The position numbers and the translations under genes were made by a program. From assembly GCF_003852405.1 (NCBI RefSeq), contig NZ_QAJM01000003.1, positions 115,139-179,138 of the forward strand: DNA of 64,000 nucleotides, read 5' to 3'. Source of the DNA: Pseudomonas sp. KBW05. GTDB lineage: Bacteria; Pseudomonadota; Gammaproteobacteria; Pseudomonadales; Pseudomonadaceae. Positions 1-64,000 of the stretch are shown in pieces (the stretch's first letter is position 1; each line of letters opens with the position of its first letter). A model generated the notes under the pieces. The model was given only the letters and a program-made list of their open reading frames with translations. It made no database searches and had not been told where the DNA came from.

Positions 1-494
1 AAAAGATGGTCAGCGAAGGCACCTTTCGCGAAGACCTGTTCTACCGCCTCAACGTGCTCAACGTCGAAGTGCCACCGCTGCGTCAACGCGGCCAGGACAT
101 CCTGCTGCTGGCGCGTTACTTCATGCAACAGGCCTGCGCGCAGATCCAGCGCCCAGTCTGCCGCCTTGCGCCGGGCACCTACCCGGCGCTGTTGGGCAAC
201 CGCTGGCCGGGCAACGTGCGCCAGTTGCAGAACGTGATCTTCCGCGCCGCCGCCATCTGCGAAAGCAGCCTGGTGGACATCGGCGACCTCGACATCGCCG
301 GCACGTCGGTCGCGCGCCAGAGTGACAACGAAGTCGACAGCCTGGAACAGGCGGTGGAAGATTTCGAGCGCAGCCTGCTGGAGAAGCTTTACAGCAGCTA
401 TCCCTCGACTCGGCAATTGGCCAGCCGGTTGCAGACCTCGCACACCGCGATTGCCCATCGCCTGCGCAAATACGGCATCCCCAACAAACCTTAA
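1..494 (+). CDS. gcsR: TyrR-like sigma54 enhancer-binding regulator, C-terminal part (GcsR type)
   Basis: The gene enters from outside the window; only about the last 163 codons are present. What is seen is the end of an AAA+ domain (FREDLFYRLNV, then WPGNVRQLQN) followed by a short acidic linker and a C-terminal helix-turn-helix of TyrR/PhhR type (STRQLASRLQTSHTAIAHRL). Family knowledge: proteins of this type activate sigma54 promoters, and in P. aeruginosa the TyrR-like GcsR, encoded next to the glycine-cleavage operon, responds to glycine. Here the gene is followed by three 18-bp palindromes, a sigma54 promoter and gcvH, so the same role is inferred. The N-terminal ligand-sensing domains cannot be seen, so a general TyrR/PhhR identity cannot be excluded from the protein alone. 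Confidence 0.85.
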   Translation, partial: KMVSEGTFREDLFYRLNVLNVEVPPLRQRGQDILLLARYFMQQACAQIQRPVCRLAPGTYPALLGNRWPGNVRQLQNVIFRAAAICESSLVDIGDLDIAGTSVARQSDNEVDSLEQAVEDFERSLLEKLYSSYPSTRQLASRLQTSHTAIAHRLRKYGIPNKP

Positions 495-513
495 CTGATA
501 AAACGCAGGTCAA

Positions 514-606
514 AATGTGGGAGCGGGCTTGCTCGCGAATGCGGTGTATCAGTCAGAGATGTATTCACTGACCCACCGCTTTCGCGAGCAAGCCCGCTCC
601 CACATT
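514..606. repeat. REP doublet (REPIN), family A
   Basis: Two copies of a REP sequence with core GAGCGGGCTTGCTCGCGA face each other; arms at about 514-546 and 573-606 can pair into one long hairpin. It lies between the regulator stop codon and the operator region. REPINs are non-autonomous elements moved by RAYT transposases; no RAYT gene is in this window. Related copies lie at 4144-4250, 8048-8141 and 54236-54314. Confidence 0.9.
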
Positions 607-645
607 GGACTGCATTCCAGTTTTTGGTCCAGGAACGACATCGAC

Positions 646-763
646 TGTACTGAAAGCGCTACAGCGTAACGATATCGCTACAACCCTGTTTTTTGCGTGC
701 CATGCAAGGCTTTGATCCACATAGGCTTTTTTTCCTGCGCCCAACTGTAGCGAAATCGCTACA
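646..763 (+). promoter_or_regulatory. Three 18-bp palindromic operator-like sites (GcsR-type) upstream of gcvH
   Basis: Three sites share the layout 7 bp-N4-7 bp: TGTACTGAAAGCGCTACA at 646-663, CGTAACGATATCGCTACA at 665-682 and TGTAGCGAAATCGCTACA at 746-763 (a perfect palindrome). The right half CGCTACA is identical in all three. The layout matches the TGTAACG-N4-CGTTCCG repeats known for GcsR in P. aeruginosa. They lie about 65-180 bp upstream of the sigma54 promoter, a normal distance for enhancer sites. Binding by the adjacent regulator is inferred. Confidence 0.75.
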
Positions 764-826
764 GTCGTATTGCATAACGCTATAACCATTTTTATTAACT
801 TGTTGATTTATAACGATTTAATAACC

Positions 827-844
827 TTGGCCGCGATCTTGCTA
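827..844 (+). promoter_or_regulatory. sigma54 (-24/-12) promoter of the gcv operon
   Basis: TTGGCCGCGATCTTGCTA has the invariant GG (829-830) and GC (841-842) separated by exactly 10 bases, as sigma54 promoters require. Transcription should begin near 853-855, leaving a short leader of about 45 bases before gcvH. A gene for a sigma54 activator lies directly upstream. Confidence 0.85.
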
Positions 845-897
845 AGCAACTCCCCATTATTCCGTCCACCAGACGAATCTGGCCCCGAGGAGTTTCC

Positions 898-1281
898 ATG
901 AGCGAGTTGCGTTTCACTGAAGATCACGAATGGCTGCGCGCCGAAGCTGACGGCAGCGTCACCGTGGGTATCACCGCTTTCGCACAGAACGCGCTGGGTG
1001 ATGTGGTTTTCGTGCAACTGCCGGAGTTGCAGGCCTACGACAAGGGCGCCGAAGCGTCCACCGTGGAGTCGGTCAAGGCCGCCAGCGGCGTGTACATGCC
1101 GCTGACGGGCGAAGTGTTGGAAGTGAACGACAAGTTGAGCGACAGCCCGGAACTGGTCAACGAAGACCCGATGGGCGAAGGCTGGTTCTTCCGCTTTAAA
1201 CCGGCCGATGCCGACGCGGTAGCTAAACTGTTGGATCAGGACGCGTACGACCGCCTGATCAAAGCCAACGCTGAAGCTTGA
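898..1281 (+). CDS. gcvH: Glycine cleavage system H protein
   Basis: Lipoyl carrier protein of the glycine cleavage system; its lipoyl arm shuttles the aminomethyl group between the P, T and L proteins in the cytoplasm. The 127-residue length is typical. Lipoyl-lysine is K60 in the motif ESVKAAS. The start ATG at 898 follows a clear GAGGAG at 887-892. It is the first gene of the operon and is followed after 10 bp by gcvP. In P. aeruginosa this sigma54-driven copy is the second, inducible set (gcvH2), so this strain may have another gcvH elsewhere; that is inference. Confidence 0.95.
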
Positions 1282-1291
1282 GGAGCGCGCA

Positions 1292-4129
1292 ATGACCGTT
1301 CAACTGACCACCGCCAACGAATTCATCGCCCGCCACATCGGCCCGCGCCAGGAAGATGAGCAGCAGATGCTCGCCAGCCTGGGTTTTGACTCCCTGGAAG
1401 CCCTGAGCGCCAGCGTGATCCCGGAAAGCATCAAGGGTACCAGCGTGCTCGGCCTGGAAGACGGCCTGAGCGAAGCCGAGGCCCTGGCCAAGATCAAGGC
1501 CATCGCCGGCAAGAACCAGCTGTTCAAGACCTACATCGGCCAGGGCTACTACAACTGCCACACCCCGTCGCCGATCCTGCGCAACCTCCTGGAAAACCCG
1601 GCCTGGTACACCGCCTACACGCCGTATCAACCAGAAATTTCCCAAGGCCGCCTGGAAGCGCTGCTGAACTTCCAGACCCTGATCAGCGACCTCACCGGCC
1701 TGCCGATCGCCAACGCCTCCCTGCTCGACGAAGCCACCGCCGCCGCCGAAGCCATGACCTTCTGCAAGCGCCTGAGCAAGAACAAGGGCAGCAACGCCTT
1801 CTTCGCCTCGATCCACAGCCACCCGCAAACCCTCGACGTGCTGCGCACCCGTGCCGAGCCTCTGGGGATTGAAGTCGTGGTCGGCGATGAGCGCGAGCTG
1901 AGCGACGTCAGCCCGTTCTTCGGCGCCCTGCTGCAATACCCGGCCAGCAACGGTGACGTGTTCGACTACCGCGCACTGACCGAGCGTTTCCACGCCGCCA
2001 ACGCCTTGGTAGCCGTGGCCGCCGACCTGCTGGCCCTGACCCTGCTGACCCCACCGGGTGAATTCGGTGCCGACGTGGCCATCGGCAGCGCGCAACGCTT
2101 CGGCGTGCCGCTGGGCTTTGGTGGCCCGCATGCGGCGTACTTCTCCACCAAGGATGCGTTCAAGCGCGATATGCCCGGCCGCCTGGTCGGTGTGTCGGTG
2201 GACCGTTTCGGCAAGCCGGCCCTGCGCCTGGCCATGCAGACCCGCGAGCAACATATCCGCCGCGAGAAAGCCACGTCGAACATCTGCACCGCCCAGGTAC
2301 TGCTGGCCAACATCGCCAGCATGTACGCCGTCTACCACGGCCCCAAAGGCCTGACCCAGATCGCCCAGCGCGTGCACCAGCTGACCGCGATCCTGGCCAA
2401 CGGCCTGACCACCCTGGGCCTGAAGGTCGAGCAGCAGAACTTCTTCGACACCATCACCCTCAACACCGGCGCCCACACCGCCGCTCTGCACGACAAGGCC
2501 CGCGCCCAGCGCATCAACCTGCGTGTGGTAGACGGCGAGCGTCTGGGCGTTTCCGTGGATGAAACCACCACCCAGGCTGATATCGAAACCCTGTGGTCGA
2601 TCTTCGCCGAAGGCAAGGCACTGCCCGCCTTCGCCGAGACTGAAAGCACCCTGCCCGCCGCGCTGCTGCGCCAGTCGCCCGTGCTCAGCCACCCGGTGTT
2701 CAACCGTTATCACTCGGAAACCGAGCTGATGCGCTACCTGCGCAAGCTGGCCGACAAGGACCTGGCGCTGGACCGCACCATGATCCCGCTGGGCTCCTGC
2801 ACCATGAAGCTCAACGCCGCCAGCGAAATGATCCCGGTGACCTGGGCCGAGTTCGGCGCCTTGCACCCGTTCGCCCCGGCCGAGCAAAGCGCCGGCTACC
2901 TGGAGCTGACCAGCGACCTGGAAGCCATGCTCTGCGCAGCCACCGGCTACGACGCGATCTCCCTGCAACCAAACGCCGGTTCCCAGGGTGAGTACGCCGG
3001 TTTGCTGGCGATCCGCGCTTACCACCAGAGCCGTGGCGATGAGCGCCGCGACATCTGCCTGATCCCATCGTCGGCCCACGGCACCAACCCAGCGACCGCC
3101 AACATGGCCGGTATGCGCGTGGTGGTCACCGCGTGCGACGCCCGTGGCAACGTCGATATCGAAGACCTGCGCGCCAAGGCCATCGAGCACCGCGAGCACC
3201 TCGCCGCGTTGATGATCACCTACCCGTCCACCCACGGCGTGTTCGAAGAAGGTATCCGCGAAATCTGCGGGATCATCCACGACAACGGCGGCCAGGTGTA
3301 CATCGACGGCGCCAACATGAACGCCATGGTCGGCCTGTGCGCACCGGGCAAGTTCGGCGGCGACGTGTCCCACCTGAACCTGCACAAGACCTTCTGCATC
3401 CCCCACGGAGGCGGCGGCCCGGGCGTTGGCCCGATTGGCGTCAAATCGCACCTCACGCCGTTCCTGCCGGGCCACGCGGCCATGGAACGCAAGGAAGGCG
3501 CGGTGTGCGCGGCGCCGTTTGGCAGCGCGAGCATTTTGCCGATCACCTGGATGTACATCAGCATGATGGGCGGCGCAGGCCTCAAGCGCGCTTCGCAGTT
3601 GGCGATCCTGAATGCCAACTACATTTCCCGTCGCCTCGAAGAGCACTACCCCGTGCTCTACACCGGCAGCAACGGCCTGGTGGCGCACGAATGCATCCTC
3701 GATCTGCGCCCACTGAAAGACAGCAGCGGCATCAGCGTGGATGACGTGGCCAAGCGTTTGATCGACTTCGGTTTCCACGCGCCGACCATGTCGTTCCCGG
3801 TGGCCGGCACCTTGATGATCGAGCCGACCGAAAGCGAATCCAAGGAAGAACTGGACCGCTTCTGCAATGCGATGATCGCGATCCGCGAAGAAATCCGCGC
3901 GGTGGAAAACGGCACGCTGGACAAGGACGACAACCCGCTGAAAAACGCGCCACACACCGCCGCTGAACTGGTGAGCGAGTGGACCCACCCGTACACCCGC
4001 GAGCAGGCGGTGTACCCGGTGCCGTCGTTGATCGAAGGCAAGTACTGGCCGCCGGTTGGGCGAGTGGACAACGTGTTTGGTGATCGCAATTTGGTGTGCG
4101 CCTGCCCTTCAATCGAGAGCTACGCATAA
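1292..4129 (+). CDS. gcvP: Glycine dehydrogenase (decarboxylating), P protein
   Basis: PLP-dependent P protein that decarboxylates glycine and passes the aminomethyl group to lipoyl-GcvH. At 945 residues it is the full-length fused form found in proteobacteria (N-terminal and C-terminal halves in one chain). The PLP lysine is K699 in [15 protein letters not shown]. The start is supported by GAGGAG overlapping the gcvH stop. In P. aeruginosa the next gene is glyA2; here gcvP is followed directly by a REP doublet and sdaA, so the serine hydroxymethyltransferase gene is missing from this operon. Confidence 0.97.
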
Positions 4130-4143
4130 CCTGAGGCTGTACT

Positions 4144-4250
4144 CGGTCAAAAATGTGGGAGCGGGCTTGCTCGCGAAAGCGGTGGGTCAATCACAGTTGT
4201 ATCAACTGACAGACCGCATTCGCGAGCAAGCCCGCTCCCACATTTGACCG
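4144..4250. repeat. REP doublet (REPIN), family A, inside the gcv operon
   Basis: A long inverted repeat built from two family A REP sequences, extended at both ends by CGGTCAAA/TTTGACCG. It occupies almost the whole gcvP-sdaA gap, the place where glyA sits in the P. aeruginosa operon. It could act as an mRNA-stabilising stem between cistrons; that is inference. Confidence 0.9.
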
Positions 4251-4291
4251 AGCCAGGCTTAGAAAAATAATAAGAAACCGGAGAACAACTC

Positions 4292-5668
<1,377 letters not shown>

Positions 5669-5707
5669 CGCCGCAAGGCGCGCCAGCACGTTTTTCAGGA
5701 GCTGAAC

Positions 5708-6832
<1,125 letters not shown>

Positions 6833-7224
6833 TTGACTGTTTCTATAAGTAACGCGGTTGCGTTAACGCGCACTAATTTGTAACGCAACCGCCATAAAAC
6901 AGTGCATTGACGATAGTCAATTTAATAGGGCACAACCTATAACAAGTGACCAACTCTATCGAATAAGCCGAATCCACCGAGGTGACAAAAGTGTCATAAA
7001 GCCGAGCAAACGCTGGGGTTTTGGCAGGGCTTGTATTTTCTCTATTAGTTGGCGTAGAGTTTGCCCACTGTGTTTGCATGGGTCGCATTGAACCAGGACC
7101 TGGGCAGTAGCTGAAGTAGTTGCGCTACAACCCGTTCGACGTCTTACTTTCCTGCAATCCAGCACCAGTACTCTTTCATGCGAAAGAGGCTGTCATTAAT
7201 TTTTAGCGTCAAGGAAATAAGAAA
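6833..7224 (+). promoter_or_regulatory. Intergenic region: gcv operon end hairpin and long leader of the cold-shock gene
   Basis: No gene is visible. A perfect 12-bp inverted repeat (GCGGTTGCGTTA at 6854-6865, TAACGCAACCGC at 6881-6892) with a 15-base loop follows gcvT; there is no T-run, so it may be an mRNA 3' stem rather than an intrinsic terminator. The rest is AT-rich compared with its surroundings and probably holds the promoter and long 5' leader that cold-shock genes usually have. The exact promoter could not be fixed. Confidence 0.5.
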
Positions 7225-7443
7225 ATGTCGGATAGCAAACGTCAGAGCGGCACCGTCAAGTGGTTTAACGACGAAAAAGGGTTTGGTTTTATCACTCCAG
7301 AAAGCGGCCCGGATCTGTTCGTGCATTTCCGCGCTATTCAAGGCAACGGCTTCAAGAGCCTGAAAGAAGGCCAGAAAGTGACCTTCGTTTCGGTCCAAGG
7401 CCAAAAAGGCCTGCAAGCAGACGAAGTACAAGCAGAAGGCTGA
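7225..7443 (+). CDS. Cold-shock protein, CspA/CapB family
   Basis: A 72-residue single cold-shock domain that binds single-stranded RNA and DNA. RNP1 (KGFGFI, residues about 19-24) and RNP2 (LFVHF, about 31-35) are intact. The sequence is close to CapB of Pseudomonas. The start follows AAGGAA. A strong terminator lies 14 bp after the stop, so it is monocistronic. A second protein with the same domain, fused to membrane segments, is at 45502-46104. Confidence 0.93.
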
Positions 7444-7456
7444 TCCTTCCTGCGAC

Positions 7457-7490
7457 AAAAAGCCCCTGACATGACATCAGGGGCTTTTTT
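7457..7490 (+). terminator. Rho-independent terminator of the cold-shock gene
   Basis: AGCCCCTGA / TCAGGGGCT stem with a short loop followed by TTTTTT, directly after the cold-shock stop codon. Confidence 0.92.
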
Positions 7491-7537
7491 ATGGGCGTTA
7501 TTCCGTACTATGGGTTTTTTCTCCAGAGAGCCCCGCC

Positions 7538-8026
7538 ATGTCCAAATCCCTGCTGAGCCCCCAGGGCGAATTTCCCGCCGTTGGCCTGGGCCGTCGACTG
7601 GCAGCGATGTTCTATGACTTCTTGCTGTGCACCGCGCTGCTGATCGTCACCGCGTTTATCTACAAGCTGGTGTGGATGGCGTTTATCGGCGAAGCCAGGA
7701 TGCGCACCCTCACCGAATCCGGCGCGCTGGACGGCGACCCGTTGCTGTCAACGATTCTGTTGTTTGTGGTGTTTGGTTTCTTCGCCAAGTTCTGGACCCA
7801 TTCCGGGCAGACCCTGGGCATGCAGGTGTGGGGCGTGCGCGTGCAGAACGCAGATGGCTCGCGCATCAGCCTGTGGCAGGCGCTGCTGCGGTTTGTGGTG
7901 TCGATTGCGTCGTGGCTGTGCGTGGGGCTGGGGTTTTTCTGGTCGCTGTTTGATAAGCAAAAGCGCAGCTGGCATGACATCTATTCGGATACGCAGCTGG
8001 TGCGAATCCCGAAGCAAAAGAAATAA
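7538..8026 (+). CDS. RDD family integral membrane protein
   Basis: A 162-residue inner-membrane protein with three hydrophobic segments (about residues 25-50, 70-90 and 115-140) and the RDD signature near the start: GLGRRLAAMFYDFLL, with the arginine and aspartate that name the family. The stretch SGQTLGMQVWGVRVQNADG is typical of RDD proteins. Function is not established for this family; some members have been linked to transport. It stands alone between the cold-shock terminator and a REP doublet and is convergent with nadA. Confidence 0.85.
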   Translation: MSKSLLSPQGEFPAVGLGRRLAAMFYDFLLCTALLIVTAFIYKLVWMAFIGEARMRTLTESGALDGDPLLSTILLFVVFGFFAKFWTHSGQTLGMQVWGVRVQNADGSRISLWQALLRFVVSIASWLCVGLGFFWSLFDKQKRSWHDIYSDTQLVRIPKQKK

Positions 8027-8047
8027 TCACAGGCCAGTGAAAATCCA

Positions 8048-8141
8048 AATGTGGGAGCGGGCTTGCTCGCGAAGGCGGAGTGTCAGTCGCAGGATTCATT
8101 GACTGATACACCGCCTTCGCGAGCAAGCCCGCTCCCACATT
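8048..8141. repeat. REP doublet (REPIN), family A
   Basis: Two facing family A REP sequences separated by about 40 bases, in the gap between the convergent RDD gene and nadA. Typical REPIN position between convergent genes. Confidence 0.9.
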
Positions 8142-8162
8142 TTTCACCGAGTTCGCCTCAGG

Positions 8163-9221
8163 TCAGGCGTTGCCCGCCAACTTCAGCCGCGCCGCCTGGG
8201 TGAAATCCAGCATGCGCTTGAGCGGCCGCACCGCATGCGGAATCACCGACGGCTCGACAAAGATCTCATTACTACCCTCACGCAGGCACTGCAACGTACG
8301 CTCCAGCGTATTCATCGCCATCCACGGGCAATGCGCGCAACTGCGGCATGCCGCGCCGTTGCCGGCGGTGGGCGCTTCGACAAACACCTTGTCCGGGCAC
8401 AGCTGCTGCATCTTGTAGAAGATGCCGCGGTCGGTCGCCACGATGAACGTCTTGTTCGGCAAGCGCTGGGCGGCGGCGATCAGTTGGCTGGTGGAACCCA
8501 CGGCGTCCGCCAGTTCGATCACGGCGGTCGGTGATTCCGGGTGCACCAGGATCGCGGCGTCCGGGTACAGCGCCTTCATGTCTTCCAACTGCTTGGATTT
8601 GAACTCTTCGTGGACGATGCACGCACCGTCCCACAGCAGCATGTCGGCACCGGTCTGGCGCTGGATGTAGGTGCCCAGGTGCTTGTCCGGGCCCCAGATA
8701 ATGGTCTCGCCGTTGTCCATCAGGCTCTCGACGATTTCCAGCGCGCAGCTGGACGTCACCACCCAATCCGCGCGGGCTTTGACCGCTGCCGAAGTGTTGG
8801 CGTAGACCACCACCGTGCGCTCGGGATGCTGGTCGCAAAACGCGGAGAACTCGTCCACCGGGCAACCCAGGTCCAGGGAGCACGTGGCTTCCAGGGTCGG
8901 CATGAGGATGCGTTTTTCCGGGGTGAGGATCTTGGCCGTCTCGCCCATGAACCGCACGCCGGCGACCAGTACGGTCTTGGCCGGGTGGGCGGCGCCGAAG
9001 CGGGCCATTTCCAGGGAGTCGGAAACACAGCCACCGGTTTCTTCGGCCAGGGCCTGGATCACCGGGTCGCAGTAGAAGTGGGCAACCAGCACCGCGTCCT
9101 GAGCTTTAAGCTCGGCGGCGATGGCGGCGCGCAGGCTCGCCTCTTCTTCGGCGCTGAGGGCCTTGGGCTGCTTGGCGTCGAGGTGGGCTTGAACCAGAAG
9201 GCGTTCGGAAATTTGCGTCAT
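8163..9221 (-). CDS. nadA: Quinolinate synthase A
   Basis: 4Fe-4S enzyme of NAD biosynthesis that condenses iminoaspartate with dihydroxyacetone phosphate to quinolinate. The three cluster cysteines are in place: C114 (EATCSLDLG), C201 (DGACIVHEE) and C298 in CRSCAHC (292-298). The reading frame stays open 34 codons further upstream, but the family begins at MTQISERLL, so I place the start at 9221 (352 residues). The ribosome binding site is weak. It is transcribed alone and converges with the RDD gene. Confidence 0.96.
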
Positions 9222-9411
9222 GTTCGCAAGACCTGCAGGCGCAGTAGCGCGAAAGTCGAGTGTACCACCGGCTCTGGAGCCCTTCGGGCGCCGCCGGACG
9301 AAGTGTTTTTGTTCATCAAGCACGGGTGAAACAGAAGCTGCGCAAGGCTACAGAATATCCAATCGTTTCAAAAGCCAAATCTGGTATCCAGCGGCACGCC
9401 CGTCGGGCAAA

Positions 9412-9448
9412 AAAAACGGCAAGGCCCCGTGATGGGCCTTGCCGTTTT
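9412..9448 (-). terminator. Terminator of the FadL-like gene
   Basis: Stem AAAACGGCAAGGCCC / GGGCCTTGCCGTTTT with a run of A on the left side, i.e. a T-run when read on the minus strand, 15 bp past the stop codon. The symmetrical stem could also stop transcription from the other side. Confidence 0.9.
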
Positions 9449-9462
9449 CATGTTGGCACCGG

Positions 9463-10749
9463 TCAGAAGCGGTAAGTGACCGAACCCCCAAAGCCGTTGG
9501 CGCTGTTTTCGTACTTGGCGTCGTAGGTCAGTTGCAACTGAGGGTTGTTGTCGCGCACCTTGATCGGCTCCTCCTTCAGGTAGGAATAGGCCACGTCAAA
9601 GGTCAGGTTATCCACCGGCGTCCAGCCGGCACCCAGGCTGAATACGGTGCGGTCGCCCGTCGGAATGCGCACGGAACGATCGGTGTTGTTGGTCGGCGTC
9701 TGGTCCACGGAGAAGCCCGTGCGCAGCACCAGTTGATTGTTGAGCTGGTATGACAGGCCGATCGCGTGGGACCAGGTGTCATGCCAGTGCTGTTCTTCGG
9801 TGATGGAATCCAGGCCGGCCAGCTCAGTGGTAATGTCGGACACGCCGGTGTTGTTCACCGTGATCTTCTTCAACTGGCTCCAACGGGTGTAGGTGCTGCC
9901 CACGTAGAGTGTCAGAGCATCCGTCAATTGGTGGGTGACCGAGAAGTCCACGGAGGATGGCGTGGTGACGTTCAGCTTGGCGTCATACTTCTGCGGCCCA
10001 CCGTCCAGCAGGTCGGACAGCACACCCGAAGCGTTGGTATGGCCGCTCAGGTGATAGACCACTTGCGAATGGTAGGTGACGCCAACACGAGTAGTGTCCA
10101 GGGCCTGCACCAGAATACCGGCGTTAAAGCCCATCGCGGTGTCATCGCCCTTGATCTTGGCCGTTTCCGTGCCCAGGCCAAACGCAGGCACCTTGGAGTC
10201 CAACTCCCCGCTGATTTTGTTGAAGGTCGGGCCGAAACCTACCGAAACCTTGTCGTTGAACGCATAGCTGACCGTCGGTTGCACGGTGATGACCTGAACC
10301 TTGCTCTTATTGCCAAAGCCATTGCCTTGGAAGCTGTGTTCATAGTCAGTCACCAGGCCAAACGGTGCGTAGACCCCCAGGCCAAACGCCCAGTGCTCGT
10401 CGATCGGCGTCACCAGGTAACCCATCGGCACGGCAATGCCGGGGACCATGTCGCCTTTGTTGGTACCTGGGTTGTCGGCGCCACCCTGGGAGGAACTGGC
10501 GTCCTTGATGTTGGATTTGGCATCGAGGTAGGTCGCGCCGATGCTCACTTCATTCTGTTTGATGCGAGCCATACCGGCCGGGTTGCCGAACACTGTACTG
10601 GCGTCGTCGGCCGAGGAAGAGCGACCGGCGTAGCCTGTACCCATTGAACTGATGCTTTGTTCATTGAGCGCAAAACCACCGGCGAACAGCGGTGTGGAGG
10701 CAAGCGAAATGGCAAGCGCCAAAGCGCTTTTAAGAGTTTTTTTATTCAT
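9463..10749 (-). CDS. FadL-family outer-membrane protein
   Basis: Outer-membrane beta-barrel of the FadL family, which moves long-chain fatty acids and other hydrophobic compounds through the outer membrane. The 428-residue precursor has a signal peptide (about residues 1-23, ending ...TPLFA), then the family start GGFALNEQSISSMGTGYAG and the NPAGMARI segment that forms the N-terminal hatch. It ends in phenylalanine, as outer-membrane barrels do. It has its own terminator and is not coupled to the biosynthetic locus upstream, from which it is separated by 190 bp. Confidence 0.9.
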   Translation of the reverse strand: MNKKTLKSALALAISLASTPLFAGGFALNEQSISSMGTGYAGRSSSADDASTVFGNPAGMARIKQNEVSIGATYLDAKSNIKDASSSQGGADNPGTNKGDMVPGIAVPMGYLVTPIDEHWAFGLGVYAPFGLVTDYEHSFQGNGFGNKSKVQVITVQPTVSYAFNDKVSVGFGPTFNKISGELDSKVPAFGLGTETAKIKGDDTAMGFNAGILVQALDTTRVGVTYHSQVVYHLSGHTNASGVLSDLLDGGPQKYDAKLNVTTPSSVDFSVTHQLTDALTLYVGSTYTRWSQLKKITVNNTGVSDITTELAGLDSITEEQHWHDTWSHAIGLSYQLNNQLVLRTGFSVDQTPTNNTDRSVRIPTGDRTVFSLGAGWTPVDNLTFDVAYSYLKEEPIKVRDNNPQLQLTYDAKYENSANGFGGSVTYRF

Positions 10750-10939
10750 TATTAGGACTCGAATTGTTGGGCAGCGGTGAGAAAACTACCAACGTTCGAG
10801 CGGAGCAATTATGAAGAGTTTTTCATGCGCAAGATTGTCGGACAATCCTATCCATTTCAAAGACTTTGCCCGATTTATCGCTTCTTTTTATGACTTTTTA
10901 ACCTGATCGTGACCCGCTGGTTTCTGGGCCGACGGGGGC

Positions 10940-12013
10940 TCAAATCAGCCGAGCATCCAACTCCCCCGCCCAAGCCATCAACGCCGCCAGCAAAAAGAAA
11001 CTGCCGCAGGCTGACTCGACTTTGTGCTCCGTCGTCGCCGACGTGCGATAGCAATGTCCGTTGAAACGCCCGTCGACAAAGTCATCGCTGCGCACGATCG
11101 CCGCCAGCAAACGCCCCGCCTCCTGCTGCAACACCTGCCCATCGGCCAGCTCCAGCGCCTGCGCTTGCAGGGCCAGCGACGCCATGGCCGCCGCGCACGG
11201 ATCGTGCGGTCCATCGGGCTGCCCCAGGCGGTTGAGCGGTGCGTGCACCGAGCGGCTGCGCAACCAGTATTGGCTGGCGCGCTGGGCATCCTGGTGGAAT
11301 GGCACACCGTACAGACGCGCACCGACGCCGAGGCCGAGCATGGCCCAGGCTTGCCCACGGGACCAATCGCCCGCAGGGTCGCCAACGTGCCATTGCCCCT
11401 GCTCATCAAGGGCATGGCTGCTCCAGGCGCCCGCCGAACCCGCACAGGCACGAAACGAGGTATGCAGGTGCTGGCGCCCCAAACTCAGCAGGTCAGGGGA
11501 GTTGCCTAATGCGAACAGGTTTAACGTCGCCGCCAGTGGGTCGATGCTTAAGCTACGATCCCCCTGCGCGCCGCCGCCCATCTCACGGCCCAGGGGGATG
11601 CAACCGAGCACCGGATCAAACGCATGGGCCAGGCGCTGTGCGGCCTGTTGCGCCAACTCCGCAGCTTCGGGATCCGCCAATAACTGCGCGCCAAGACCAG
11701 CGCCATACCAGAAGATCAAGCTGCGGTGATGGGTATCGCTGTCGAGCTTGTCGCGCAGGCGTTCAGCAATCCTTAGCGCTTGTTGCCGATCCGCCTGGCG
11801 CCCGTAATGGACGGCGCGCAGCCACCACAACCCCGCCCAGAAACCACCCAGCCACGAGCCACCGGCCGAGACTTTCCAGGCGCCGTCGTTGTACAGCGGG
11901 AAACCCTCGCCACAGACCGCCTCGATCTGCTCCAGTCGAGACAGGATCGCCTCGATGGCGCGCTGCGTCTCGGCACTGTTGAGCGGCCGGTCCAACACTT
12001 CGAACGCGCTCAT
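10940..12013 (-). CDS. GH88-like six-hairpin glycosidase-family protein in a metallophore locus
   Basis: A 357-residue cytoplasmic protein resembling family 88 (unsaturated glucuronyl hydrolase) alpha/alpha-barrels. It shows a helix rich in W and G (GGSWLGGFWAGLWWL, about 51-65) and the clear family segment GDWSRGQAWAMLGLG. The position of the second catalytic aspartate appears kept (D158 in SIDPLAAT), but the usual His-Asp of the first one reads HRSLIF (R97), so a normal hydrolase function is doubtful. The start overlaps the stop of the MFS gene by 4 bp (ATGA), showing translational coupling; the longer frame further upstream is only the MFS gene read in another frame. Why such a protein belongs to this locus is unknown. 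Confidence 0.7.
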   Translation of the reverse strand: MSAFEVLDRPLNSAETQRAIEAILSRLEQIEAVCGEGFPLYNDGAWKVSAGGSWLGGFWAGLWWLRAVHYGRQADRQQALRIAERLRDKLDSDTHHRSLIFWYGAGLGAQLLADPEAAELAQQAAQRLAHAFDPVLGCIPLGREMGGGAQGDRSLSIDPLAATLNLFALGNSPDLLSLGRQHLHTSFRACAGSAGAWSSHALDEQGQWHVGDPAGDWSRGQAWAMLGLGVGARLYGVPFHQDAQRASQYWLRSRSVHAPLNRLGQPDGPHDPCAAAMASLALQAQALELADGQVLQQEAGRLLAAIVRSDDFVDGRFNGHCYRTSATTEHKVESACGSFFLLAALMAWAGELDARLI

Positions 12014-13164
12014 TTGACCACCTGCAAACCCGGCGCCGCGCGCACCCGCGTCAGTACCAGGCTCAGCCCACAGGCCAGCAGCACCACGCCGATGGGCATC
12101 CACCAGGACTGGCCGAACACCAGCCCGAACAACGGCGGCCCCAGCGCAAACCCGCCGAAAAAGCCCACCGACAGCAACCCCGCCGACGGCGCCGGCGCGC
12201 CGAAACCGGGGTCGCGCAGCACCATGCTCATGGCGATGGCATTGGTCGCCACTGCCGTCAGGCCCATGCCCAGCGCACCGGCCCACAGCAGCCAGTGACG
12301 CGCGGGCGTGGCCTGGGCGGTCAGCCACAACGCCACGCTCGCCAACAGCAGCAACACCAGCAACAGCCACGATTCATCGGCCATGCGCGCGCCCAACGGC
12401 GTCAACAGCGTGCGCGCAACAATGCCCATCACGCCGAAGCCGGCGATCAAGCCGCCGATGGCCGTGGCCGACATGCCCTGCCCGGCGGCGAACACACCGA
12501 GAAAGGTCACGAAGGACGACAACACCACGCCCACGCACAGCTGGATACTCATCAACACAGCCAGGCGCGCCGTCGGCCGCGCTACCCGCAAACTCAGCGG
12601 TTTGCGCGCCGATGCCGCTGGCGCCACACGCGGCCCCAACACCGCCAGCAGCAACGCCGGCAGCAGCAGGCACGCCAACGCCCCGCGCCAACCGAAACCC
12701 AGCGCCAAGCCCGGCAACAACGCCCCGGCAAACAACGCCGAGACCTGCACCCCGGACTGCTTCAACCCGACCACCGCCGCCTTGAACGCTGGCTCGACGC
12801 GCTCGGCAATCAGCAGATTGGTCACCGGGTTGGCCAACGCCTGGGCAATCCCGCACACCGTCAGCGCCAGCACCACACCCGCAAATCCCGGCAAAGCGGC
12901 GAGCAGGCTGTAGGAGCACGCCGTGCTCCAGAACAACAACGCCAGGCCACGCCGGCTGCCCAGCCAATTGACCAGCGGCCCGGCCCACAACGACAGCAAC
13001 GCCGCGAAACCAAAGGTGCTGGTGATCAACCAACCGAGCCACGGCGTCGGCACGCCAAGATCGGCGATCATCAACGGGCCGAGGGTGCCGACCGCGTAGA
13101 AGATCAGCATCGGCAGGGCCATGGCGCAGGTCAGCACCACGCGCAACCACAGGCTATGGGTCAT
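12010..13164 (-). CDS. MFS transporter, probable exporter
   Basis: A 384-residue major facilitator with about twelve hydrophobic segments and no large loops. It begins with a loop-helix pattern typical of drug/metabolite exporters (YAVGTLGPLMIADLG near the start). It sits inside the biosynthetic block, coupled at both ends by ATGA overlaps (acyl-CoA dehydrogenase-like gene upstream, GH88-like gene downstream). A second, different MFS gene lies in the receptor block at 24938-26167, so one plausible split is export here and uptake there; this is inference. Confidence 0.8.
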   Translation of the reverse strand: MTHSLWLRVVLTCAMALPMLIFYAVGTLGPLMIADLGVPTPWLGWLITSTFGFAALLSLWAGPLVNWLGSRRGLALLFWSTACSYSLLAALPGFAGVVLALTVCGIAQALANPVTNLLIAERVEPAFKAAVVGLKQSGVQVSALFAGALLPGLALGFGWRGALACLLLPALLLAVLGPRVAPAASARKPLSLRVARPTARLAVLMSIQLCVGVVLSSFVTFLGVFAAGQGMSATAIGGLIAGFGVMGIVARTLLTPLGARMADESWLLLVLLLLASVALWLTAQATPARHWLLWAGALGMGLTAVATNAIAMSMVLRDPGFGAPAPSAGLLSVGFFGGFALGPPLFGLVFGQSWWMPIGVVLLACGLSLVLTRVRAAPGLQVVK

Positions 13165-14297
13165 CCCCGCGCTCCAACCGACGGCAGGTCGAAGTCCAAC
13201 CCGTCCACGCCACAGCTATCGAGCAACTGCCGGCCGACCGCACTGATAAGCGCATCGTCGGTGCCATCGAGAATATGCGTGGTGCGCGCGGTGTTGTAGA
13301 TGCCCGGCAGTGGCGACCACGCGCTCAAGCCTTCGGCGCCCATGATCTGGATCGCCGAATCCGCCGCCGCGCTCAACGCCTGGGACGCCGCGACCTTGGC
13401 GATATTCACTTCAACACTGTTGGCCACGCCCGCATCGCGTTTGGCCGCCGCGTCCTGCAACAACAACCGCGCACTGGCGATGGCCTGGTACACGCTGAAC
13501 ACCCGCAGGCGCACCAACTGCTTGTCGGCCAGCCGCGCCTGCTGGCCACGGGCCGAATGAATGCGCGCGCACATCAGGTCGAAACAACGCTGGGCCAAGC
13601 CCAGCCAATGCACCGAACGCAGGATGCGCCCCAAGCCCAGGCGCTCCTGCATCAGCGCCAGCCCTTGCCCCGGCTGGCCCAGCACATAGGCCGGCGCCAC
13701 CGGCACATCGTCAAAGGCCAACTCGCCCTGGCCACTGAAGCGGCCAAGGATCGACAACGGCCGCACCACGCGAAACCCCGGCGCATCCGCTGGCACCAGG
13801 AACATCGACAAGCCCTGCGCCGTCTGCGCCACCACCGTGACCAACGCCGCCCGCTCGGCGCGGCAGATAAACCATTTGCGCCCGTTCAAGCGCCACTGGC
13901 CGTCGATCAGTTCCGCGTGCGCGGTGATCGTCGCCGGGATCGAACCGATGCTGTCCGGCTCGGACATGCCGTAGCTCGACACCATCGCCCCACTCGCCAA
14001 CGGTTCCAGGAAGCGCTGGCGCACCGCCTCGCTGGCGTGGCGAGTGAGCATGTGCAGATCCAGGGTGGCGTCATCGCCGAAGATCGCCGGGGCGTATTCC
14101 GAACGCCCCTCCTGTTCGGCCACCGCCAGGTAATCGCGCAAGCTGCCAGCGGTGTGCGGATAAAAACTACCCCACAACCCTTCGGCCCGCGCCTGCTCGC
14201 TCAGCTCGGCCAGCAATTGCGGATTGCTGGCCAACTCACCTTCCACGGGGATGATGCGCTCATCGACAAACTGCCGTACCCGCTGCGCCTTCAACAT
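13161..14297 (-). CDS. Acyl-CoA dehydrogenase-like flavoprotein
   Basis: A 378-residue member of the acyl-CoA dehydrogenase superfamily. The FAD-binding stretch SSYGMSEPDSIGS corresponds to the usual M-T-E-P-x-x-G-S, and the C-terminal helical domain is present (IMGAEGLSAWSPLPGIYNTAR). At the place of the catalytic glutamate (E-G-T in standard enzymes) the sequence reads HILDGTDDA, with D344 instead of Glu. Family knowledge suggests oxidation of an activated acyl substrate, perhaps an aromatising step. The start overlaps the AMP-ligase stop by 7 bp; the stop overlaps the MFS start by 4 bp. Confidence 0.85.
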   Translation of the reverse strand: MLKAQRVRQFVDERIIPVEGELASNPQLLAELSEQARAEGLWGSFYPHTAGSLRDYLAVAEQEGRSEYAPAIFGDDATLDLHMLTRHASEAVRQRFLEPLASGAMVSSYGMSEPDSIGSIPATITAHAELIDGQWRLNGRKWFICRAERAALVTVVAQTAQGLSMFLVPADAPGFRVVRPLSILGRFSGQGELAFDDVPVAPAYVLGQPGQGLALMQERLGLGRILRSVHWLGLAQRCFDLMCARIHSARGQQARLADKQLVRLRVFSVYQAIASARLLLQDAAAKRDAGVANSVEVNIAKVAASQALSAAADSAIQIMGAEGLSAWSPLPGIYNTARTTHILDGTDDALISAVGRQLLDSCGVDGLDFDLPSVGARG

Positions 14298-15940
14298 GCG
14301 ATGCCCGCCCCGCTTTCGAGGAACGCCACTTCGGCGGCCAGGGATTTCTTGTCGATCTTGCCCGCTGGCGTCAGCGGCAATTGGCGATAGAAACGCAGGT
14401 ACTCCGGCAGCTTGTTCACCTCCAGCCCTTGCTCACGCAGGTAGTCGGTCAACTCGCTGAGGGAGAAACGCGCGGCGCCGTCTCGCAAGGTCACGCAGAT
14501 GCAAACGCGTTGGCCGAGGTCCGGGTCAGGTACCGCCACGCACGCGACGCTGACCACGTCCGGGTGGCTGGTGGCCAGGGTTTCGATCTGCACCGGGCTG
14601 ATGTTCGCGCCGCCGCGGATGATGATGTCTTTCTTGCGCCCGGCCAAAATCAGGTAGCCATCACTGTCGATGTAACCGAGGTCGCCGGTATTCACCCAGC
14701 CTTCGGCGTCGCGGTACTGCGCGTCGAGTTCCGGCGCATTCACGTACTGCATCGGGCTCAACGGGCCGCGCGCCTTGATTTCGCCGACGCTGCCCTGGGG
14801 CAATTCCACGCCGTCTTCGTCAAAGATCTTGATCGCACACACCGCCGGGTTCGGCCGGCCGACGCTGTAGAACACCACATCCAGCGCATCGTCCAGGGTG
14901 TTGTGACAGTTCACCCCGTCGGCGGAACCGTAGAGGCTGATAAAACCGCAACCGAACGCCTCGACACAGCGGCGCACGGTGACTTCATCGATCAGCGAAC
15001 CGCCGCAAATCAGCCCGAGCAGGCTGGATTTATCCACCTGCGCCAACCGCGCATCGGCAGCGATACGTTGCAACATGGTCGGCACGCCGAGGATGTGGGT
15101 CGGGCGCAATTGGGCGATGGCGTCGATAGCCGCCGCGACATCGAATTGCGGCAACACCGCAATCGAACCGCCGAGCCAGGACAGGCTGCCAAAGGTCGCC
15201 GTCGAACCAAACGACGAACCCAGCGGCACCAGGTACAGGCCACGGAACGTACCGCCCTCGGGGTGCACACGTTGCAGGAAGCGCCCGCGCCCGCCAACCA
15301 GGGCGTTGTGGGAATAGGCGACCAATTTAGGCTCCGACTCGGTGCCGGAGGACACCAGCAAGCGCACCGGAGAATTCGGGCACACCTCGGGCAATTGCGC
15401 TGCGCTCAAGGGCTCGGCCTGGAACATCTGCTCCAGGCTCAGCCATCCTTTGCGCGCCTCGCCTTCGACGATCAGCACGCGCAGCGACAACAACGTCGGG
15501 CGCAGGGCTTCGATGACCTGGCACAAATCGATGCCGGCGTACTGCGCCGGCACGATCACCGCCCGCGCATCGCAACGGCGCACCAGGGATTGAATGTCGA
15601 GGCTGCCGCGCCCCGGTGGAAACGGCGCGACCACGGCGCCCAGCGCCGCAGCGGCGAGGTCGATGGCGCAACTGCGCCAGCTGTTGGTCAGTTGATACGC
15701 CACCACGTCACCGGCGACGATGCCCGCATTGCGCAAACTGGCGGCCATGCGCAGCGCCGCTGCGTGCAGCTCGCCGTAGGTAACGCTGCTGTCGGGTTCG
15801 AGCACCGCCGGTTTGTGCGGGTCGCGTTCGGCGTGTTCACGAAACAGTTGGTACACCGAACGGTTGGGGTAAGTGCCGTCCTGTTCCCACACGCTGCGCA
15901 CAGCGGCGGGAACCAGATCGATAATGCCTGCGTTATTCAT
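14291..15940 (-). CDS. AMP-dependent acid-CoA ligase / adenylating enzyme
   Basis: ANL-superfamily adenylating enzyme of 549 residues. Core motifs are visible: a P-loop variant SSGTESEPK (197-205), YGSADG, and the hinge region NTGDLGYIDSDGYLILAGRK; a C-terminal lysine occurs in TPAGKIDKKSL. It should activate a carboxylate as acyl-AMP. In PDTC and thioquinolobactin loci the corresponding ligase activates the carboxylate that then receives sulfur from the thiocarboxylated ThiS-like carrier, and the same role is inferred. The start ATG at 15940 overlaps the CaiB-like stop (ATGA); a 17-codon upstream extension of the frame is not used by the family. Confidence 0.88.
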   Translation of the reverse strand: MNNAGIIDLVPAAVRSVWEQDGTYPNRSVYQLFREHAERDPHKPAVLEPDSSVTYGELHAAALRMAASLRNAGIVAGDVVAYQLTNSWRSCAIDLAAAALGAVVAPFPPGRGSLDIQSLVRRCDARAVIVPAQYAGIDLCQVIEALRPTLLSLRVLIVEGEARKGWLSLEQMFQAEPLSAAQLPEVCPNSPVRLLVSSGTESEPKLVAYSHNALVGGRGRFLQRVHPEGGTFRGLYLVPLGSSFGSTATFGSLSWLGGSIAVLPQFDVAAAIDAIAQLRPTHILGVPTMLQRIAADARLAQVDKSSLLGLICGGSLIDEVTVRRCVEAFGCGFISLYGSADGVNCHNTLDDALDVVFYSVGRPNPAVCAIKIFDEDGVELPQGSVGEIKARGPLSPMQYVNAPELDAQYRDAEGWVNTGDLGYIDSDGYLILAGRKKDIIIRGGANISPVQIETLATSHPDVVSVACVAVPDPDLGQRVCICVTLRDGAARFSLSELTDYLREQGLEVNKLPEYLRFYRQLPLTPAGKIDKKSLAAEVAFLESGAGIAC

Positions 15941-17748
15941 CGAAAACTCCAGTGAGCGTTGACCGAGGTATAGGCATTCACGCTTAAACACGTCTTCAAT
16001 CGCCTGTCTTGAGCCAGGGCTGACAGGTCTTCTACGGCCACCACGGCCGGGATGTCGGCGGCGCCCAGCACCTGTTGCCAGGTAGCGGCGGGTTGCGACG
16101 CCAAGGCGCTGCGGATTGCTGCATCGCTATGCAAGTCGCAGGCGAGGATGTTTTCCAGCTGTGCAAGTTGCGCCGGAGTCTGGCAGTCGATGGCCAGCAC
16201 GCCGTCGGCGGTCGGGTAGACGCCCTTGAGCAGGCTCTGTGTGGGCGCGTCCTGCACCGTCAGCAGGTTGGCGGTGCCCAGCAGCGAGCTATCGACCCGC
16301 GCACCCTGGCCGCTAAGGGCACGATGCAGCAATGCCGCACTCACGCCTTGCGCCGCGACCACACCGCCCAGCACATCGAGCACGGTGAACAACGAACCGC
16401 CCGGCGTGGCCGAAGCCTGGCCGATCTGTTCGCCGACGCCGGACCAGGCTTGCACCATAAAGTCGGTGCCGGGCAGCGGTTCGCCCGGGCGGTCGTGGCC
16501 CCAACCGCCGGCGTAGGCGTACACCAGCGCCGGGTTGATGCGCAGCAGGTCGGCGCTGTCCAAGCCCAGCTCGGCGGCCTTGCCCGGCGCCCAGTTGTGC
16601 AGGAACACATCGGCGTCACGCACCCGTTCAAACAGTTCGTCGCGACCGGCGCGGGACTTGATGTCCAACTCCCGCACCTGCTTGTGCCGGTTCAGCGCAT
16701 CGAAGCGCACCGACACGCCCTCCACACACGGCGGCATGCCGCGCAGCGGGTCACCACCAGGCAATTCGAGGCGGATCACCTCGGCGCCCAACATCGCCAG
16801 CAGATGCCCGGCCAGCGGGCCCTGGATACGGCGGCAGGATTCGATCACGGTGAGGCCGCTCAACGGCAACGCCGGGTTGTTCAGGCCACGCAATGGCTGG
16901 CCGCCGGCAGCGACGGCAAAGCTCCACGGGCCTTGGGCGATTTGCGCGGGCAGATCCGCATCGCCACGACGCTCGGCGAGGCTGCGCAACGGGCACACCG
17001 CCATGCCGCTCAAGGCGCACAACGCGGTGATGCGCGCCATCGACAAGCGCGCCATGGCCTGGCGAAACACCGGCGGCATCGGCGCGACGGCTTTGGCATA
17101 GCGCAGCAGGAAGGCTTTCCAGCCCTGTCCGGCCTGTTCGCCGTCGATGCCGACCTGCGCCCAGAAGCGCCGCCACGGCTCGGCGTCGAGGGTTTCCAAT
17201 TCAAAATACACGCCGTCCGCCGACATGAACGGCGGGCGATTCTTTGCGCACGTCGCCCCCGGCAACAGGTGTTCGGCTTCAGCACCCGCCGTGGCACCGG
17301 CCAGGTATTGAGCGATGCTCAACACGCCGGCGCCGGCCATGGCGGTGTCCACGCGGCTGAAATCGCCACCGCGCAGTTGCCCGACGGCTGCGGCCAACAC
17401 GCCTTGCAGCGCGAGGCTGGCGCCGAGGGTGGAGACGTAATCCACGCCCAGCCCCTGGACCTTGCCGCTGGCCCGGCCGTGCACCGACATCAAGCCGCAG
17501 GCCGCTTGCACCGTGTGTTCGGTGGCGCCGGCGGACGTGCCGTCGGCCCAGCCGTGAATCACGCCCTGCACCGACTTGAGGTCAGGGTGATGCAAGCCCA
17601 TGCGCATGGCATCGCGCTTATCGCTGTCATGGGGCGCCAGGCCCAGCGCCGTCGCCTGGTAGCGCAGTGACGCGGCCAAGCTGGCCATCCCGGCCGGTGC
17701 GCCGGTAAACGTGCCGCTGAGGCTACAGCCATGTAGAAGTGCAGACAT
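15937..17748 (-). CDS. Double-length CaiB/BaiF-type CoA-transferase-like protein
   Basis: At 603 residues this is about one and a half to two times a single family III CoA-transferase. The C-terminal half (from about residue 300, SGLTVIESCRRIQGPLAG) is recognisably CaiB-like and keeps the catalytic aspartate, D458 in FTVLDVLGG. The N-terminal half contains a parallel segment (DYVSTLGAS...VDTAMAG, matching TVLDVLGGV...VDSSLLG) where the aspartate is replaced by S106. I read this as an internal duplication with one dead copy. Expected reaction: transfer of CoA between acids. CaiB-like proteins are, to my memory, also part of PDTC loci. It is coupled to the ligase by ATGA and follows the ThiS-like gene by 86 bp. 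Confidence 0.8.
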   Translation of the reverse strand: MSALLHGCSLSGTFTGAPAGMASLAASLRYQATALGLAPHDSDKRDAMRMGLHHPDLKSVQGVIHGWADGTSAGATEHTVQAACGLMSVHGRASGKVQGLGVDYVSTLGASLALQGVLAAAVGQLRGGDFSRVDTAMAGAGVLSIAQYLAGATAGAEAEHLLPGATCAKNRPPFMSADGVYFELETLDAEPWRRFWAQVGIDGEQAGQGWKAFLLRYAKAVAPMPPVFRQAMARLSMARITALCALSGMAVCPLRSLAERRGDADLPAQIAQGPWSFAVAAGGQPLRGLNNPALPLSGLTVIESCRRIQGPLAGHLLAMLGAEVIRLELPGGDPLRGMPPCVEGVSVRFDALNRHKQVRELDIKSRAGRDELFERVRDADVFLHNWAPGKAAELGLDSADLLRINPALVYAYAGGWGHDRPGEPLPGTDFMVQAWSGVGEQIGQASATPGGSLFTVLDVLGGVVAAQGVSAALLHRALSGQGARVDSSLLGTANLLTVQDAPTQSLLKGVYPTADGVLAIDCQTPAQLAQLENILACDLHSDAAIRSALASQPAATWQQVLGAADIPAVVAVEDLSALAQDRRLKTCLSVNAYTSVNAHWSFR

Positions 17749-17834
17749 TCGACATTCGCCAGAAAGGTGAGTGATCGCTGCGCGCGCGACCTCGGGTGAG
17801 GTACGCCGCGCCAGCTCTTAGAGATCGCCGCCGC

Positions 17835-18107
17835 TCAGCCGCCCGCGACAGCCGGCAGGATGGTGATGGCGTCACCGGCCTTGAGCGCGGTGCCCAGGTT
17901 GTCGGCGAAACGGATGTCGTCATCGTTGACGTAGATGTTCACGAAGCGATGCACCTGGCCGTCGCCAATCAAGCGATCCTTGACGCCTGGGTATTCGCGT
18001 TCCATCTGTTCGATCACTTCCAGAACAGTGTTGCCTTGCACTTCCACGCGCTTCTGATCCTGGGTAAAAGAGCGCAATAAAGTGGGCACCATCACGGAAA
18101 TCGACAT
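17835..18107 (-). CDS. ThiS/MoaD-like sulfur carrier protein ending in Gly-Gly
   Basis: A 90-residue ubiquitin-fold sulfur carrier. It begins MSISVMVPTLLRSF and has the MoaD-like ending DAITILPAVAGG followed directly by the stop codon, so the C-terminal Gly-Gly is already exposed. The adjacent MoeZ-like enzyme should adenylate this glycine and convert it to a thiocarboxylate that donates sulfur to the small-molecule acid. The start at 18107 follows AAGGAG. This differs from QbsE of thioquinolobactin, which carries extra residues after Gly-Gly. Confidence 0.92.
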   Translation of the reverse strand: MSISVMVPTLLRSFTQDQKRVEVQGNTVLEVIEQMEREYPGVKDRLIGDGQVHRFVNIYVNDDDIRFADNLGTALKAGDAITILPAVAGG

Positions 18108-18151
18108 GCAGAACTCCTTGGGCCTTAGTTGGCCCATTGATTAATTTCGGT

Positions 18152-18559
18152 TTAATTAACGATGTAGATAACTTCTTCAGTCACTTTGCGTTGCACGATA
18201 CGAAAACTGCGCACTGCAACTTCAACTTCCGGCAATGTTGAAACAATCACGTAGTGCACCGATGGATCACCGGCATAACTCACATCTTCCGCACTGGGGT
18301 AGGCCACGCTGGCGGTGTGGGAGTGGTAGATCACCCGGCACTCTTCGTCCCGTTCATCGAGTTCGCGCCACACCGCCAATTGCTGCTTGGGGGCGAAGCT
18401 GAAGAACGTTTCGGAGCGCGCCGCGTTGTCCATCGCCACCAGGCGTTCGGCGGTTGGCTCACCCACGGGCGCAGCGATGATGCCGCAGGTTTCCAGCGGG
18501 TGATCGCGGTGCGCCTGTTCCAACATGGCCTCCAGCAGGCCGGCACGCAGCTTCAACAT
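18152..18559 (-). CDS. JAMM/Mov34 zinc metalloprotease-like protein
   Basis: A 135-residue JAB1/MPN domain protein. The zinc motif is complete: E23 (LETCGII), H79-x-H81 (YHSHTAS), S89 and D92 (PSAEDV). In thioquinolobactin synthesis the homologue QbsD trims the carrier protein to expose Gly-Gly. Here the carrier already ends in Gly-Gly, so this enzyme must do something else, such as freeing the carrier from conjugates, or be a leftover. It lies 5 bp after the MoeZ-like gene and 44 bp before the carrier gene. Confidence 0.92.
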   Translation of the reverse strand: MLKLRAGLLEAMLEQAHRDHPLETCGIIAAPVGEPTAERLVAMDNAARSETFFSFAPKQQLAVWRELDERDEECRVIYHSHTASVAYPSAEDVSYAGDPSVHYVIVSTLPEVEVAVRSFRIVQRKVTEEVIYIVN

Positions 18560-18564
18560 GGCCG

Positions 18565-19737
18565 TCAGTAGCTCGGCAACGTCGGTTCGACATCACGCAC
18601 CCAGGCCAGCACACCGCCGTCGAGGTTGCGCACATTGCTGAAACCGCGTTGCTGCAATTCCAGCAAGACCGCCTTGGAACGCATCCCGGATTTGCAATGC
18701 AGCACCAGGTTGGCGTGCTTGCCGAAACGGGTTTCGATGACCTGCGCGGTGTTCGGGCCCTTGGGGATATGTTGCGCGCCGGGGATGTGCACGATGTCCC
18801 ATTCGGTCTGTTCCCGCACATCGATCAGCAGCAGGTTTTCCCGCCGTTCGCGCAGGGCGTGCAACTCGCGGGCGCTGATGGACGGGATGTCCGACGGCTG
18901 CACGCCGTGGGGCGCCAGCAGGCCGCAGAACGCCTGGTAATCGCTGAGGGCGGTAATCAGCTGACGGCCCGGCGCACGGCGCAGCGGCATTTGGCGGTAG
19001 GACATTTCCAAGGCGTCGTAGACCATCAAGCGGCCCAGCAGGCTGTCGCCAATGCCGGTGATCAGCTTGACCGCCTCGGTGGCCATGATCGCGCCAATCG
19101 ACGCGCAGAGGATGCCCAGCACCCCGCCTTCGGAGCAGGACGGTGCCAGTTCCGGTGGCGGCGGCTCGGGGTAGAGGTCGCGGTAATTGAGGCCGACGCC
19201 GCCGGGAGCATCTTCCCAGAACACCGAGGCCTGGCCTTCGAAGCGGTAGATCGAGCCCCACACGTACGGCTTGCCGGCCAGCACGCAGGCGTCGTTGACC
19301 AGGTAGCGGGTGGCAAAGTTGTCGGTGCCGTCGAGGATCAGGTCGTACTCGCTGAACAGCTGCACGGCGGTTTCCGGTTCCAGGCGCAGGTTGTAGCAGT
19401 TGACCTGCACATGGGGGTTCAAATCGCGGATCGCGGCGGCGGCGCTGTCGACCTTCAATTGGCCGACAGTGGCGACACGGTGGATCACCTGGCGTTGCAG
19501 GTTGGACTCGTCCACCACATCAAAATCAATAAGGCCCAAGGTACCGATACCGGCCGCTGCCAAGTACAACAAGGCGGGCGAGCCAAGACCACCGGCACCA
19601 ATGACCAACACCTTGCTGGTCTTTAAACGGCGCTGGCCGTCCATGCCGACATCGGGAATTAACAAGTGCCGACTATAACGGGTTATTTCGTCGTTACTTA
19701 GTTGGGCAAGTGGCTCTACAAGTGCAGGAAGTTTCAT
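18565..19737 (-). CDS. MoeZ-like adenylyltransferase/sulfurtransferase (ThiF-rhodanese fusion)
   Basis: A 390-residue fusion of an E1-like ThiF/MoeB domain and a C-terminal rhodanese domain. Visible: ATP site GAGGLGSP near residue 45, conserved cysteine C201 (APSCSEGGVLG), and rhodanese active-site C348 in CKSGMRS. The zinc CxxC of MoeB is replaced by NYRDLYPEPP, as in mycobacterial MoeZ. It should activate the Gly-Gly end of the ThiS-like carrier with ATP and put persulfide sulfur on it. The family start MKLPALVEPL is at 19737; 19 upstream codons are not needed. It is the first gene of the second block and has its own promoter region. Confidence 0.93.
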   Translation of the reverse strand: MKLPALVEPLAQLSNDEITRYSRHLLIPDVGMDGQRRLKTSKVLVIGAGGLGSPALLYLAAAGIGTLGLIDFDVVDESNLQRQVIHRVATVGQLKVDSAAAAIRDLNPHVQVNCYNLRLEPETAVQLFSEYDLILDGTDNFATRYLVNDACVLAGKPYVWGSIYRFEGQASVFWEDAPGGVGLNYRDLYPEPPPPELAPSCSEGGVLGILCASIGAIMATEAVKLITGIGDSLLGRLMVYDALEMSYRQMPLRRAPGRQLITALSDYQAFCGLLAPHGVQPSDIPSISARELHALRERRENLLLIDVREQTEWDIVHIPGAQHIPKGPNTAQVIETRFGKHANLVLHCKSGMRSKAVLLELQQRGFSNVRNLDGGVLAWVRDVEPTLPSY

Positions 19738-19757
19738 CACGAATACCTGTTTCTGAA

Positions 19758-19772
19758 TGCAAGTGATTCTCA
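19758..19772 (-). promoter_or_regulatory. Possible Fur-box and promoter before the MoeZ-like gene
   Basis: Read on the minus strand, TGAGAATCACTTGCA (complement of 19758-19772) fits 10 of 14 positions of the TGATAAT-N-ATTATCA Fur core. A weak promoter TTGATT-N17-GAGAAT overlaps it, about 40 bases upstream of the start codon. Both matches are partial, so this is a candidate only. Confidence 0.4.
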
Positions 19773-19870
19773 AGTAAACACTTGGTTTAATCAATTCAAC
19801 AAATCAGAACATTCATATTCATAAGGGATATTTTTGTATGCGTTTAAATAAACAGTGGTGAACGGAACAC

Positions 19871-19966
19871 CTGTGGCGAGGGAGCTTGCTCCCGCTGAGC
19901 CGCGTAGAGGCCCCAAAATCTTGGGAGCGCTGCGCACTCCAGCGGGAGCAAGCTCCCTCGCCACAA
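19871..19966. repeat. REP doublet, family B, inside the biosynthetic locus
   Basis: Facing copies of a different REP sequence with core GGCGAGGGAGCTTGCTCCCG; arms at about 19871-19897 and 19941-19966. It lies between the two blocks of the locus, just after the reductase-aminotransferase stop codon. A single further half copy is at 63757-63783. Confidence 0.88.
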
Positions 19967-19984
19967 GAAGACAGCCCAGGAAAA

Positions 19985-22483
19985 TCAGCCGAGGAAGGTC
20001 GACATGTCCTTGCACACCGCGCTGAACGCCTGCACAAAATGCCGCGCCTCGGACTCGCTGAGCACCAGGGGCGGCTGGATGCGCATGACCCGGTTGTTGT
20101 TGGCGGTGACGAAGGTCAGCACGCCATGCTCCCGGGACAATTTGCTGACAAAGCGCAGCACGAACATCTCCTCGAAGTTTTTCTCCACCTCGCTGATGGC
20201 CTCGTCGATATGCCGCTTGGCCTTGCCCGACAGCATGCGATAAGTGCCCGCCGCGTTGCCCGGCATACGGCTGGCGAACTCGCGCACAAACGCCTCGACG
20301 CCGCCCGTGTAGCTGTACTCGAACTCGATGGCGATCATCAGGCCTTGGCCGCGCACTTCACGGATGAACGGGTAGCCGCTGACGGCTTCGCTCAACGCCT
20401 CCTTGAGTTGCGTACCGACCCGCTCCGCGTTGCCGGCCAGGTCTTCGTTGGTGATCACATCCAAGGTGGCGAGGGCCGAAGCCGAGGCGAAATTGCCGCC
20501 GCCGAAGGTCGAGGTGTGCAAGGCAAAGGTGTCGATGCTGCCGTAGGCGCGGTCCCACAGCGCCGCGCTGGACAGCGTCGCGCCAATCGGCACGGCACCG
20601 CCGGAGAGGGATTTGGACAGCACCAGGATGTCCGGCACCACCCCTTCCCACTCGCAGGCAAACAGCTTGCCGGTGCGGCCGAGGCCGGTCTGGATTTCGT
20701 CGAGGATCATCACGCAATCGTGGGCCGTGCACAGCGCCCGCACCTGTTGCAGATAACCCGCTGGCGGGAAAATCACCCCGCCTTCGCCCTGGATCGGCTC
20801 GAGGATGAACGCGCCGACATCGCCTTGTTGCAGGGCGGTTTCGAGGGCGTGCAGGTCGCCGAAGGGAATCGAATCGCAGCGCGGCAGCAGCGGCTTGAAC
20901 GGGTCGCGGTGTTTGTCGCGACCGGTCACCGACAGCGCGCCGAGGGTCTTGCCGTGGTAGCCGTTGTCGCAATACAGCACGCGTGGACGACGCATCGCGG
21001 CCATCGCCAGTTTCAACGCGGCTTCGATGGCCTCGGTGCCGGAGTTGCTGAAGAACACCCGCTCCAGATCTCCCGGCGCCAGTTCGCTCAAGCGCTGGGC
21101 GAGCAGGCTGGTATGCAGCGGCACTGACACGTACTGCACAAAGGTCGGGTGCTGGTTTTGCAGGAATGCCTGCAACGCCTGGTTGACCTTGGGGTGGTTG
21201 TGCCCGGTGTTCAGGCAGCCGTAGCCGGCGACAAAATCCAGGTAACGGCCGCCGTCCAGGTCGGTCAGCCAGCAGCCCTCGCCCTGGGTGAACACGCGCT
21301 CGATATGGTTGAACTGGTAGAACTCGCGCAGCACCGGGTTGATGTGCTGGCCGAAGCAGCGCAAGGCTTCGGCGCGCAGGTCGGCGGGCGGCGCCACGTC
21401 CTGGCGGCGGTGGAAGCGGCGCAGGGGCTGGAAGTCTTCGTCGCGCAGGCGCTCGCCATAGGAAGCCATAGGCGACGGCGAGAAACCGTGCAGCTCGGCG
21501 ATACGGCCGATTTCCAGGACTTTTTCTTCAGGCAGTTCACGCCCGATGGAGAACGCTTCGGCACGGCCTTCCAGGGCCAGCACCAGGGTTTCGGCGAGGC
21601 AGCCGTTGAGGAATTTCTTCGGTGCCAGGCCGAGGTTTTCGGTGCCGAAACGCACCGCGTCGCTGGCCGACACCAGGCCGCCGTCGACGATCAGGATGTC
21701 GTTGCGGTCGTGGTTGAAAGCCAGCACATCGCGGGGCAACGCAGCATCGATCACCACCGCGCCGGAGGCCAGGCGATAGGGGTCGATCACCCCGCCGCTG
21801 GAGGTGGCGGCGACGTAGAAGCGCACGTCGTCGTAGCAGCTTTCGATCTCGGCGGTGAGGCGCACCTGGGCGTGCATCTCCCCCGGCAGGTAGGCCAGGC
21901 TTTCCAGGCCTTGCTCGACACTGCCGCGATGCACCAGGCGCAGGCGGCAACCATGGCGGGCGAGCAGTTTGGCGATGACCAATGCGATGGAGCCGGGGTA
22001 GCCGACCACCGCAACTTCGCTGTCGGCGGGATCTACGTCGAGGCGCTGCATGGCTTCCAGCACGTTCTTGTAGGCGGCGTAGGCCGTCAGCGAATTACCG
22101 GTGGTGACCGCCACGCCACTGCGCTCCTGAGTCTGCAAGCCACGGTTGCCGACGATGGCCGTGAAGCCCCCCAGGCCCACCAGATGGGCGCCCTGCTCTT
22201 TGAGGCTGTTCACACCGTCCAGCACCCGCGCGGCAATGCTGCGCGGCTGGCTGAGCATTTGCTCGGCGGTCAGTGGCAGGTAATGCAGGATGCCTTCGCA
22301 AGTGGCGCCGGTGGCGCTGACGATGCGCCCGAAATCGGCGAACGGCACCAGGTTGCGTGGCTGCCACAGTTCGGGCTGATAGCCGCGATCCTGCTCCGCG
22401 AGGGTGCGATCGAGCAGGTCGATGATCTTCACTTGGCGTTGCAGCGCGATGGAAGTCGGGTGAGCGATAAAACCGAATTTCAT
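19985..22483 (-). CDS. Fusion of acyl-ACP reductase-like domain and class III aminotransferase
   Basis: An 832-residue two-domain enzyme. Residues 1 to about 350 resemble cyanobacterial fatty acyl-ACP reductase (AAR): the start GFIAHPTS, LGGFTAIVGN, TTGNSLTAY, a Rossmann segment VAVVGYPGSIALVIAKLL, and the AAR cysteine segment GCLAETLVLALEG with C295, almost the same position as the acyl-thioester Cys of AAR. Residues about 390-832 are a class III aminotransferase with PLP lysine K624 (VLSKSLSGGAVPIGAT). Inferred reaction: reduction of an acyl thioester to an aldehyde, then transamination to a primary amine. ATG at 22483 has AGAGGA at good spacing; an alternative ATG at 22507 overlaps the preceding stop. 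I know of no named protein with this architecture. Confidence 0.82.
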   Translation of the reverse strand: MKFGFIAHPTSIALQRQVKIIDLLDRTLAEQDRGYQPELWQPRNLVPFADFGRIVSATGATCEGILHYLPLTAEQMLSQPRSIAARVLDGVNSLKEQGAHLVGLGGFTAIVGNRGLQTQERSGVAVTTGNSLTAYAAYKNVLEAMQRLDVDPADSEVAVVGYPGSIALVIAKLLARHGCRLRLVHRGSVEQGLESLAYLPGEMHAQVRLTAEIESCYDDVRFYVAATSSGGVIDPYRLASGAVVIDAALPRDVLAFNHDRNDILIVDGGLVSASDAVRFGTENLGLAPKKFLNGCLAETLVLALEGRAEAFSIGRELPEEKVLEIGRIAELHGFSPSPMASYGERLRDEDFQPLRRFHRRQDVAPPADLRAEALRCFGQHINPVLREFYQFNHIERVFTQGEGCWLTDLDGGRYLDFVAGYGCLNTGHNHPKVNQALQAFLQNQHPTFVQYVSVPLHTSLLAQRLSELAPGDLERVFFSNSGTEAIEAALKLAMAAMRRPRVLYCDNGYHGKTLGALSVTGRDKHRDPFKPLLPRCDSIPFGDLHALETALQQGDVGAFILEPIQGEGGVIFPPAGYLQQVRALCTAHDCVMILDEIQTGLGRTGKLFACEWEGVVPDILVLSKSLSGGAVPIGATLSSAALWDRAYGSIDTFALHTSTFGGGNFASASALATLDVITNEDLAGNAERVGTQLKEALSEAVSGYPFIREVRGQGLMIAIEFEYSYTGGVEAFVREFASRMPGNAAGTYRMLSGKAKRHIDEAISEVEKNFEEMFVLRFVSKLSREHGVLTFVTANNNRVMRIQPPLVLSESEARHFVQAFSAVCKDMSTFLG

Positions 22484-22503
22484 GGGAGCGTGTCCTCTGT
22501 GTT

Positions 22504-24906
22504 TCATTGACGGTTCCAGGCGGTTTCGGAGACCAGGCTCAAGCCGTCGCCTTCCGAGTTGTGGGCCAGCAATACGTCGAAGATATTCAGTTGCCCGGGT
22601 TGGGTCAGGGCGTTGCGCAGGTGCGCTTCATCGAAGCGCACCTGCCGCTCGCGGTGCAGGTTGATCGTGCCGATGCGCTGCACGGGTTGCGTCGCGGCGG
22701 CGCGGGTGCTGACGGCGACCTGTTGCGCGCCGTTGTGGGCGTAGCGCTTGTCGAGGTAGGTCTGGATCAGCGAGAGCACACCGTTGCTGAGGTAGAACAA
22801 GGTCACGTTGCGCGCAGGGTCAGTCAGGCCTTGGGCCAGGCGCGCTTCGATGTCCGGCACCAACGCCCGGGCGCCGTCGCCGACAAACGCCAGCACGTTG
22901 CCGCTGCCGGTCATGGCGATATACGGCAAGGCCATCAGGCCGTCGCCCATCAACGCGCGGCCATACCAGCCGGAGAACCCCGGATCGGTGCGCGGCACGT
23001 TGCGCAACGCCGAGATGGCGCCACGGCCGACGTCGTACACACCGATGTAGCGGTAGTCGTGTTGCTCGATGAGTTCGCGCACCAGGTTGCCCAGGCGGCG
23101 GAAGAAGTAGTTGGAGGTCATCGGCAGGGTTTCGATATGGTCCGCCGCCACGCTTTCGCTGGTGGCGGCCACTTGCGCCAGCTTGGCGCGGCGCAGGGCG
23201 AGCACCACGGGTTCGACCTGCAAGCCGCGCTCGATGTGATCGAGGAACACGTCCAGCGGCACGTCCAGCGCCAGGTCGGTGAACGGCGACAAGTGCCGGG
23301 GTTCATGGTTGACCTGCACCACCCGCAACTGGCGCTTGAGCTTGCCTTCGGAGAACGGCGTGGCGGCCTGGTCGACCTTGCCCTTGAGGAAGAACACGCA
23401 GTGGCTGTGCGGCCCGTTCAGTTCGTGGTCGGTGTGCACGAACTGGTAGACCCGGCGACTGAAACCATACAACGACAAGGGCCCGAGGTAGTTCGGCACC
23501 TTGCGACCCTGGTGATACGGACCGACGCTGCCCGGCTGGGTAATGCTGTCGGACAGCGCAATCGCGCCGCGCTCGGCCAGAGCATGCACGCGTTGGCGCT
23601 GTTGCTCGCTGAGCTTGCCGCACTGCCAGAGCAAGTGCAGCGGCTGGCGGTTGATCAGGTCCAAGGCCTGGTCCAGCGCTTCGAGTTGCGCGCTGCTTAG
23701 GTTTACCTGCGCAGTCGTTGGCAAGGCCGGCAGCGCCACATTCAACGGCACTTGCGGACGCGATTCGAGCACGCCTTGGGTGGCCAGGATAAACACCGGC
23801 TCGGCACGTTCGGCGAGCATGGCGAAGGCTTGCTCCAGGCAGGCGCCGATCTCCTCGACCTTGCGGATGAACACCTGGCGCAGACCCTTGGCTTCGATGA
23901 CCTGGCGTCCGTCGTTGTCGTTGTCGTGGGTGCCCTGGAACGCGTACCAGACGTTTTCCGGGCTGTCGGCGCAGATGATCAGGCCCGGCGCGCCGATGCG
24001 CTTGAGGTTGGCCAGGGTGCCACGAAACTCGTCGATCATGCCCGAGGTCACGGTGATCACATAGGCGCGGCCAAACAACTGCCAGCCGGCCATGGCACCC
24101 ACCGCCAGGCTGTGTTCGTTGCAACCGCTGAGGCAACGCACGCCGGTGCCGGCGACGTTTTGCTGCATCGACTGGATCAGGCCCGCGACCATCGAACCGG
24201 TGTAGGCGTGAAAGTCCCAGCGCTCCTGCCAGCGGCTGTGCATAAAGCGCGTGACCTCGGTGGCCAGGCTCACCGACAGCAACGGACCGCTGATGGAACG
24301 GGCGAGCAAGCGGTTGAAGTGGGCATGCTCCAGATGGTCGAGGATGATGCGCAGCAGGTCGGCACGGCGCGCAGCGCGGTCGTCGTTGGCCACGCGCAGG
24401 TGGCGGTTGCCGCCGACGCGGTTCATCCAGCCGGGCAAGGCCGACAAGGCGCAGTACAGCACGGCCGAATGGGGCGACAGACGCGCATTCGGCGCGGCGG
24501 CGATCAGCGCGTCGAACGGATCGTCCATGCCCGCCTCGGCTTGTTCGCCAAGGTCGAGGATGAACAGTTCGTTGGACAACGGCGGGCTTTGCTGACGCAA
24601 GCGTGCCTTCGCGGCCTCCACCGAATCGAAGCTCATCAACCACATGTCCGGCAACGCCGCCGCATGCGCCGGGCTGCCTTGCAGGTAGCGCTGGGCCTGG
24701 ACCATCAGGGTTTCCAGTACCGCATCGCTGCGCGGTCGGGGGCCCAGGGCCTGGTGCATTTCTTCGCAGTCGCCAGCGGTCACGGGCCAGTCAGCGGCAT
24801 TCGGCAGCGGTTGCAAACCGGCCTGCAAATGCTCGATGACAAACGTCACGTCCTCAATCAGCGGCTGCGCCTGGGTAATCAAGCAGATTCCTAACGTGGC
24901 CTTCAT
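22504..24906 (-). CDS. Diverged thiamine-diphosphate-type enzyme of unknown reaction
   Basis: An 800-residue protein that I do not recognise as a named family. About the first 220 residues match nothing known to me. The middle resembles a ThDP pyrimidine-binding domain (GCNEHSLAVGAMAGW, with E264 in the place of the activating glutamate), and the C-terminal part has a ThDP-binding motif GDGARALV starting at 676 and ending near LFYLSNGVLS. Such enzymes decarboxylate 2-oxo acids or join carbon units. It ends just before the reductase-aminotransferase gene, so it may supply or extend that enzyme's substrate. The start is MKATLGICLI at 24906; the longer frame runs into the MFS gene. Confidence 0.6.
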   Translation of the reverse strand: MKATLGICLITQAQPLIEDVTFVIEHLQAGLQPLPNAADWPVTAGDCEEMHQALGPRPRSDAVLETLMVQAQRYLQGSPAHAAALPDMWLMSFDSVEAAKARLRQQSPPLSNELFILDLGEQAEAGMDDPFDALIAAAPNARLSPHSAVLYCALSALPGWMNRVGGNRHLRVANDDRAARRADLLRIILDHLEHAHFNRLLARSISGPLLSVSLATEVTRFMHSRWQERWDFHAYTGSMVAGLIQSMQQNVAGTGVRCLSGCNEHSLAVGAMAGWQLFGRAYVITVTSGMIDEFRGTLANLKRIGAPGLIICADSPENVWYAFQGTHDNDNDGRQVIEAKGLRQVFIRKVEEIGACLEQAFAMLAERAEPVFILATQGVLESRPQVPLNVALPALPTTAQVNLSSAQLEALDQALDLINRQPLHLLWQCGKLSEQQRQRVHALAERGAIALSDSITQPGSVGPYHQGRKVPNYLGPLSLYGFSRRVYQFVHTDHELNGPHSHCVFFLKGKVDQAATPFSEGKLKRQLRVVQVNHEPRHLSPFTDLALDVPLDVFLDHIERGLQVEPVVLALRRAKLAQVAATSESVAADHIETLPMTSNYFFRRLGNLVRELIEQHDYRYIGVYDVGRGAISALRNVPRTDPGFSGWYGRALMGDGLMALPYIAMTGSGNVLAFVGDGARALVPDIEARLAQGLTDPARNVTLFYLSNGVLSLIQTYLDKRYAHNGAQQVAVSTRAAATQPVQRIGTINLHRERQVRFDEAHLRNALTQPGQLNIFDVLLAHNSEGDGLSLVSETAWNRQ

Positions 24907-24937
24907 GAACCTATCCCTATTCAAATCAAACTGAGGA

Positions 24938-26167
24938 TCAAATGACCGGCCGCTGCGGGTCGCCGGTGGCCAGCGCAATCGAGCGCCGGGCCAGCACGGC
25001 AACGCCGCACACCAGGGCCATCGCCAGCGACAGGCCGGCGAGCATGCCGACGTGGCCGCTGCGGTCGAGCAGCACGCCAGCGCCGATCGGCACCAACATG
25101 CGCGTCAACACGAACAGGCTGGCCTGCAAGCCGTAGTCGGCGGCCTGGCGATGCTCGCGGGAGAAAAACATCATCAGGGCGAAGACCAGGGTCGATACCG
25201 CGCCCATGGCTGTCGCCAACAGGAACGCCGCCGCCACCAGCCAGACCATGTCGGCACGCAGGCCGACAGCGGCGGTCAGTGCTAATAACGAAATCAACGC
25301 CCACAACATAAACAGTGGAATCGCGCGGCCCGGGCCGATGCGGTGGATCAACCGCCCGCCGAGCAAGCTGGCCACGGCCCCGACCACGCCGCCGCCGACG
25401 CCGGCGATCAGCGCGACTTTCGGCGCGACCATGCCCTGGTCCAGCAGCAGCGGTTTGAGGTACAGCCACGCCGCGCCGACAAACGGAAAACTGGTCAACA
25501 GCACCCAGGTCCACAGCCGTGCGCCGGGTTGGCGGAAGTAACCCGACCAGTCGGCCAGCGCCGGGCTGACCGGCGCGCTAGTGGTGCCTTGCGCATGGCC
25601 TTCACGCAGCCGGGCCAGGGGCAGCAACGCCAGCAGCAAGCCGCCGGCCATCAACAGGAATGGCGCTTGCCAGCCCCAGCGGCTTTGCACCAGCAACATC
25701 ACGCCAGCGCCGACAATCGCGCCGAGAAACAGCGCGGCCGAACGGATGCTGCCGGCGCGCACTTGCTCCGATTGCGGCAGCAACTTGATCGCCAGGGCGT
25801 TGACCGGGATGTCGGCCCAGGTCGCCAACACCGAGGCGGCGAACGCCAGGCCGAACAGGTACAGCGGATTGCCGGTGATCGACAGTTGGCTGGCCGCCAC
25901 CAACAACACCGCCAACAACAGGCACAGCAGCATCGCCCAGTTGCGGTAATGCCCACGCTGGAAGCGATAGCGCTGCACGGGCAGTGCCAGCAGGAACTTG
26001 AACACCGCCGGCAAGCCGGCCAGTTGGAACAGGCCGATGTCGGTGCCCGACCAACCGTGTTCGCGCATCACCAACGGCAGGCCGAGCAGCAGGTAGATGC
26101 TCGGCACCACCAGCACAAAACCGAGCCAGCCGAACAGCAATTGCAGACGCCACATGGAAGGGTTCAT
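24938..26167 (-). CDS. MFS permease, possibly RhtX/FptX-type siderophore uptake
   Basis: A 409-residue major facilitator with about twelve membrane segments. It begins with WRLQLLFGWLGFVLVVPSIYLLLG and has a long periplasmic-free layout like AmpG or RhtX/FptX permeases. The location, in one coupled unit with the TonB receptor and behind a Fur-box, suggests inner-membrane uptake of the ferric complex, as FptX does for pyochelin and PdtE is thought to do for PDTC. The substrate is not shown by the sequence. The start overlaps the methyltransferase stop (ATGA). Confidence 0.75.
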   Translation of the reverse strand: MNPSMWRLQLLFGWLGFVLVVPSIYLLLGLPLVMREHGWSGTDIGLFQLAGLPAVFKFLLALPVQRYRFQRGHYRNWAMLLCLLLAVLLVAASQLSITGNPLYLFGLAFAASVLATWADIPVNALAIKLLPQSEQVRAGSIRSAALFLGAIVGAGVMLLVQSRWGWQAPFLLMAGGLLLALLPLARLREGHAQGTTSAPVSPALADWSGYFRQPGARLWTWVLLTSFPFVGAAWLYLKPLLLDQGMVAPKVALIAGVGGGVVGAVASLLGGRLIHRIGPGRAIPLFMLWALISLLALTAAVGLRADMVWLVAAAFLLATAMGAVSTLVFALMMFFSREHRQAADYGLQASLFVLTRMLVPIGAGVLLDRSGHVGMLAGLSLAMALVCGVAVLARRSIALATGDPQRPVI

Positions 26168-27210
26168 GAGGCGCTCCGGCGAGCCACCAGCACCGAGACG
26201 GGCGCCACGGCAAAGGCCACTTCGGGGTAGCTGTCGATGTGGCTGAAACCGGCCTGTTGCAAAGCGTCACTCAGGCCGCCCGCCTCGGTGACATGGCGAC
26301 CGAGCATTTGCATCGACAGGTAATACGGCATGACGCGCTGGGCGTGTTCGGGGTCGGCGGGGATCTCCGCGTGGGCGCTGATCAGCACGCCACCGGGGCG
26401 CAATGCCGCGTGGATCTTGGCCAGGGTGGCGGGCAGGTCCGGCACGAAGTGCAGCACCGAGGAACACCAGATCACGTCGTAGCCGTCGCCAATCGGGTCG
26501 CTGGCGAGGTTGCCACCGCGCACGCTGAGACGTTGTTCCAGGCCAGCGCGCTGGATGTTGGCGGCGGCCACTTCAACGGTTTTTTCGAAGTCGAAAACTT
26601 CGCCGCTGAGCAGCGGGTTGTCACGCACCAGGGCAATCGCCACCAGGCCAGGACCGCCGCCGAGGTCGAGCAGGCGACGTGCCTGGCTGAACTCCGGGAT
26701 CAGGGCTGTCAGGCGCAGGGCCACGTCAACGGTGACGGCGCGCTGCTCCTGGGCGATTTGCAGGCGCGCGGCGGCGGTCCAGTTGTCGATGGTGGTGGTC
26801 ATGTCGGTGGGTTGGCTGTCGGGCTGGCCGGCGCGCACTTGCTCGCCCAGTTGGTTGCCGAAACGGCGCATGCCGCGCAGGCGAAAGGTCCAGGCGTCGC
26901 CGCAGTAGTCCGTGGCATCGCTGCGCAGGTAATCGCTGGCCACCGGCGTGTTGCGGTACAGCGGCGGCTGGCGTTCATCGCGTTGCAGCAGATCCATGCT
27001 CCACAGGGCTTCGAGCCAGAAGCCGGTGTTGGCCGGGTCGAGTTCCAGTTGCCGGGCGATCAGGTGGGCCGAAGTGGGCACTTGCAACAGGTCGAAGAGT
27101 TTCCATTCCAGCGCAATGCGCAGGGCGTCGGCGCGTACGGCGGACAGGGTCAGATCCCAGAAAGGTTGCAGGGCATGTGGGGTGGACAGATTCATAGGTT
27201 TATCGCTCAC
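26164..27210 (-). CDS. SAM-dependent methyltransferase, O-methyltransferase type
   Basis: A 348-residue protein with an N-terminal helical dimerisation/winged-helix part (residues about 1-110) and a class I SAM-binding domain with LLDLGGGPGLV (about 180-190), followed by the acidic strand EVFDF. This arrangement is that of plant-type and polyketide O-methyltransferases. It may methylate an oxygen or sulfur of the product or of a shunt product. The frame starts with GTG at 27210 overlapping the receptor stop; ATG at 27195 is an equally possible start. Confidence 0.85.
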   Translation of the reverse strand: MSDKPMNLSTPHALQPFWDLTLSAVRADALRIALEWKLFDLLQVPTSAHLIARQLELDPANTGFWLEALWSMDLLQRDERQPPLYRNTPVASDYLRSDATDYCGDAWTFRLRGMRRFGNQLGEQVRAGQPDSQPTDMTTTIDNWTAAARLQIAQEQRAVTVDVALRLTALIPEFSQARRLLDLGGGPGLVAIALVRDNPLLSGEVFDFEKTVEVAAANIQRAGLEQRLSVRGGNLASDPIGDGYDVIWCSSVLHFVPDLPATLAKIHAALRPGGVLISAHAEIPADPEHAQRVMPYYLSMQMLGRHVTEAGGLSDALQQAGFSHIDSYPEVAFAVAPVSVLVARRSAS

Positions 27211-29183
27211 AGTTCATAGCTGAGCCGAAGGCCGACTTCACGGCCCGGGCTGTACACGCGGGTGGTGCCATTCAGGTAGCCGACGGCGTCGTAGCGCTTG
27301 TCGGCGGCGTTGTTCACGTAGGCGCTGATGCCGTAGTGGCTGAAGTCATAGCCGGCAGTCATGTCGATCAGGCCGTAGCCGCCACGGCTGTATTGGTTGG
27401 CGGCGTCGAGGTAGGTCTTGCCGACGGCGCTGACGCCGCCCTGGGCGTACCAGCCGGCAGGCGCGTCGTAGCGCAGGCTGAGGTGGCCGGTGAGGTCCGG
27501 CGCGTAGGGGTTGTGATTGCCTTTGTAGTCGTTGCTGCCTTCACTGAACTGCTTGAAGCGCGTGCGGTTCAGGCCCACGGAACTGACCACGCGCCAGTCG
27601 TCGGCGACGAGGTAGTCAGCCTCCAATTCAAGCCCGGTGGAGCGCGCGGTGGCGGCGTTGGTGATGTACACCACGCCGGGCTGGATGATCTGCTGCACCT
27701 GCATGTCGCGCACGTCCATCAGGTACACGGCGGCCGAGTAGCGCAGGCGTTTGTCGGCGAGCCAGCCCTTGGCACCGAGTTCGTAGGTTTTGACTTTTTC
27801 CGGGTCGTAGCCGGGGTAGTTGGCGACGCTGGAGAAGGCGTTGAACCCGCCGGCGCGGAAGCCTTCGGCGTAGCTGGCGTAGACGTAGGCGTCGGGCTGC
27901 CATTCATATTGCAGCGCGGCCTTGGGGGTGAAGCGTTGCCAGCTGGCGCTCTGGCGGCTGCCGATGGCCGGGTCGATATGCACTTTGTCTTGCTCGGCAC
28001 GGGCGCCGAGGGTGAGGGTCCAGCGCTCGGCCAGGGGCATCAGCCATTGGCCGAACAGTGCGCTGGTGTTGCCGCCCAACTGGCTGGCGGTCTCGGTCAG
28101 GCGCAGCGGCAGTTTTTGCTGGTAGGACAGGTCGTGGTCGTCGCGGTCGGCATAGGCGCCGAGCAGCCACTGGTTGTCGCGCCATTGGCCTTCAAGGCGC
28201 AATTCCTGGGACAGGGTGTTGAAGTGGTAGTCGCGGGCCAGGTGCAGTTGGTCGGCGGGTTGGAAGTCGGTGTCTTGTTGCAGGCGGTCGTAGAAGTCGT
28301 TGCGCGCGGTGATGGAGCGCAGTTTCACCCCGGAGTCGAAGGTGTGTTGCACGTCCAGCGACAGGCTGCGGCCGCTGGAGTGGTTCCAGCTCGGCGTGCC
28401 GGAGCGCACTTCGCGCCGGGTCGAGCTGGCGGCGCCCCATTGTGAGCCGCCATCGCGGTAGTCCTGGCGGCTGTAGCGCAGGTTGACGTCGGTGGCCAGG
28501 GTTGGCGTCCAACGCAGCACCATACGCGCGCTGTGGCGTTCACGGTCATCGGCCTGGCCGCCTTTATAGGCATTGTCGATAAAGCCGTCCTGCTCGCGCC
28601 ATTGGCCGGACACGCCGGCATATAAGGTACCGGGCACCAACGCCGTGCTGGCATCCGCGCTCAGCGTGCGCAGGTCGCGGCTGCCGGTGCCGGCTTCGAT
28701 GCGCGCGTAAGGCGTATCGCCGGGCTGGCGGGTGTGGATGCTCAGTACGCCCGCTTCGGCGTTGCGTCCGTACAGGGTGGACTGCGGGCCGCGCAGGATC
28801 TCGATGCGCTCGACGCCCAGCAGGTTGTGGTCGAAGCCCTGCCCCATCAGGGTCGGCACGCCATCCACGAGCATCAGCATCGAGGAGGAAAACGCCGTCG
28901 CCCCGGAACTCAGGCCACGGACCACCGGCAGGTTGGTGCCGGACTGCCCGAACGGCTGGAAGGTAAAGCCAGGCGTGGTGCGGGCCAGGCGCTCCAGATC
29001 GTCGATATTGCCTTTGCGCAGGTCTTCGCCGGTGATCACCGACAGGCTCGCCGGGACTCCTTCCTGTTCCTGCTCGATCTTGTTGGCCGTGACCTTGACC
29101 GGTGCCAGTTCGGTCTGTGCCATGGCAACGCTTGCGCCGCCCAGCCAACACACCAGCGCACCGCTGAAAACCCCTGTGTTCAA
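27207..29183 (-). CDS. TonB-dependent outer-membrane siderophore receptor
   Basis: A 658-residue receptor precursor with signal peptide (about 1-22, ending SVAMA), a TonB box-like start (LAPVKVTANKI), plug domain with LPVVRGLSSG, VDGVP and the conserved VERIEILRGPQSTLYGRNA, and a C-terminal barrel finishing in SYEL. There is no N-terminal signalling extension, so it is not a cell-surface-signalling receptor; regulation is more likely by the divergent AraC-type protein and Fur. It is first in the minus-strand block and overlaps the methyltransferase gene. Confidence 0.93.
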   Translation of the reverse strand: MNTGVFSGALVCWLGGASVAMAQTELAPVKVTANKIEQEQEGVPASLSVITGEDLRKGNIDDLERLARTTPGFTFQPFGQSGTNLPVVRGLSSGATAFSSSMLMLVDGVPTLMGQGFDHNLLGVERIEILRGPQSTLYGRNAEAGVLSIHTRQPGDTPYARIEAGTGSRDLRTLSADASTALVPGTLYAGVSGQWREQDGFIDNAYKGGQADDRERHSARMVLRWTPTLATDVNLRYSRQDYRDGGSQWGAASSTRREVRSGTPSWNHSSGRSLSLDVQHTFDSGVKLRSITARNDFYDRLQQDTDFQPADQLHLARDYHFNTLSQELRLEGQWRDNQWLLGAYADRDDHDLSYQQKLPLRLTETASQLGGNTSALFGQWLMPLAERWTLTLGARAEQDKVHIDPAIGSRQSASWQRFTPKAALQYEWQPDAYVYASYAEGFRAGGFNAFSSVANYPGYDPEKVKTYELGAKGWLADKRLRYSAAVYLMDVRDMQVQQIIQPGVVYITNAATARSTGLELEADYLVADDWRVVSSVGLNRTRFKQFSEGSNDYKGNHNPYAPDLTGHLSLRYDAPAGWYAQGGVSAVGKTYLDAANQYSRGGYGLIDMTAGYDFSHYGISAYVNNAADKRYDAVGYLNGTTRVYSPGREVGLRLSYEL

Positions 29184-29256
29184 ACGCTTTCCCCTTCAAT
29201 GAATCGCCCCATGGCCGCGTCGTGGCGATGGCAGTTGATGGGGAAACATGCTATTC

Positions 29257-29275
29257 ATTAATGCGAATGCTTATC
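29257..29275. promoter_or_regulatory. Fur-box between receptor and AraC-type regulator
   Basis: ATTAATGCGAATGCTTATC matches 13 of 19 positions of the consensus GATAATGATAATCATTATC, counted by eye. It lies 74 bp upstream of the receptor start and 71 bp upstream of the regulator GTG, so it could repress both. This predicts expression under iron limitation. Confidence 0.7.
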
Positions 29276-29286
29276 ATGTATGTCCG

Positions 29287-29309
29287 TATGGATTTCGGAT
29301 CAATCCATA
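29287..29309. promoter_or_regulatory. Inverted repeat, possible regulator operator
   Basis: TATGGATT-N7-AATCCATA, a perfect 8-bp inverted repeat, lies between the Fur-box and the regulator's ribosome binding site. It may be an operator used for autoregulation or a leader hairpin. AraC-type proteins usually bind direct repeats, so the assignment is tentative. Confidence 0.4.
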
Positions 29310-29345
29310 TGCGAATCGGAGCCAAATCTAGGGAGGGCGTTGAAC

Positions 29346-30311
29346 GTGTCGGCTTTACAAAGGATTTCCCAGTCGTATCGAGTCGCGTCAACGCACTCGC
29401 GATTGGTCAGCACGCAAGACTGCGGCTGGATGCGCCAGCAGTTGCCGGAAGAGCTGGGCGAGTGCTATTCGGAACGCCTGACCTTCGACGACGACCTGAT
29501 GGTGGTGCGTTCGCGCTATCGCCCTACGCGCAATTTGATTGAAGAAACCGTCAGCCCGCACAACCGCCACATGCTGGTGATTACCTTCGGCATGCAGGGT
29601 GATTCCGGCTACAAAGGCGCGGATGGCGCTGCGGTGTCGTTCAGGGCGGGCTTTACCACGATCACCTCGTTCCAGCTCAGCCTGGGTGAACGCTGCTATG
29701 AGGCGGGTGCGACGGTGTCGCAACTGCGGTTGTTGATTGGCGAGAGCATGCTCACCAAGTACATCGGCGAGCAGCGCACCCAGCAGATCCTCGGCAACGG
29801 CAACGTGCGCCAACTGGCGTTCCAGAAGACCTCGGCCGCCAGCGCCAGCCACGCCAGCGCCTTGACCCGCTACCTCAACCACGGCGTGACCGGCACGCTG
29901 GACATGCACATCCACACCCTGAGCCTGCTCTCCGAACAGCTCAAGCTGCTGAGCCCCGACACCCTGCCGGAAAGCCTGCAATTCAGCGCCGCCGACATCG
30001 AGAAACTTGAGCGTGCGCGCGACATCATGATCGAGCAGATGGACCAACCGCTGACCATCCCCTATCTCTGTGCGGCGGTTGGGCTCAACGAGTTCAAGCT
30101 CAAGGAAGGCTTGCACTACCGCTTCAACTCCACCCCGCACCGCATGCTCAACGAGATTCGCATGCGCAAGGCCTACACCCTGCTGGAAAGCGGTTGCCAA
30201 GTGGCGCAGGCGGCCTACCAGGTGGGGTACAAATTCCCGAACAACTTCAGCGCGGCGTTTACGCGATTCTTCGGCAAGACGCCGAAGTCAGTGTTTGGCA
30301 AACGCCGCTGA
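29346..30311 (+). CDS. AraC-family transcriptional regulator, PchR/PdtC-like
   Basis: A 321-residue regulator with a ligand-binding N-terminal half and a C-terminal double helix-turn-helix (IPYLCAAVGLNEFKLKEG, then GYKFPNNFSAAFTRFFGKTP). This C-terminus resembles PchR-type activators that sense their siderophore in the cytoplasm. The open frame begins at an ATG (29280), but that overlaps the end of the Fur-box and has no ribosome site, whereas GTG at 29346 follows GGGAGG at 29331-29336 with 9-base spacing; I use the GTG. It is divergent from the receptor block and convergent with the kinase-like gene, 5 bp away. Confidence 0.88.
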   Translation: MSALQRISQSYRVASTHSRLVSTQDCGWMRQQLPEELGECYSERLTFDDDLMVVRSRYRPTRNLIEETVSPHNRHMLVITFGMQGDSGYKGADGAAVSFRAGFTTITSFQLSLGERCYEAGATVSQLRLLIGESMLTKYIGEQRTQQILGNGNVRQLAFQKTSAASASHASALTRYLNHGVTGTLDMHIHTLSLLSEQLKLLSPDTLPESLQFSAADIEKLERARDIMIEQMDQPLTIPYLCAAVGLNEFKLKEGLHYRFNSTPHRMLNEIRMRKAYTLLESGCQVAQAAYQVGYKFPNNFSAAFTRFFGKTPKSVFGKRR

Positions 30312-30316
30312 GCGCA

Positions 30317-31186
30317 TCAAGGGTGTGTGGCGGGAGCCAGCTTGAAGGCCGCCTGGGCCTTGGCGTTGGTCAGGATGCTGTAGCGCGTGGTGCGCGAGAC
30401 TTTGTGGGTGAGGAAGCGTTCGAACACCGGGTCGAAGGTGGCGCGTTGCAGGTTCGGCTGCGCCTCCATCAAGTAACGCTCGCAGAGCGCACGATAGGCT
30501 TCGAGGGTGACGAAACGCTTGATCCAGAAGTGATAGAAGTAGCCCATCAAGAAACCCAGGCTGAAGTCATGATCGATGACCGAATGGGCGCAGCACTCAA
30601 AATCGATCAGGCGTAGCTGGCCGTCCGGGGCGATCAAAATATTCTTGGGGTGCGGGTCCATGTGCACAAACCCTTCGGCGAGCATCTGCGCAAACAATCG
30701 GAACACCCGTGGCAGCAACTCACCGGCCTGTTCCGGGTGCGCGACAAGACGATCATCCACACTGCAATGATCATCAAAAAAACCCACCAGCAGGTATTCC
30801 TCTTTCAGGAACGGAAAGCGCGTTTTATAGCCGAACCCGGCGACGCGCGGCACGCTGGCGGACTTGGCAGACACGACGGACAGGTTGATGAACTCATTGG
30901 TCAAGTCATGCAGGCCGAACACGCGCTTGAGCCCCAGGTAGTTTTGCAGCTGTTTTTTCCAGTGCTCAAGCTTGTTGTGCTTCAACACCCATCGGCGCTC
31001 GCCCTCCAGCAGGAAAACGCCGCGGGTGGTTTCGGGTATGTCGAGGGTGGTGTGTTGTTCCGGGGCGGCGAGGAAGCGCTGGACCAGGGTGGATAGTTCA
31101 GGCTGGTGGCGTGGGTCGAAATGGAAGGTGATGTCGCCGATGGACTCGGGTTGAAATGCGCGGGTGATGGGGTTGAGGTGACGCAT
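30317..31186 (-). CDS. Kinase-like protein, lipopolysaccharide-kinase/Bud32 type
   Basis: A 289-residue protein with a compact kinase fold. The N-lobe has WVLKHNKLEHW with a candidate ATP-lysine, the catalytic loop reads HMDPHPKNILI (HxDxxxxN pattern) and the metal site reads LIDFECC (DFG-equivalent). Such proteins include heptose/Kdo kinases of LPS core and Bud32-like kinases; the substrate is not evident. It has no operon partner: tRNA-Lys lies upstream and the AraC gene is convergent. Confidence 0.7.
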   Translation of the reverse strand: MRHLNPITRAFQPESIGDITFHFDPRHQPELSTLVQRFLAAPEQHTTLDIPETTRGVFLLEGERRWVLKHNKLEHWKKQLQNYLGLKRVFGLHDLTNEFINLSVVSAKSASVPRVAGFGYKTRFPFLKEEYLLVGFFDDHCSVDDRLVAHPEQAGELLPRVFRLFAQMLAEGFVHMDPHPKNILIAPDGQLRLIDFECCAHSVIDHDFSLGFLMGYFYHFWIKRFVTLEAYRALCERYLMEAQPNLQRATFDPVFERFLTHKVSRTTRYSILTNAKAQAAFKLAPATHP

Positions 31187-31259
31187 GGGGTCTTCCTGAC
31201 GTGGGGCTATCGACTTTTGCGAAATGGCCCAGCCAGGTAGACCGCGCTAAATCGCGGGC

Positions 31260-31305
31260 AAAAAAAAACCCGGAAATCCTCACTTGCGTGGGCCTTCCGG
31301 ATTTT
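31260..31305 (-). terminator. Terminator after tRNA-Lys
   Basis: Read on the minus strand, an AATCCGGAA / TTTCCGGGTT stem is followed by eight T residues (A-run at 31261-31268). It lies just downstream of the tRNA. Confidence 0.8.
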
Positions 31306-31320
31306 CTAAACCGCCAAAAA

Positions 31321-31396
31321 TGGTGGGTCGTGTGGGATTCGAACCTACGACCAATTGGTTAAAAGCCAACTGCTCTACCAACTGAGCTAACGACCC
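31321..31396 (-). tRNA. tRNA-Lys (anticodon TTT)
   Basis: A 76-nt cloverleaf on the minus strand, beginning GGGTCGTTAGCTCAGTTGG and ending in encoded CCA. The anticodon loop CTTTTAA gives anticodon TTT, and the T-loop GTTCGAATC is standard. It follows queC, the usual position in Pseudomonas. Confidence 0.97.
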
Positions 31397-31459
31397 GCTG
31401 TGTGGTGGCGCGTATAATACTGATTTCTAAGGATTATTCAACACCTTATTTTAAATAAA

Positions 31460-32149
31460 TCAAAAATAACGCGTTGGGTCCGTAATTCCGGCCGCTTGGA
31501 AGCCTTCTGCACGCAGTCGGCAGCTATCGCATTTCCCACAAGCACGGCCGTCATCGTCTGCCTGGTAGCAGGAAACTGTCAGCGAGTAATCGACGCCAAG
31601 TCTTACGCCAGCCTTGACGATATCGGCTTTGCTGAGGTTTTGCAGCGGCGCCAGGATACGGAAGCCCTGCCCTTCTACACCGGCCTTTGTCGCCAGGTTG
31701 GCCATGCGTTCGAACGACTCGACGAACTCTGGGCGGCAGTCCGGGTAGCCGGAGTAATCCACCGCGTTGACGCCGATAAAGATGTCGCGGGCGTTGAGCA
31801 CCTCGGCCCAGCCGAGGGCCAGGGACAGGAAGACGGTGTTGCGCGCTGGCACGTAGGTGATGGGAATGCCTTCGCTCGGCGCTTGCGGCACGTCGATGCT
31901 GCTGTCGGTCAGGGCAGAACCGCCGATGCCGTTGAGGTTCAGGCCGATGACCTTGTGCTCGACCACGCCCATGTCGCGCGCTACACGGGCAGCGGCGTTG
32001 AGTTCGGCGCGATGGCGCTGGCCGTAGTCGAAGCTCATGGTGTAGCAGCTGTAGCCTTCAGCTTGCGCCATCGCGACTACCGTGGCGGAGTCGAGACCGC
32101 CGGACAGCAGGATTACAGCGCGTTTTTGATCGTTGGTTTGTGCAGTCAT
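31460..32149 (-). CDS. queC: 7-cyano-7-deazaguanine synthase (queuosine pathway)
   Basis: ATP-dependent enzyme converting 7-carboxy-7-deazaguanine to preQ0. The 229-residue protein has the PP-loop [10 protein letters not shown] near residue 16 and a C-terminal zinc-binding cysteine set ([17 protein letters not shown]). The family start [12 protein letters not shown] at 32149 is preferred to the longer frame, which overlaps queE. Only one base separates it from the queE stop. tRNA-Lys follows. Confidence 0.96.
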
Positions 32150-32150
32150 G

Positions 32151-32798
32151 TCAGCGTCCTGGCTCGTCGTTCCAAAGGTATTTGTGCAACTGCAATTGCA
32201 GGCGCACCGGTAGATTGTCCGCCACGACCCAATCGGCAAGGTCGCGGGCGTTCAGGTCGTGGTGGCTGGGAGAAAACAGCACCTCGCCTGCGCGACGGTC
32301 CAGACCGTATTGGATCAGTTTGGAGTTCGCCCAGTCGTAATCATCACGGGAACAGATAACGAACTTGACCTGATCGTTGGCCGTCAGCAAGTCGATGTTC
32401 TCGTAACGGTTGCGGTGCGATTCCTTGGAGTCGGGCGTCTTCAGATCGACTACCCGGCTCACGCGCGGGTCGACCGCGGAAATATCCAAGGCACCGCTGG
32501 TTTCCAGGGACACCTCGTAACCGGCATCGCACAATTGCTTGAGCAAAGGAATAGCGTTGGGCTGCGCCAACGGCTCACCGCCTGTCACGCAGACGTAGCG
32601 TGGCCGGAAGCCAGCAACCTGTTCGAGGATGTCGTCGAGGGTGCGCACGGTGCCGCCACTGAAGGCGTAGGCGCTGTCACAGTATTGGCAACGCAGCGGG
32701 CAACCGGTCAGGCGCACAAATACTGTGGGCAGGCCAGCGGTGCGCGTTTCACCCTGCAACGAGTAAAAAACTTCGGTGATACGTAATGTGTCTTGCAT
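32151..32798 (-). CDS. queE: 7-carboxy-7-deazaguanine synthase (radical SAM)
   Basis: Radical SAM enzyme that makes 7-carboxy-7-deazaguanine from carboxytetrahydropterin. The 4Fe-4S/SAM cysteines are C33, C37 and C40 (GCPLRCQYC), and the glycine-rich VTGGEPL follows. I use ATG at 32798 ([11 protein letters not shown]), the usual family start; GTG at 32807 is an alternative and neither has a strong ribosome site. Coupled to queC downstream and located after cpoB. Confidence 0.95.
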
Positions 32799-32916
32799 AG
32801 TCGCCACGGGCGTAACAGCTAAACAGGCTGTCCGCCTCCGTCAGGCACTTCGAGAGGCCCCGCCAACGCGTAGGCCCCAAGAAGCGTGTTTCATAAAAGG
32901 GCGTGGATTCTAACGA

Positions 32917-32945
32917 AAAAACCCGCGCCAGGCGCGGGTTTCTTC
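32917..32945 (-). terminator. Terminator at the end of the tol-pal-cpoB operon
   Basis: AAACCCGCGCC / GGCGCGGGTTT stem; read on the minus strand it is followed by a TTTTTT run. It lies 18 bp beyond the cpoB stop and separates the operon from queE. Confidence 0.88.
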
Positions 32946-32962
32946 TAAACGGGCAGCTTTGC

Positions 32963-33796
32963 TTACAAGCGTTGCAGATCCCGTTGGGCCAACTGGGCAG
33001 CGGAAGTCCCCGGATATTGGGCAACCACTTGCTGCAGAATGCCTTTGACCTTGTCGGTATGACCCAGGCGGCGTTCTACGTCAGCGAGTTTGTACAGCGA
33101 ATCCGGCACCTTGGCGTGCTTGGGGTACAACTGGCTGACCTTGGCAAATGCCTGGCCCGCCGCTTGTAGATCACCCTTGGCCAGGTTGACCTCGCCCAAC
33201 CAGTATTGGGCATTGCCCGCGTACTGGCTGTTCGGGTATTTGCGCAGGAAAGCGCCAAATGCCTGGCTGGCTTTATCGAAGTCCTTGGCTTTGATCAGGT
33301 CGAAGGCTGCATCGTAATACAGCTTTTCCTTCGCCGGATCACCCGGTTCGCTGCTCGCGGCAGGGGCTTGGCTGGCAGCGGCCCCTGCTGCTGCACCACC
33401 GATAGCTGCGCTAGGCGCACCACCGGCAGAAGAATTATCAGGAGTTGCGGCAGGTGTAACGCCGGCTCCAATACGTCGGTCAAGATCCTGGTAACGCTCC
33501 AGGCCTTCTTGCTTCAGCTGACGCACTTCATTTTGCAGAATTTCAATGGTGCCTTGTTGCTGCGCCAATTGATCCTGCATGCGTTGCAGCTGGTTGAACA
33601 GTTCGCCCTGTGCCGAGGGAGCGGACGTAGCCGCTCCCCCCGCATAGGCGCCGTTCGTGCCATAACCCGCTGGCGGATAACTGCTCCCGCTATTGTTATA
33701 GCCAGAGTTGCTATCTTCCACAGGAACCGCAGCCCACACCGCAAGTGGTGCGAGGCTGAGAGCCAATACAGTCAGAGCACGACGGCACGTTCGCAT
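32963..33796 (-). CDS. cpoB: Cell-division coordinator CpoB (YbgF)
   Basis: Periplasmic protein linking outer-membrane constriction by Tol-Pal to peptidoglycan synthesis. The 277-residue precursor has a signal peptide (ending AVWA, about residue 22), a coiled-coil trimerisation segment (LQRMQDQLAQQQGTIEILQN), a low-complexity Ala/Pro/Gly linker, and C-terminal TPR repeats (about 155-277). It starts 6 bp after the pal stop. Confidence 0.95.
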   Translation of the reverse strand: MRTCRRALTVLALSLAPLAVWAAVPVEDSNSGYNNSGSSYPPAGYGTNGAYAGGAATSAPSAQGELFNQLQRMQDQLAQQQGTIEILQNEVRQLKQEGLERYQDLDRRIGAGVTPAATPDNSSAGGAPSAAIGGAAAGAAASQAPAASSEPGDPAKEKLYYDAAFDLIKAKDFDKASQAFGAFLRKYPNSQYAGNAQYWLGEVNLAKGDLQAAGQAFAKVSQLYPKHAKVPDSLYKLADVERRLGHTDKVKGILQQVVAQYPGTSAAQLAQRDLQRL

Positions 33797-33802
33797 GACG
33801 AA

Positions 33803-34303
33803 TTACTTACGCAGTTCGACGCGACGGTTTTGAGCCCAGGACTGCTCGTCGTGGCCAGTAGCAACTGGACGCTCTTTACCGTAGGAAACCAGTTCCAGTT
33901 GGCCTGGAGCAACACCTTGCAGTACCAGGTAGCGCTGAACGGCTTTCGCACGACGCTCGCCCAGTGCCATGTTGTACTCACGAGTACCACGTTCGTCGGT
34001 GTTACCTTCCAGAACAACGCGAGCGCCGTTAGCTTTCAGGTCCTTCGCGTGAACGTCCAGAGCGCGCATGGCTTCTGGCTTCAGGTCCGAACTGTCGTAT
34101 TCGAAGTAGAAAGTGGTGATAGCGCGCAGAGCAGCTTCTTCGCTCAGGGAGCCGTCAACTGCACCAGTGTTAGCGCCGTAACCAGCGTTTGGATCAACAG
34201 CTGCGCCTTCACCGGCATTGTCGCCGCCTTTAGACGAGCAACCAACGGCTACGGACAGAGCCAGAGCCAGAGCAGCAAACTTACCAAACTTCAGCATTTC
34301 CAT
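33803..34303 (-). CDS. pal: Peptidoglycan-associated lipoprotein (Pal/OprL)
   Basis: Outer-membrane lipoprotein that holds the envelope to peptidoglycan and partners TolB. The 166-residue precursor has a lipobox ending in C22 (LSVAVGC), a Gly/Asn-rich linker, and an OmpA-like C-terminal domain with the peptidoglycan motif ([21 protein letters not shown]). In Pseudomonas it is also called OprL. Confidence 0.97.
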
Positions 34304-34358
34304 CGTGAAACTCCTAATGAACCCCAGTGTGTTAAGTACTTCTTTTTGTAGCGCCGCG

Positions 34359-35660
34359 TCAGTTCAGGTAAGGGGACCAGGATGGTTCTCTGACTTCGCC
34401 TTGAGCGGTAGGAAGTGGGAGCCTTACGCGTCCATTAATGGATACGAGCATCAAGACTCCCCGGCCCTGCTGGCGGGTGGCGTAGATTACCATGGTGCCG
34501 TTGGGCGCAACAGTGGCTGACTCATCAAGGTTGGTATCTGTGAGGATTTTTACGGTTCCGCGCTGCAAATCCTGGGCCGCAACCCGGAAATTAGTGAAAC
34601 CATCCTGACGGTGAATCATCACCAACGTCTTTTCATCAGCCGAAAGCTTCGGATTGGCGTTGTAGTTACCAATAAAGGTCACACGTTCCGCACCACCGCC
34701 GCCCACGCTTGCCTTGTAGACCTGAGGCTTGCCGCCACGGTCGGAAGTGAAGTAGATGGTCGAGCCATCTTTACCCCAGAACGGCTCGGTGTTGATACCT
34801 GGGCCGCTGGTCACGCGAGAGATCTGGCGCGAAGCCATGTTCATCACGTAGATATCCGGGTTGCCATCTTTGGACAGCACGAACGCCAGGCGCGAACCAT
34901 CCGGCGACCAGGCTGGCGCACCGTTGAGGCCTTCGAAGTTGGTGATCTGCTCACGACGGCCAGTATCGATGTGCTGGACGAAGATGCGCGGACGCTTCTG
35001 TTCAAAGGACACGTAGGCAATGCGCTTGCCATCTGGTGCAAAGCGCGGCGACAGGATCGGCTCACGGGATTGCAGCAGGGTCACGGCGCGAGCACCGTCA
35101 TAGTCCGAACGCTGCAAGGTGTAGCGCGTGTTGTCTACCGAGAAACGCTCAGCCGTTACATAAAGCAGACGCGTCGAGAAAGCACCCTTGATACCGGTGA
35201 GCTTTTCAAACGACTGGTCCGAAATGTAGTGAGCCATGTCCCGCAGTTGTTCAGCCGTGCCCGACACGCTGCCGGTCAAGACCTGCTGCTCGGTGGCCAC
35301 GTTGAACAAGGTGTACTGGATCTGCAGGCGACCACCGGCTGGCACGATATTGCCGACCATCAGGTACTGCGCGCCCACGGCTTTCCAGTCACGGAACACA
35401 ACTTCGCTGGCCTGGTTCGGCTGGCTGATCATGTTGCCTTTTGGAATCGGCGCGTAGTAACCGGAGTTGCGCAGGTCGTCACTGACGATCTGGGCCATGT
35501 CGTCCGGCAGCACGCTGCCGCCCTGCCAGCCAAACGGTACTACCGCGATCGGGGTGGCCCGATCGCTACCGCTGGTGACCAGGATGTTTTTTTCATCCGC
35601 CGCCGCTATCCCTGCCATACAGCAAATAACGACAAGCATTCCTCGAAGAAGGTTTCTCAC
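34359..35660 (-). CDS. tolB: Tol-Pal system protein TolB
   Basis: Periplasmic beta-propeller of the Tol-Pal machine. The 433-residue precursor has a signal peptide (about 1-21), an N-terminal alpha/beta domain, and WD40-like repeats with the typical SPDGSRLAF and ASRQISRVT segments. The start is GTG at 35660, overlapping the tolA stop (GTGA). pal follows after 55 bp. Confidence 0.96.
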
Positions 35661-36730
35661 AAGGCTAGATCCTCAGGTGTGAATGTCATCTTGAATGAAC
35701 GATAGGGAGCGAAGTCGCTTGGTTTCATTCCCTGCATCTCGGTCAACCGGCCAATGTTCTTGACCGCTGCAACCGCCGAACTGTCGAACGAACCATCGCC
35801 ACTGGACTTTGCCACGCTGACCGAAGTCACCGTACCGTCCGGCAACATGCCGATCTGCAGCACTACTGTCATGCCTTTGCGTGCCGAAGGTGGACGCGTC
35901 CAACCCTCTGCTGCCCGTGCCCGAATCAGGTCGTCGAAACTGCCCGCGACTTCATCACCACGCTCATCGGCCAAGGCTTGCTGACGCTGCGGCGTGTCGG
36001 AAAGCAAATCTGCCAAGGCCTGGGCCTTTTTCTCTTCGGCGGATTTACGTGCTGCTTCCTGGGCCTTTTTCTTGGTGGCGTCGGCGGCAGCTTTCTTCTT
36101 CGCATCATCGGCGACTTTCTTCTTCGCCTCGTCTGCTTCAGCTTTTTTCTTGGCGTCTTCGGCGGCTTTCTTCTTCGCGTCTTCGACTATTTTCTTCTTG
36201 GCCTCTTCAGCGGCCTTTTTCTTGGCCTCTTCTTCGGCAGCTTTCTTGGCTTCTTCTTCAGATTTCTTCTTGGCTATATCAGCCAATTGTTTCTCTTCGG
36301 CTTTTTTGGCTTCGGCAGCTTTCTCGGCTTTCTTGGCTTCATCAGCCTTTTTCGCCTCGTCGGCCTTCTTCGCTTCGTCAGCCTTTTTCGATTCCTCGGC
36401 CTTTTGAGCCGCCTCTTCTTTCTTTTGTTCCGCAGCAGCCTTCACCGCTTCCTGCTCGACCTTTTTCTGTTCCATCTGTTCGACTTCAGTCTGGCGCGCA
36501 GCCGACTTCTGGGCCTCACCCGCAATCTTCTGATTGGTCTGGGTGGTGGCCTGACTTTTCGATTTCAGCTGATACAGGGTCGCCTGCACGATAGGCTTGG
36601 CTGGCGGCAGGTCCGGGGTCATGGCAAAGCTGACGAACAGCATGCCAAACACCAGGACGTGCAGGGCAATTGCCCAGACGCTAGGCCAGAAGTAGCTTTC
36701 CGAGGCGGACGGCTCTCGCTGCTGCTGCAT
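35657..36730 (-). CDS. tolA: Cell envelope protein TolA
   Basis: Inner-membrane protein spanning the periplasm. The 357 residues comprise one N-terminal membrane helix (about 14-37), a long Lys/Ala/Glu-rich helical stalk (about 70-245) made of near-repeats of the type AKKADE, and a C-terminal TonB-like globular domain that meets TolB/Pal. The start overlaps the tolR stop by one base (TGATG). The stalk makes the opposite strand of this region read as long open frames without meaning. Confidence 0.96.
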
Positions 36731-37191
36731 CAGGGCGCCTCGGTAATCAAGCCAACGTTACCGACGCCGGCCTTCTGCAGCCCGCCCATGGCGCCCATGA
36801 CAGAGCCGTAGTCGACAACCTTGTCACCACGAATGAACACCTGGGTGTGCTTGCCGCCTTCGTTGCCGGAACGGATGATCTTGGTCACCGCGTCGGTCAT
36901 CTGCGGCAAGGTCATGGCCTTGTCCTGCTGTTTCTGGGTATCGACTTCGCTGCCAAGGTTCCAGTAGTAGGTCTTGTCAGCCTTGATCGAAATGGTCAGG
37001 ACCTGGGTGTTGTTGTCTTGCGGCAAGGCTTCGCTGGAAACCTTGGGCAGATCAACCTTCACGCCCTGATTGAGCATCGGCGCGGTCACCATGAAGATAA
37101 CCAGCAGTACCAGCATCACGTCGATGTAAGGCACTACGTTCATCTCGGCGACCGGCTTGCGCTTTTTGCGAGCTCGAGCGATTAAAGCCAT
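36730..37191 (-). CDS. tolR: Biopolymer transport protein TolR
   Basis: ExbD-type partner of TolQ. The 153-residue protein has a short basic N-terminus, one membrane helix holding the functional aspartate (PYIDVMLVLLVIFMV, residues about 22-36) and a periplasmic domain. It follows tolQ after 14 bp. Confidence 0.97.
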   Translation of the reverse strand: MALIARARKKRKPVAEMNVVPYIDVMLVLLVIFMVTAPMLNQGVKVDLPKVSSEALPQDNNTQVLTISIKADKTYYWNLGSEVDTQKQQDKAMTLPQMTDAVTKIIRSGNEGGKHTQVFIRGDKVVDYGSVMGAMGGLQKAGVGNVGLITEAP

Positions 37192-37205
37192 TGTGAATTA
37201 CCTGC

Positions 37206-37901
37206 TTATTCTTCGCTGGTGTGCACTTTACGGTGCAGGATCGCCTGGAATTCATCGGCGAAGGTGTAGTAACGACCAATCAGGGTTTCGCTGGTTGCAG
37301 CAAAACGGTTGTAGGCAATTACTGCGGGGATAGCAGCGAACAGGCCGATCGCGGTGGCGATCAAGGCTTCGGCGATACCCGGGGCCACGGTGGCCAGGGT
37401 CGCTTGCTGGGCCTGGGCCAGGCCGCGGAAGGAGTTCATGATCCCCCACACGGTACCGAACAGGCCGATGTACGGGCTCACGGAACCGACGGTGGCGAGG
37501 AACGGCAAGCTTTGCTCAAGCTTCTCTTCTTCACGGGAGATGGCCACGCGCATGGCACGGGCCACGCCTTCCATCACGGCTTCCGGGTCAACGCCAGGCT
37601 GCTGGCGCAGACGGGAGAATTCCTTGAAACCGGCGCGAAAGATCTGCTCGACGCCCGAATCCGGGTCCGGGTTGCTGCCCGCCTGGCGGTACAGCTTGGA
37701 CAGGTCGATACCCGACCAGAAGCGCTCTTCAAAGCTCTCCAGGGCACGTCGACCGGCACGCAGCAGGTTGCTGCGCTGAAAAATCATGACCCAAGAGGTA
37801 ACCGATGCGGCTACCAGGGTCAGCATCACCAGTTGAACCACGACACTGGCATTGCTGACCAGGCTCCACATGGAGGAATGGTCGACGACGGTAGGTTCCA
37901 C
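37206..37901 (-). CDS. tolQ: Proton-channel protein TolQ
   Basis: ExbB/MotA-type inner-membrane protein that with TolR uses the proton gradient to energise TolA. The 231-residue protein has three membrane helices (about 17-38, 140-160 and 175-195) and the conserved PYIGLFGTVWGIMNSF segment. The frame begins with GTG at 37901 (MEPTVVDHSSMW), one base after the ybgC stop. Confidence 0.96.
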   Translation of the reverse strand: MEPTVVDHSSMWSLVSNASVVVQLVMLTLVAASVTSWVMIFQRSNLLRAGRRALESFEERFWSGIDLSKLYRQAGSNPDPDSGVEQIFRAGFKEFSRLRQQPGVDPEAVMEGVARAMRVAISREEEKLEQSLPFLATVGSVSPYIGLFGTVWGIMNSFRGLAQAQQATLATVAPGIAEALIATAIGLFAAIPAVIAYNRFAATSETLIGRYYTFADEFQAILHRKVHTSEE

Positions 37902-37902
37902 G

Positions 37903-38358
37903 CTAAATCTCCTGCTTTGATTGTTTACCCGCGCCGCTTACGCCGGCAAAGGCCGCACGTAGAGCTTCGGGAATGGCCCGGGGTTTCAAACTATTGGTGC
38001 GCACACAAGCCACCAGGAACTGCCCCTCACAGAGCAGCGTTGCATCCGTTGCCCGCCTGACCTGCTGTTTAAAGCGCAGGCTGACACGGTTCAATTCGAT
38101 TACTTCAGCGCTGACCAGCAGTTCATCGTCCAGCCGCGCCGGCGCGTGATAGCGCGCCTCGCTGGAATGCACGACAAACAACAGGTCCTCCCCTGCCAGC
38201 TGGGATTGGGCAAAGCCCAGCTCCCGTAGCCGCTCGGTTCGAGCCCGCTCCATGAACTTGAGATAATTGACGTAATACACGATGCCGCCCGCATCGGTGT
38301 CCTCGTAATAAACGCGACAGCGATGTGCGAACGACTGATCCCCGTTTTGCGCGCGCAT
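37903..38358 (-). CDS. ybgC: Acyl-CoA thioesterase YbgC
   Basis: Hot-dog fold thioesterase of the Tol-Pal operon. The 151-residue protein has the 4HBT active-site segment [19 protein letters not shown] near residue 17 with the catalytic aspartate. It is the first gene of the ybgC-tolQRAB-pal-cpoB transcription unit. A promoter should lie in the 140-bp gap after ruvB, but I could not place it. Confidence 0.95.
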
Positions 38359-38498
38359 ACTCTAGTGCTTACTCCTCAGGTTGCCAATCCGGCTGGGCAA
38401 CTGTTTTTTCATTCCCTGAAACATTCTCCAGTGACTGACTGACGACACCAGCCACTAGGACAGCACAAACGTCGAATAAATCGACTTGCGTAATGCTT

Positions 38499-39557
38499 TT
38501 AATCGTCCACTGCATCGAGGAATTCGTCTACCACGGGCATCTCACCCAATCGTGACGGAATGTTTAACCCAAAGTGCAGGTAAGCATGCCGCGTCACCAC
38601 ACGGCCCCGTGGGGTACGCATGATGTAACCCTGCTGGATCAGATACGGTTCCAGCACATCCTCAATCGTGTGGCGTTCTTCGCTGATGGCTGCCGCCAGG
38701 CTGTCGACGCCCACTGGGCCGCCGTCGAACTTCTCGATCATGGTCAAGAGTAGACGCCGATCCTGGTGATCGAAGCCGTGTTCATCCACATCCAGCAGGT
38801 TCAACGCCAGGTCGGCCACGGCTTTGGTGATATGGCCCTTGGCGCGCACTTCGGCAAAGTCCCGTACGCGGCGCAGCAAACGGTTGGCGATTCGCGGTGT
38901 ACCACGGGCACGACGGGCGATTTCAAACGCGCCTTCCGGGTCCAGCGGCAAGCCGAGAATGCCCGCCGAACGGCTGACGATGGTCGCCAGGTCTGCGGTG
39001 CTATAGAACTCTAGACGTTGAACAATGCCGAAACGGTCTCGCAACGGGTTGGTCAGCATGCCCGCGCGGGTGGTGGCGCCAACGAGGGTGAAGGGTGGCA
39101 GGTCGAGCTTGATCGAGCGCGCCGCCGGGCCTTCGCCGATCATGATGTCGAGCTGGAAGTCTTCCATGGCCGGGTACAGCACTTCCTCGACGATCGGCGA
39201 CAGCCGGTGGATCTCGTCGATAAACAGCACGTCGTGCGGCTCAAGATTGGTCAACAGTGCCGCCAGGTCACCCGGACGTTCCAGCACCGGGCCGGAGGTG
39301 GACTTGATCGACACACCCATTTCCTGGGCGATGATATTGGCCAGGGTGGTCTTGCCCAAGCCCGGTGGACCGAAGATCAACGTGTGGTCCAACGACTCAC
39401 TGCGCCCGCGCGCGGCCAGGATAAACAACTCCATCTGCTCGCGCACGGTAGGCTGGCCGATGTAATCGGCCAGGCTCAAGGGGCGGATGGCGCGGTCCTG
39501 CACTTCTTCACGGTCGCGCGGGCCGGTGGCCGCGATCAGACGATCTGCTTCAATCAC
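38499..39557 (-). CDS. ruvB: Holliday junction DNA helicase RuvB
   Basis: AAA+ motor that drives branch migration together with RuvA. The 352-residue protein shows Walker A ([11 protein letters not shown], from residue 64), Walker B (LFIDEIHRL) and a C-terminal winged helix. The start codon is GTG, directly abutting the ruvA stop TAA. Confidence 0.98.
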
Positions 39558-40169
39558 TTAAATCATTCCCTTCAGGGCGCGGCGGATCATGTCTTCGGCA
39601 CTCAGGTTCTTGTCCTTGATGGCCGACACGGCCTTGCTGGCTTCCTGCGGCTTGTAGCCCAGGGAAATCAGCGCATTGACCGCATCGCTCTCGGCGCTGG
39701 CGACCTGGGCCGCTGGCATGTCCGGCTGGTTTGGGACCAGGGCAAACATGCTCGGTACGACTTCCCAGGCCTTGAAACGGTCCTTGAGTTCCACCAGCAG
39801 GCGCTCGGCGGTCTTCTTGCCGACACCCGGCACCTTGGTCAGCGCCGAAGTGTCCTGGGCCGACACCGCGCGCACCAGCTCATCCACTTCCAGGCTCGAC
39901 ATCAATGCCAGCGCCAGTTTCGGGCCGACGCCATTGAGGCGAATCAACTCGCGGAAGAAGTCGCGGTCACGCTTGCCAATGAAACCATAGAGCAATTGCG
40001 CGTCTTCGCGCACCACCAGATGGGTATGCAGCGTAATCGGCTCGCCGACCGACGGCAGGCGATACAGGGTGGTCATGGGCACTTCCAGCTCATACCCCAA
40101 CCCGTTGACATCCAGAATCAGGTGCGGCGGCTGTTTCTCAGCCAGGGTGCCGCGCAAGCGTCCAATCAC
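39558..40169 (-). CDS. ruvA: Holliday junction DNA helicase subunit RuvA
   Basis: Junction-recognition subunit of RuvAB. At 203 residues it has the N-terminal OB fold ([15 protein letters not shown]), the helix-hairpin-helix region ([19 protein letters not shown]) and the C-terminal domain that contacts RuvB. It lies between ruvC (68 bp) and ruvB (0 bp). Confidence 0.98.
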
Positions 40170-40237
40170 GGTTCAAATCCTTAAAGCTTGAGGGTCAGGC
40201 AAAGACCAGACCGGGAAAAACGATTGCGCTGATGCTA

Positions 40238-40762
40238 TCAGAGACGCAGCCGCCCGCCACGACTGCGTGCCGTGCCCAGACCGTGGGGCAGCAGGCTGGA
40301 GCGGGTGTGCGCATGACAAATGGCGATGGCCAGGGCGTCGGAGGCATCGATTTGCGGCTTGGCGGTGAGCTTGAGCATGTGCATGACCATCATCTGCACC
40401 TGCTCCTTGTTCGCCGCACCGGTGCCGACCACGGCCTGCTTGACCTGGGTCGCGGTGTATTCGGCGATCTCCATGCCCTCCTCGGCACCGGCGACGATGG
40501 CCGCGCCACGGGCCTGGCCAAGCTTGAGCGCCGAATCGGCGTTCTTGGCCATGAACACCTTTTCGATGCCCATGGTCACCGGGCCGTAGGTCTGGATCAC
40601 CTCGCGCACACCGCGATAGACAATCTGCAGGCGCTCAGCCAACTCGCCGGCGCCGGTGCGGATGCAGCCCGAGGCGACGTAGATGCAGCCGCGCGGGGTC
40701 TGTTGCACCACGCCAAAACCGGTGATGCGCGAACCGGGGTCGATACCTAGGATTAAAGTCAT
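40238..40762 (-). CDS. ruvC: Crossover junction endodeoxyribonuclease RuvC
   Basis: Holliday junction resolvase of 174 residues with an RNase H-like fold. The first catalytic aspartate is D8 ([13 protein letters not shown]), and further acidic residues occur in GIEKVF and [12 protein letters not shown]. First gene of ruvCAB; separated from yebC by a REP doublet. Confidence 0.98.
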
Positions 40763-40813
40763 AACGCCTGCGGGTTGGGTAAAACAAAATTCTTGCGGCC
40801 AACATCGAACAAC

Positions 40814-40900
40814 TGTGGGAGCTGGCTTGCCTGCGATGCAGACACCTCGGTGTTTCTGTCAACCCGAGGTGATGCCATCGCAGGCAAGCCAGCTCCCACA
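40814..40900. repeat. REP doublet, family C
   Basis: Facing copies of a third REP sequence with core GGGAGCTGGCTTGCCTGCGA; arms at 40814-40838 and 40876-40900, with a smaller inverted repeat (ACCTCGG/CCGAGGT) in the loop. It lies between yebC and ruvC. A lone copy is at 63831-63854. Confidence 0.88.
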
Positions 40901-40916
40901 AGGATCCTCATTGTGC

Positions 40917-41663
<747 letters not shown>

Positions 41664-41740
41664 AACACAACTCCAAAATTCTGTAGAAACCTTATCAACC
41701 CCGCCAGGCGGGATTTGCCTCATGTAACGCAAAGGCGCAT

Positions 41741-41759
41741 CCGAAGATGCGCCTTTTTA
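41741..41759 (-). terminator. Terminator between aspS and yebC
   Basis: GGCGCAT / ATGCGCC stem with a stable CTTCGG tetraloop when read on the minus strand, flanked by A and T runs. It lies 38 bp after the aspS stop and may stop transcription in either direction. Confidence 0.8.
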
Positions 41760-41796
41760 GACTGCGTGGAACTCAGTGCGCTTTCACGCCGCAGCC

Positions 41797-43572
<1,776 letters not shown>

Positions 43573-43680
43573 GGTAGTGGTTTCACTTCTCGTAATTCGA
43601 AATTCGGTGGAGGCCTGCCTCGTCACCGTACATTTAAGCCTGGGGACGGATAATGCAGGAGCCTGCGCGTAGAGTTCAAC

Positions 43681-43902
43681 TCAGTCTGCTTTGTCGCCGC
43701 CGGCCAGATTCTTCTTCGAGCCGGTCTTGAAGTCGGTCTCGTACCAGCCGCTGCCACTCAGGCGGAAGCCTGGCATGGACAACATCTTCTTGAGTTCCGG
43801 CGCGTTGCAGGCTGGGCAATCGACCAGCGGTGCTGCGCTGATCTTCTGAATGGCTTCCAACTGATGACCACAGGAAGCACATTGATAGTCGTACATGGGC
43901 AT
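43681..43902 (-). CDS. FmdB-family zinc ribbon protein
   Basis: A 73-residue protein with two CxxC pairs (C8/C11 and C29/C32) forming a zinc ribbon, followed by a basic tail. FmdB-type genes are regularly found upstream of aspS in Pseudomonas. Function is unproven; regulatory or nucleic-acid binding roles are suggested in the family. Confidence 0.9.
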   Translation of the reverse strand: MPMYDYQCASCGHQLEAIQKISAAPLVDCPACNAPELKKMLSMPGFRLSGSGWYETDFKTGSKKNLAGGDKAD

Positions 43903-44073
43903 GGCGATGTCTCGGCGATCAGATCATTACTGCGCCACGCCTGCCCATTGGAGAATAGCCCAGGCACACGCAGCAAAGCGCGGGATTATATAGGGTAAAT
44001 CAAGGCAGCGCAGCCGGCTTTCTGCCCGAAGCACGGCCCGCCTGAGCAGCGGGCCGCGCTCGGGACCGTTGGG

Positions 44074-44415
44074 TTAGCCAGGGCTCGACGGATCTACGTG
44101 GCCCTTCAGTGCGTGAACCACACACACCACCCGGACCAAACCACTGAAGTTCTTCACTCCCCCGTAACGCAAATGCACTTCCCGATCGACGTAAGACAGC
44201 AACGCACTGACGGAACAGGCATTGATCCTGGCGATTTCCGTGAGGATGTTCCAATAAATCTGCTCAAGCCGCAGGCACGTGGAAAACCCGTTGAGCCTGA
44301 CTGATCGGGACAAGGGCCTGGCCAGTCCCATGTCGAAGCCCTTTGCAAAGGGATCAACCTTTATCTTATGGAAACCACCGGCCTCCATCACTCCATTACC
44401 CACTCCGCGTGACAT
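44074..44415 (-). CDS. Ribbon-helix-helix domain protein (RHH_4 type)
   Basis: A small protein (113 residues) whose central part, SRSVRLNGFSTCLRLEQIYW, fits the RHH_4 fold, with the following helices carrying ALLSYVDREVHLR. These proteins are probable DNA-binding regulators; the target is unknown. I place the start at ATG 44415 (MSRGVGNGVMEAG) because it has TGGAG upstream; the open frame runs to 44583 but the extension is Cys/Trp-rich and unlikely. Monocistronic, with 170-180 bp gaps on each side. Confidence 0.65.
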   Translation of the reverse strand: MSRGVGNGVMEAGGFHKIKVDPFAKGFDMGLARPLSRSVRLNGFSTCLRLEQIYWNILTEIARINACSVSALLSYVDREVHLRYGGVKNFSGLVRVVCVVHALKGHVDPSSPG

Positions 44416-44596
44416 ACACCTGACACTCCATTGCCAAACAGCAGCCCATGGGGTTGTCCCATGGGACAGTGGGCCTATAAAACAGCAGGAGCACGTGAGC
44501 GGCCAGAAGACGCGGAGTTGATAGTTGTAGGACAACGCCAGGAAGCGAAGGGAAACAAGCAAGTGGCGCCAGGGCGGCGCCACAGCGGGTGCGTAT

Positions 44597-45070
44597 CTAC
44601 TGGTTTTCGAGCAAGGAGCGCAGCATCCACGCGGTCTTTTCGTGAACCTGCATACGTTGGGTCAGCAAGTCGGCGGTCGGTTCATCACTGACCTTGTCGA
44701 GCAGTGGGAAGATACCGCGCGCGGTGCGGGTAACCGCCTCCTGGCCCGCCACCAGTTGCTGGATCATCTCTTCGGCGCTGGGCACGCCCTCCTCTTCCTT
44801 GATGGACGACAGGCGGGCATAGATCGAATAGGCGCCCGGTGCCGGGAACCCGAGGGCACGGATACGCTCGGCAATGGAGTCCACCGCCAGCGCCAATTCG
44901 TTGTACTGCTCTTCAAACATCAAGTGCAGCGTACGAAACATGGGGCCCGTGACGTTCCAATGGAAGTTGTGGGTCTTCAGATACAGTACGTAGGTATCGG
45001 ACAGCAGCCGTGACAGCCCATCGACGATGGATTTACGGTCTTCTTCACTGATACCAATATCGATTGCCAT
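44597..45070 (-). CDS. dps: Dps-like DNA-protecting ferritin
   Basis: A 157-residue ferritin-like protein. The Dps ferroxidase signature is present ([13 protein letters not shown] near residue 35, then [11 protein letters not shown]). Dps dodecamers oxidise Fe2+ with peroxide, store iron and can shield DNA. The start [11 protein letters not shown] at 45070 follows AAGGGG; a frame extension of 10 codons is not needed. Confidence 0.92.
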
Positions 45071-45501
45071 GTTTTTCCCCTTCAATTGACGAACGTTCAT
45101 TGATCAGGTGCAGGACCACTCTAGCAAGAGAGTCGGCCTTGTGCAGCCCGAGGCCCTCAACGGGGCATGCGGCAAATTGCCCCTTCTACGCTGTGCTGAC
45201 CGACGCAGGGCAAGCCGTCGAGCACGTAGGAAAATTCTCAAAATCTCATTCAAAAACGCCCACACCTCTCTAGGACAAGCCTTTGCCGCAGAAATGCCGA
45301 CGCCATCGCAATACCCTGAAATGCTTGATTTGAGTAGGCACAGCCTTTGCTGTTAAATAGGCGACGTGTGGCTGCCGTTAATGTTTGCGGCACGTTACAT
45401 AGGCTGATACCCGCGCACGTGCTCAACGCCTCCCATTGTTCAGAAGCGAACCGTGCCAGTCAGCTCTTCCTTGTGATCCGTCTTAACGTGAGTTAATCAA
45501 A
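45071..45501 (+). other. Intergenic region before the membrane cold-shock gene
   Basis: About 430 bp between the divergent dps and the cold-shock-domain gene. It must hold both promoters; I see no clear operator, no long inverted repeat and no convincing small gene. The open frames here have no ribosome sites or recognisable content. A long leader for the downstream gene, as for other cold-shock genes, is possible. Confidence 0.5.
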
Positions 45502-46104
45502 ATGTTGAAAATCGTCCACCTGCTAACGGGCGTTGCAGCGTTGCTGCTGTCCTTTATCCCGAGCCTGCAGCCTGAAAGCCTGCCCTACCTGCAACAACAT
45601 GACGCTCTGTACCTGGCCTTGTTCGGCCTTCTTAACCTGACGCTGGCACCGGTGATCCCTTACTGGAACAAAGGCACACGTCATCAACTGCAAAACCTGG
45701 TCAGCGCGCTGCTGGTACTGAGCGTTGTCGTGCAAACCCTCACCCTCCTGGCGCCCATGCCTGAAGTCGGTGGCCACCCGGCCATCCTGCTCAGCCTGGT
45801 GATTGCTGTCGTCGCTATCGTTCTTCACCTGGCGATCAGCTTCTACCGTTCGTCGCCTGCGGCCGCGTCGCAAAACTACGACATGACCAACCGCGATACC
45901 GGCACCGTCAAGTGGTTCAACACCTCCAAAGGCTTCGGCTTTATTTCCCGCGATTCGGGCGACGATATCTTCGTCCACTTCCGGGCCATCCGCGGCGAAG
46001 GCCATCGTGTCCTGGTGGAAGGCCAGCGCGTGGAGTTCTCCGTGATGAACCGCGACAAGGGCCTGCAAGCTGAAGACGTGATTGCGGCTCTGCCGCGTCG
46101 CTGA
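45502..46104 (+). CDS. Membrane-anchored cold-shock-domain protein
   Basis: A 200-residue protein with two parts. Residues 1 to about 118 hold three to four hydrophobic segments ([62 protein letters not shown]). Residues about 130-198 are a complete cold-shock domain with RNP1 (KGFGFI) and RNP2 (IFVHF). The domain should face the cytoplasm and bind RNA near the membrane. A strong terminator follows. Similar proteins are annotated in pseudomonads only as cold-shock proteins; their role is not known to me. Confidence 0.85.
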
Positions 46105-46118
46105 TTTAACCTTCGCAA

Positions 46119-46160
46119 CAAAAAACCGCGATCCAGTGCTGACTGGATCGCGGTTTTTTA
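46119..46160. terminator. Bidirectional terminator
   Basis: AAAAACCGCGATCCAGT / ACTGGATCGCGGTTTTT stem with a short loop and A/T runs on both sides. It serves the cold-shock-domain gene on the plus strand and slyX on the minus strand. Confidence 0.93.
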
Positions 46161-46185
46161 TTGCCCGGCTATTGATGGAGCGGCA

Positions 46186-46392
46186 TCAATAATGAGGCGG
46201 CGGCGCTTCTTCTTCGGAGGTCTCGAACTGCCCGCCCATTTCTTCCTGGCGCTTGAGCAGCGCGGTCATCTGCATTTGCAGGCGTTCGACCGCCCGCTGC
46301 TGGGTGACCAGGATGTCATTGAGGGTTTCGATGGTGTCGTCCTGGAAGGCCAGGCGGCTTTCCAGGTCGTTGACGCGGTCTTGCAAATCCAT
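46186..46392 (-). CDS. slyX: SlyX family protein
   Basis: A 68-residue coiled-coil protein ([20 protein letters not shown], then [18 protein letters not shown]) with the Pro/His-rich ending PPPHY typical of SlyX. Function unknown. It follows the HIT gene after 3 bp. Confidence 0.92.
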
Positions 46393-46395
46393 GGT

Positions 46396-46821
46396 TCAGC
46401 CCTGGGTAAAGATAAAGTCGGCAGGCAACAGTTCACGCAGGCGCGCGCGGATGGCCGTCACTTGCGCGTCGGTGTAAGGCCGGGCGGGATGCTTGCCCCA
46501 TACCGGTGCCGGCCAGGCGGCGTCGTCGCGCTTGCGCACGATCACATGCACATGCAACTGGCTGACCACGTTACCGAGCGCACCAATGTTCATCTTGTCA
46601 GCGCCAAGACCTTCGTTCAGCACTTGGGCGAGGGCTGTCGTCTCTTGCCACAAAGTCTGCTGATCGGCGACATCCAGTTGAAACACTTCACTGATAGCGT
46701 TGATGCGTGGCACCAGGATGAACCAGGGGTAATTCGAGTCATTGGACAGCAGCAGGCGGCACAGAGGGAAATCCCCAATGGCCAGCGTGTCTTGTTGCAG
46801 GCGTTGGTCTAGGGCAAACAC
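46396..46821 (-). CDS. HIT family protein
   Basis: A histidine-triad nucleotide-binding protein of about 141 residues; the triad reads QLHVHVIVR and the C-terminal RDDAAWPAPVWGKHPARPY is typical of the Pseudomonas protein next to slyX. Likely hydrolyses or binds nucleotide conjugates; substrate unknown. The start is GTG at 46821, which has GGAG at proper distance; GTG at 46830 lies too close to that site. Confidence 0.88.
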   Translation of the reverse strand: MFALDQRLQQDTLAIGDFPLCRLLLSNDSNYPWFILVPRINAISEVFQLDVADQQTLWQETTALAQVLNEGLGADKMNIGALGNVVSQLHVHVIVRKRDDAAWPAPVWGKHPARPYTDAQVTAIRARLRELLPADFIFTQG

Positions 46822-47554
46822 CGCGGGCACTCCGTTTGGCAGGTCAGTTTCAGGCGCCCAGCATACCTTCGAATGCGTCCGCCTTCACGGCGAAGACGCC
46901 GCCCGGCAAAAAGACCTGCACCTTTTCGATGCAGGCGGATATTTCGACTACGCTAAGTCGGGCTTCAGCGAGGCGCACCAAAATGACTCACTTGTGCCTC
47001 ATAGAGATCCGCCAATTACCCACTCGATGGGGTGAACCGGTAACGTTTTGCTCTGGGGCACTGTTTACGGATGAATGCACAGGCGTAAAGCCCCAGCGTC
47101 AAGCCCAAACCAAACGGCGTAAAAACCCCGTGCTTATGCGGTTTTTACAGTGATTTCACAGTTTTCACGAAAAAATGACATTCGGTTACCGCTTTGTGCA
47201 CGCTTGTTGCATTCAGACTCATATCGTCGGCAACAACACCGACTTGGAAGTCGGTGTTACGCGATAAAAACAGCAGCGTTTCAATGCATACCGAGGAAGG
47301 ATCCAAACGTTTAAAAACGTTTGAAAACAGCATTGAAGTTGTCAGTCCCGTTACATTAAGGACTGTGAATTTGCGACATGGATCTAGCAATTTACGACAG
47401 CCTCGTAAAGAAGCTGAAAGGAAAGATAGGCAAGTATCGCCAAGTATTGTCAGCGTGATATACCTTTGCGCCGACACAAAAAGAAAGAGCCGCCCAGACA
47501 AAAATACAGGTGGGACGGCAGTACTCTTCCTAAAAACCAAAGGAGCAAATCACG
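46822..47554 (+). promoter_or_regulatory. Long intergenic region / leader upstream of the OprD-family porin
   Basis: About 730 bp with no convincing gene. It holds a 9-bp stem GTAAAAACC/GGTTTTTAC (47119-47127 and 47140-47148), a perfect 9-bp hairpin AACACCGAC-TTGGAA-GTCGGTGTT (47235-47258) and a repeated AAACGTTT (near 47307 and 47316). The left end contains the promoter of the HIT-slyX pair. The hairpins may be part of a structured leader or of a small RNA; neither can be shown from sequence alone. Confidence 0.45.
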
Positions 47555-48850
47555 ATGCGCGTGATGAAGTGGAGCATGATCGCCCTGGCTGTTTCAGCAG
47601 GCACCGCACAGTTCGCAATGGCGTCCGACCAGAGCGATTCCAAAGGCTTTGTTGACGACAGTACTTTCAGCATCAACACCCGTTTGCTGAACTTCCGTCG
47701 GGACTTCCGCAACAACGATTCCGGCAAGAGCTACACGAACGAGACCGGTCTGGGCTTCAACGGCCTGTACCAATCGGGCTTCACCCAAGGCACCGTCGGT
47801 GTGGGTGTTGACGTGATCGGCCTGCTGGGCGTGAAACTGGACAGCGGCAAGGGCCGTAACGGCACCGGCCTGTTCCCGAACGGTTCGGATGGTCGTGCCC
47901 AGGATGACTACTCCAAAGGCGGCGGCGCCATCAAGTTCCGCGTATCCAACACCGTCCTGAAAATCGGCGACCAGTACACCACCGCACCTGTGTACGCTTC
48001 CGACGACAGCCGCTTGCTGCCGGAACTGCCACAGGGTATCTCGCTGACCAGCACCGAGATCAAGGACCTCAAGCTCGAAGCCGGCCACTTCACGTCCAGC
48101 GTCGCGCAGTCCCAGACCTTCAAGGACAGTATCCTCGACTTCCCTGAAACCAGCCGCGGCCTCAAGCAAGCCAACTTCGTCGGCGGCGTGTACGCCTGGA
48201 CTCCAGAGTTCACAACCAGCCTCTACTACTCCAAAGTCGAAGACTACTGGCGCAAGCTCTACGCCAACGTCAACTGGACCCACGCCCTGAGCGAAGACCA
48301 GTCGGTGGCCGTGGACTTCAACATCTACGATACCAAGAGCTCGGGCGAAGGCCTGCAACGCGCCTACAAAGACGACGTGACCAAGCTCGACAACCGTGCA
48401 TTCAGCTTGCAGGGTGCCTACACCCTCGGCGCGCACACCTTCACCCTGGCGGCTCAAAAAGTCAGCGGCGACGGCGACTACGGTTACGGTATCGATGGCG
48501 GCGGCACAATCTTCCTGGCCAACTCCGTTGCCCGTTCCGACTTCAACGCCGAAGGCGAGAAGTCGTTCAAGGCTGGTTACGACCTCAACATGGCAACCTT
48601 TGGTATTCCGGGCCTGAGCTTCATGGCACGTTACATCACCGGTAGTGGCGCCAACACCGCTACGACGTCGAACGGCAAAGAGTGGGAACGCGACTTCGAA
48701 GCCAAGTACGTGATCCAAAGCGGCCCAGCCAAAGACCTGAGCCTGCGCGTACGTCAAGCGACCTATCGTTCGTCTGACGGCGTCTACTACGGTTCTTCGT
48801 CCATCGACGAACTGCGTCTGATCGCGCAATACCCGTTGAACATCTTGTAA
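47555..48850 (+). CDS. OprD-family outer-membrane porin
   Basis: A 431-residue precursor with signal peptide (about 1-23, ending QFAMA) and a mature barrel starting SKGFVDDSTFSINTRLLNFRRDFR, the typical OprD-family beginning. These porins let basic amino acids, peptides or aromatic acids through; the substrate of this one cannot be told. The start has AAGGAG at proper distance. A terminator follows and there is no partner gene. Confidence 0.92.
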   Translation: MRVMKWSMIALAVSAGTAQFAMASDQSDSKGFVDDSTFSINTRLLNFRRDFRNNDSGKSYTNETGLGFNGLYQSGFTQGTVGVGVDVIGLLGVKLDSGKGRNGTGLFPNGSDGRAQDDYSKGGGAIKFRVSNTVLKIGDQYTTAPVYASDDSRLLPELPQGISLTSTEIKDLKLEAGHFTSSVAQSQTFKDSILDFPETSRGLKQANFVGGVYAWTPEFTTSLYYSKVEDYWRKLYANVNWTHALSEDQSVAVDFNIYDTKSSGEGLQRAYKDDVTKLDNRAFSLQGAYTLGAHTFTLAAQKVSGDGDYGYGIDGGGTIFLANSVARSDFNAEGEKSFKAGYDLNMATFGIPGLSFMARYITGSGANTATTSNGKEWERDFEAKYVIQSGPAKDLSLRVRQATYRSSDGVYYGSSSIDELRLIAQYPLNIL

Positions 48851-48895
48851 TTGCCCGCTCAATTACAACGATGACCTAAGGTTTCGACCTTAAAT

Positions 48896-48933
48896 AAAAA
48901 GCCGCTCCCTTGCTATAAGGGAGCGGCTTTTTT
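48896..48933 (+). terminator. Terminator of the porin gene
   Basis: AAGCCGCTCCCTT / AAGGGAGCGGCTT stem followed by TTTTTT, about 45 bp after the porin stop codon. Confidence 0.93.
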
Positions 48934-48989
48934 ATTACAGTTTCATTTCAATGCAAGAATAGCTAGCAAGCTAACTAACGAGCCACATC

Positions 48990-49026
48990 AAAAAGTTTAA
49001 ACCTGACCTATCGACCAGGTTTAAAC
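48990..49026 (-). terminator. Terminator of the MscS-family gene
   Basis: Perfect 11-bp stem GTTTAAACCTG/CAGGTTTAAAC with a 10-base loop; on the minus strand it is followed by a short T-run. It starts 14 bp after the stop codon of the MscS-family gene. Confidence 0.8.
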
Positions 49027-49040
49027 ACTGCAACGCCTTA

Positions 49041-49883
49041 TTACTTCGCCGCCGTTTCCTGCATCACGCGAATAACCCGCTGTGGAAACGGGATATCAAT
49101 CCCCGCCGCTTTCAAACGGTCACGTGCAAGTTCATTCAACATGAACACCACATCCCAATAATCCGCCGTCTTGGTCCAGCAACGCAGGGAAACCGTGATG
49201 GAACTGTCGCCCAAGGTCGACACCACGGCCACCGCTGCCGGGTCAGCCAGTACGCGCGGGTCTTTCGCCAGCTCCAGCAGCACCTCACGGGCTTTCTGCA
49301 GGTCGGCGTCATAGTCCACGCCCACGTCGAACACCACCTTGCGGGTCGGCTGGCGGTTGGTGTTGGTGATGATGCCGTTGGACAGGCTGCCGTTCGGAAT
49401 GATCACCGTCTTGTTGTCGCCCGTACGCAGCACAGTGTGGAAGATCTGGATACTGTCGACGGTACCGGAAGTGCCCTGGGCTTCGATCCAGTCACCAATA
49501 CGGAACGGGCGGAACAACAGAATCAGCACGCCACCGGCGAAGTTCGCCAGGCTGCCTTGCAGTGCCAGGCCAATGGCCAGGGTCGCGGCGCCGATTGCGG
49601 CAACGAACGAGGTGGTTGCCACGCCGATCATCGAGGCCACGTTGACCATCAGCATCACTTTCAGCGCGATGTTGGCCAGGTTGGTGATGAAGTGTTGCAG
49701 CGCCAGGTCCGCATTACGCAGGGCCAGCAAACGCCCCACCCGGTGGGTCAGGATATTTATCAACCACCAGCCGATGGCCAGGGTGAGCACAGCCAGGAAT
49801 ACGCGGCTGCCATATTCCATGATCATCGGAACCCAAGACTGCGACGTCTTGATCAGTTGATCCACTTCAGCGTTCAAATCCAT
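49041..49883 (-). CDS. Small-conductance mechanosensitive channel, MscS family
   Basis: A 280-residue protein close in length and layout to E. coli MscS: three membrane helices (about 28-48, 65-90 and 95-125), the pore helix GAATLAIGLALQGSLANFAGG, and a cytoplasmic beta/alpha vestibule (RIGDWIEAQGTSGTVDSI onward). It opens under membrane tension and protects against osmotic downshock. Monocistronic with its own terminator. Confidence 0.93.
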   Translation of the reverse strand: MDLNAEVDQLIKTSQSWVPMIMEYGSRVFLAVLTLAIGWWLINILTHRVGRLLALRNADLALQHFITNLANIALKVMLMVNVASMIGVATTSFVAAIGAATLAIGLALQGSLANFAGGVLILLFRPFRIGDWIEAQGTSGTVDSIQIFHTVLRTGDNKTVIIPNGSLSNGIITNTNRQPTRKVVFDVGVDYDADLQKAREVLLELAKDPRVLADPAAVAVVSTLGDSSITVSLRCWTKTADYWDVVFMLNELARDRLKAAGIDIPFPQRVIRVMQETAAK

Positions 49884-50021
49884 CTACATTCTCCTGTCTA
49901 GCGGATGTGCGGCTTTAAATTGAGTACCCAGTAACGCAATTGAGCCCCGTAGGGCTCAAAGGTAGGCGCAGGTTCTGGGGCGTGGGACGTCAAAAACGCC
50001 CTCAGGTTCCCCAAATGGCCA

Positions 50022-50507
50022 TCAGTCGCGGAAGTTATTGAACTGCAGCGGCATGTCGAAGGTCTTGGCGCGCAGGGCAGCGATCGCTTCTTGCAGATCG
50101 TCACGCTTCTTGCCGGTGATACGCACCTGCTCACCCTGGATGGCCGCCTGGACTTTCAGCTTGGCGTCCTTGACGTGAGCAACGATTTTCTTCGCCAGCT
50201 CCTTGTCGATGCCTTCCTTGAGGACGGCTTCCTGTTTCATCAGCTTGCCGGAGGCGTAGGCGTCCTTGATTTCAAGGCACTGCGCGTCGATCTTGCGCTT
50301 GACCAGCGACAGCTTGAGGATCTCGATCATCGCTTCCAGCTGGAAATCGGCTTCAGCGGTCAGGTTGACGGTCAGCTCCTTTTCCTTGAATTCGAAGCTG
50401 CCCTTGCCTTTCAAGTCATAGCGACGGTCCAGTTCCTTGACGGCGTTCTCGACGGCGTTGGTGACTTCGTGTTTGTCCAGTTCGGATACCACGTCGAACG
50501 AAGGCAT
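50022..50507 (-). CDS. yajQ: YajQ-family nucleotide-binding protein
   Basis: A 161-residue protein starting [20 protein letters not shown], the family signature. YajQ proteins have two RNA-recognition-like folds and some bind cyclic di-GMP and affect transcription factors. No operon partner; divergent from the PanE-like gene. Confidence 0.95.
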
Positions 50508-50525
50508 GTCATTTCTCCAATATAA

Positions 50526-51548
<1,023 letters not shown>

Positions 51549-51594
51549 GCCACGCGCTACCCTGCCCGCCTGTCTATCACCTGGGAAAACCCTG

Positions 51595-53631
51595 ATGCCG
51601 CTGCGCCAGCGTCTTGAAAATCTACCGGTAGGGCAGAAACTGCTGGCCGCCCTGCTGGTGCTGCTGACCACCGTATTGCTGGTGGCCAACCTCACCTTTA
51701 TCAGCGCCGCCTACTGGATCTCCCAGGAAAGCATGGCGCCCCAGGCACTCCAGGCCATTGGCCGATTGGTGTCCAACCCCGCCCTGGCGGCCGAAGCCCT
51801 TGAGTCCCCGGCCAAAGCCGACGCCTTGCTCAATGAGCTGACCAGCTACTCGCCCCTGCGCGCAGCGGCCTTGTATGACGGCGAAGGCAACCGCCTGGCG
51901 CAGATGCAACACGGCGACCGCCTGCATCTGCCCGACCACTACCGGCACATCGAAGCCTGGCGCGTCACCGAGTTTCGCAGCAACCAGATCATCACCCTGC
52001 CCCGTCCGGGCCAGCCGTCCGGCCACTTGCTGCTGGTGGCCAGCAGTGAACTGCCGGTGGCGTTTTATACCGGGACCTTGACCGCCAGTCTGGGCATCCT
52101 GATTTTCAGCGTACTCCTGTGGCTGATCATCGCCCGGCAGATCAAACGCCTGATCACCCGGCCGATCCACGAATTGGAAGAACTCTCGCGCCAGGTCACC
52201 CGCGAAGAGAACTACGCCCTGCGCGCCGGCCGTGGCAACCATGACGAAATCGGCAGCCTGGCCGAAGCCTTCAACACCATGCTGTCGCGTATCGAAGCTC
52301 GCGAGCAACAGCTCAAGCGCGCCCGGGACGACTCCCAGGAAGCCTACGACCAGGCCCAGGGCCTGGCCGAAGAAACCCGCCACACCAACCGCAAACTGGA
52401 ACTCGAAGTCCAGGTGCGCAGCAAGATCGAGAAAAAGCTCACCGGCTTCCAGAACTACCTCAACAGCATCATCGACTCCATGCCGTCCGCCCTGATCGCC
52501 CTGGACGAGCAACTCTACGTCACCCAGTGGAACCAGGAAGCCAGCGCCCTCTCCGGCACACGCCTGGACGAAGCGCTGAACCAGCCGATCTTCCTCGCCT
52601 TCCAACCGCTCAAACCGTACCTGCCACAGATCAAGGCCACCGTTGAACAGCACACCGTGGAGCGCATCGAGCGCGTCACCTGGATCAAGGACGACGAGCC
52701 CAAGCATTACGCCCTGACCTTCTACCCGCTGATGGGCGGTGCCGGGCGCGGCGTGGTGATCCGTATCGACGACATCACCCAGCGCCTGTCCCTGGAAGAG
52801 ATGATGGTGCAGTCGGAAAAAATGCTCTCCGTCGGCGGCCTGGCCGCTGGCATGGCCCACGAGATCAATAACCCGCTGGGGGCGATCCTGCATAACGTGC
52901 AGAACATCCGCCGCCGCCTGTCGCCCGACCTGCCGAAGAACCTCGAACACGCCGAGCAGGCGGGCGTCGAACTGGACGTCATCAACCGCTACCTGCGCAG
53001 CCGCGAAGTGCCGCAACTGCTCGACGGCATCCAGCAGGCCGGCGCGCGGGCGGCAAAAATCGTTACGCACATGCTCAGTTTCAGCCGCCGCAGCAATCGA
53101 CAGATGGCGCCGTGCGACTTGCCCGCGCTGATTGATCAAGCCGTGGAAATCGCCGGCAATGATTTCGACCTGACCATCGGTTTCGACTTCAAGGGCCAGG
53201 CCATCGTGCGCCAGTTCGACCCGCAACTGGGCCCGGTGCCTGGTACCGCCAACGAACTTGAACAAGTGCTGCTCAACCTGCTGAAAAACGCTGCCCAGGC
53301 CATCCACCTGCGTGAAGACGACCGCGAGCCGGGGCGCATCATCCTGCGCACCCGCCTCAACCCGCCGTGGGCGGAAATCCAGGTGGAAGACAACGGCATC
53401 GGCATGAGTGAAAACGTGCGCAAACGTACCTTCGAGCCGTTCTTCACCACCAAGGAAATCGGCCAGGGCACCGGGCTTGGGCTATCGGTGTCGTATTTCA
53501 TCATCACCAACAACCACAAGGGCCAGATGGAAGTGCACTCCACCCTCGGCCAAGGCACCTGCTTCACCTTGCGCCTGCCCTTGGCCGGCAGCCAACTGCC
53601 GCCTTACGAACTGACTCAACTGGAGCAATGA
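51595..53631 (+). CDS. Membrane sensor histidine kinase with HAMP and PAS domains
   Basis: A 678-residue kinase. Two membrane helices (about 18-42 and 163-182) flank a periplasmic sensor domain; a HAMP region follows, then a coiled coil (about 235-280), a PAS domain (about 285-400), a histidine-kinase core with H422 in AHEINNPLGAIL, and an ATPase domain (EDNGIGM, then FFTTKEIGQGTGLGL). No response regulator gene lies nearby, so its partner is elsewhere. Its stop overlaps the region of the next gene's start, suggesting a shared transcript with the cobalamin adenosyltransferase; the functional link is unclear. Confidence 0.93.
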   Translation: MPLRQRLENLPVGQKLLAALLVLLTTVLLVANLTFISAAYWISQESMAPQALQAIGRLVSNPALAAEALESPAKADALLNELTSYSPLRAAALYDGEGNRLAQMQHGDRLHLPDHYRHIEAWRVTEFRSNQIITLPRPGQPSGHLLLVASSELPVAFYTGTLTASLGILIFSVLLWLIIARQIKRLITRPIHELEELSRQVTREENYALRAGRGNHDEIGSLAEAFNTMLSRIEAREQQLKRARDDSQEAYDQAQGLAEETRHTNRKLELEVQVRSKIEKKLTGFQNYLNSIIDSMPSALIALDEQLYVTQWNQEASALSGTRLDEALNQPIFLAFQPLKPYLPQIKATVEQHTVERIERVTWIKDDEPKHYALTFYPLMGGAGRGVVIRIDDITQRLSLEEMMVQSEKMLSVGGLAAGMAHEINNPLGAILHNVQNIRRRLSPDLPKNLEHAEQAGVELDVINRYLRSREVPQLLDGIQQAGARAAKIVTHMLSFSRRSNRQMAPCDLPALIDQAVEIAGNDFDLTIGFDFKGQAIVRQFDPQLGPVPGTANELEQVLLNLLKNAAQAIHLREDDREPGRIILRTRLNPPWAEIQVEDNGIGMSENVRKRTFEPFFTTKEIGQGTGLGLSVSYFIITNNHKGQMEVHSTLGQGTCFTLRLPLAGSQLPPYELTQLEQ

Positions 53632-53633
53632 CC

Positions 53634-54212
53634 ATGGGCTTTCGCCTGTCGAAGATCTACACCCGCACCGGTGACAAAGGCGAAACCGGCCTTGGCGACG
53701 GCCGCCGTGTGCCCAAGGACCACCCTCGGGTCGAGGCGATTGGCGAGGTGGATACGCTGAACAGCCAGCTGGGCTTGTTGCTGGCCAACCTGGAAGAACA
53801 GTGCGGTAAACATCCTGAATTGAAGGATGTGATCGAGGTGCTGACCCCCTGCCAACATCGTCTGTTTGACCTCGGCGGCGAGCTGGCGATGCCTGTGTAC
53901 AAGGCCTTGAATGCGGCCGAAGTGGACCGGCTGGAAGCGGCGATTGATCGCTGGAACGAGGAAGTCGGGCCGCTGGAGAACTTCATCCTGCCCGGTGGCT
54001 CGGCGTTGATCGCCCAGGCCCATGTGTGCCGCAGCCTGGCACGCAGTGCGGAGCGGCGGTGCCAGCAGTTGAATGCAATTGAGCCGTTGGAAGGGGTGGG
54101 GTTGGCGTATATCAATCGGTTGTCGGATTTGTTGTTTGTGGCGGCGCGGGTGATTGCCCGGAGACAGGGTGTTGCGGAGGTGTTGTGGCAGGCGGCGGCT
54201 AAGCCCCATTGA
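53634..54212 (+). CDS. Cob(I)alamin adenosyltransferase, PduO type
   Basis: ATP:corrinoid adenosyltransferase (192 residues) making adenosylcobalamin. The N-terminal ATP-binding KIYTRTGDKGETGLGDGRRV and the LPGGSALIAQAHVCRSLARSAER active-site region are characteristic. ATG at 53634 lies eight bases after GGAG; an ATG at 53628 overlaps the kinase stop but is too close to that site. Confidence 0.93.
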   Translation: MGFRLSKIYTRTGDKGETGLGDGRRVPKDHPRVEAIGEVDTLNSQLGLLLANLEEQCGKHPELKDVIEVLTPCQHRLFDLGGELAMPVYKALNAAEVDRLEAAIDRWNEEVGPLENFILPGGSALIAQAHVCRSLARSAERRCQQLNAIEPLEGVGLAYINRLSDLLFVAARVIARRQGVAEVLWQAAAKPH

Positions 54213-54235
54213 TTTGTCAGTGCCTGATCTGACGC

Positions 54236-54314
54236 CTTCGCGAGCAAGCCCGCTCCCACATTTTGAATGTATTCACAAATCAAAATGTGGGAGCGGGCTT
54301 GCTCGCGAAGAGGC
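54236..54314. repeat. Family A REP pair in the opposite, tail-to-tail order
   Basis: Two family A REP sequences, but arranged the other way round from the doublets at 514, 4144 and 8048: the GTGGGAG ends face each other (right REP arm at about 54238-54265, left arm at about 54281-54314) with about 20 bases between them. The pair lies between the adenosyltransferase and the convergent Nudix gene. Confidence 0.88.
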
Positions 54315-54328
54315 CCGTCAGAACACCA

Positions 54329-55273
54329 TCAAACCTCAGGCCAGAATGCCCGGATCCCAGCCACACCCTGAGCCCCAGCCTCCCAAGCCTGTTCCCGCTC
54401 GGCCGGCCCAACCCCACCCAGCAGAAACACCGGCTTGCTGAACCCACTGATCAACTGCGCCGCCTGCTCCCAGCCCAACGGCTGCGCGTCAGGATGAGTC
54501 TGCGTCGGCTGCACCGGCGACAGCGTGACGAAATCCACGTCCATCAATTCCGCCAGTGCCAGCTCTTCAGCGTTGTGGCAAGACGCCGCCAACCAGCGAT
54601 CCTTCGGCAGCGGTCGACCTTTGCTCGCGTACTTGCGCAGCTGCGCCGAGGTCATGTGCCAGCCGGCGGAAGGAAAGTCCCCCAGCCATTCAAACGGCCC
54701 CTTGAGCATCAACTGGGCCTTGCCCGCGCACAGCCCAACCGCGTCCACCGCCAGGTCACGGTATTTCGGGTCGTAACCGTTAGGCGCGCGCAGTTGAACC
54801 AGCTTGATGCCGCCAGCAATGGCTTTCTGGATGCCACGCAACAGCGTCGGGGTTTCCAGCTCGCCTGGGGTGATCAGGTATTCGGCCGGCAAACGCGCCG
54901 CCGCCACAATCGGTGCATTGGCCGCAGGGAACTCGTAGTTCGGCAAGTCCCGAGGGGCGACCCATTCCAGCGGCTGCCCTTCGGCACCGTGAGGCTCACC
55001 GGTAAACGCCGACACTTCCCAGACATCCAGCAACACCTGTTTGTCCGGGTAGTCATGCTGCACCTTGATCAACGGCCGCGCCGTGGTGACCTGGATGCCC
55101 AATTCTTCCTGCAACTCGCGGGACAGCGCGGTGGCGACCGATTCACCGGCCTCCACCTTGCCCCCGGGAAACTCCCAGAGGCCGCCCTGATGCTGGGTAT
55201 CGGCGCGGCGCGCCAGCAGAATCCTGCCGTCGACACCACGGATCACCGCTGCTGCTACATGCACTCGTTTCAC
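54329..55273 (-). CDS. Nudix hydrolase fused to ThiE/TenI-like domain
   Basis: A 314-residue fusion. The first about 135 residues are a MutT-like Nudix domain with the box GGKVEAGESVATALSRELQEELGI; the rest is a thiamine-phosphate-synthase-like barrel (KLVQLRAPNGY, LMLKGPFEWL, DFVTLSPVQPT, PVFLLGGVG). The Nudix part may clean 8-oxo-dGTP; the role of the ThiE-like part is not known. The start is GTG at 55273, with AGAGGA upstream and the family sequence VKRVHVAAAVI. It lies 20 bp after argJ, a common order in Pseudomonas. Confidence 0.9.
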   Translation of the reverse strand: MKRVHVAAAVIRGVDGRILLARRADTQHQGGLWEFPGGKVEAGESVATALSRELQEELGIQVTTARPLIKVQHDYPDKQVLLDVWEVSAFTGEPHGAEGQPLEWVAPRDLPNYEFPAANAPIVAAARLPAEYLITPGELETPTLLRGIQKAIAGGIKLVQLRAPNGYDPKYRDLAVDAVGLCAGKAQLMLKGPFEWLGDFPSAGWHMTSAQLRKYASKGRPLPKDRWLAASCHNAEELALAELMDVDFVTLSPVQPTQTHPDAQPLGWEQAAQLISGFSKPVFLLGGVGPAEREQAWEAGAQGVAGIRAFWPEV

Positions 55274-55293
55274 CGCGCTTATCCTCTTTACGA

Positions 55294-56511
55294 TCAGGTA
55301 CGGTATTCCGCGTTGATTTTCACGTACTCGTGGGACAGGTCGGTGGTCCAGATGGTTTCGCTGCAATCGCCGCGACCCAACTCGATGCGGATGGTGATTT
55401 CTTCCTGCTGCATCACCGCCGAGCCCTGGGCTTCGGTGTAGGTTTCGGCACGGGCGCCACGGCTGGCGATGCACACGTCACCGAGGAACACGTCGATCTT
55501 GCTCACGTCCAGGTCCGGCACGCCGGCACGGCCAACGGCGGCCAGGATGCGGCCCCAGTTCGGGTCGGAAGCAAACAGCGCGGTCTTGATCAGCGGCGAG
55601 TGGGCCACGGTGTAGCCCACATCCAGGCATTCCTGGTGGTTGCCGCCGCCGTTGACTTCAACGGTGACAAACTTGGTGGCGCCTTCGCCGTCGCGCACGA
55701 TGGCCTGGGCCACGTCCATGCACACTTCGAACACGGCCTGCTTCAACGCCGCGAACAACGGGCCGCTGGCCTCGGTGATTTGCGGCAGGTTGGCCTGGCC
55801 CGTGGCGATCAGCATGCAGCAGTCGTTGGTCGAGGTGTCGCCATCGATGGTGATGCGGTTGAACGACTTGTTGGCGCCATCAAGGATCAGGCTGTGCAAC
55901 ACCTCGCGGGAAACCTTGGCGTCGGTGGCGATGTAGCCGAGCATGGTGGCCATGTTCGGGCGGATCATGCCCGCGCCTTTGCTGATGCCGGTCACGGTAA
56001 CGGTCACACCATCGTGCACGAACTGGCGGCTCGCGCCTTTGGGCAGGGTGTCGGTGGTCATGATACCGGTGGCGGCGGCCGCCCAGTTATCCACCGACAG
56101 GTCATCCAGCGCAGCTTGCAGTGCGCCTTCAATCTTCTCGACGGGCAGCGGCTCGCCGATCACACCGGTGGAGTACGGCAGTACTTGGCTGGCATCGACG
56201 CCGGTCAACTCGGCCAACTTGGCACAGGTACGCGCAGCCGCCACAAGGCCTGGCTCGCCGGTGCCCGCGTTGGCATTGCCGGTGTTGGTCAGCAGGTAGC
56301 GGATCGTGCCAGCCACGCGTTGCTTGGCCAGGATCACCGGCGCTGCGCAGAACGCGTTGAGGGTGAACACACCCGCGACCGTCGAACCTTCGGCACAGCG
56401 CATCACCACCACATCTTTACGCCCAGGACGCTTGATGCCGGCCGAAGCGATACCGAGTTCAAAACCGGCAACCGGGTGCAAAGTGGGCAAAGGACCAAGA
56501 CCAACAGCCAT
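55294..56511 (-). CDS. argJ: Glutamate N-acetyltransferase / amino-acid acetyltransferase
   Basis: Bifunctional ornithine acetyltransferase of the cyclic arginine pathway. The 405-residue precursor self-cleaves before the nucleophilic threonine, here T189 in [14 protein letters not shown]. The family start [14 protein letters not shown] is used. It follows secA after a terminator and precedes the Nudix gene. Confidence 0.97.
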
Positions 56512-56572
56512 GAATGCGCTCCTTAAAAATCAGATGATGTGTGTGCCGTCGTTAGCGACGGTGAAATTAATG

Positions 56573-56607
56573 GCAAAACGCCGCGACGGCAAAGGCCGGT
56601 CGCGGCG
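56573..56607 (-). terminator. Terminator after secA
   Basis: Stem CGCCGCGAC / GTCGCGGCG with an inner GGC/GCC pairing; read on the minus strand it is followed by TTTTGCC. It lies between the secA stop and argJ. Confidence 0.75.
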
Positions 56608-56635
56608 CGGGGTGTTGCAGTGTCAGGGCGAAATC

Positions 56636-59371
<2,736 letters not shown>

Positions 59372-59676
59372 ATCGGCAGGTTCTTCCACACATAGGGATG
59401 GAGGGCGCACCGTGAGTGGCCCGAGCAGCCCTCACGGCCGCATGCGAACGCGCATTCTACCCGGATTCGTGGGTGAGGAAAGTGGCGTTATTCCCCGATG
59501 CTGGCATGGTGCTGTGAGAGGGCTTGTTTAAAATAAGGGCTTTTGCTGGAACTTCAACCCATGGAGCACAGAAGTTACCTATTGATTTCGCAGGTTTTGC
59601 CCCGCCGATGCGTTGCGTGGGGGCATTCAGGCGCTTTCTGCTAAGATGGCCGCTCTGTTACTTAAGGTGTCCAATA
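59372..59676. other. Divergent promoter region of secA and the DUF721 gene
   Basis: About 305 bp between two divergent genes. It must hold both promoters. I see no SecM-like secretion-arrest gene of the enterobacterial type and no strong hairpin or operator. Confidence 0.4.
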
Positions 59677-60132
59677 ATGGCATTTCGCCCCCTTATAGCC
59701 CGCGCTCCCGGCGCGTTGCTTCGCGAAGCCAAGCCGTTGAAAGCCATCTTTGGCCATGCGCAACGCTTGGGCCATCTGCAACGCCTGCTCGAAACCCAGC
59801 TACAACCCGCCGCACGCGAACACTGCCACGTGGCGTCCTGGCGCGAGGGCAACCTGCTGCTAATTGTCACGGACGGCCATTGGGCGACCCGCTTGCGTTA
59901 TCAGCAAAAACGCCTGCAGCGGCAACTGATGGCCTTTGATGAGTTCGCCAGCCTGATGCGTATCCAGTTCAAGGTCCAGCCGCCCACCGTCCAGCAAGGC
60001 GCGGTGGGGCATACCATGGACCTATCGGAAAACGCGGCCGAAACCATTCAGGCAACAGCCGACGGGATCAGCGACCCAGGCCTGCGCGCAGCATTGGAAC
60101 GGCTCGCCGCCCACGCCAAGCCGAAGGCCTGA
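59677..60132 (+). CDS. DUF721 / DciA-like protein
   Basis: A 151-residue protein of the DUF721 family. The segment REHCHVASWREGNLLLIVTDGHWATRLRYQQ is characteristic of the KH-like domain. DciA proteins help load the replicative helicase DnaB in bacteria without DnaC. This one is short and lies next to secA, as in P. aeruginosa. The start ATG at 59677 (MAFRPLIARAP) is the family start; the frame extends 51 codons upstream without support. Confidence 0.78.
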   Translation: MAFRPLIARAPGALLREAKPLKAIFGHAQRLGHLQRLLETQLQPAAREHCHVASWREGNLLLIVTDGHWATRLRYQQKRLQRQLMAFDEFASLMRIQFKVQPPTVQQGAVGHTMDLSENAAETIQATADGISDPGLRAALERLAAHAKPKA

Positions 60133-60136
60133 ACCA

Positions 60137-61615
60137 CTACTTGCGCTTACTGCCGCCGAGCAACGACCCCAACAAACCCCGCACCAGCTGCCGCCCCATC
60201 TGATTGGCAGCTTGTTGCATCGCGGATTTCAGCGCCTTGCCTGCCGTGGTGCCCAGGAATGCGCCGGCCTTGTCGGTAAAGCTCGGTTCCTCATCGGCCG
60301 GCTTGGCCTCTTCGGTCGGCCCCAACTCTTTACGCGACATCAGCACTTCGTAGGCTGATTCGCGATCGATCGGCTTGTCATAGCGCCCCGCAAGCGGTGA
60401 ACTGGCGACCAGCGCCGCGCGTTCAGCCTCGCTCAACGGCCCGATCCGCGACTGCGGCGGTGCAACCAATACGCGCTGGACGACTTCCGGCGTGCCTTTT
60501 TCCTGCAGCGTCCCCACCAATGCCTCACCCGTGCCCAGCTCGGTCAGCACCGCCAAGGCGTCAAAGGCCGGGTTTGGCCGAAAACCATCCGCCACTGCCC
60601 GCAGGGACTTCTGCTCTTTGGTGGTGAACGCCCGCAGGCCATGCTGGATACGTAGGCCAAGCTGCGCCAGCACCGTGTCCGGCAGGTCCCCTGGAGATTG
60701 CGTGACGAAATACACGCCAACCCCTTTGGAACGGATCAACCGCACCACCTGCTCCAGGCGCTCTTGCAACGCCTTGGGCGTATCGGCAAACAGCAGATGC
60801 GCCTCATCGAAAAACAGCGCCAGCAACGGTTTGTCCGCATCACCGCGCTCCGGCAATTGCTCGAACAACTCCGCCAACAGCCATAACAGGAAGGTCGCAT
60901 AGACCTTCGGCGACTCATGCACCAGGCGGCTGGCATCCAGCAGATGGATACGCCCCCGACCGTCGCTGGCCGGTTGCAGGATATCTTCGAGTTGCAGGGC
61001 CGGCTCGCCAAACAAGGCTTCGGCGCCCTGCTGCTCCAGCACCGCCAGGCGCCGCAGCAATGCCTGGCTGGAGCCGGTGGTCATCAGCGCCGCATCGTCG
61101 CCCAGCAGTTCCGGGTGATAACGCAGGTGGTTGAGCAGTGCCTTGAGGTCCTTCAAGTCCAGCAGCAACAGGCCTTCGCGGTCGGCCACCTTGAAAGTCG
61201 CGTAGAGCGCGGACTGCTGGCTGTCGGTGAGTTCCAACAAGGCTCCCAGCAGCAACGGGCCCATTTCGCTGATGGTGGTGCGCAATGGATGACCGGACTG
61301 CCCGTGGATATCCCACAACGTGACCGGGTAAGCCTTGGCCGTGTAATTAAGGAAGGGCATGCCGGCAATCCGCTCGGCCACCTTGCCTTGCGGGTTGGCT
61401 GCGGCGCCCAGGCCACAGAGGTCGCCCTTGATGTCGGCGGCAAATACCGCCACACCCGCGTCGCTGAACGCTTCCGCCAGGCGCTGCAAGGTCACGGTCT
61501 TGCCCGTGCCGGTGGCGCCGGCAATGAGCCCGTGGCGGTTGGCCAGGCGCATGGCCTGGGCGATGGGCTGGCCTTCAAGGTCTGCGCCGATCAGGAGTTG
61601 CTTGGAGTCGGACAT
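60137..61615 (-). CDS. YjgR/HerA-like P-loop ATPase (DUF853)
   Basis: A 492-residue ATPase of the HerA/FtsK superfamily. Walker A is GATGTGKTVTL (about residue 33), Walker B is LLALFFDEAHLLF, followed by a VYFVTQSPGDLPD sensor. Members are hexameric DNA or protein-pumping motors of unknown purpose. The C-terminus is Gly/Lys-rich (LGSLLGGSKRK). Convergent with the DUF721 gene, 4 bp apart. Confidence 0.9.
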   Translation of the reverse strand: MSDSKQLLIGADLEGQPIAQAMRLANRHGLIAGATGTGKTVTLQRLAEAFSDAGVAVFAADIKGDLCGLGAAANPQGKVAERIAGMPFLNYTAKAYPVTLWDIHGQSGHPLRTTISEMGPLLLGALLELTDSQQSALYATFKVADREGLLLLDLKDLKALLNHLRYHPELLGDDAALMTTGSSQALLRRLAVLEQQGAEALFGEPALQLEDILQPASDGRGRIHLLDASRLVHESPKVYATFLLWLLAELFEQLPERGDADKPLLALFFDEAHLLFADTPKALQERLEQVVRLIRSKGVGVYFVTQSPGDLPDTVLAQLGLRIQHGLRAFTTKEQKSLRAVADGFRPNPAFDALAVLTELGTGEALVGTLQEKGTPEVVQRVLVAPPQSRIGPLSEAERAALVASSPLAGRYDKPIDRESAYEVLMSRKELGPTEEAKPADEEPSFTDKAGAFLGTTAGKALKSAMQQAANQMGRQLVRGLLGSLLGGSKRK

Positions 61616-61819
61616 TTTCTCACCCGTGGTTAAGCTTTAGTGCTGCAAGGTCGATATAGACAGATGTGAGACCCACAAAGTCTAAAAATAGGTCAGATCG
61701 TTCCCACAGGAGCCAGCGGAACTGTCACAAGCAATAACACACCTTTTTTGACGCTGCCATTCTGCGCATCCCATAAGGGCGCGCATCGGATATCAAGACC
61801 TTAGCGGACCCTACAAGCC

Positions 61820-63709
61820 ATGAATAAAAATCTTCGCTTCAGCCACAAAATCCTGCTTGCAGCCTCCCTTATCGTCGTCGCCGCTTTTGCGCTGTTTACC
61901 CTCTACAACGACTACCTGCAACGCAACGCAATTCGCAACAACCTCAACAGTTACCTGCATGAAATGGGCGATGTCACCGCCGGCAACATTCAAACCTGGC
62001 TCAGCGGGCGCATTGCGCTGGTAGAGAACGCTGCGCAAAACATCGCCATCAACCCAGAACCCAACGTGGTCGCCAGCCTGCTGGACCAGAAAAGCCTGAC
62101 CTCCTCGTTCATGGCAACCTACGTCGGCGACAGCACCGGGGCCTTCACCATTCGTCCCGACACCAAGATGCCTGACGGCTTCGACCCACGCACCCGCCCC
62201 TGGTACAAGGGCGCCCAGACCAGCAACGGTTCAACCCTGACCGAACCCTACATCGACGCGGCGACGGGCAAGTTGATCATTTCCATCGCCACCCCCAGCA
62301 CCAAGGCCGGCCAGGCCATCGGTGTGGTGGGCGGTGACCTGAGCCTGCAAACCCTGGTGGACAACATTGGCGCACTGAACCTGGGCGGTATGGGTTATGC
62401 GTTCCTGGTCAGCGCCGACGGCAAGGTTTTGGTACACCCGGACAAGAACCTGGTGATGAAGTCCCTGGCCGATGTCTATCCAAACAACACCCCGAAAATC
62501 AGCAGCGACTTCAGCGAAGTCCAGGCCAACGGCAAGGACAACATCATTACCTTCACGCCGATCAAAGGTTTGCCGTCGGTGAACTGGTACCTGGGCATTT
62601 CGGTGGATAAAGACAAAGCTTTCGCCATGCTCAGCGAATTCCGCGCCTCGGCGGTGATCGCGACGGTGATTGCCGTGGTAATCATCATCGCCCTGCTCGG
62701 CATGTTGATCCGCGTGCTGCTGCAACCGCTGCACCTGATGACCCGTGCCATGCAAGACATCGCCGATGGCGAGGGTGACCTGACCCGCCGCCTGACCATC
62801 CAGAACCACGACGAATTCGGCACCCTGGGCAACGCCTTCAACCGTTTCGTCGAGCGAATTCATACCTCGATCCGTGAAGTGTCCTCGGCCACCGGCCAGG
62901 TCAATGAAGTAGCCCTGCGCGTGGTCAGCGCCTCCAACTCGTCGATGCTCAACTCCGACGAACAAGCCAATCGCACCAACAGCGTCGCCGCCGCCATCAA
63001 CCAATTGGGGGCCGCCGCCCAGGAAATCGCCCGCAACGCCGCACAAGCCTCCAGCCAGGCCAGCGATGCCCGCAACCTGGCGGAAGACGGCCAGCAAGTG
63101 GTGGAACGCAATATCAAGGCGATGACTCAGCTATCGGCGATGATCAGCACTTCCAGCACCAATATCGAAGCACTTAACAGCAAAACGGTGAACATCGGGC
63201 AGATCCTCGAAGTGATCACCAGCATCTCCCAGCAAACCAACCTGCTGGCACTCAATGCCGCTATCGAAGCGGCCCGTGCCGGGGAAGCAGGACGTGGGTT
63301 TGCCGTGGTGGCCGACGAAGTGCGCAACCTGGCCCACCGCACCCAGGAGTCGGCGCAACAGGTGCAAACCATGATCGAAGAGCTGCAAGTCGGCGCGCGG
63401 GATTCAGTCAGCACCATGACTGAAAGCCAGCGCCACAGCCAAGACAGCGTGGAGATTGCCAACCTCGCCGGCGAACGCCTGAACAGCGTGACCCAGCGCA
63501 TCGGCGAGATCGACGGGATGAACCAGTCGGTCGCCACCGCCACCGAAGAACAGACCTCTGTGGTGGAGTCGATCAACATGGACATCACCGAGATCAACAC
63601 CCTCAACCAGGAAGGCGTGGAAAACCTGCAATCGACCTTGCGCGCCTGTGCCGACCTTGAGCAGCAGGCCGGGCGATTGAAGCAGTTGGTCGGTAGTTTC
63701 CGCATCTAA
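61820..63709 (+). CDS. Methyl-accepting chemotaxis protein, amino-acid dCache receptor (PctA/CtaA-like)
   Basis: A 629-residue chemoreceptor with N-terminal membrane helix (about 9-30), periplasmic dCache domain, second helix (about 279-300), HAMP region and cytoplasmic signalling domain with hairpin tip [20 protein letters not shown]. The amino-acid-binding residues of PctA-type dCache domains are all present: Y101, R126, W128, Y129, D146 and D173 ([24 protein letters not shown]). It should therefore sense L-amino acids. No CheB/CheR-binding C-terminal pentapeptide is visible. Confidence 0.93.
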
Positions 63710-63756
63710 CCCATCAAGGCATAGGTATCTACACAACTTTGAGCATTGCTGCTGGA

Positions 63757-63783
63757 CCTGTGGCGAGGGAGCTTGCTCCCGTG
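63757..63783 (+). repeat. Single REP sequence, family B
   Basis: One unpaired copy of the family B core GGCGAGGGAGCTTGCTCCCG after the chemoreceptor gene. No facing partner lies in the following 200 bases. Confidence 0.75.
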
Positions 63784-63830
63784 ACGGCCTGTCAGGCGGT
63801 TGAGTTTTGTTGCTTGCACATCGCTCTGAG

Positions 63831-63854
63831 GTGGGAGCTGGCTTGCCTGCGATG
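63831..63854 (+). repeat. Single REP sequence, family C
   Basis: One unpaired copy of the family C core GGGAGCTGGCTTGCCTGCGA, about 50 bases after the family B copy and in the same orientation. Confidence 0.75.
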
Positions 63855-63869
63855 ACTATGTGTATGGCG

Positions 63870-64000
63870 CCGGGGCTTTTGGATCGGAGTACATATCCAT
63901 TGCTGCGGTCACGGCCACTGACGGTTCCGCTCTTACAGCGGCTCACTTTTGGAAGGACCCAAAAGTAAGCAAAAGGTCCTCGCCCCACCACTCGGCACCT
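63870..64000. repeat. Probable dispersed non-coding repeat, cut by the window end
   Basis: From about 63870 the sequence (GAGTACATATCC..., CTTACAGCGGCTCACTTTTG..., GGTCCTCGCCCCACCACTCG) looks like a non-coding repeat that I remember seeing in many copies in P. fluorescens-group genomes, often near REP clusters. Its right end is outside the window. This rests on memory of the repeat, not on a search. Confidence 0.5.

What the first reader, a model, noticed from the sequence alone, without database searches (positions are those of the whole stretch)
10940..30311. Thiocarboxylate-type metallophore locus with unfamiliar extra enzymes
Seen: AraC regulator, TonB receptor, two MFS transporters, methyltransferase, AMP-ligase, and a MoeZ/JAMM/ThiS sulfur-transfer trio in one co-directional locus with a Fur-box. 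Known: this core is shared by PDTC and thioquinolobactin loci. Unexplained by those pathways as I know them: a reductase-aminotransferase fusion, a ThDP-type enzyme and a GH88-like protein. No kynurenine-pathway genes are present, which argues against thioquinolobactin. Inference: an iron-regulated thiocarboxylate metallophore, possibly new.
Basis: partly seen in the sequence, partly recalled or inferred. Interest (0 to 1): 0.88.

Follow-up and report, generated by a model that had tools for sequence, protein, structure and literature searches.

The report
PDTC locus with alkyl-pyrroline enzymes
This is the known gene set for the sulfur-containing metal chelator PDTC, and two odd enzymes inside it look like the missing makers of fatty-chain pyrrolines that PDTC-linked Pseudomonas strains are known to release.

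Summary
The genes described are there, but the locus is not new. Thirteen of its 14 genes match, in family and order, the pdt locus printed for P. fluorescens/kilonensis F113 (pdtCKPELMFGHIJON, PSF113_2605-2618). The product is therefore most likely PDTC.

The "unfamiliar extras": the reductase-aminotransferase fusion (PdtM) is a PigE-family enzyme and the ThDP enzyme (PdtL) a PigD relative. In prodigiosin synthesis PigD and PigE make a 5-methyl-4-alkyl-3,4-dihydro-2H-pyrrole. Long-chain versions of that compound are reported from P. putida DSM 3601 (a PDTC strain) and, among four strains, only from F113, the one listed with pdt; in F113 they rise together with PDTC derivatives. My searches found no paper linking them to pdt genes.

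PdtM's two catalytic residues are kept in 60 of 60 rows, PdtL models as a ThDP enzyme, PigB is absent, and PdtL-PdtM stand alone in six loci.

I propose that pdt is a two-product locus: PDTC plus alkyl-pyrrolines. No mutant supports this yet. The main rival is that PdtL/PdtM serve PDTC itself, because in Pseudomonas the two modules nearly always co-occur.

The parts
29280..30311 (+). PdtC: AraC-family regulator
   Evidence: Pfam HTH_18; letter by position in the printed F113 order
29257..29275 (+). Fur-box-like site between pdtC and pdtK
   Evidence: 13 of 19 to a recalled consensus; a 13-of-19 site in 8 of 13 other C-K gaps
27207..29183 (-). PdtK: TonB-dependent receptor
   Evidence: Pfam Plug and TonB_dep_Rec_b-barrel
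26164..27210 (-). PdtP: methyltransferase; proposed S-methylation of the thiocarboxylates
   Evidence: Pfam Methyltransf_2 and Dimerisation; m/z 198 and 228 from F113 fit S-methyl thioesters
24938..26167 (-). PdtE: MFS transporter
   Evidence: Pfam MFS_1
22504..24906 (-). PdtL: PigD-related ThDP enzyme; proposed acetyl transfer from pyruvate to a 2-enoyl thioester
19985..22507 (-). PdtM: PigE-family thioester reductase / aminotransferase fusion
   Evidence: NCBIfam PigE 1422.8 bits, cut-off 850; PDB 4ppm E 2.8e-290; reductase Cys and PLP Lys kept in 60 of 60 rows
18565..19794 (-). PdtF: MoeZ-like E1 with rhodanese domain
   Evidence: Pfam ThiF and Rhodanese
18152..18559 (-). PdtG: JAMM/JAB protease
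   Evidence: Pfam Prok-JAB; motif HSHTASVAYPSAED at residue 79
17835..18137 (-). PdtH: ThiS/MoaD-like sulfur carrier ending in bare GG
   Evidence: Pfam ThiS; C-terminus AVAGG
15937..17748 (-). PdtI: two-domain class III CoA-transferase
   Evidence: Pfam CoA_transf_3
14291..15991 (-). PdtJ: AMP-forming acyl ligase, not fused to a methyltransferase
   Evidence: Pfam AMP-binding and AMP-binding_C
13161..14297 (-). PdtO (by position): acyl-CoA dehydrogenase family
   Evidence: Pfam; close relatives occur with F-J and not beside stand-alone L-M
12010..13164 (-). PdtN (by position): MFS transporter
   Evidence: Pfam MFS_1
10940..12013 (-). 14th gene: GH88-fold protein, one of two catalytic Asp replaced

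Best explanation
This is a pdt locus of a Pseudomonas, and it makes two kinds of product. (1) PDTC: a dipicolinate-type acid is activated by PdtJ and PdtI and receives sulfur from the PdtF/PdtG/PdtH carrier system. The chelator is exported and taken up with the help of PdtE/PdtN and PdtK, under PdtC and probably Fur control. PdtP may S-methylate the thiocarboxylates. (2) Alkyl-pyrrolines: PdtL adds an acetyl unit from pyruvate to the beta carbon of a long-chain 2-enoyl thioester. PdtM reduces the thioester to an aldehyde and transaminates it; the amine closes on the ketone to give a 5-methyl-4-alkyl-3,4-dihydro-2H-pyrrole. With no PigB present, the product stays a dihydropyrrole. Shown here: gene content, order, catalytic residues, predicted fold, absence of PigB, stand-alone L-M pairs. 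From print: PigD/PigE chemistry in Serratia and the metabolites in F113 and DSM 3601. Inferred: that PdtL/PdtM make those metabolites, the source of the enoyl thioester, the transporter roles and PdtP's role.
For: Gene order equals the printed F113 pdt order. F-J families equal those listed for PdtF-J. PdtM passes the PigE cut-off. PigE's reductase Cys296 (named in PMC8341465) and the Lys645 of its SK motif (PLP role recalled) are kept in 60 of 60 rows, 57 of them different. PigE converts the 3-acetyl thioester to the dihydropyrrole in lysate (PMC8341465, whole text). C11:0, C13:1 and C15:1 dihydropyrroles were reported only in F113 of four strains, F113 being the one listed with pdt, and earlier in P. 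putida DSM 3601 (PMC7415375); DSM 3601 is the subject of a PDTC paper whose title I saw in reference lists. Wheat extracts raise PDTC derivatives (m/z 198: 930-, 927- and 358-fold) and the pyrroles (m/z 280: 46-, 29- and 44-fold) in F113 (PMC7911646, passages). Chains C11, C13:1, C15:1 equal C14:0, C16:1, C18:1 acyl chains minus three carbons, as H2MAP's C5 is C8 minus three; masses fit. PigB, PigC and PigF homologues: in 0 of 31 pdt or stand-alone loci, in 22 of 24 others; best PigB match in the own genome 27.5 bits over 84 residues. Only one full-length PigE-type protein in the own genome. Stand-alone L-M in six loci, two of them near-identical.
Against: No mutant or enzyme assay. Protein sequences of KC, DSM 3601 and F113 were not in a collection that I could address by name, so letters are assigned by position, and it is not shown that DSM 3601 carries L and M. 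PdtL is below the PigD cut-off (660.4 vs 950 bits) and 34% identical to L041 PigD over the alignment. In 399 Pseudomonas genomes PdtI and PdtM co-occur in 17, with one of each alone. The two pdt-type loci with F-J but no L-M (L081, L092) have a split PdtI frame and may be decaying. So L-M could be needed for the thiocarboxylate product. Purified PigE alone did not give the dihydropyrrole. F113 pyrroles rest on MS/MS comparison with 1986 data, and three uncharacterised compounds of that network occur in all four strains.
Confidence: 0.72

Rival explanations
1. PdtL and PdtM act in PDTC synthesis itself, for example in building or tailoring the pyridine or the thiocarboxylate, and the dihydropyrroles are made by other genes.
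For: PdtM and PdtI co-occur in 17 of 399 Pseudomonas genomes, with one of each alone; PdtM and PdtJ are in the same 2 of 56 genomes of the genus of G953. Both pdt-type loci seen without L-M (L081, L092) have a split PdtI frame.
Against: Six loci carry L-M with none of the other pdt genes within the fetched stretch; of these only G132 was checked genome-wide: one contig, no PdtI at E 1e-60, best PdtJ match 29%. PigD/PigE chemistry gives a five-membered ring. The metabolite predicted from that chemistry is known from F113 and DSM 3601.
Confidence: 0.15
2. The final product is a conjugate in which a dipicolinate thiocarboxylate is joined to the alkyl-pyrroline; PDTC and free pyrrolines are fragments or by-products.
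For: Tight co-occurrence and joint rise in F113; an acetyl derivative of a pyrroline is tentatively reported, so acylation may occur.
Against: No such compound is mentioned in the passages read; PDTC derivatives and pyrrolines are described as separate compounds.
Confidence: 0.08
3. A new thiocarboxylate metallophore other than PDTC.
For: The 14th gene (GH88 fold) and the acyl-CoA dehydrogenase have no assigned step.
Against: Gene set and order equal the printed F113 pdt locus, and that strain yields PDTC derivatives.
Confidence: 0.05

Closest known systems
pdt locus of P. fluorescens/kilonensis F113 (lettered after P. stutzeri KC)
   Same: Thirteen lettered genes in the same order; F-J families as printed; 14 locus tags
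   Different: Only positions and families could be compared, not sequences; no letter is left for the 14th gene in print
PigD and PigE of prodigiosin synthesis (L041, taken as Serratia 39006)
   Same: PdtM has the same domain fusion and both catalytic residues; PdtL shares the family profile in part and the ThDP residues
   Different: pdt M plus stand-alone M form their own group (36 rows) beside the prodiginine-type group (24 rows), SH-aLRT 100; PdtL below the PigD cut-off; no PigB, PigC or PigF partners; longer acyl chains expected
Quinolobactin-type loci (L084 in G073, L093 in G829; type name recalled)
   Same: MoeZ, JAMM, ThiS, CoA-transferase, ligase, TonB receptor, MFS and AraC homologues
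   Different: Ligase fused to a methyltransferase and a class I aminotransferase nearby; ThiS ends GGCF in L084 and is extended in L093; no L, M, O or 14th-gene match
GH88 unsaturated glucuronyl hydrolase (PDB 2fv0, 1vd5)
   Different: The second catalytic Asp aligns to a Ser that is invariant in 19 of 19 pdt proteins

Membership tests
PDTC (pdt) locus | Gene set and order pdtCKPELMFGHIJON | tested here: met
   Families in order match the printed order; letters L, M, N, O, P assigned by position only
PDTC (pdt) locus | PdtF-J: E1-rhodanese, JAB, ThiS-like, CaiB-like, AMP-ligase | tested here: met
   Pfam against the families named in PMC1779556
PDTC (pdt) locus | Protein identity to the characterised P. 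stutzeri KC or P. putida DSM 3601 genes | not tested
   Those sequences were not in a collection that I could address by name
PDTC (pdt) locus | Makes PDTC under iron limitation | not testable with these tools
   Needs culture and LC-MS
Thioquinolobactin (qbs) locus | Kynurenine-pathway genes and ligase-methyltransferase fusion (fusion recalled) | tested here: not met
   None among the hits of the 14 genes; PdtJ has no methyltransferase domain, unlike L084 and L093
PigE (thioester reductase-aminotransferase) | NCBIfam NF053554 cut-off, reductase Cys296, PLP Lys645 | tested here: met
   1422.8 bits vs 850; residues in 60 of 60 rows
PigD (prodigiosin) | NCBIfam NF053552 cut-off | tested here: not met
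   660.4 bits vs 950; so PigD-related, not filed as PigD
ThDP-dependent decarboxylase superfamily | Fold, catalytic Glu, GDG...N motif (motif recalled) | tested here: met
Prodiginine locus | PigB, PigC and PigF partners | tested here: not met
   0 of 31 pdt or stand-alone loci
GH88 unsaturated glucuronyl hydrolase | Fold | tested here: met
GH88 unsaturated glucuronyl hydrolase | Both catalytic Asp (D88, D149 of the Bacillus enzyme; roles recalled) | tested here: not met
   D149 aligns to D158, D88 to S98

The most novel reading that the evidence does not exclude
Pdt loci are two-product loci: the pdtL-pdtM pair is the unrecognised biosynthetic unit for the (+)-3,4-dihydro-5-methyl-4-alkyl-2H-pyrroles described from P. 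putida in 1986. It couples a thiocarboxylate chelator with a fatty-chain cyclic imine in one regulated locus, and the pair also occurs alone, as a two-gene unit, in a Pseudomonas and in Pectobacteriaceae.
Probability: 0.68. Interest if true: 0.65.

Novelty: new member of a known kind. Interest (0 to 1): 0.55.

Why it matters
It would give genes to a natural-product family for which my searches found none in print. It would explain why strains tied to PDTC release alkyl-pyrrolines, and it warns that automatic names ('prodigiosin PigE') can mislead here. It also splits pdt genes into a chelator set and a pyrroline set, so that mutants can be read correctly. A chelator and a lipophilic imine made together suggests joint action in the rhizosphere, which single-gene deletions could now test.

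Tried and rejected
New metallophore: rejected because the gene set and order are printed for F113. Thioquinolobactin: rejected (no kynurenine families, no fused ligase). Prodiginine: rejected (no PigB/C/F). GH88 sugar hydrolase for the 14th gene: fold yes, function doubtful (one Asp replaced); a ring hydration/dehydration role is only a guess and was not tested. Acyl-CoA dehydrogenase (O) as supplier of the 2-enoyl thioester: considered and not favoured, because no O relative was seen beside any of the six stand-alone L-M pairs, while O is present in both L-M-less loci and absent from L090; but in L026 and L050 a distant relative (29-30%) follows M, so this is open. Integration repeat at the tRNA-Lys: longest shared word 9 bases. 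Phylum draw for PdtI: 2 of 398, both of the own genus. Plasmid search for PdtM: 6 records, all under 60% identity. PdtL against PDB sequences: no match alone, weak as a profile (best E 0.0012, acetolactate synthase). Fur-like sites upstream of stand-alone L-M: 12 of 19 at best in 5 of 5, and 17 sites score exactly 12 in the window, so no signal.
Full report
What is there. The region holds 14 genes: an AraC regulator on + and 13 genes on the minus strand. The GH88-like gene probably starts near 12013 and the ThDP gene near 24906. A Fur-like site lies at 29257-29275. A 13-of-19 site recurs in 8 of 13 other C-K gaps; in six loci with P next to C, a different 12- or 13-of-19 site lies in the C-P gap (6 of 6).

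What it is. PMC3570484 and PMC7415375 (passages) print the F113 pdt locus as pdtCKPELMFGHIJON, PSF113_2605-2618: 13 letters and 14 locus tags. The window gives AraC, TonB receptor, methyltransferase, MFS, ThDP enzyme, reductase-aminotransferase, E1-rhodanese, JAMM, ThiS, CoA-transferase, AMP-ligase, acyl-CoA dehydrogenase, MFS and a 14th gene. PMC1779556 (passages) names PdtF-J as exactly the five families found at F-J. PdtC, PdtK and PdtE as regulator, receptor and permease are recalled; only citations of that work were seen. L090, from another genus of the family, runs C | E F G H I J K L M N + 14th gene, which would fit letters given along the KC sequence; L091 departs from the alphabet (P before E; O before N in L020), so this is only a hint. 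I could not compare KC or F113 proteins directly.

Distribution. Of 78 loci returned for PdtM (the best 80 of 111 relatives were kept), 54 (L002-L055) match along both domains at 50% identity or more, although M is short in L048 and L049; L057 also spans both domains at 29% and was left out. Twelve of the 54 carry all 14 genes in window order, and L023 carries all 14 with K moved. In 399 genomes of the window's genus (Pseudomonas, judged from named relatives), PdtI was found in 18 at E 1e-60 and PdtM in 18 at E 1e-150, both in 17 (Fisher p about 1e-27, but genomes are related and not independent). In 56 genomes of the genus of G953, PdtM and PdtJ are in the same 2. In a family draw of 298, PdtI was in 11: four of these (G000, G083, G112, G248) have PdtM, five more (G1003, G789, G802, G953, G965), and G788 and G829 do not. 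G829's locus (L093) is quinolobactin-type. Some genomes appear under two names (L015/L087, L023/L085, L002/G302, L020/L091, L010/L094, L009/L095), judged from equal contig lengths or coordinates.

What they probably make. PMC8341465 (whole text) shows that Serratia PigE in cell lysate turns a 3-acetyl thioester into 5-methyl-4-pentyl-3,4-dihydro-2H-pyrrole; purified PigE with NAD(P)H did not. PigB then oxidises this to the pyrrole (PMC7065143, passages). PigB, PigC and PigF homologues are found together in 22 of 24 other loci (one of them L041, the source of the queries; not in L036 and L040) and in 0 of 31 pdt or stand-alone loci; weak PigA matches of 23-28% in some pdt loci are acyl-CoA dehydrogenases. 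The best PigB match in the own genome is 27.5 bits over 84 residues. So a dihydropyrrole end product is predicted. Such compounds, with C11:0, C13:1 and C15:1 chains, were reported in F113 and not in three other strains, and had been isolated from P. putida DSM 3601 by Hildebrand and Budzikiewicz in 1986 (PMC7415375, section 9 read in full; the 1986 paper itself not seen). F113 is the only strain of the four listed with pdt. Wheat root extracts raise PDTC derivatives and these pyrroles in F113 (PMC7911646, passages; PMC8955329, passages). In what I read, these papers do not tie the pyrroles to pdt genes. My searches for such a link found none in the held library, which lacks most subscription journals.

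Two modules. Stand-alone L-M pairs occur in Brenneria, two Pectobacterium, Lonsdalea, Pelomonas and one Pseudomonas genome, G132. The neighbours examined, at four of the six (L080, L028, L018, L049), are response regulator, PLP decarboxylase, biopterin hydroxylase-like, MFS, exonuclease, solute-binding and beta-propeller proteins and one without a family. G132 has no PdtI at E 1e-60 and no PdtJ better than 29% over most of its length; the other five genomes were not searched whole. In L026 and L050, N and the 14th gene lie between J and L-M, and in L019 L-M are divergent from F-J. Against full independence, the two pdt-type loci with F-J and no L-M, L081 and L092, both show a split PdtI frame, so intact F-J without L-M was not seen among the pdt-type loci I examined.

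The methyltransferase. F113's two PDTC derivatives judged genuine have m/z 198 and 228, while 182, 196 and 212 were methanol artefacts. Computed masses fit S-methyl thioesters for 198 and 228, O-methyl esters for 182 and 196, and a mixed O-/S-methyl ester for 212. S-methylation by PdtP is my inference. PdtP was not found in L019, L024-L026, L050, L090 and L092, though several of these stretches may end too early, as L020's did (P is found in L091, the same contig).

The sulfur carrier. PdtH ends in bare GG in 28 of 29 pdt-type loci examined (L081 ends GGAR); of the two quinolobactin-type loci L084 ends GGCF and L093 is longer. A JAMM gene is present all the same.

Verdict. The locus is a new strain's copy of a known kind. 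The new point is the link between pdtL-pdtM and the alkyl-dihydropyrroles, well supported by anatomy and printed metabolite data but untested by mutation.

Noticed in passing
L081:5862-7775 and L092:9554-11372: Both pdt-type loci without L-M have the PdtI reading frame split near residue 385, at nearly the same place.
   Followed up: partly
L084 (G073, second locus) and L093 (G829): Quinolobactin-type loci; G073 carries both a pdt and a quinolobactin-type locus.
   Followed up: partly
window 10940-31396: The locus lies between fadL/nadA and tRNA-Lys (31321-31396)/queC with higher GC (64.8% vs 59.8% for the rest of the window) and GC3 (83% vs 73%), suggesting horizontal gain; no integration repeat found.
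   Followed up: partly
L036 and L040: PigD/PigE-type loci of Microbulbifer halophilus and Photobacterium lipolyticum without PigB, PigC or PigF in the fetched stretch; product unknown.
   Followed up: no
L026 and L050, downstream of M: A distant acyl-CoA dehydrogenase (29-30% to PdtO, 28% to PigA) follows L-M in Microbulbifer harenosus and Hahella ganghwensis.
   Followed up: no
hits H3-H5 (Thioclava plasmids): Large Thioclava plasmids carry a full-length PigE relative at 55% identity.
   Followed up: no
window 19985-22507: The NCBIfam PigE model scores PdtM far above its cut-off, so automatic annotation may call it a prodigiosin enzyme.
   Followed up: yes
L080:14895-16935: PLP decarboxylase and biopterin hydroxylase-like genes lie beside the stand-alone L-M pair of G132.
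   Followed up: no
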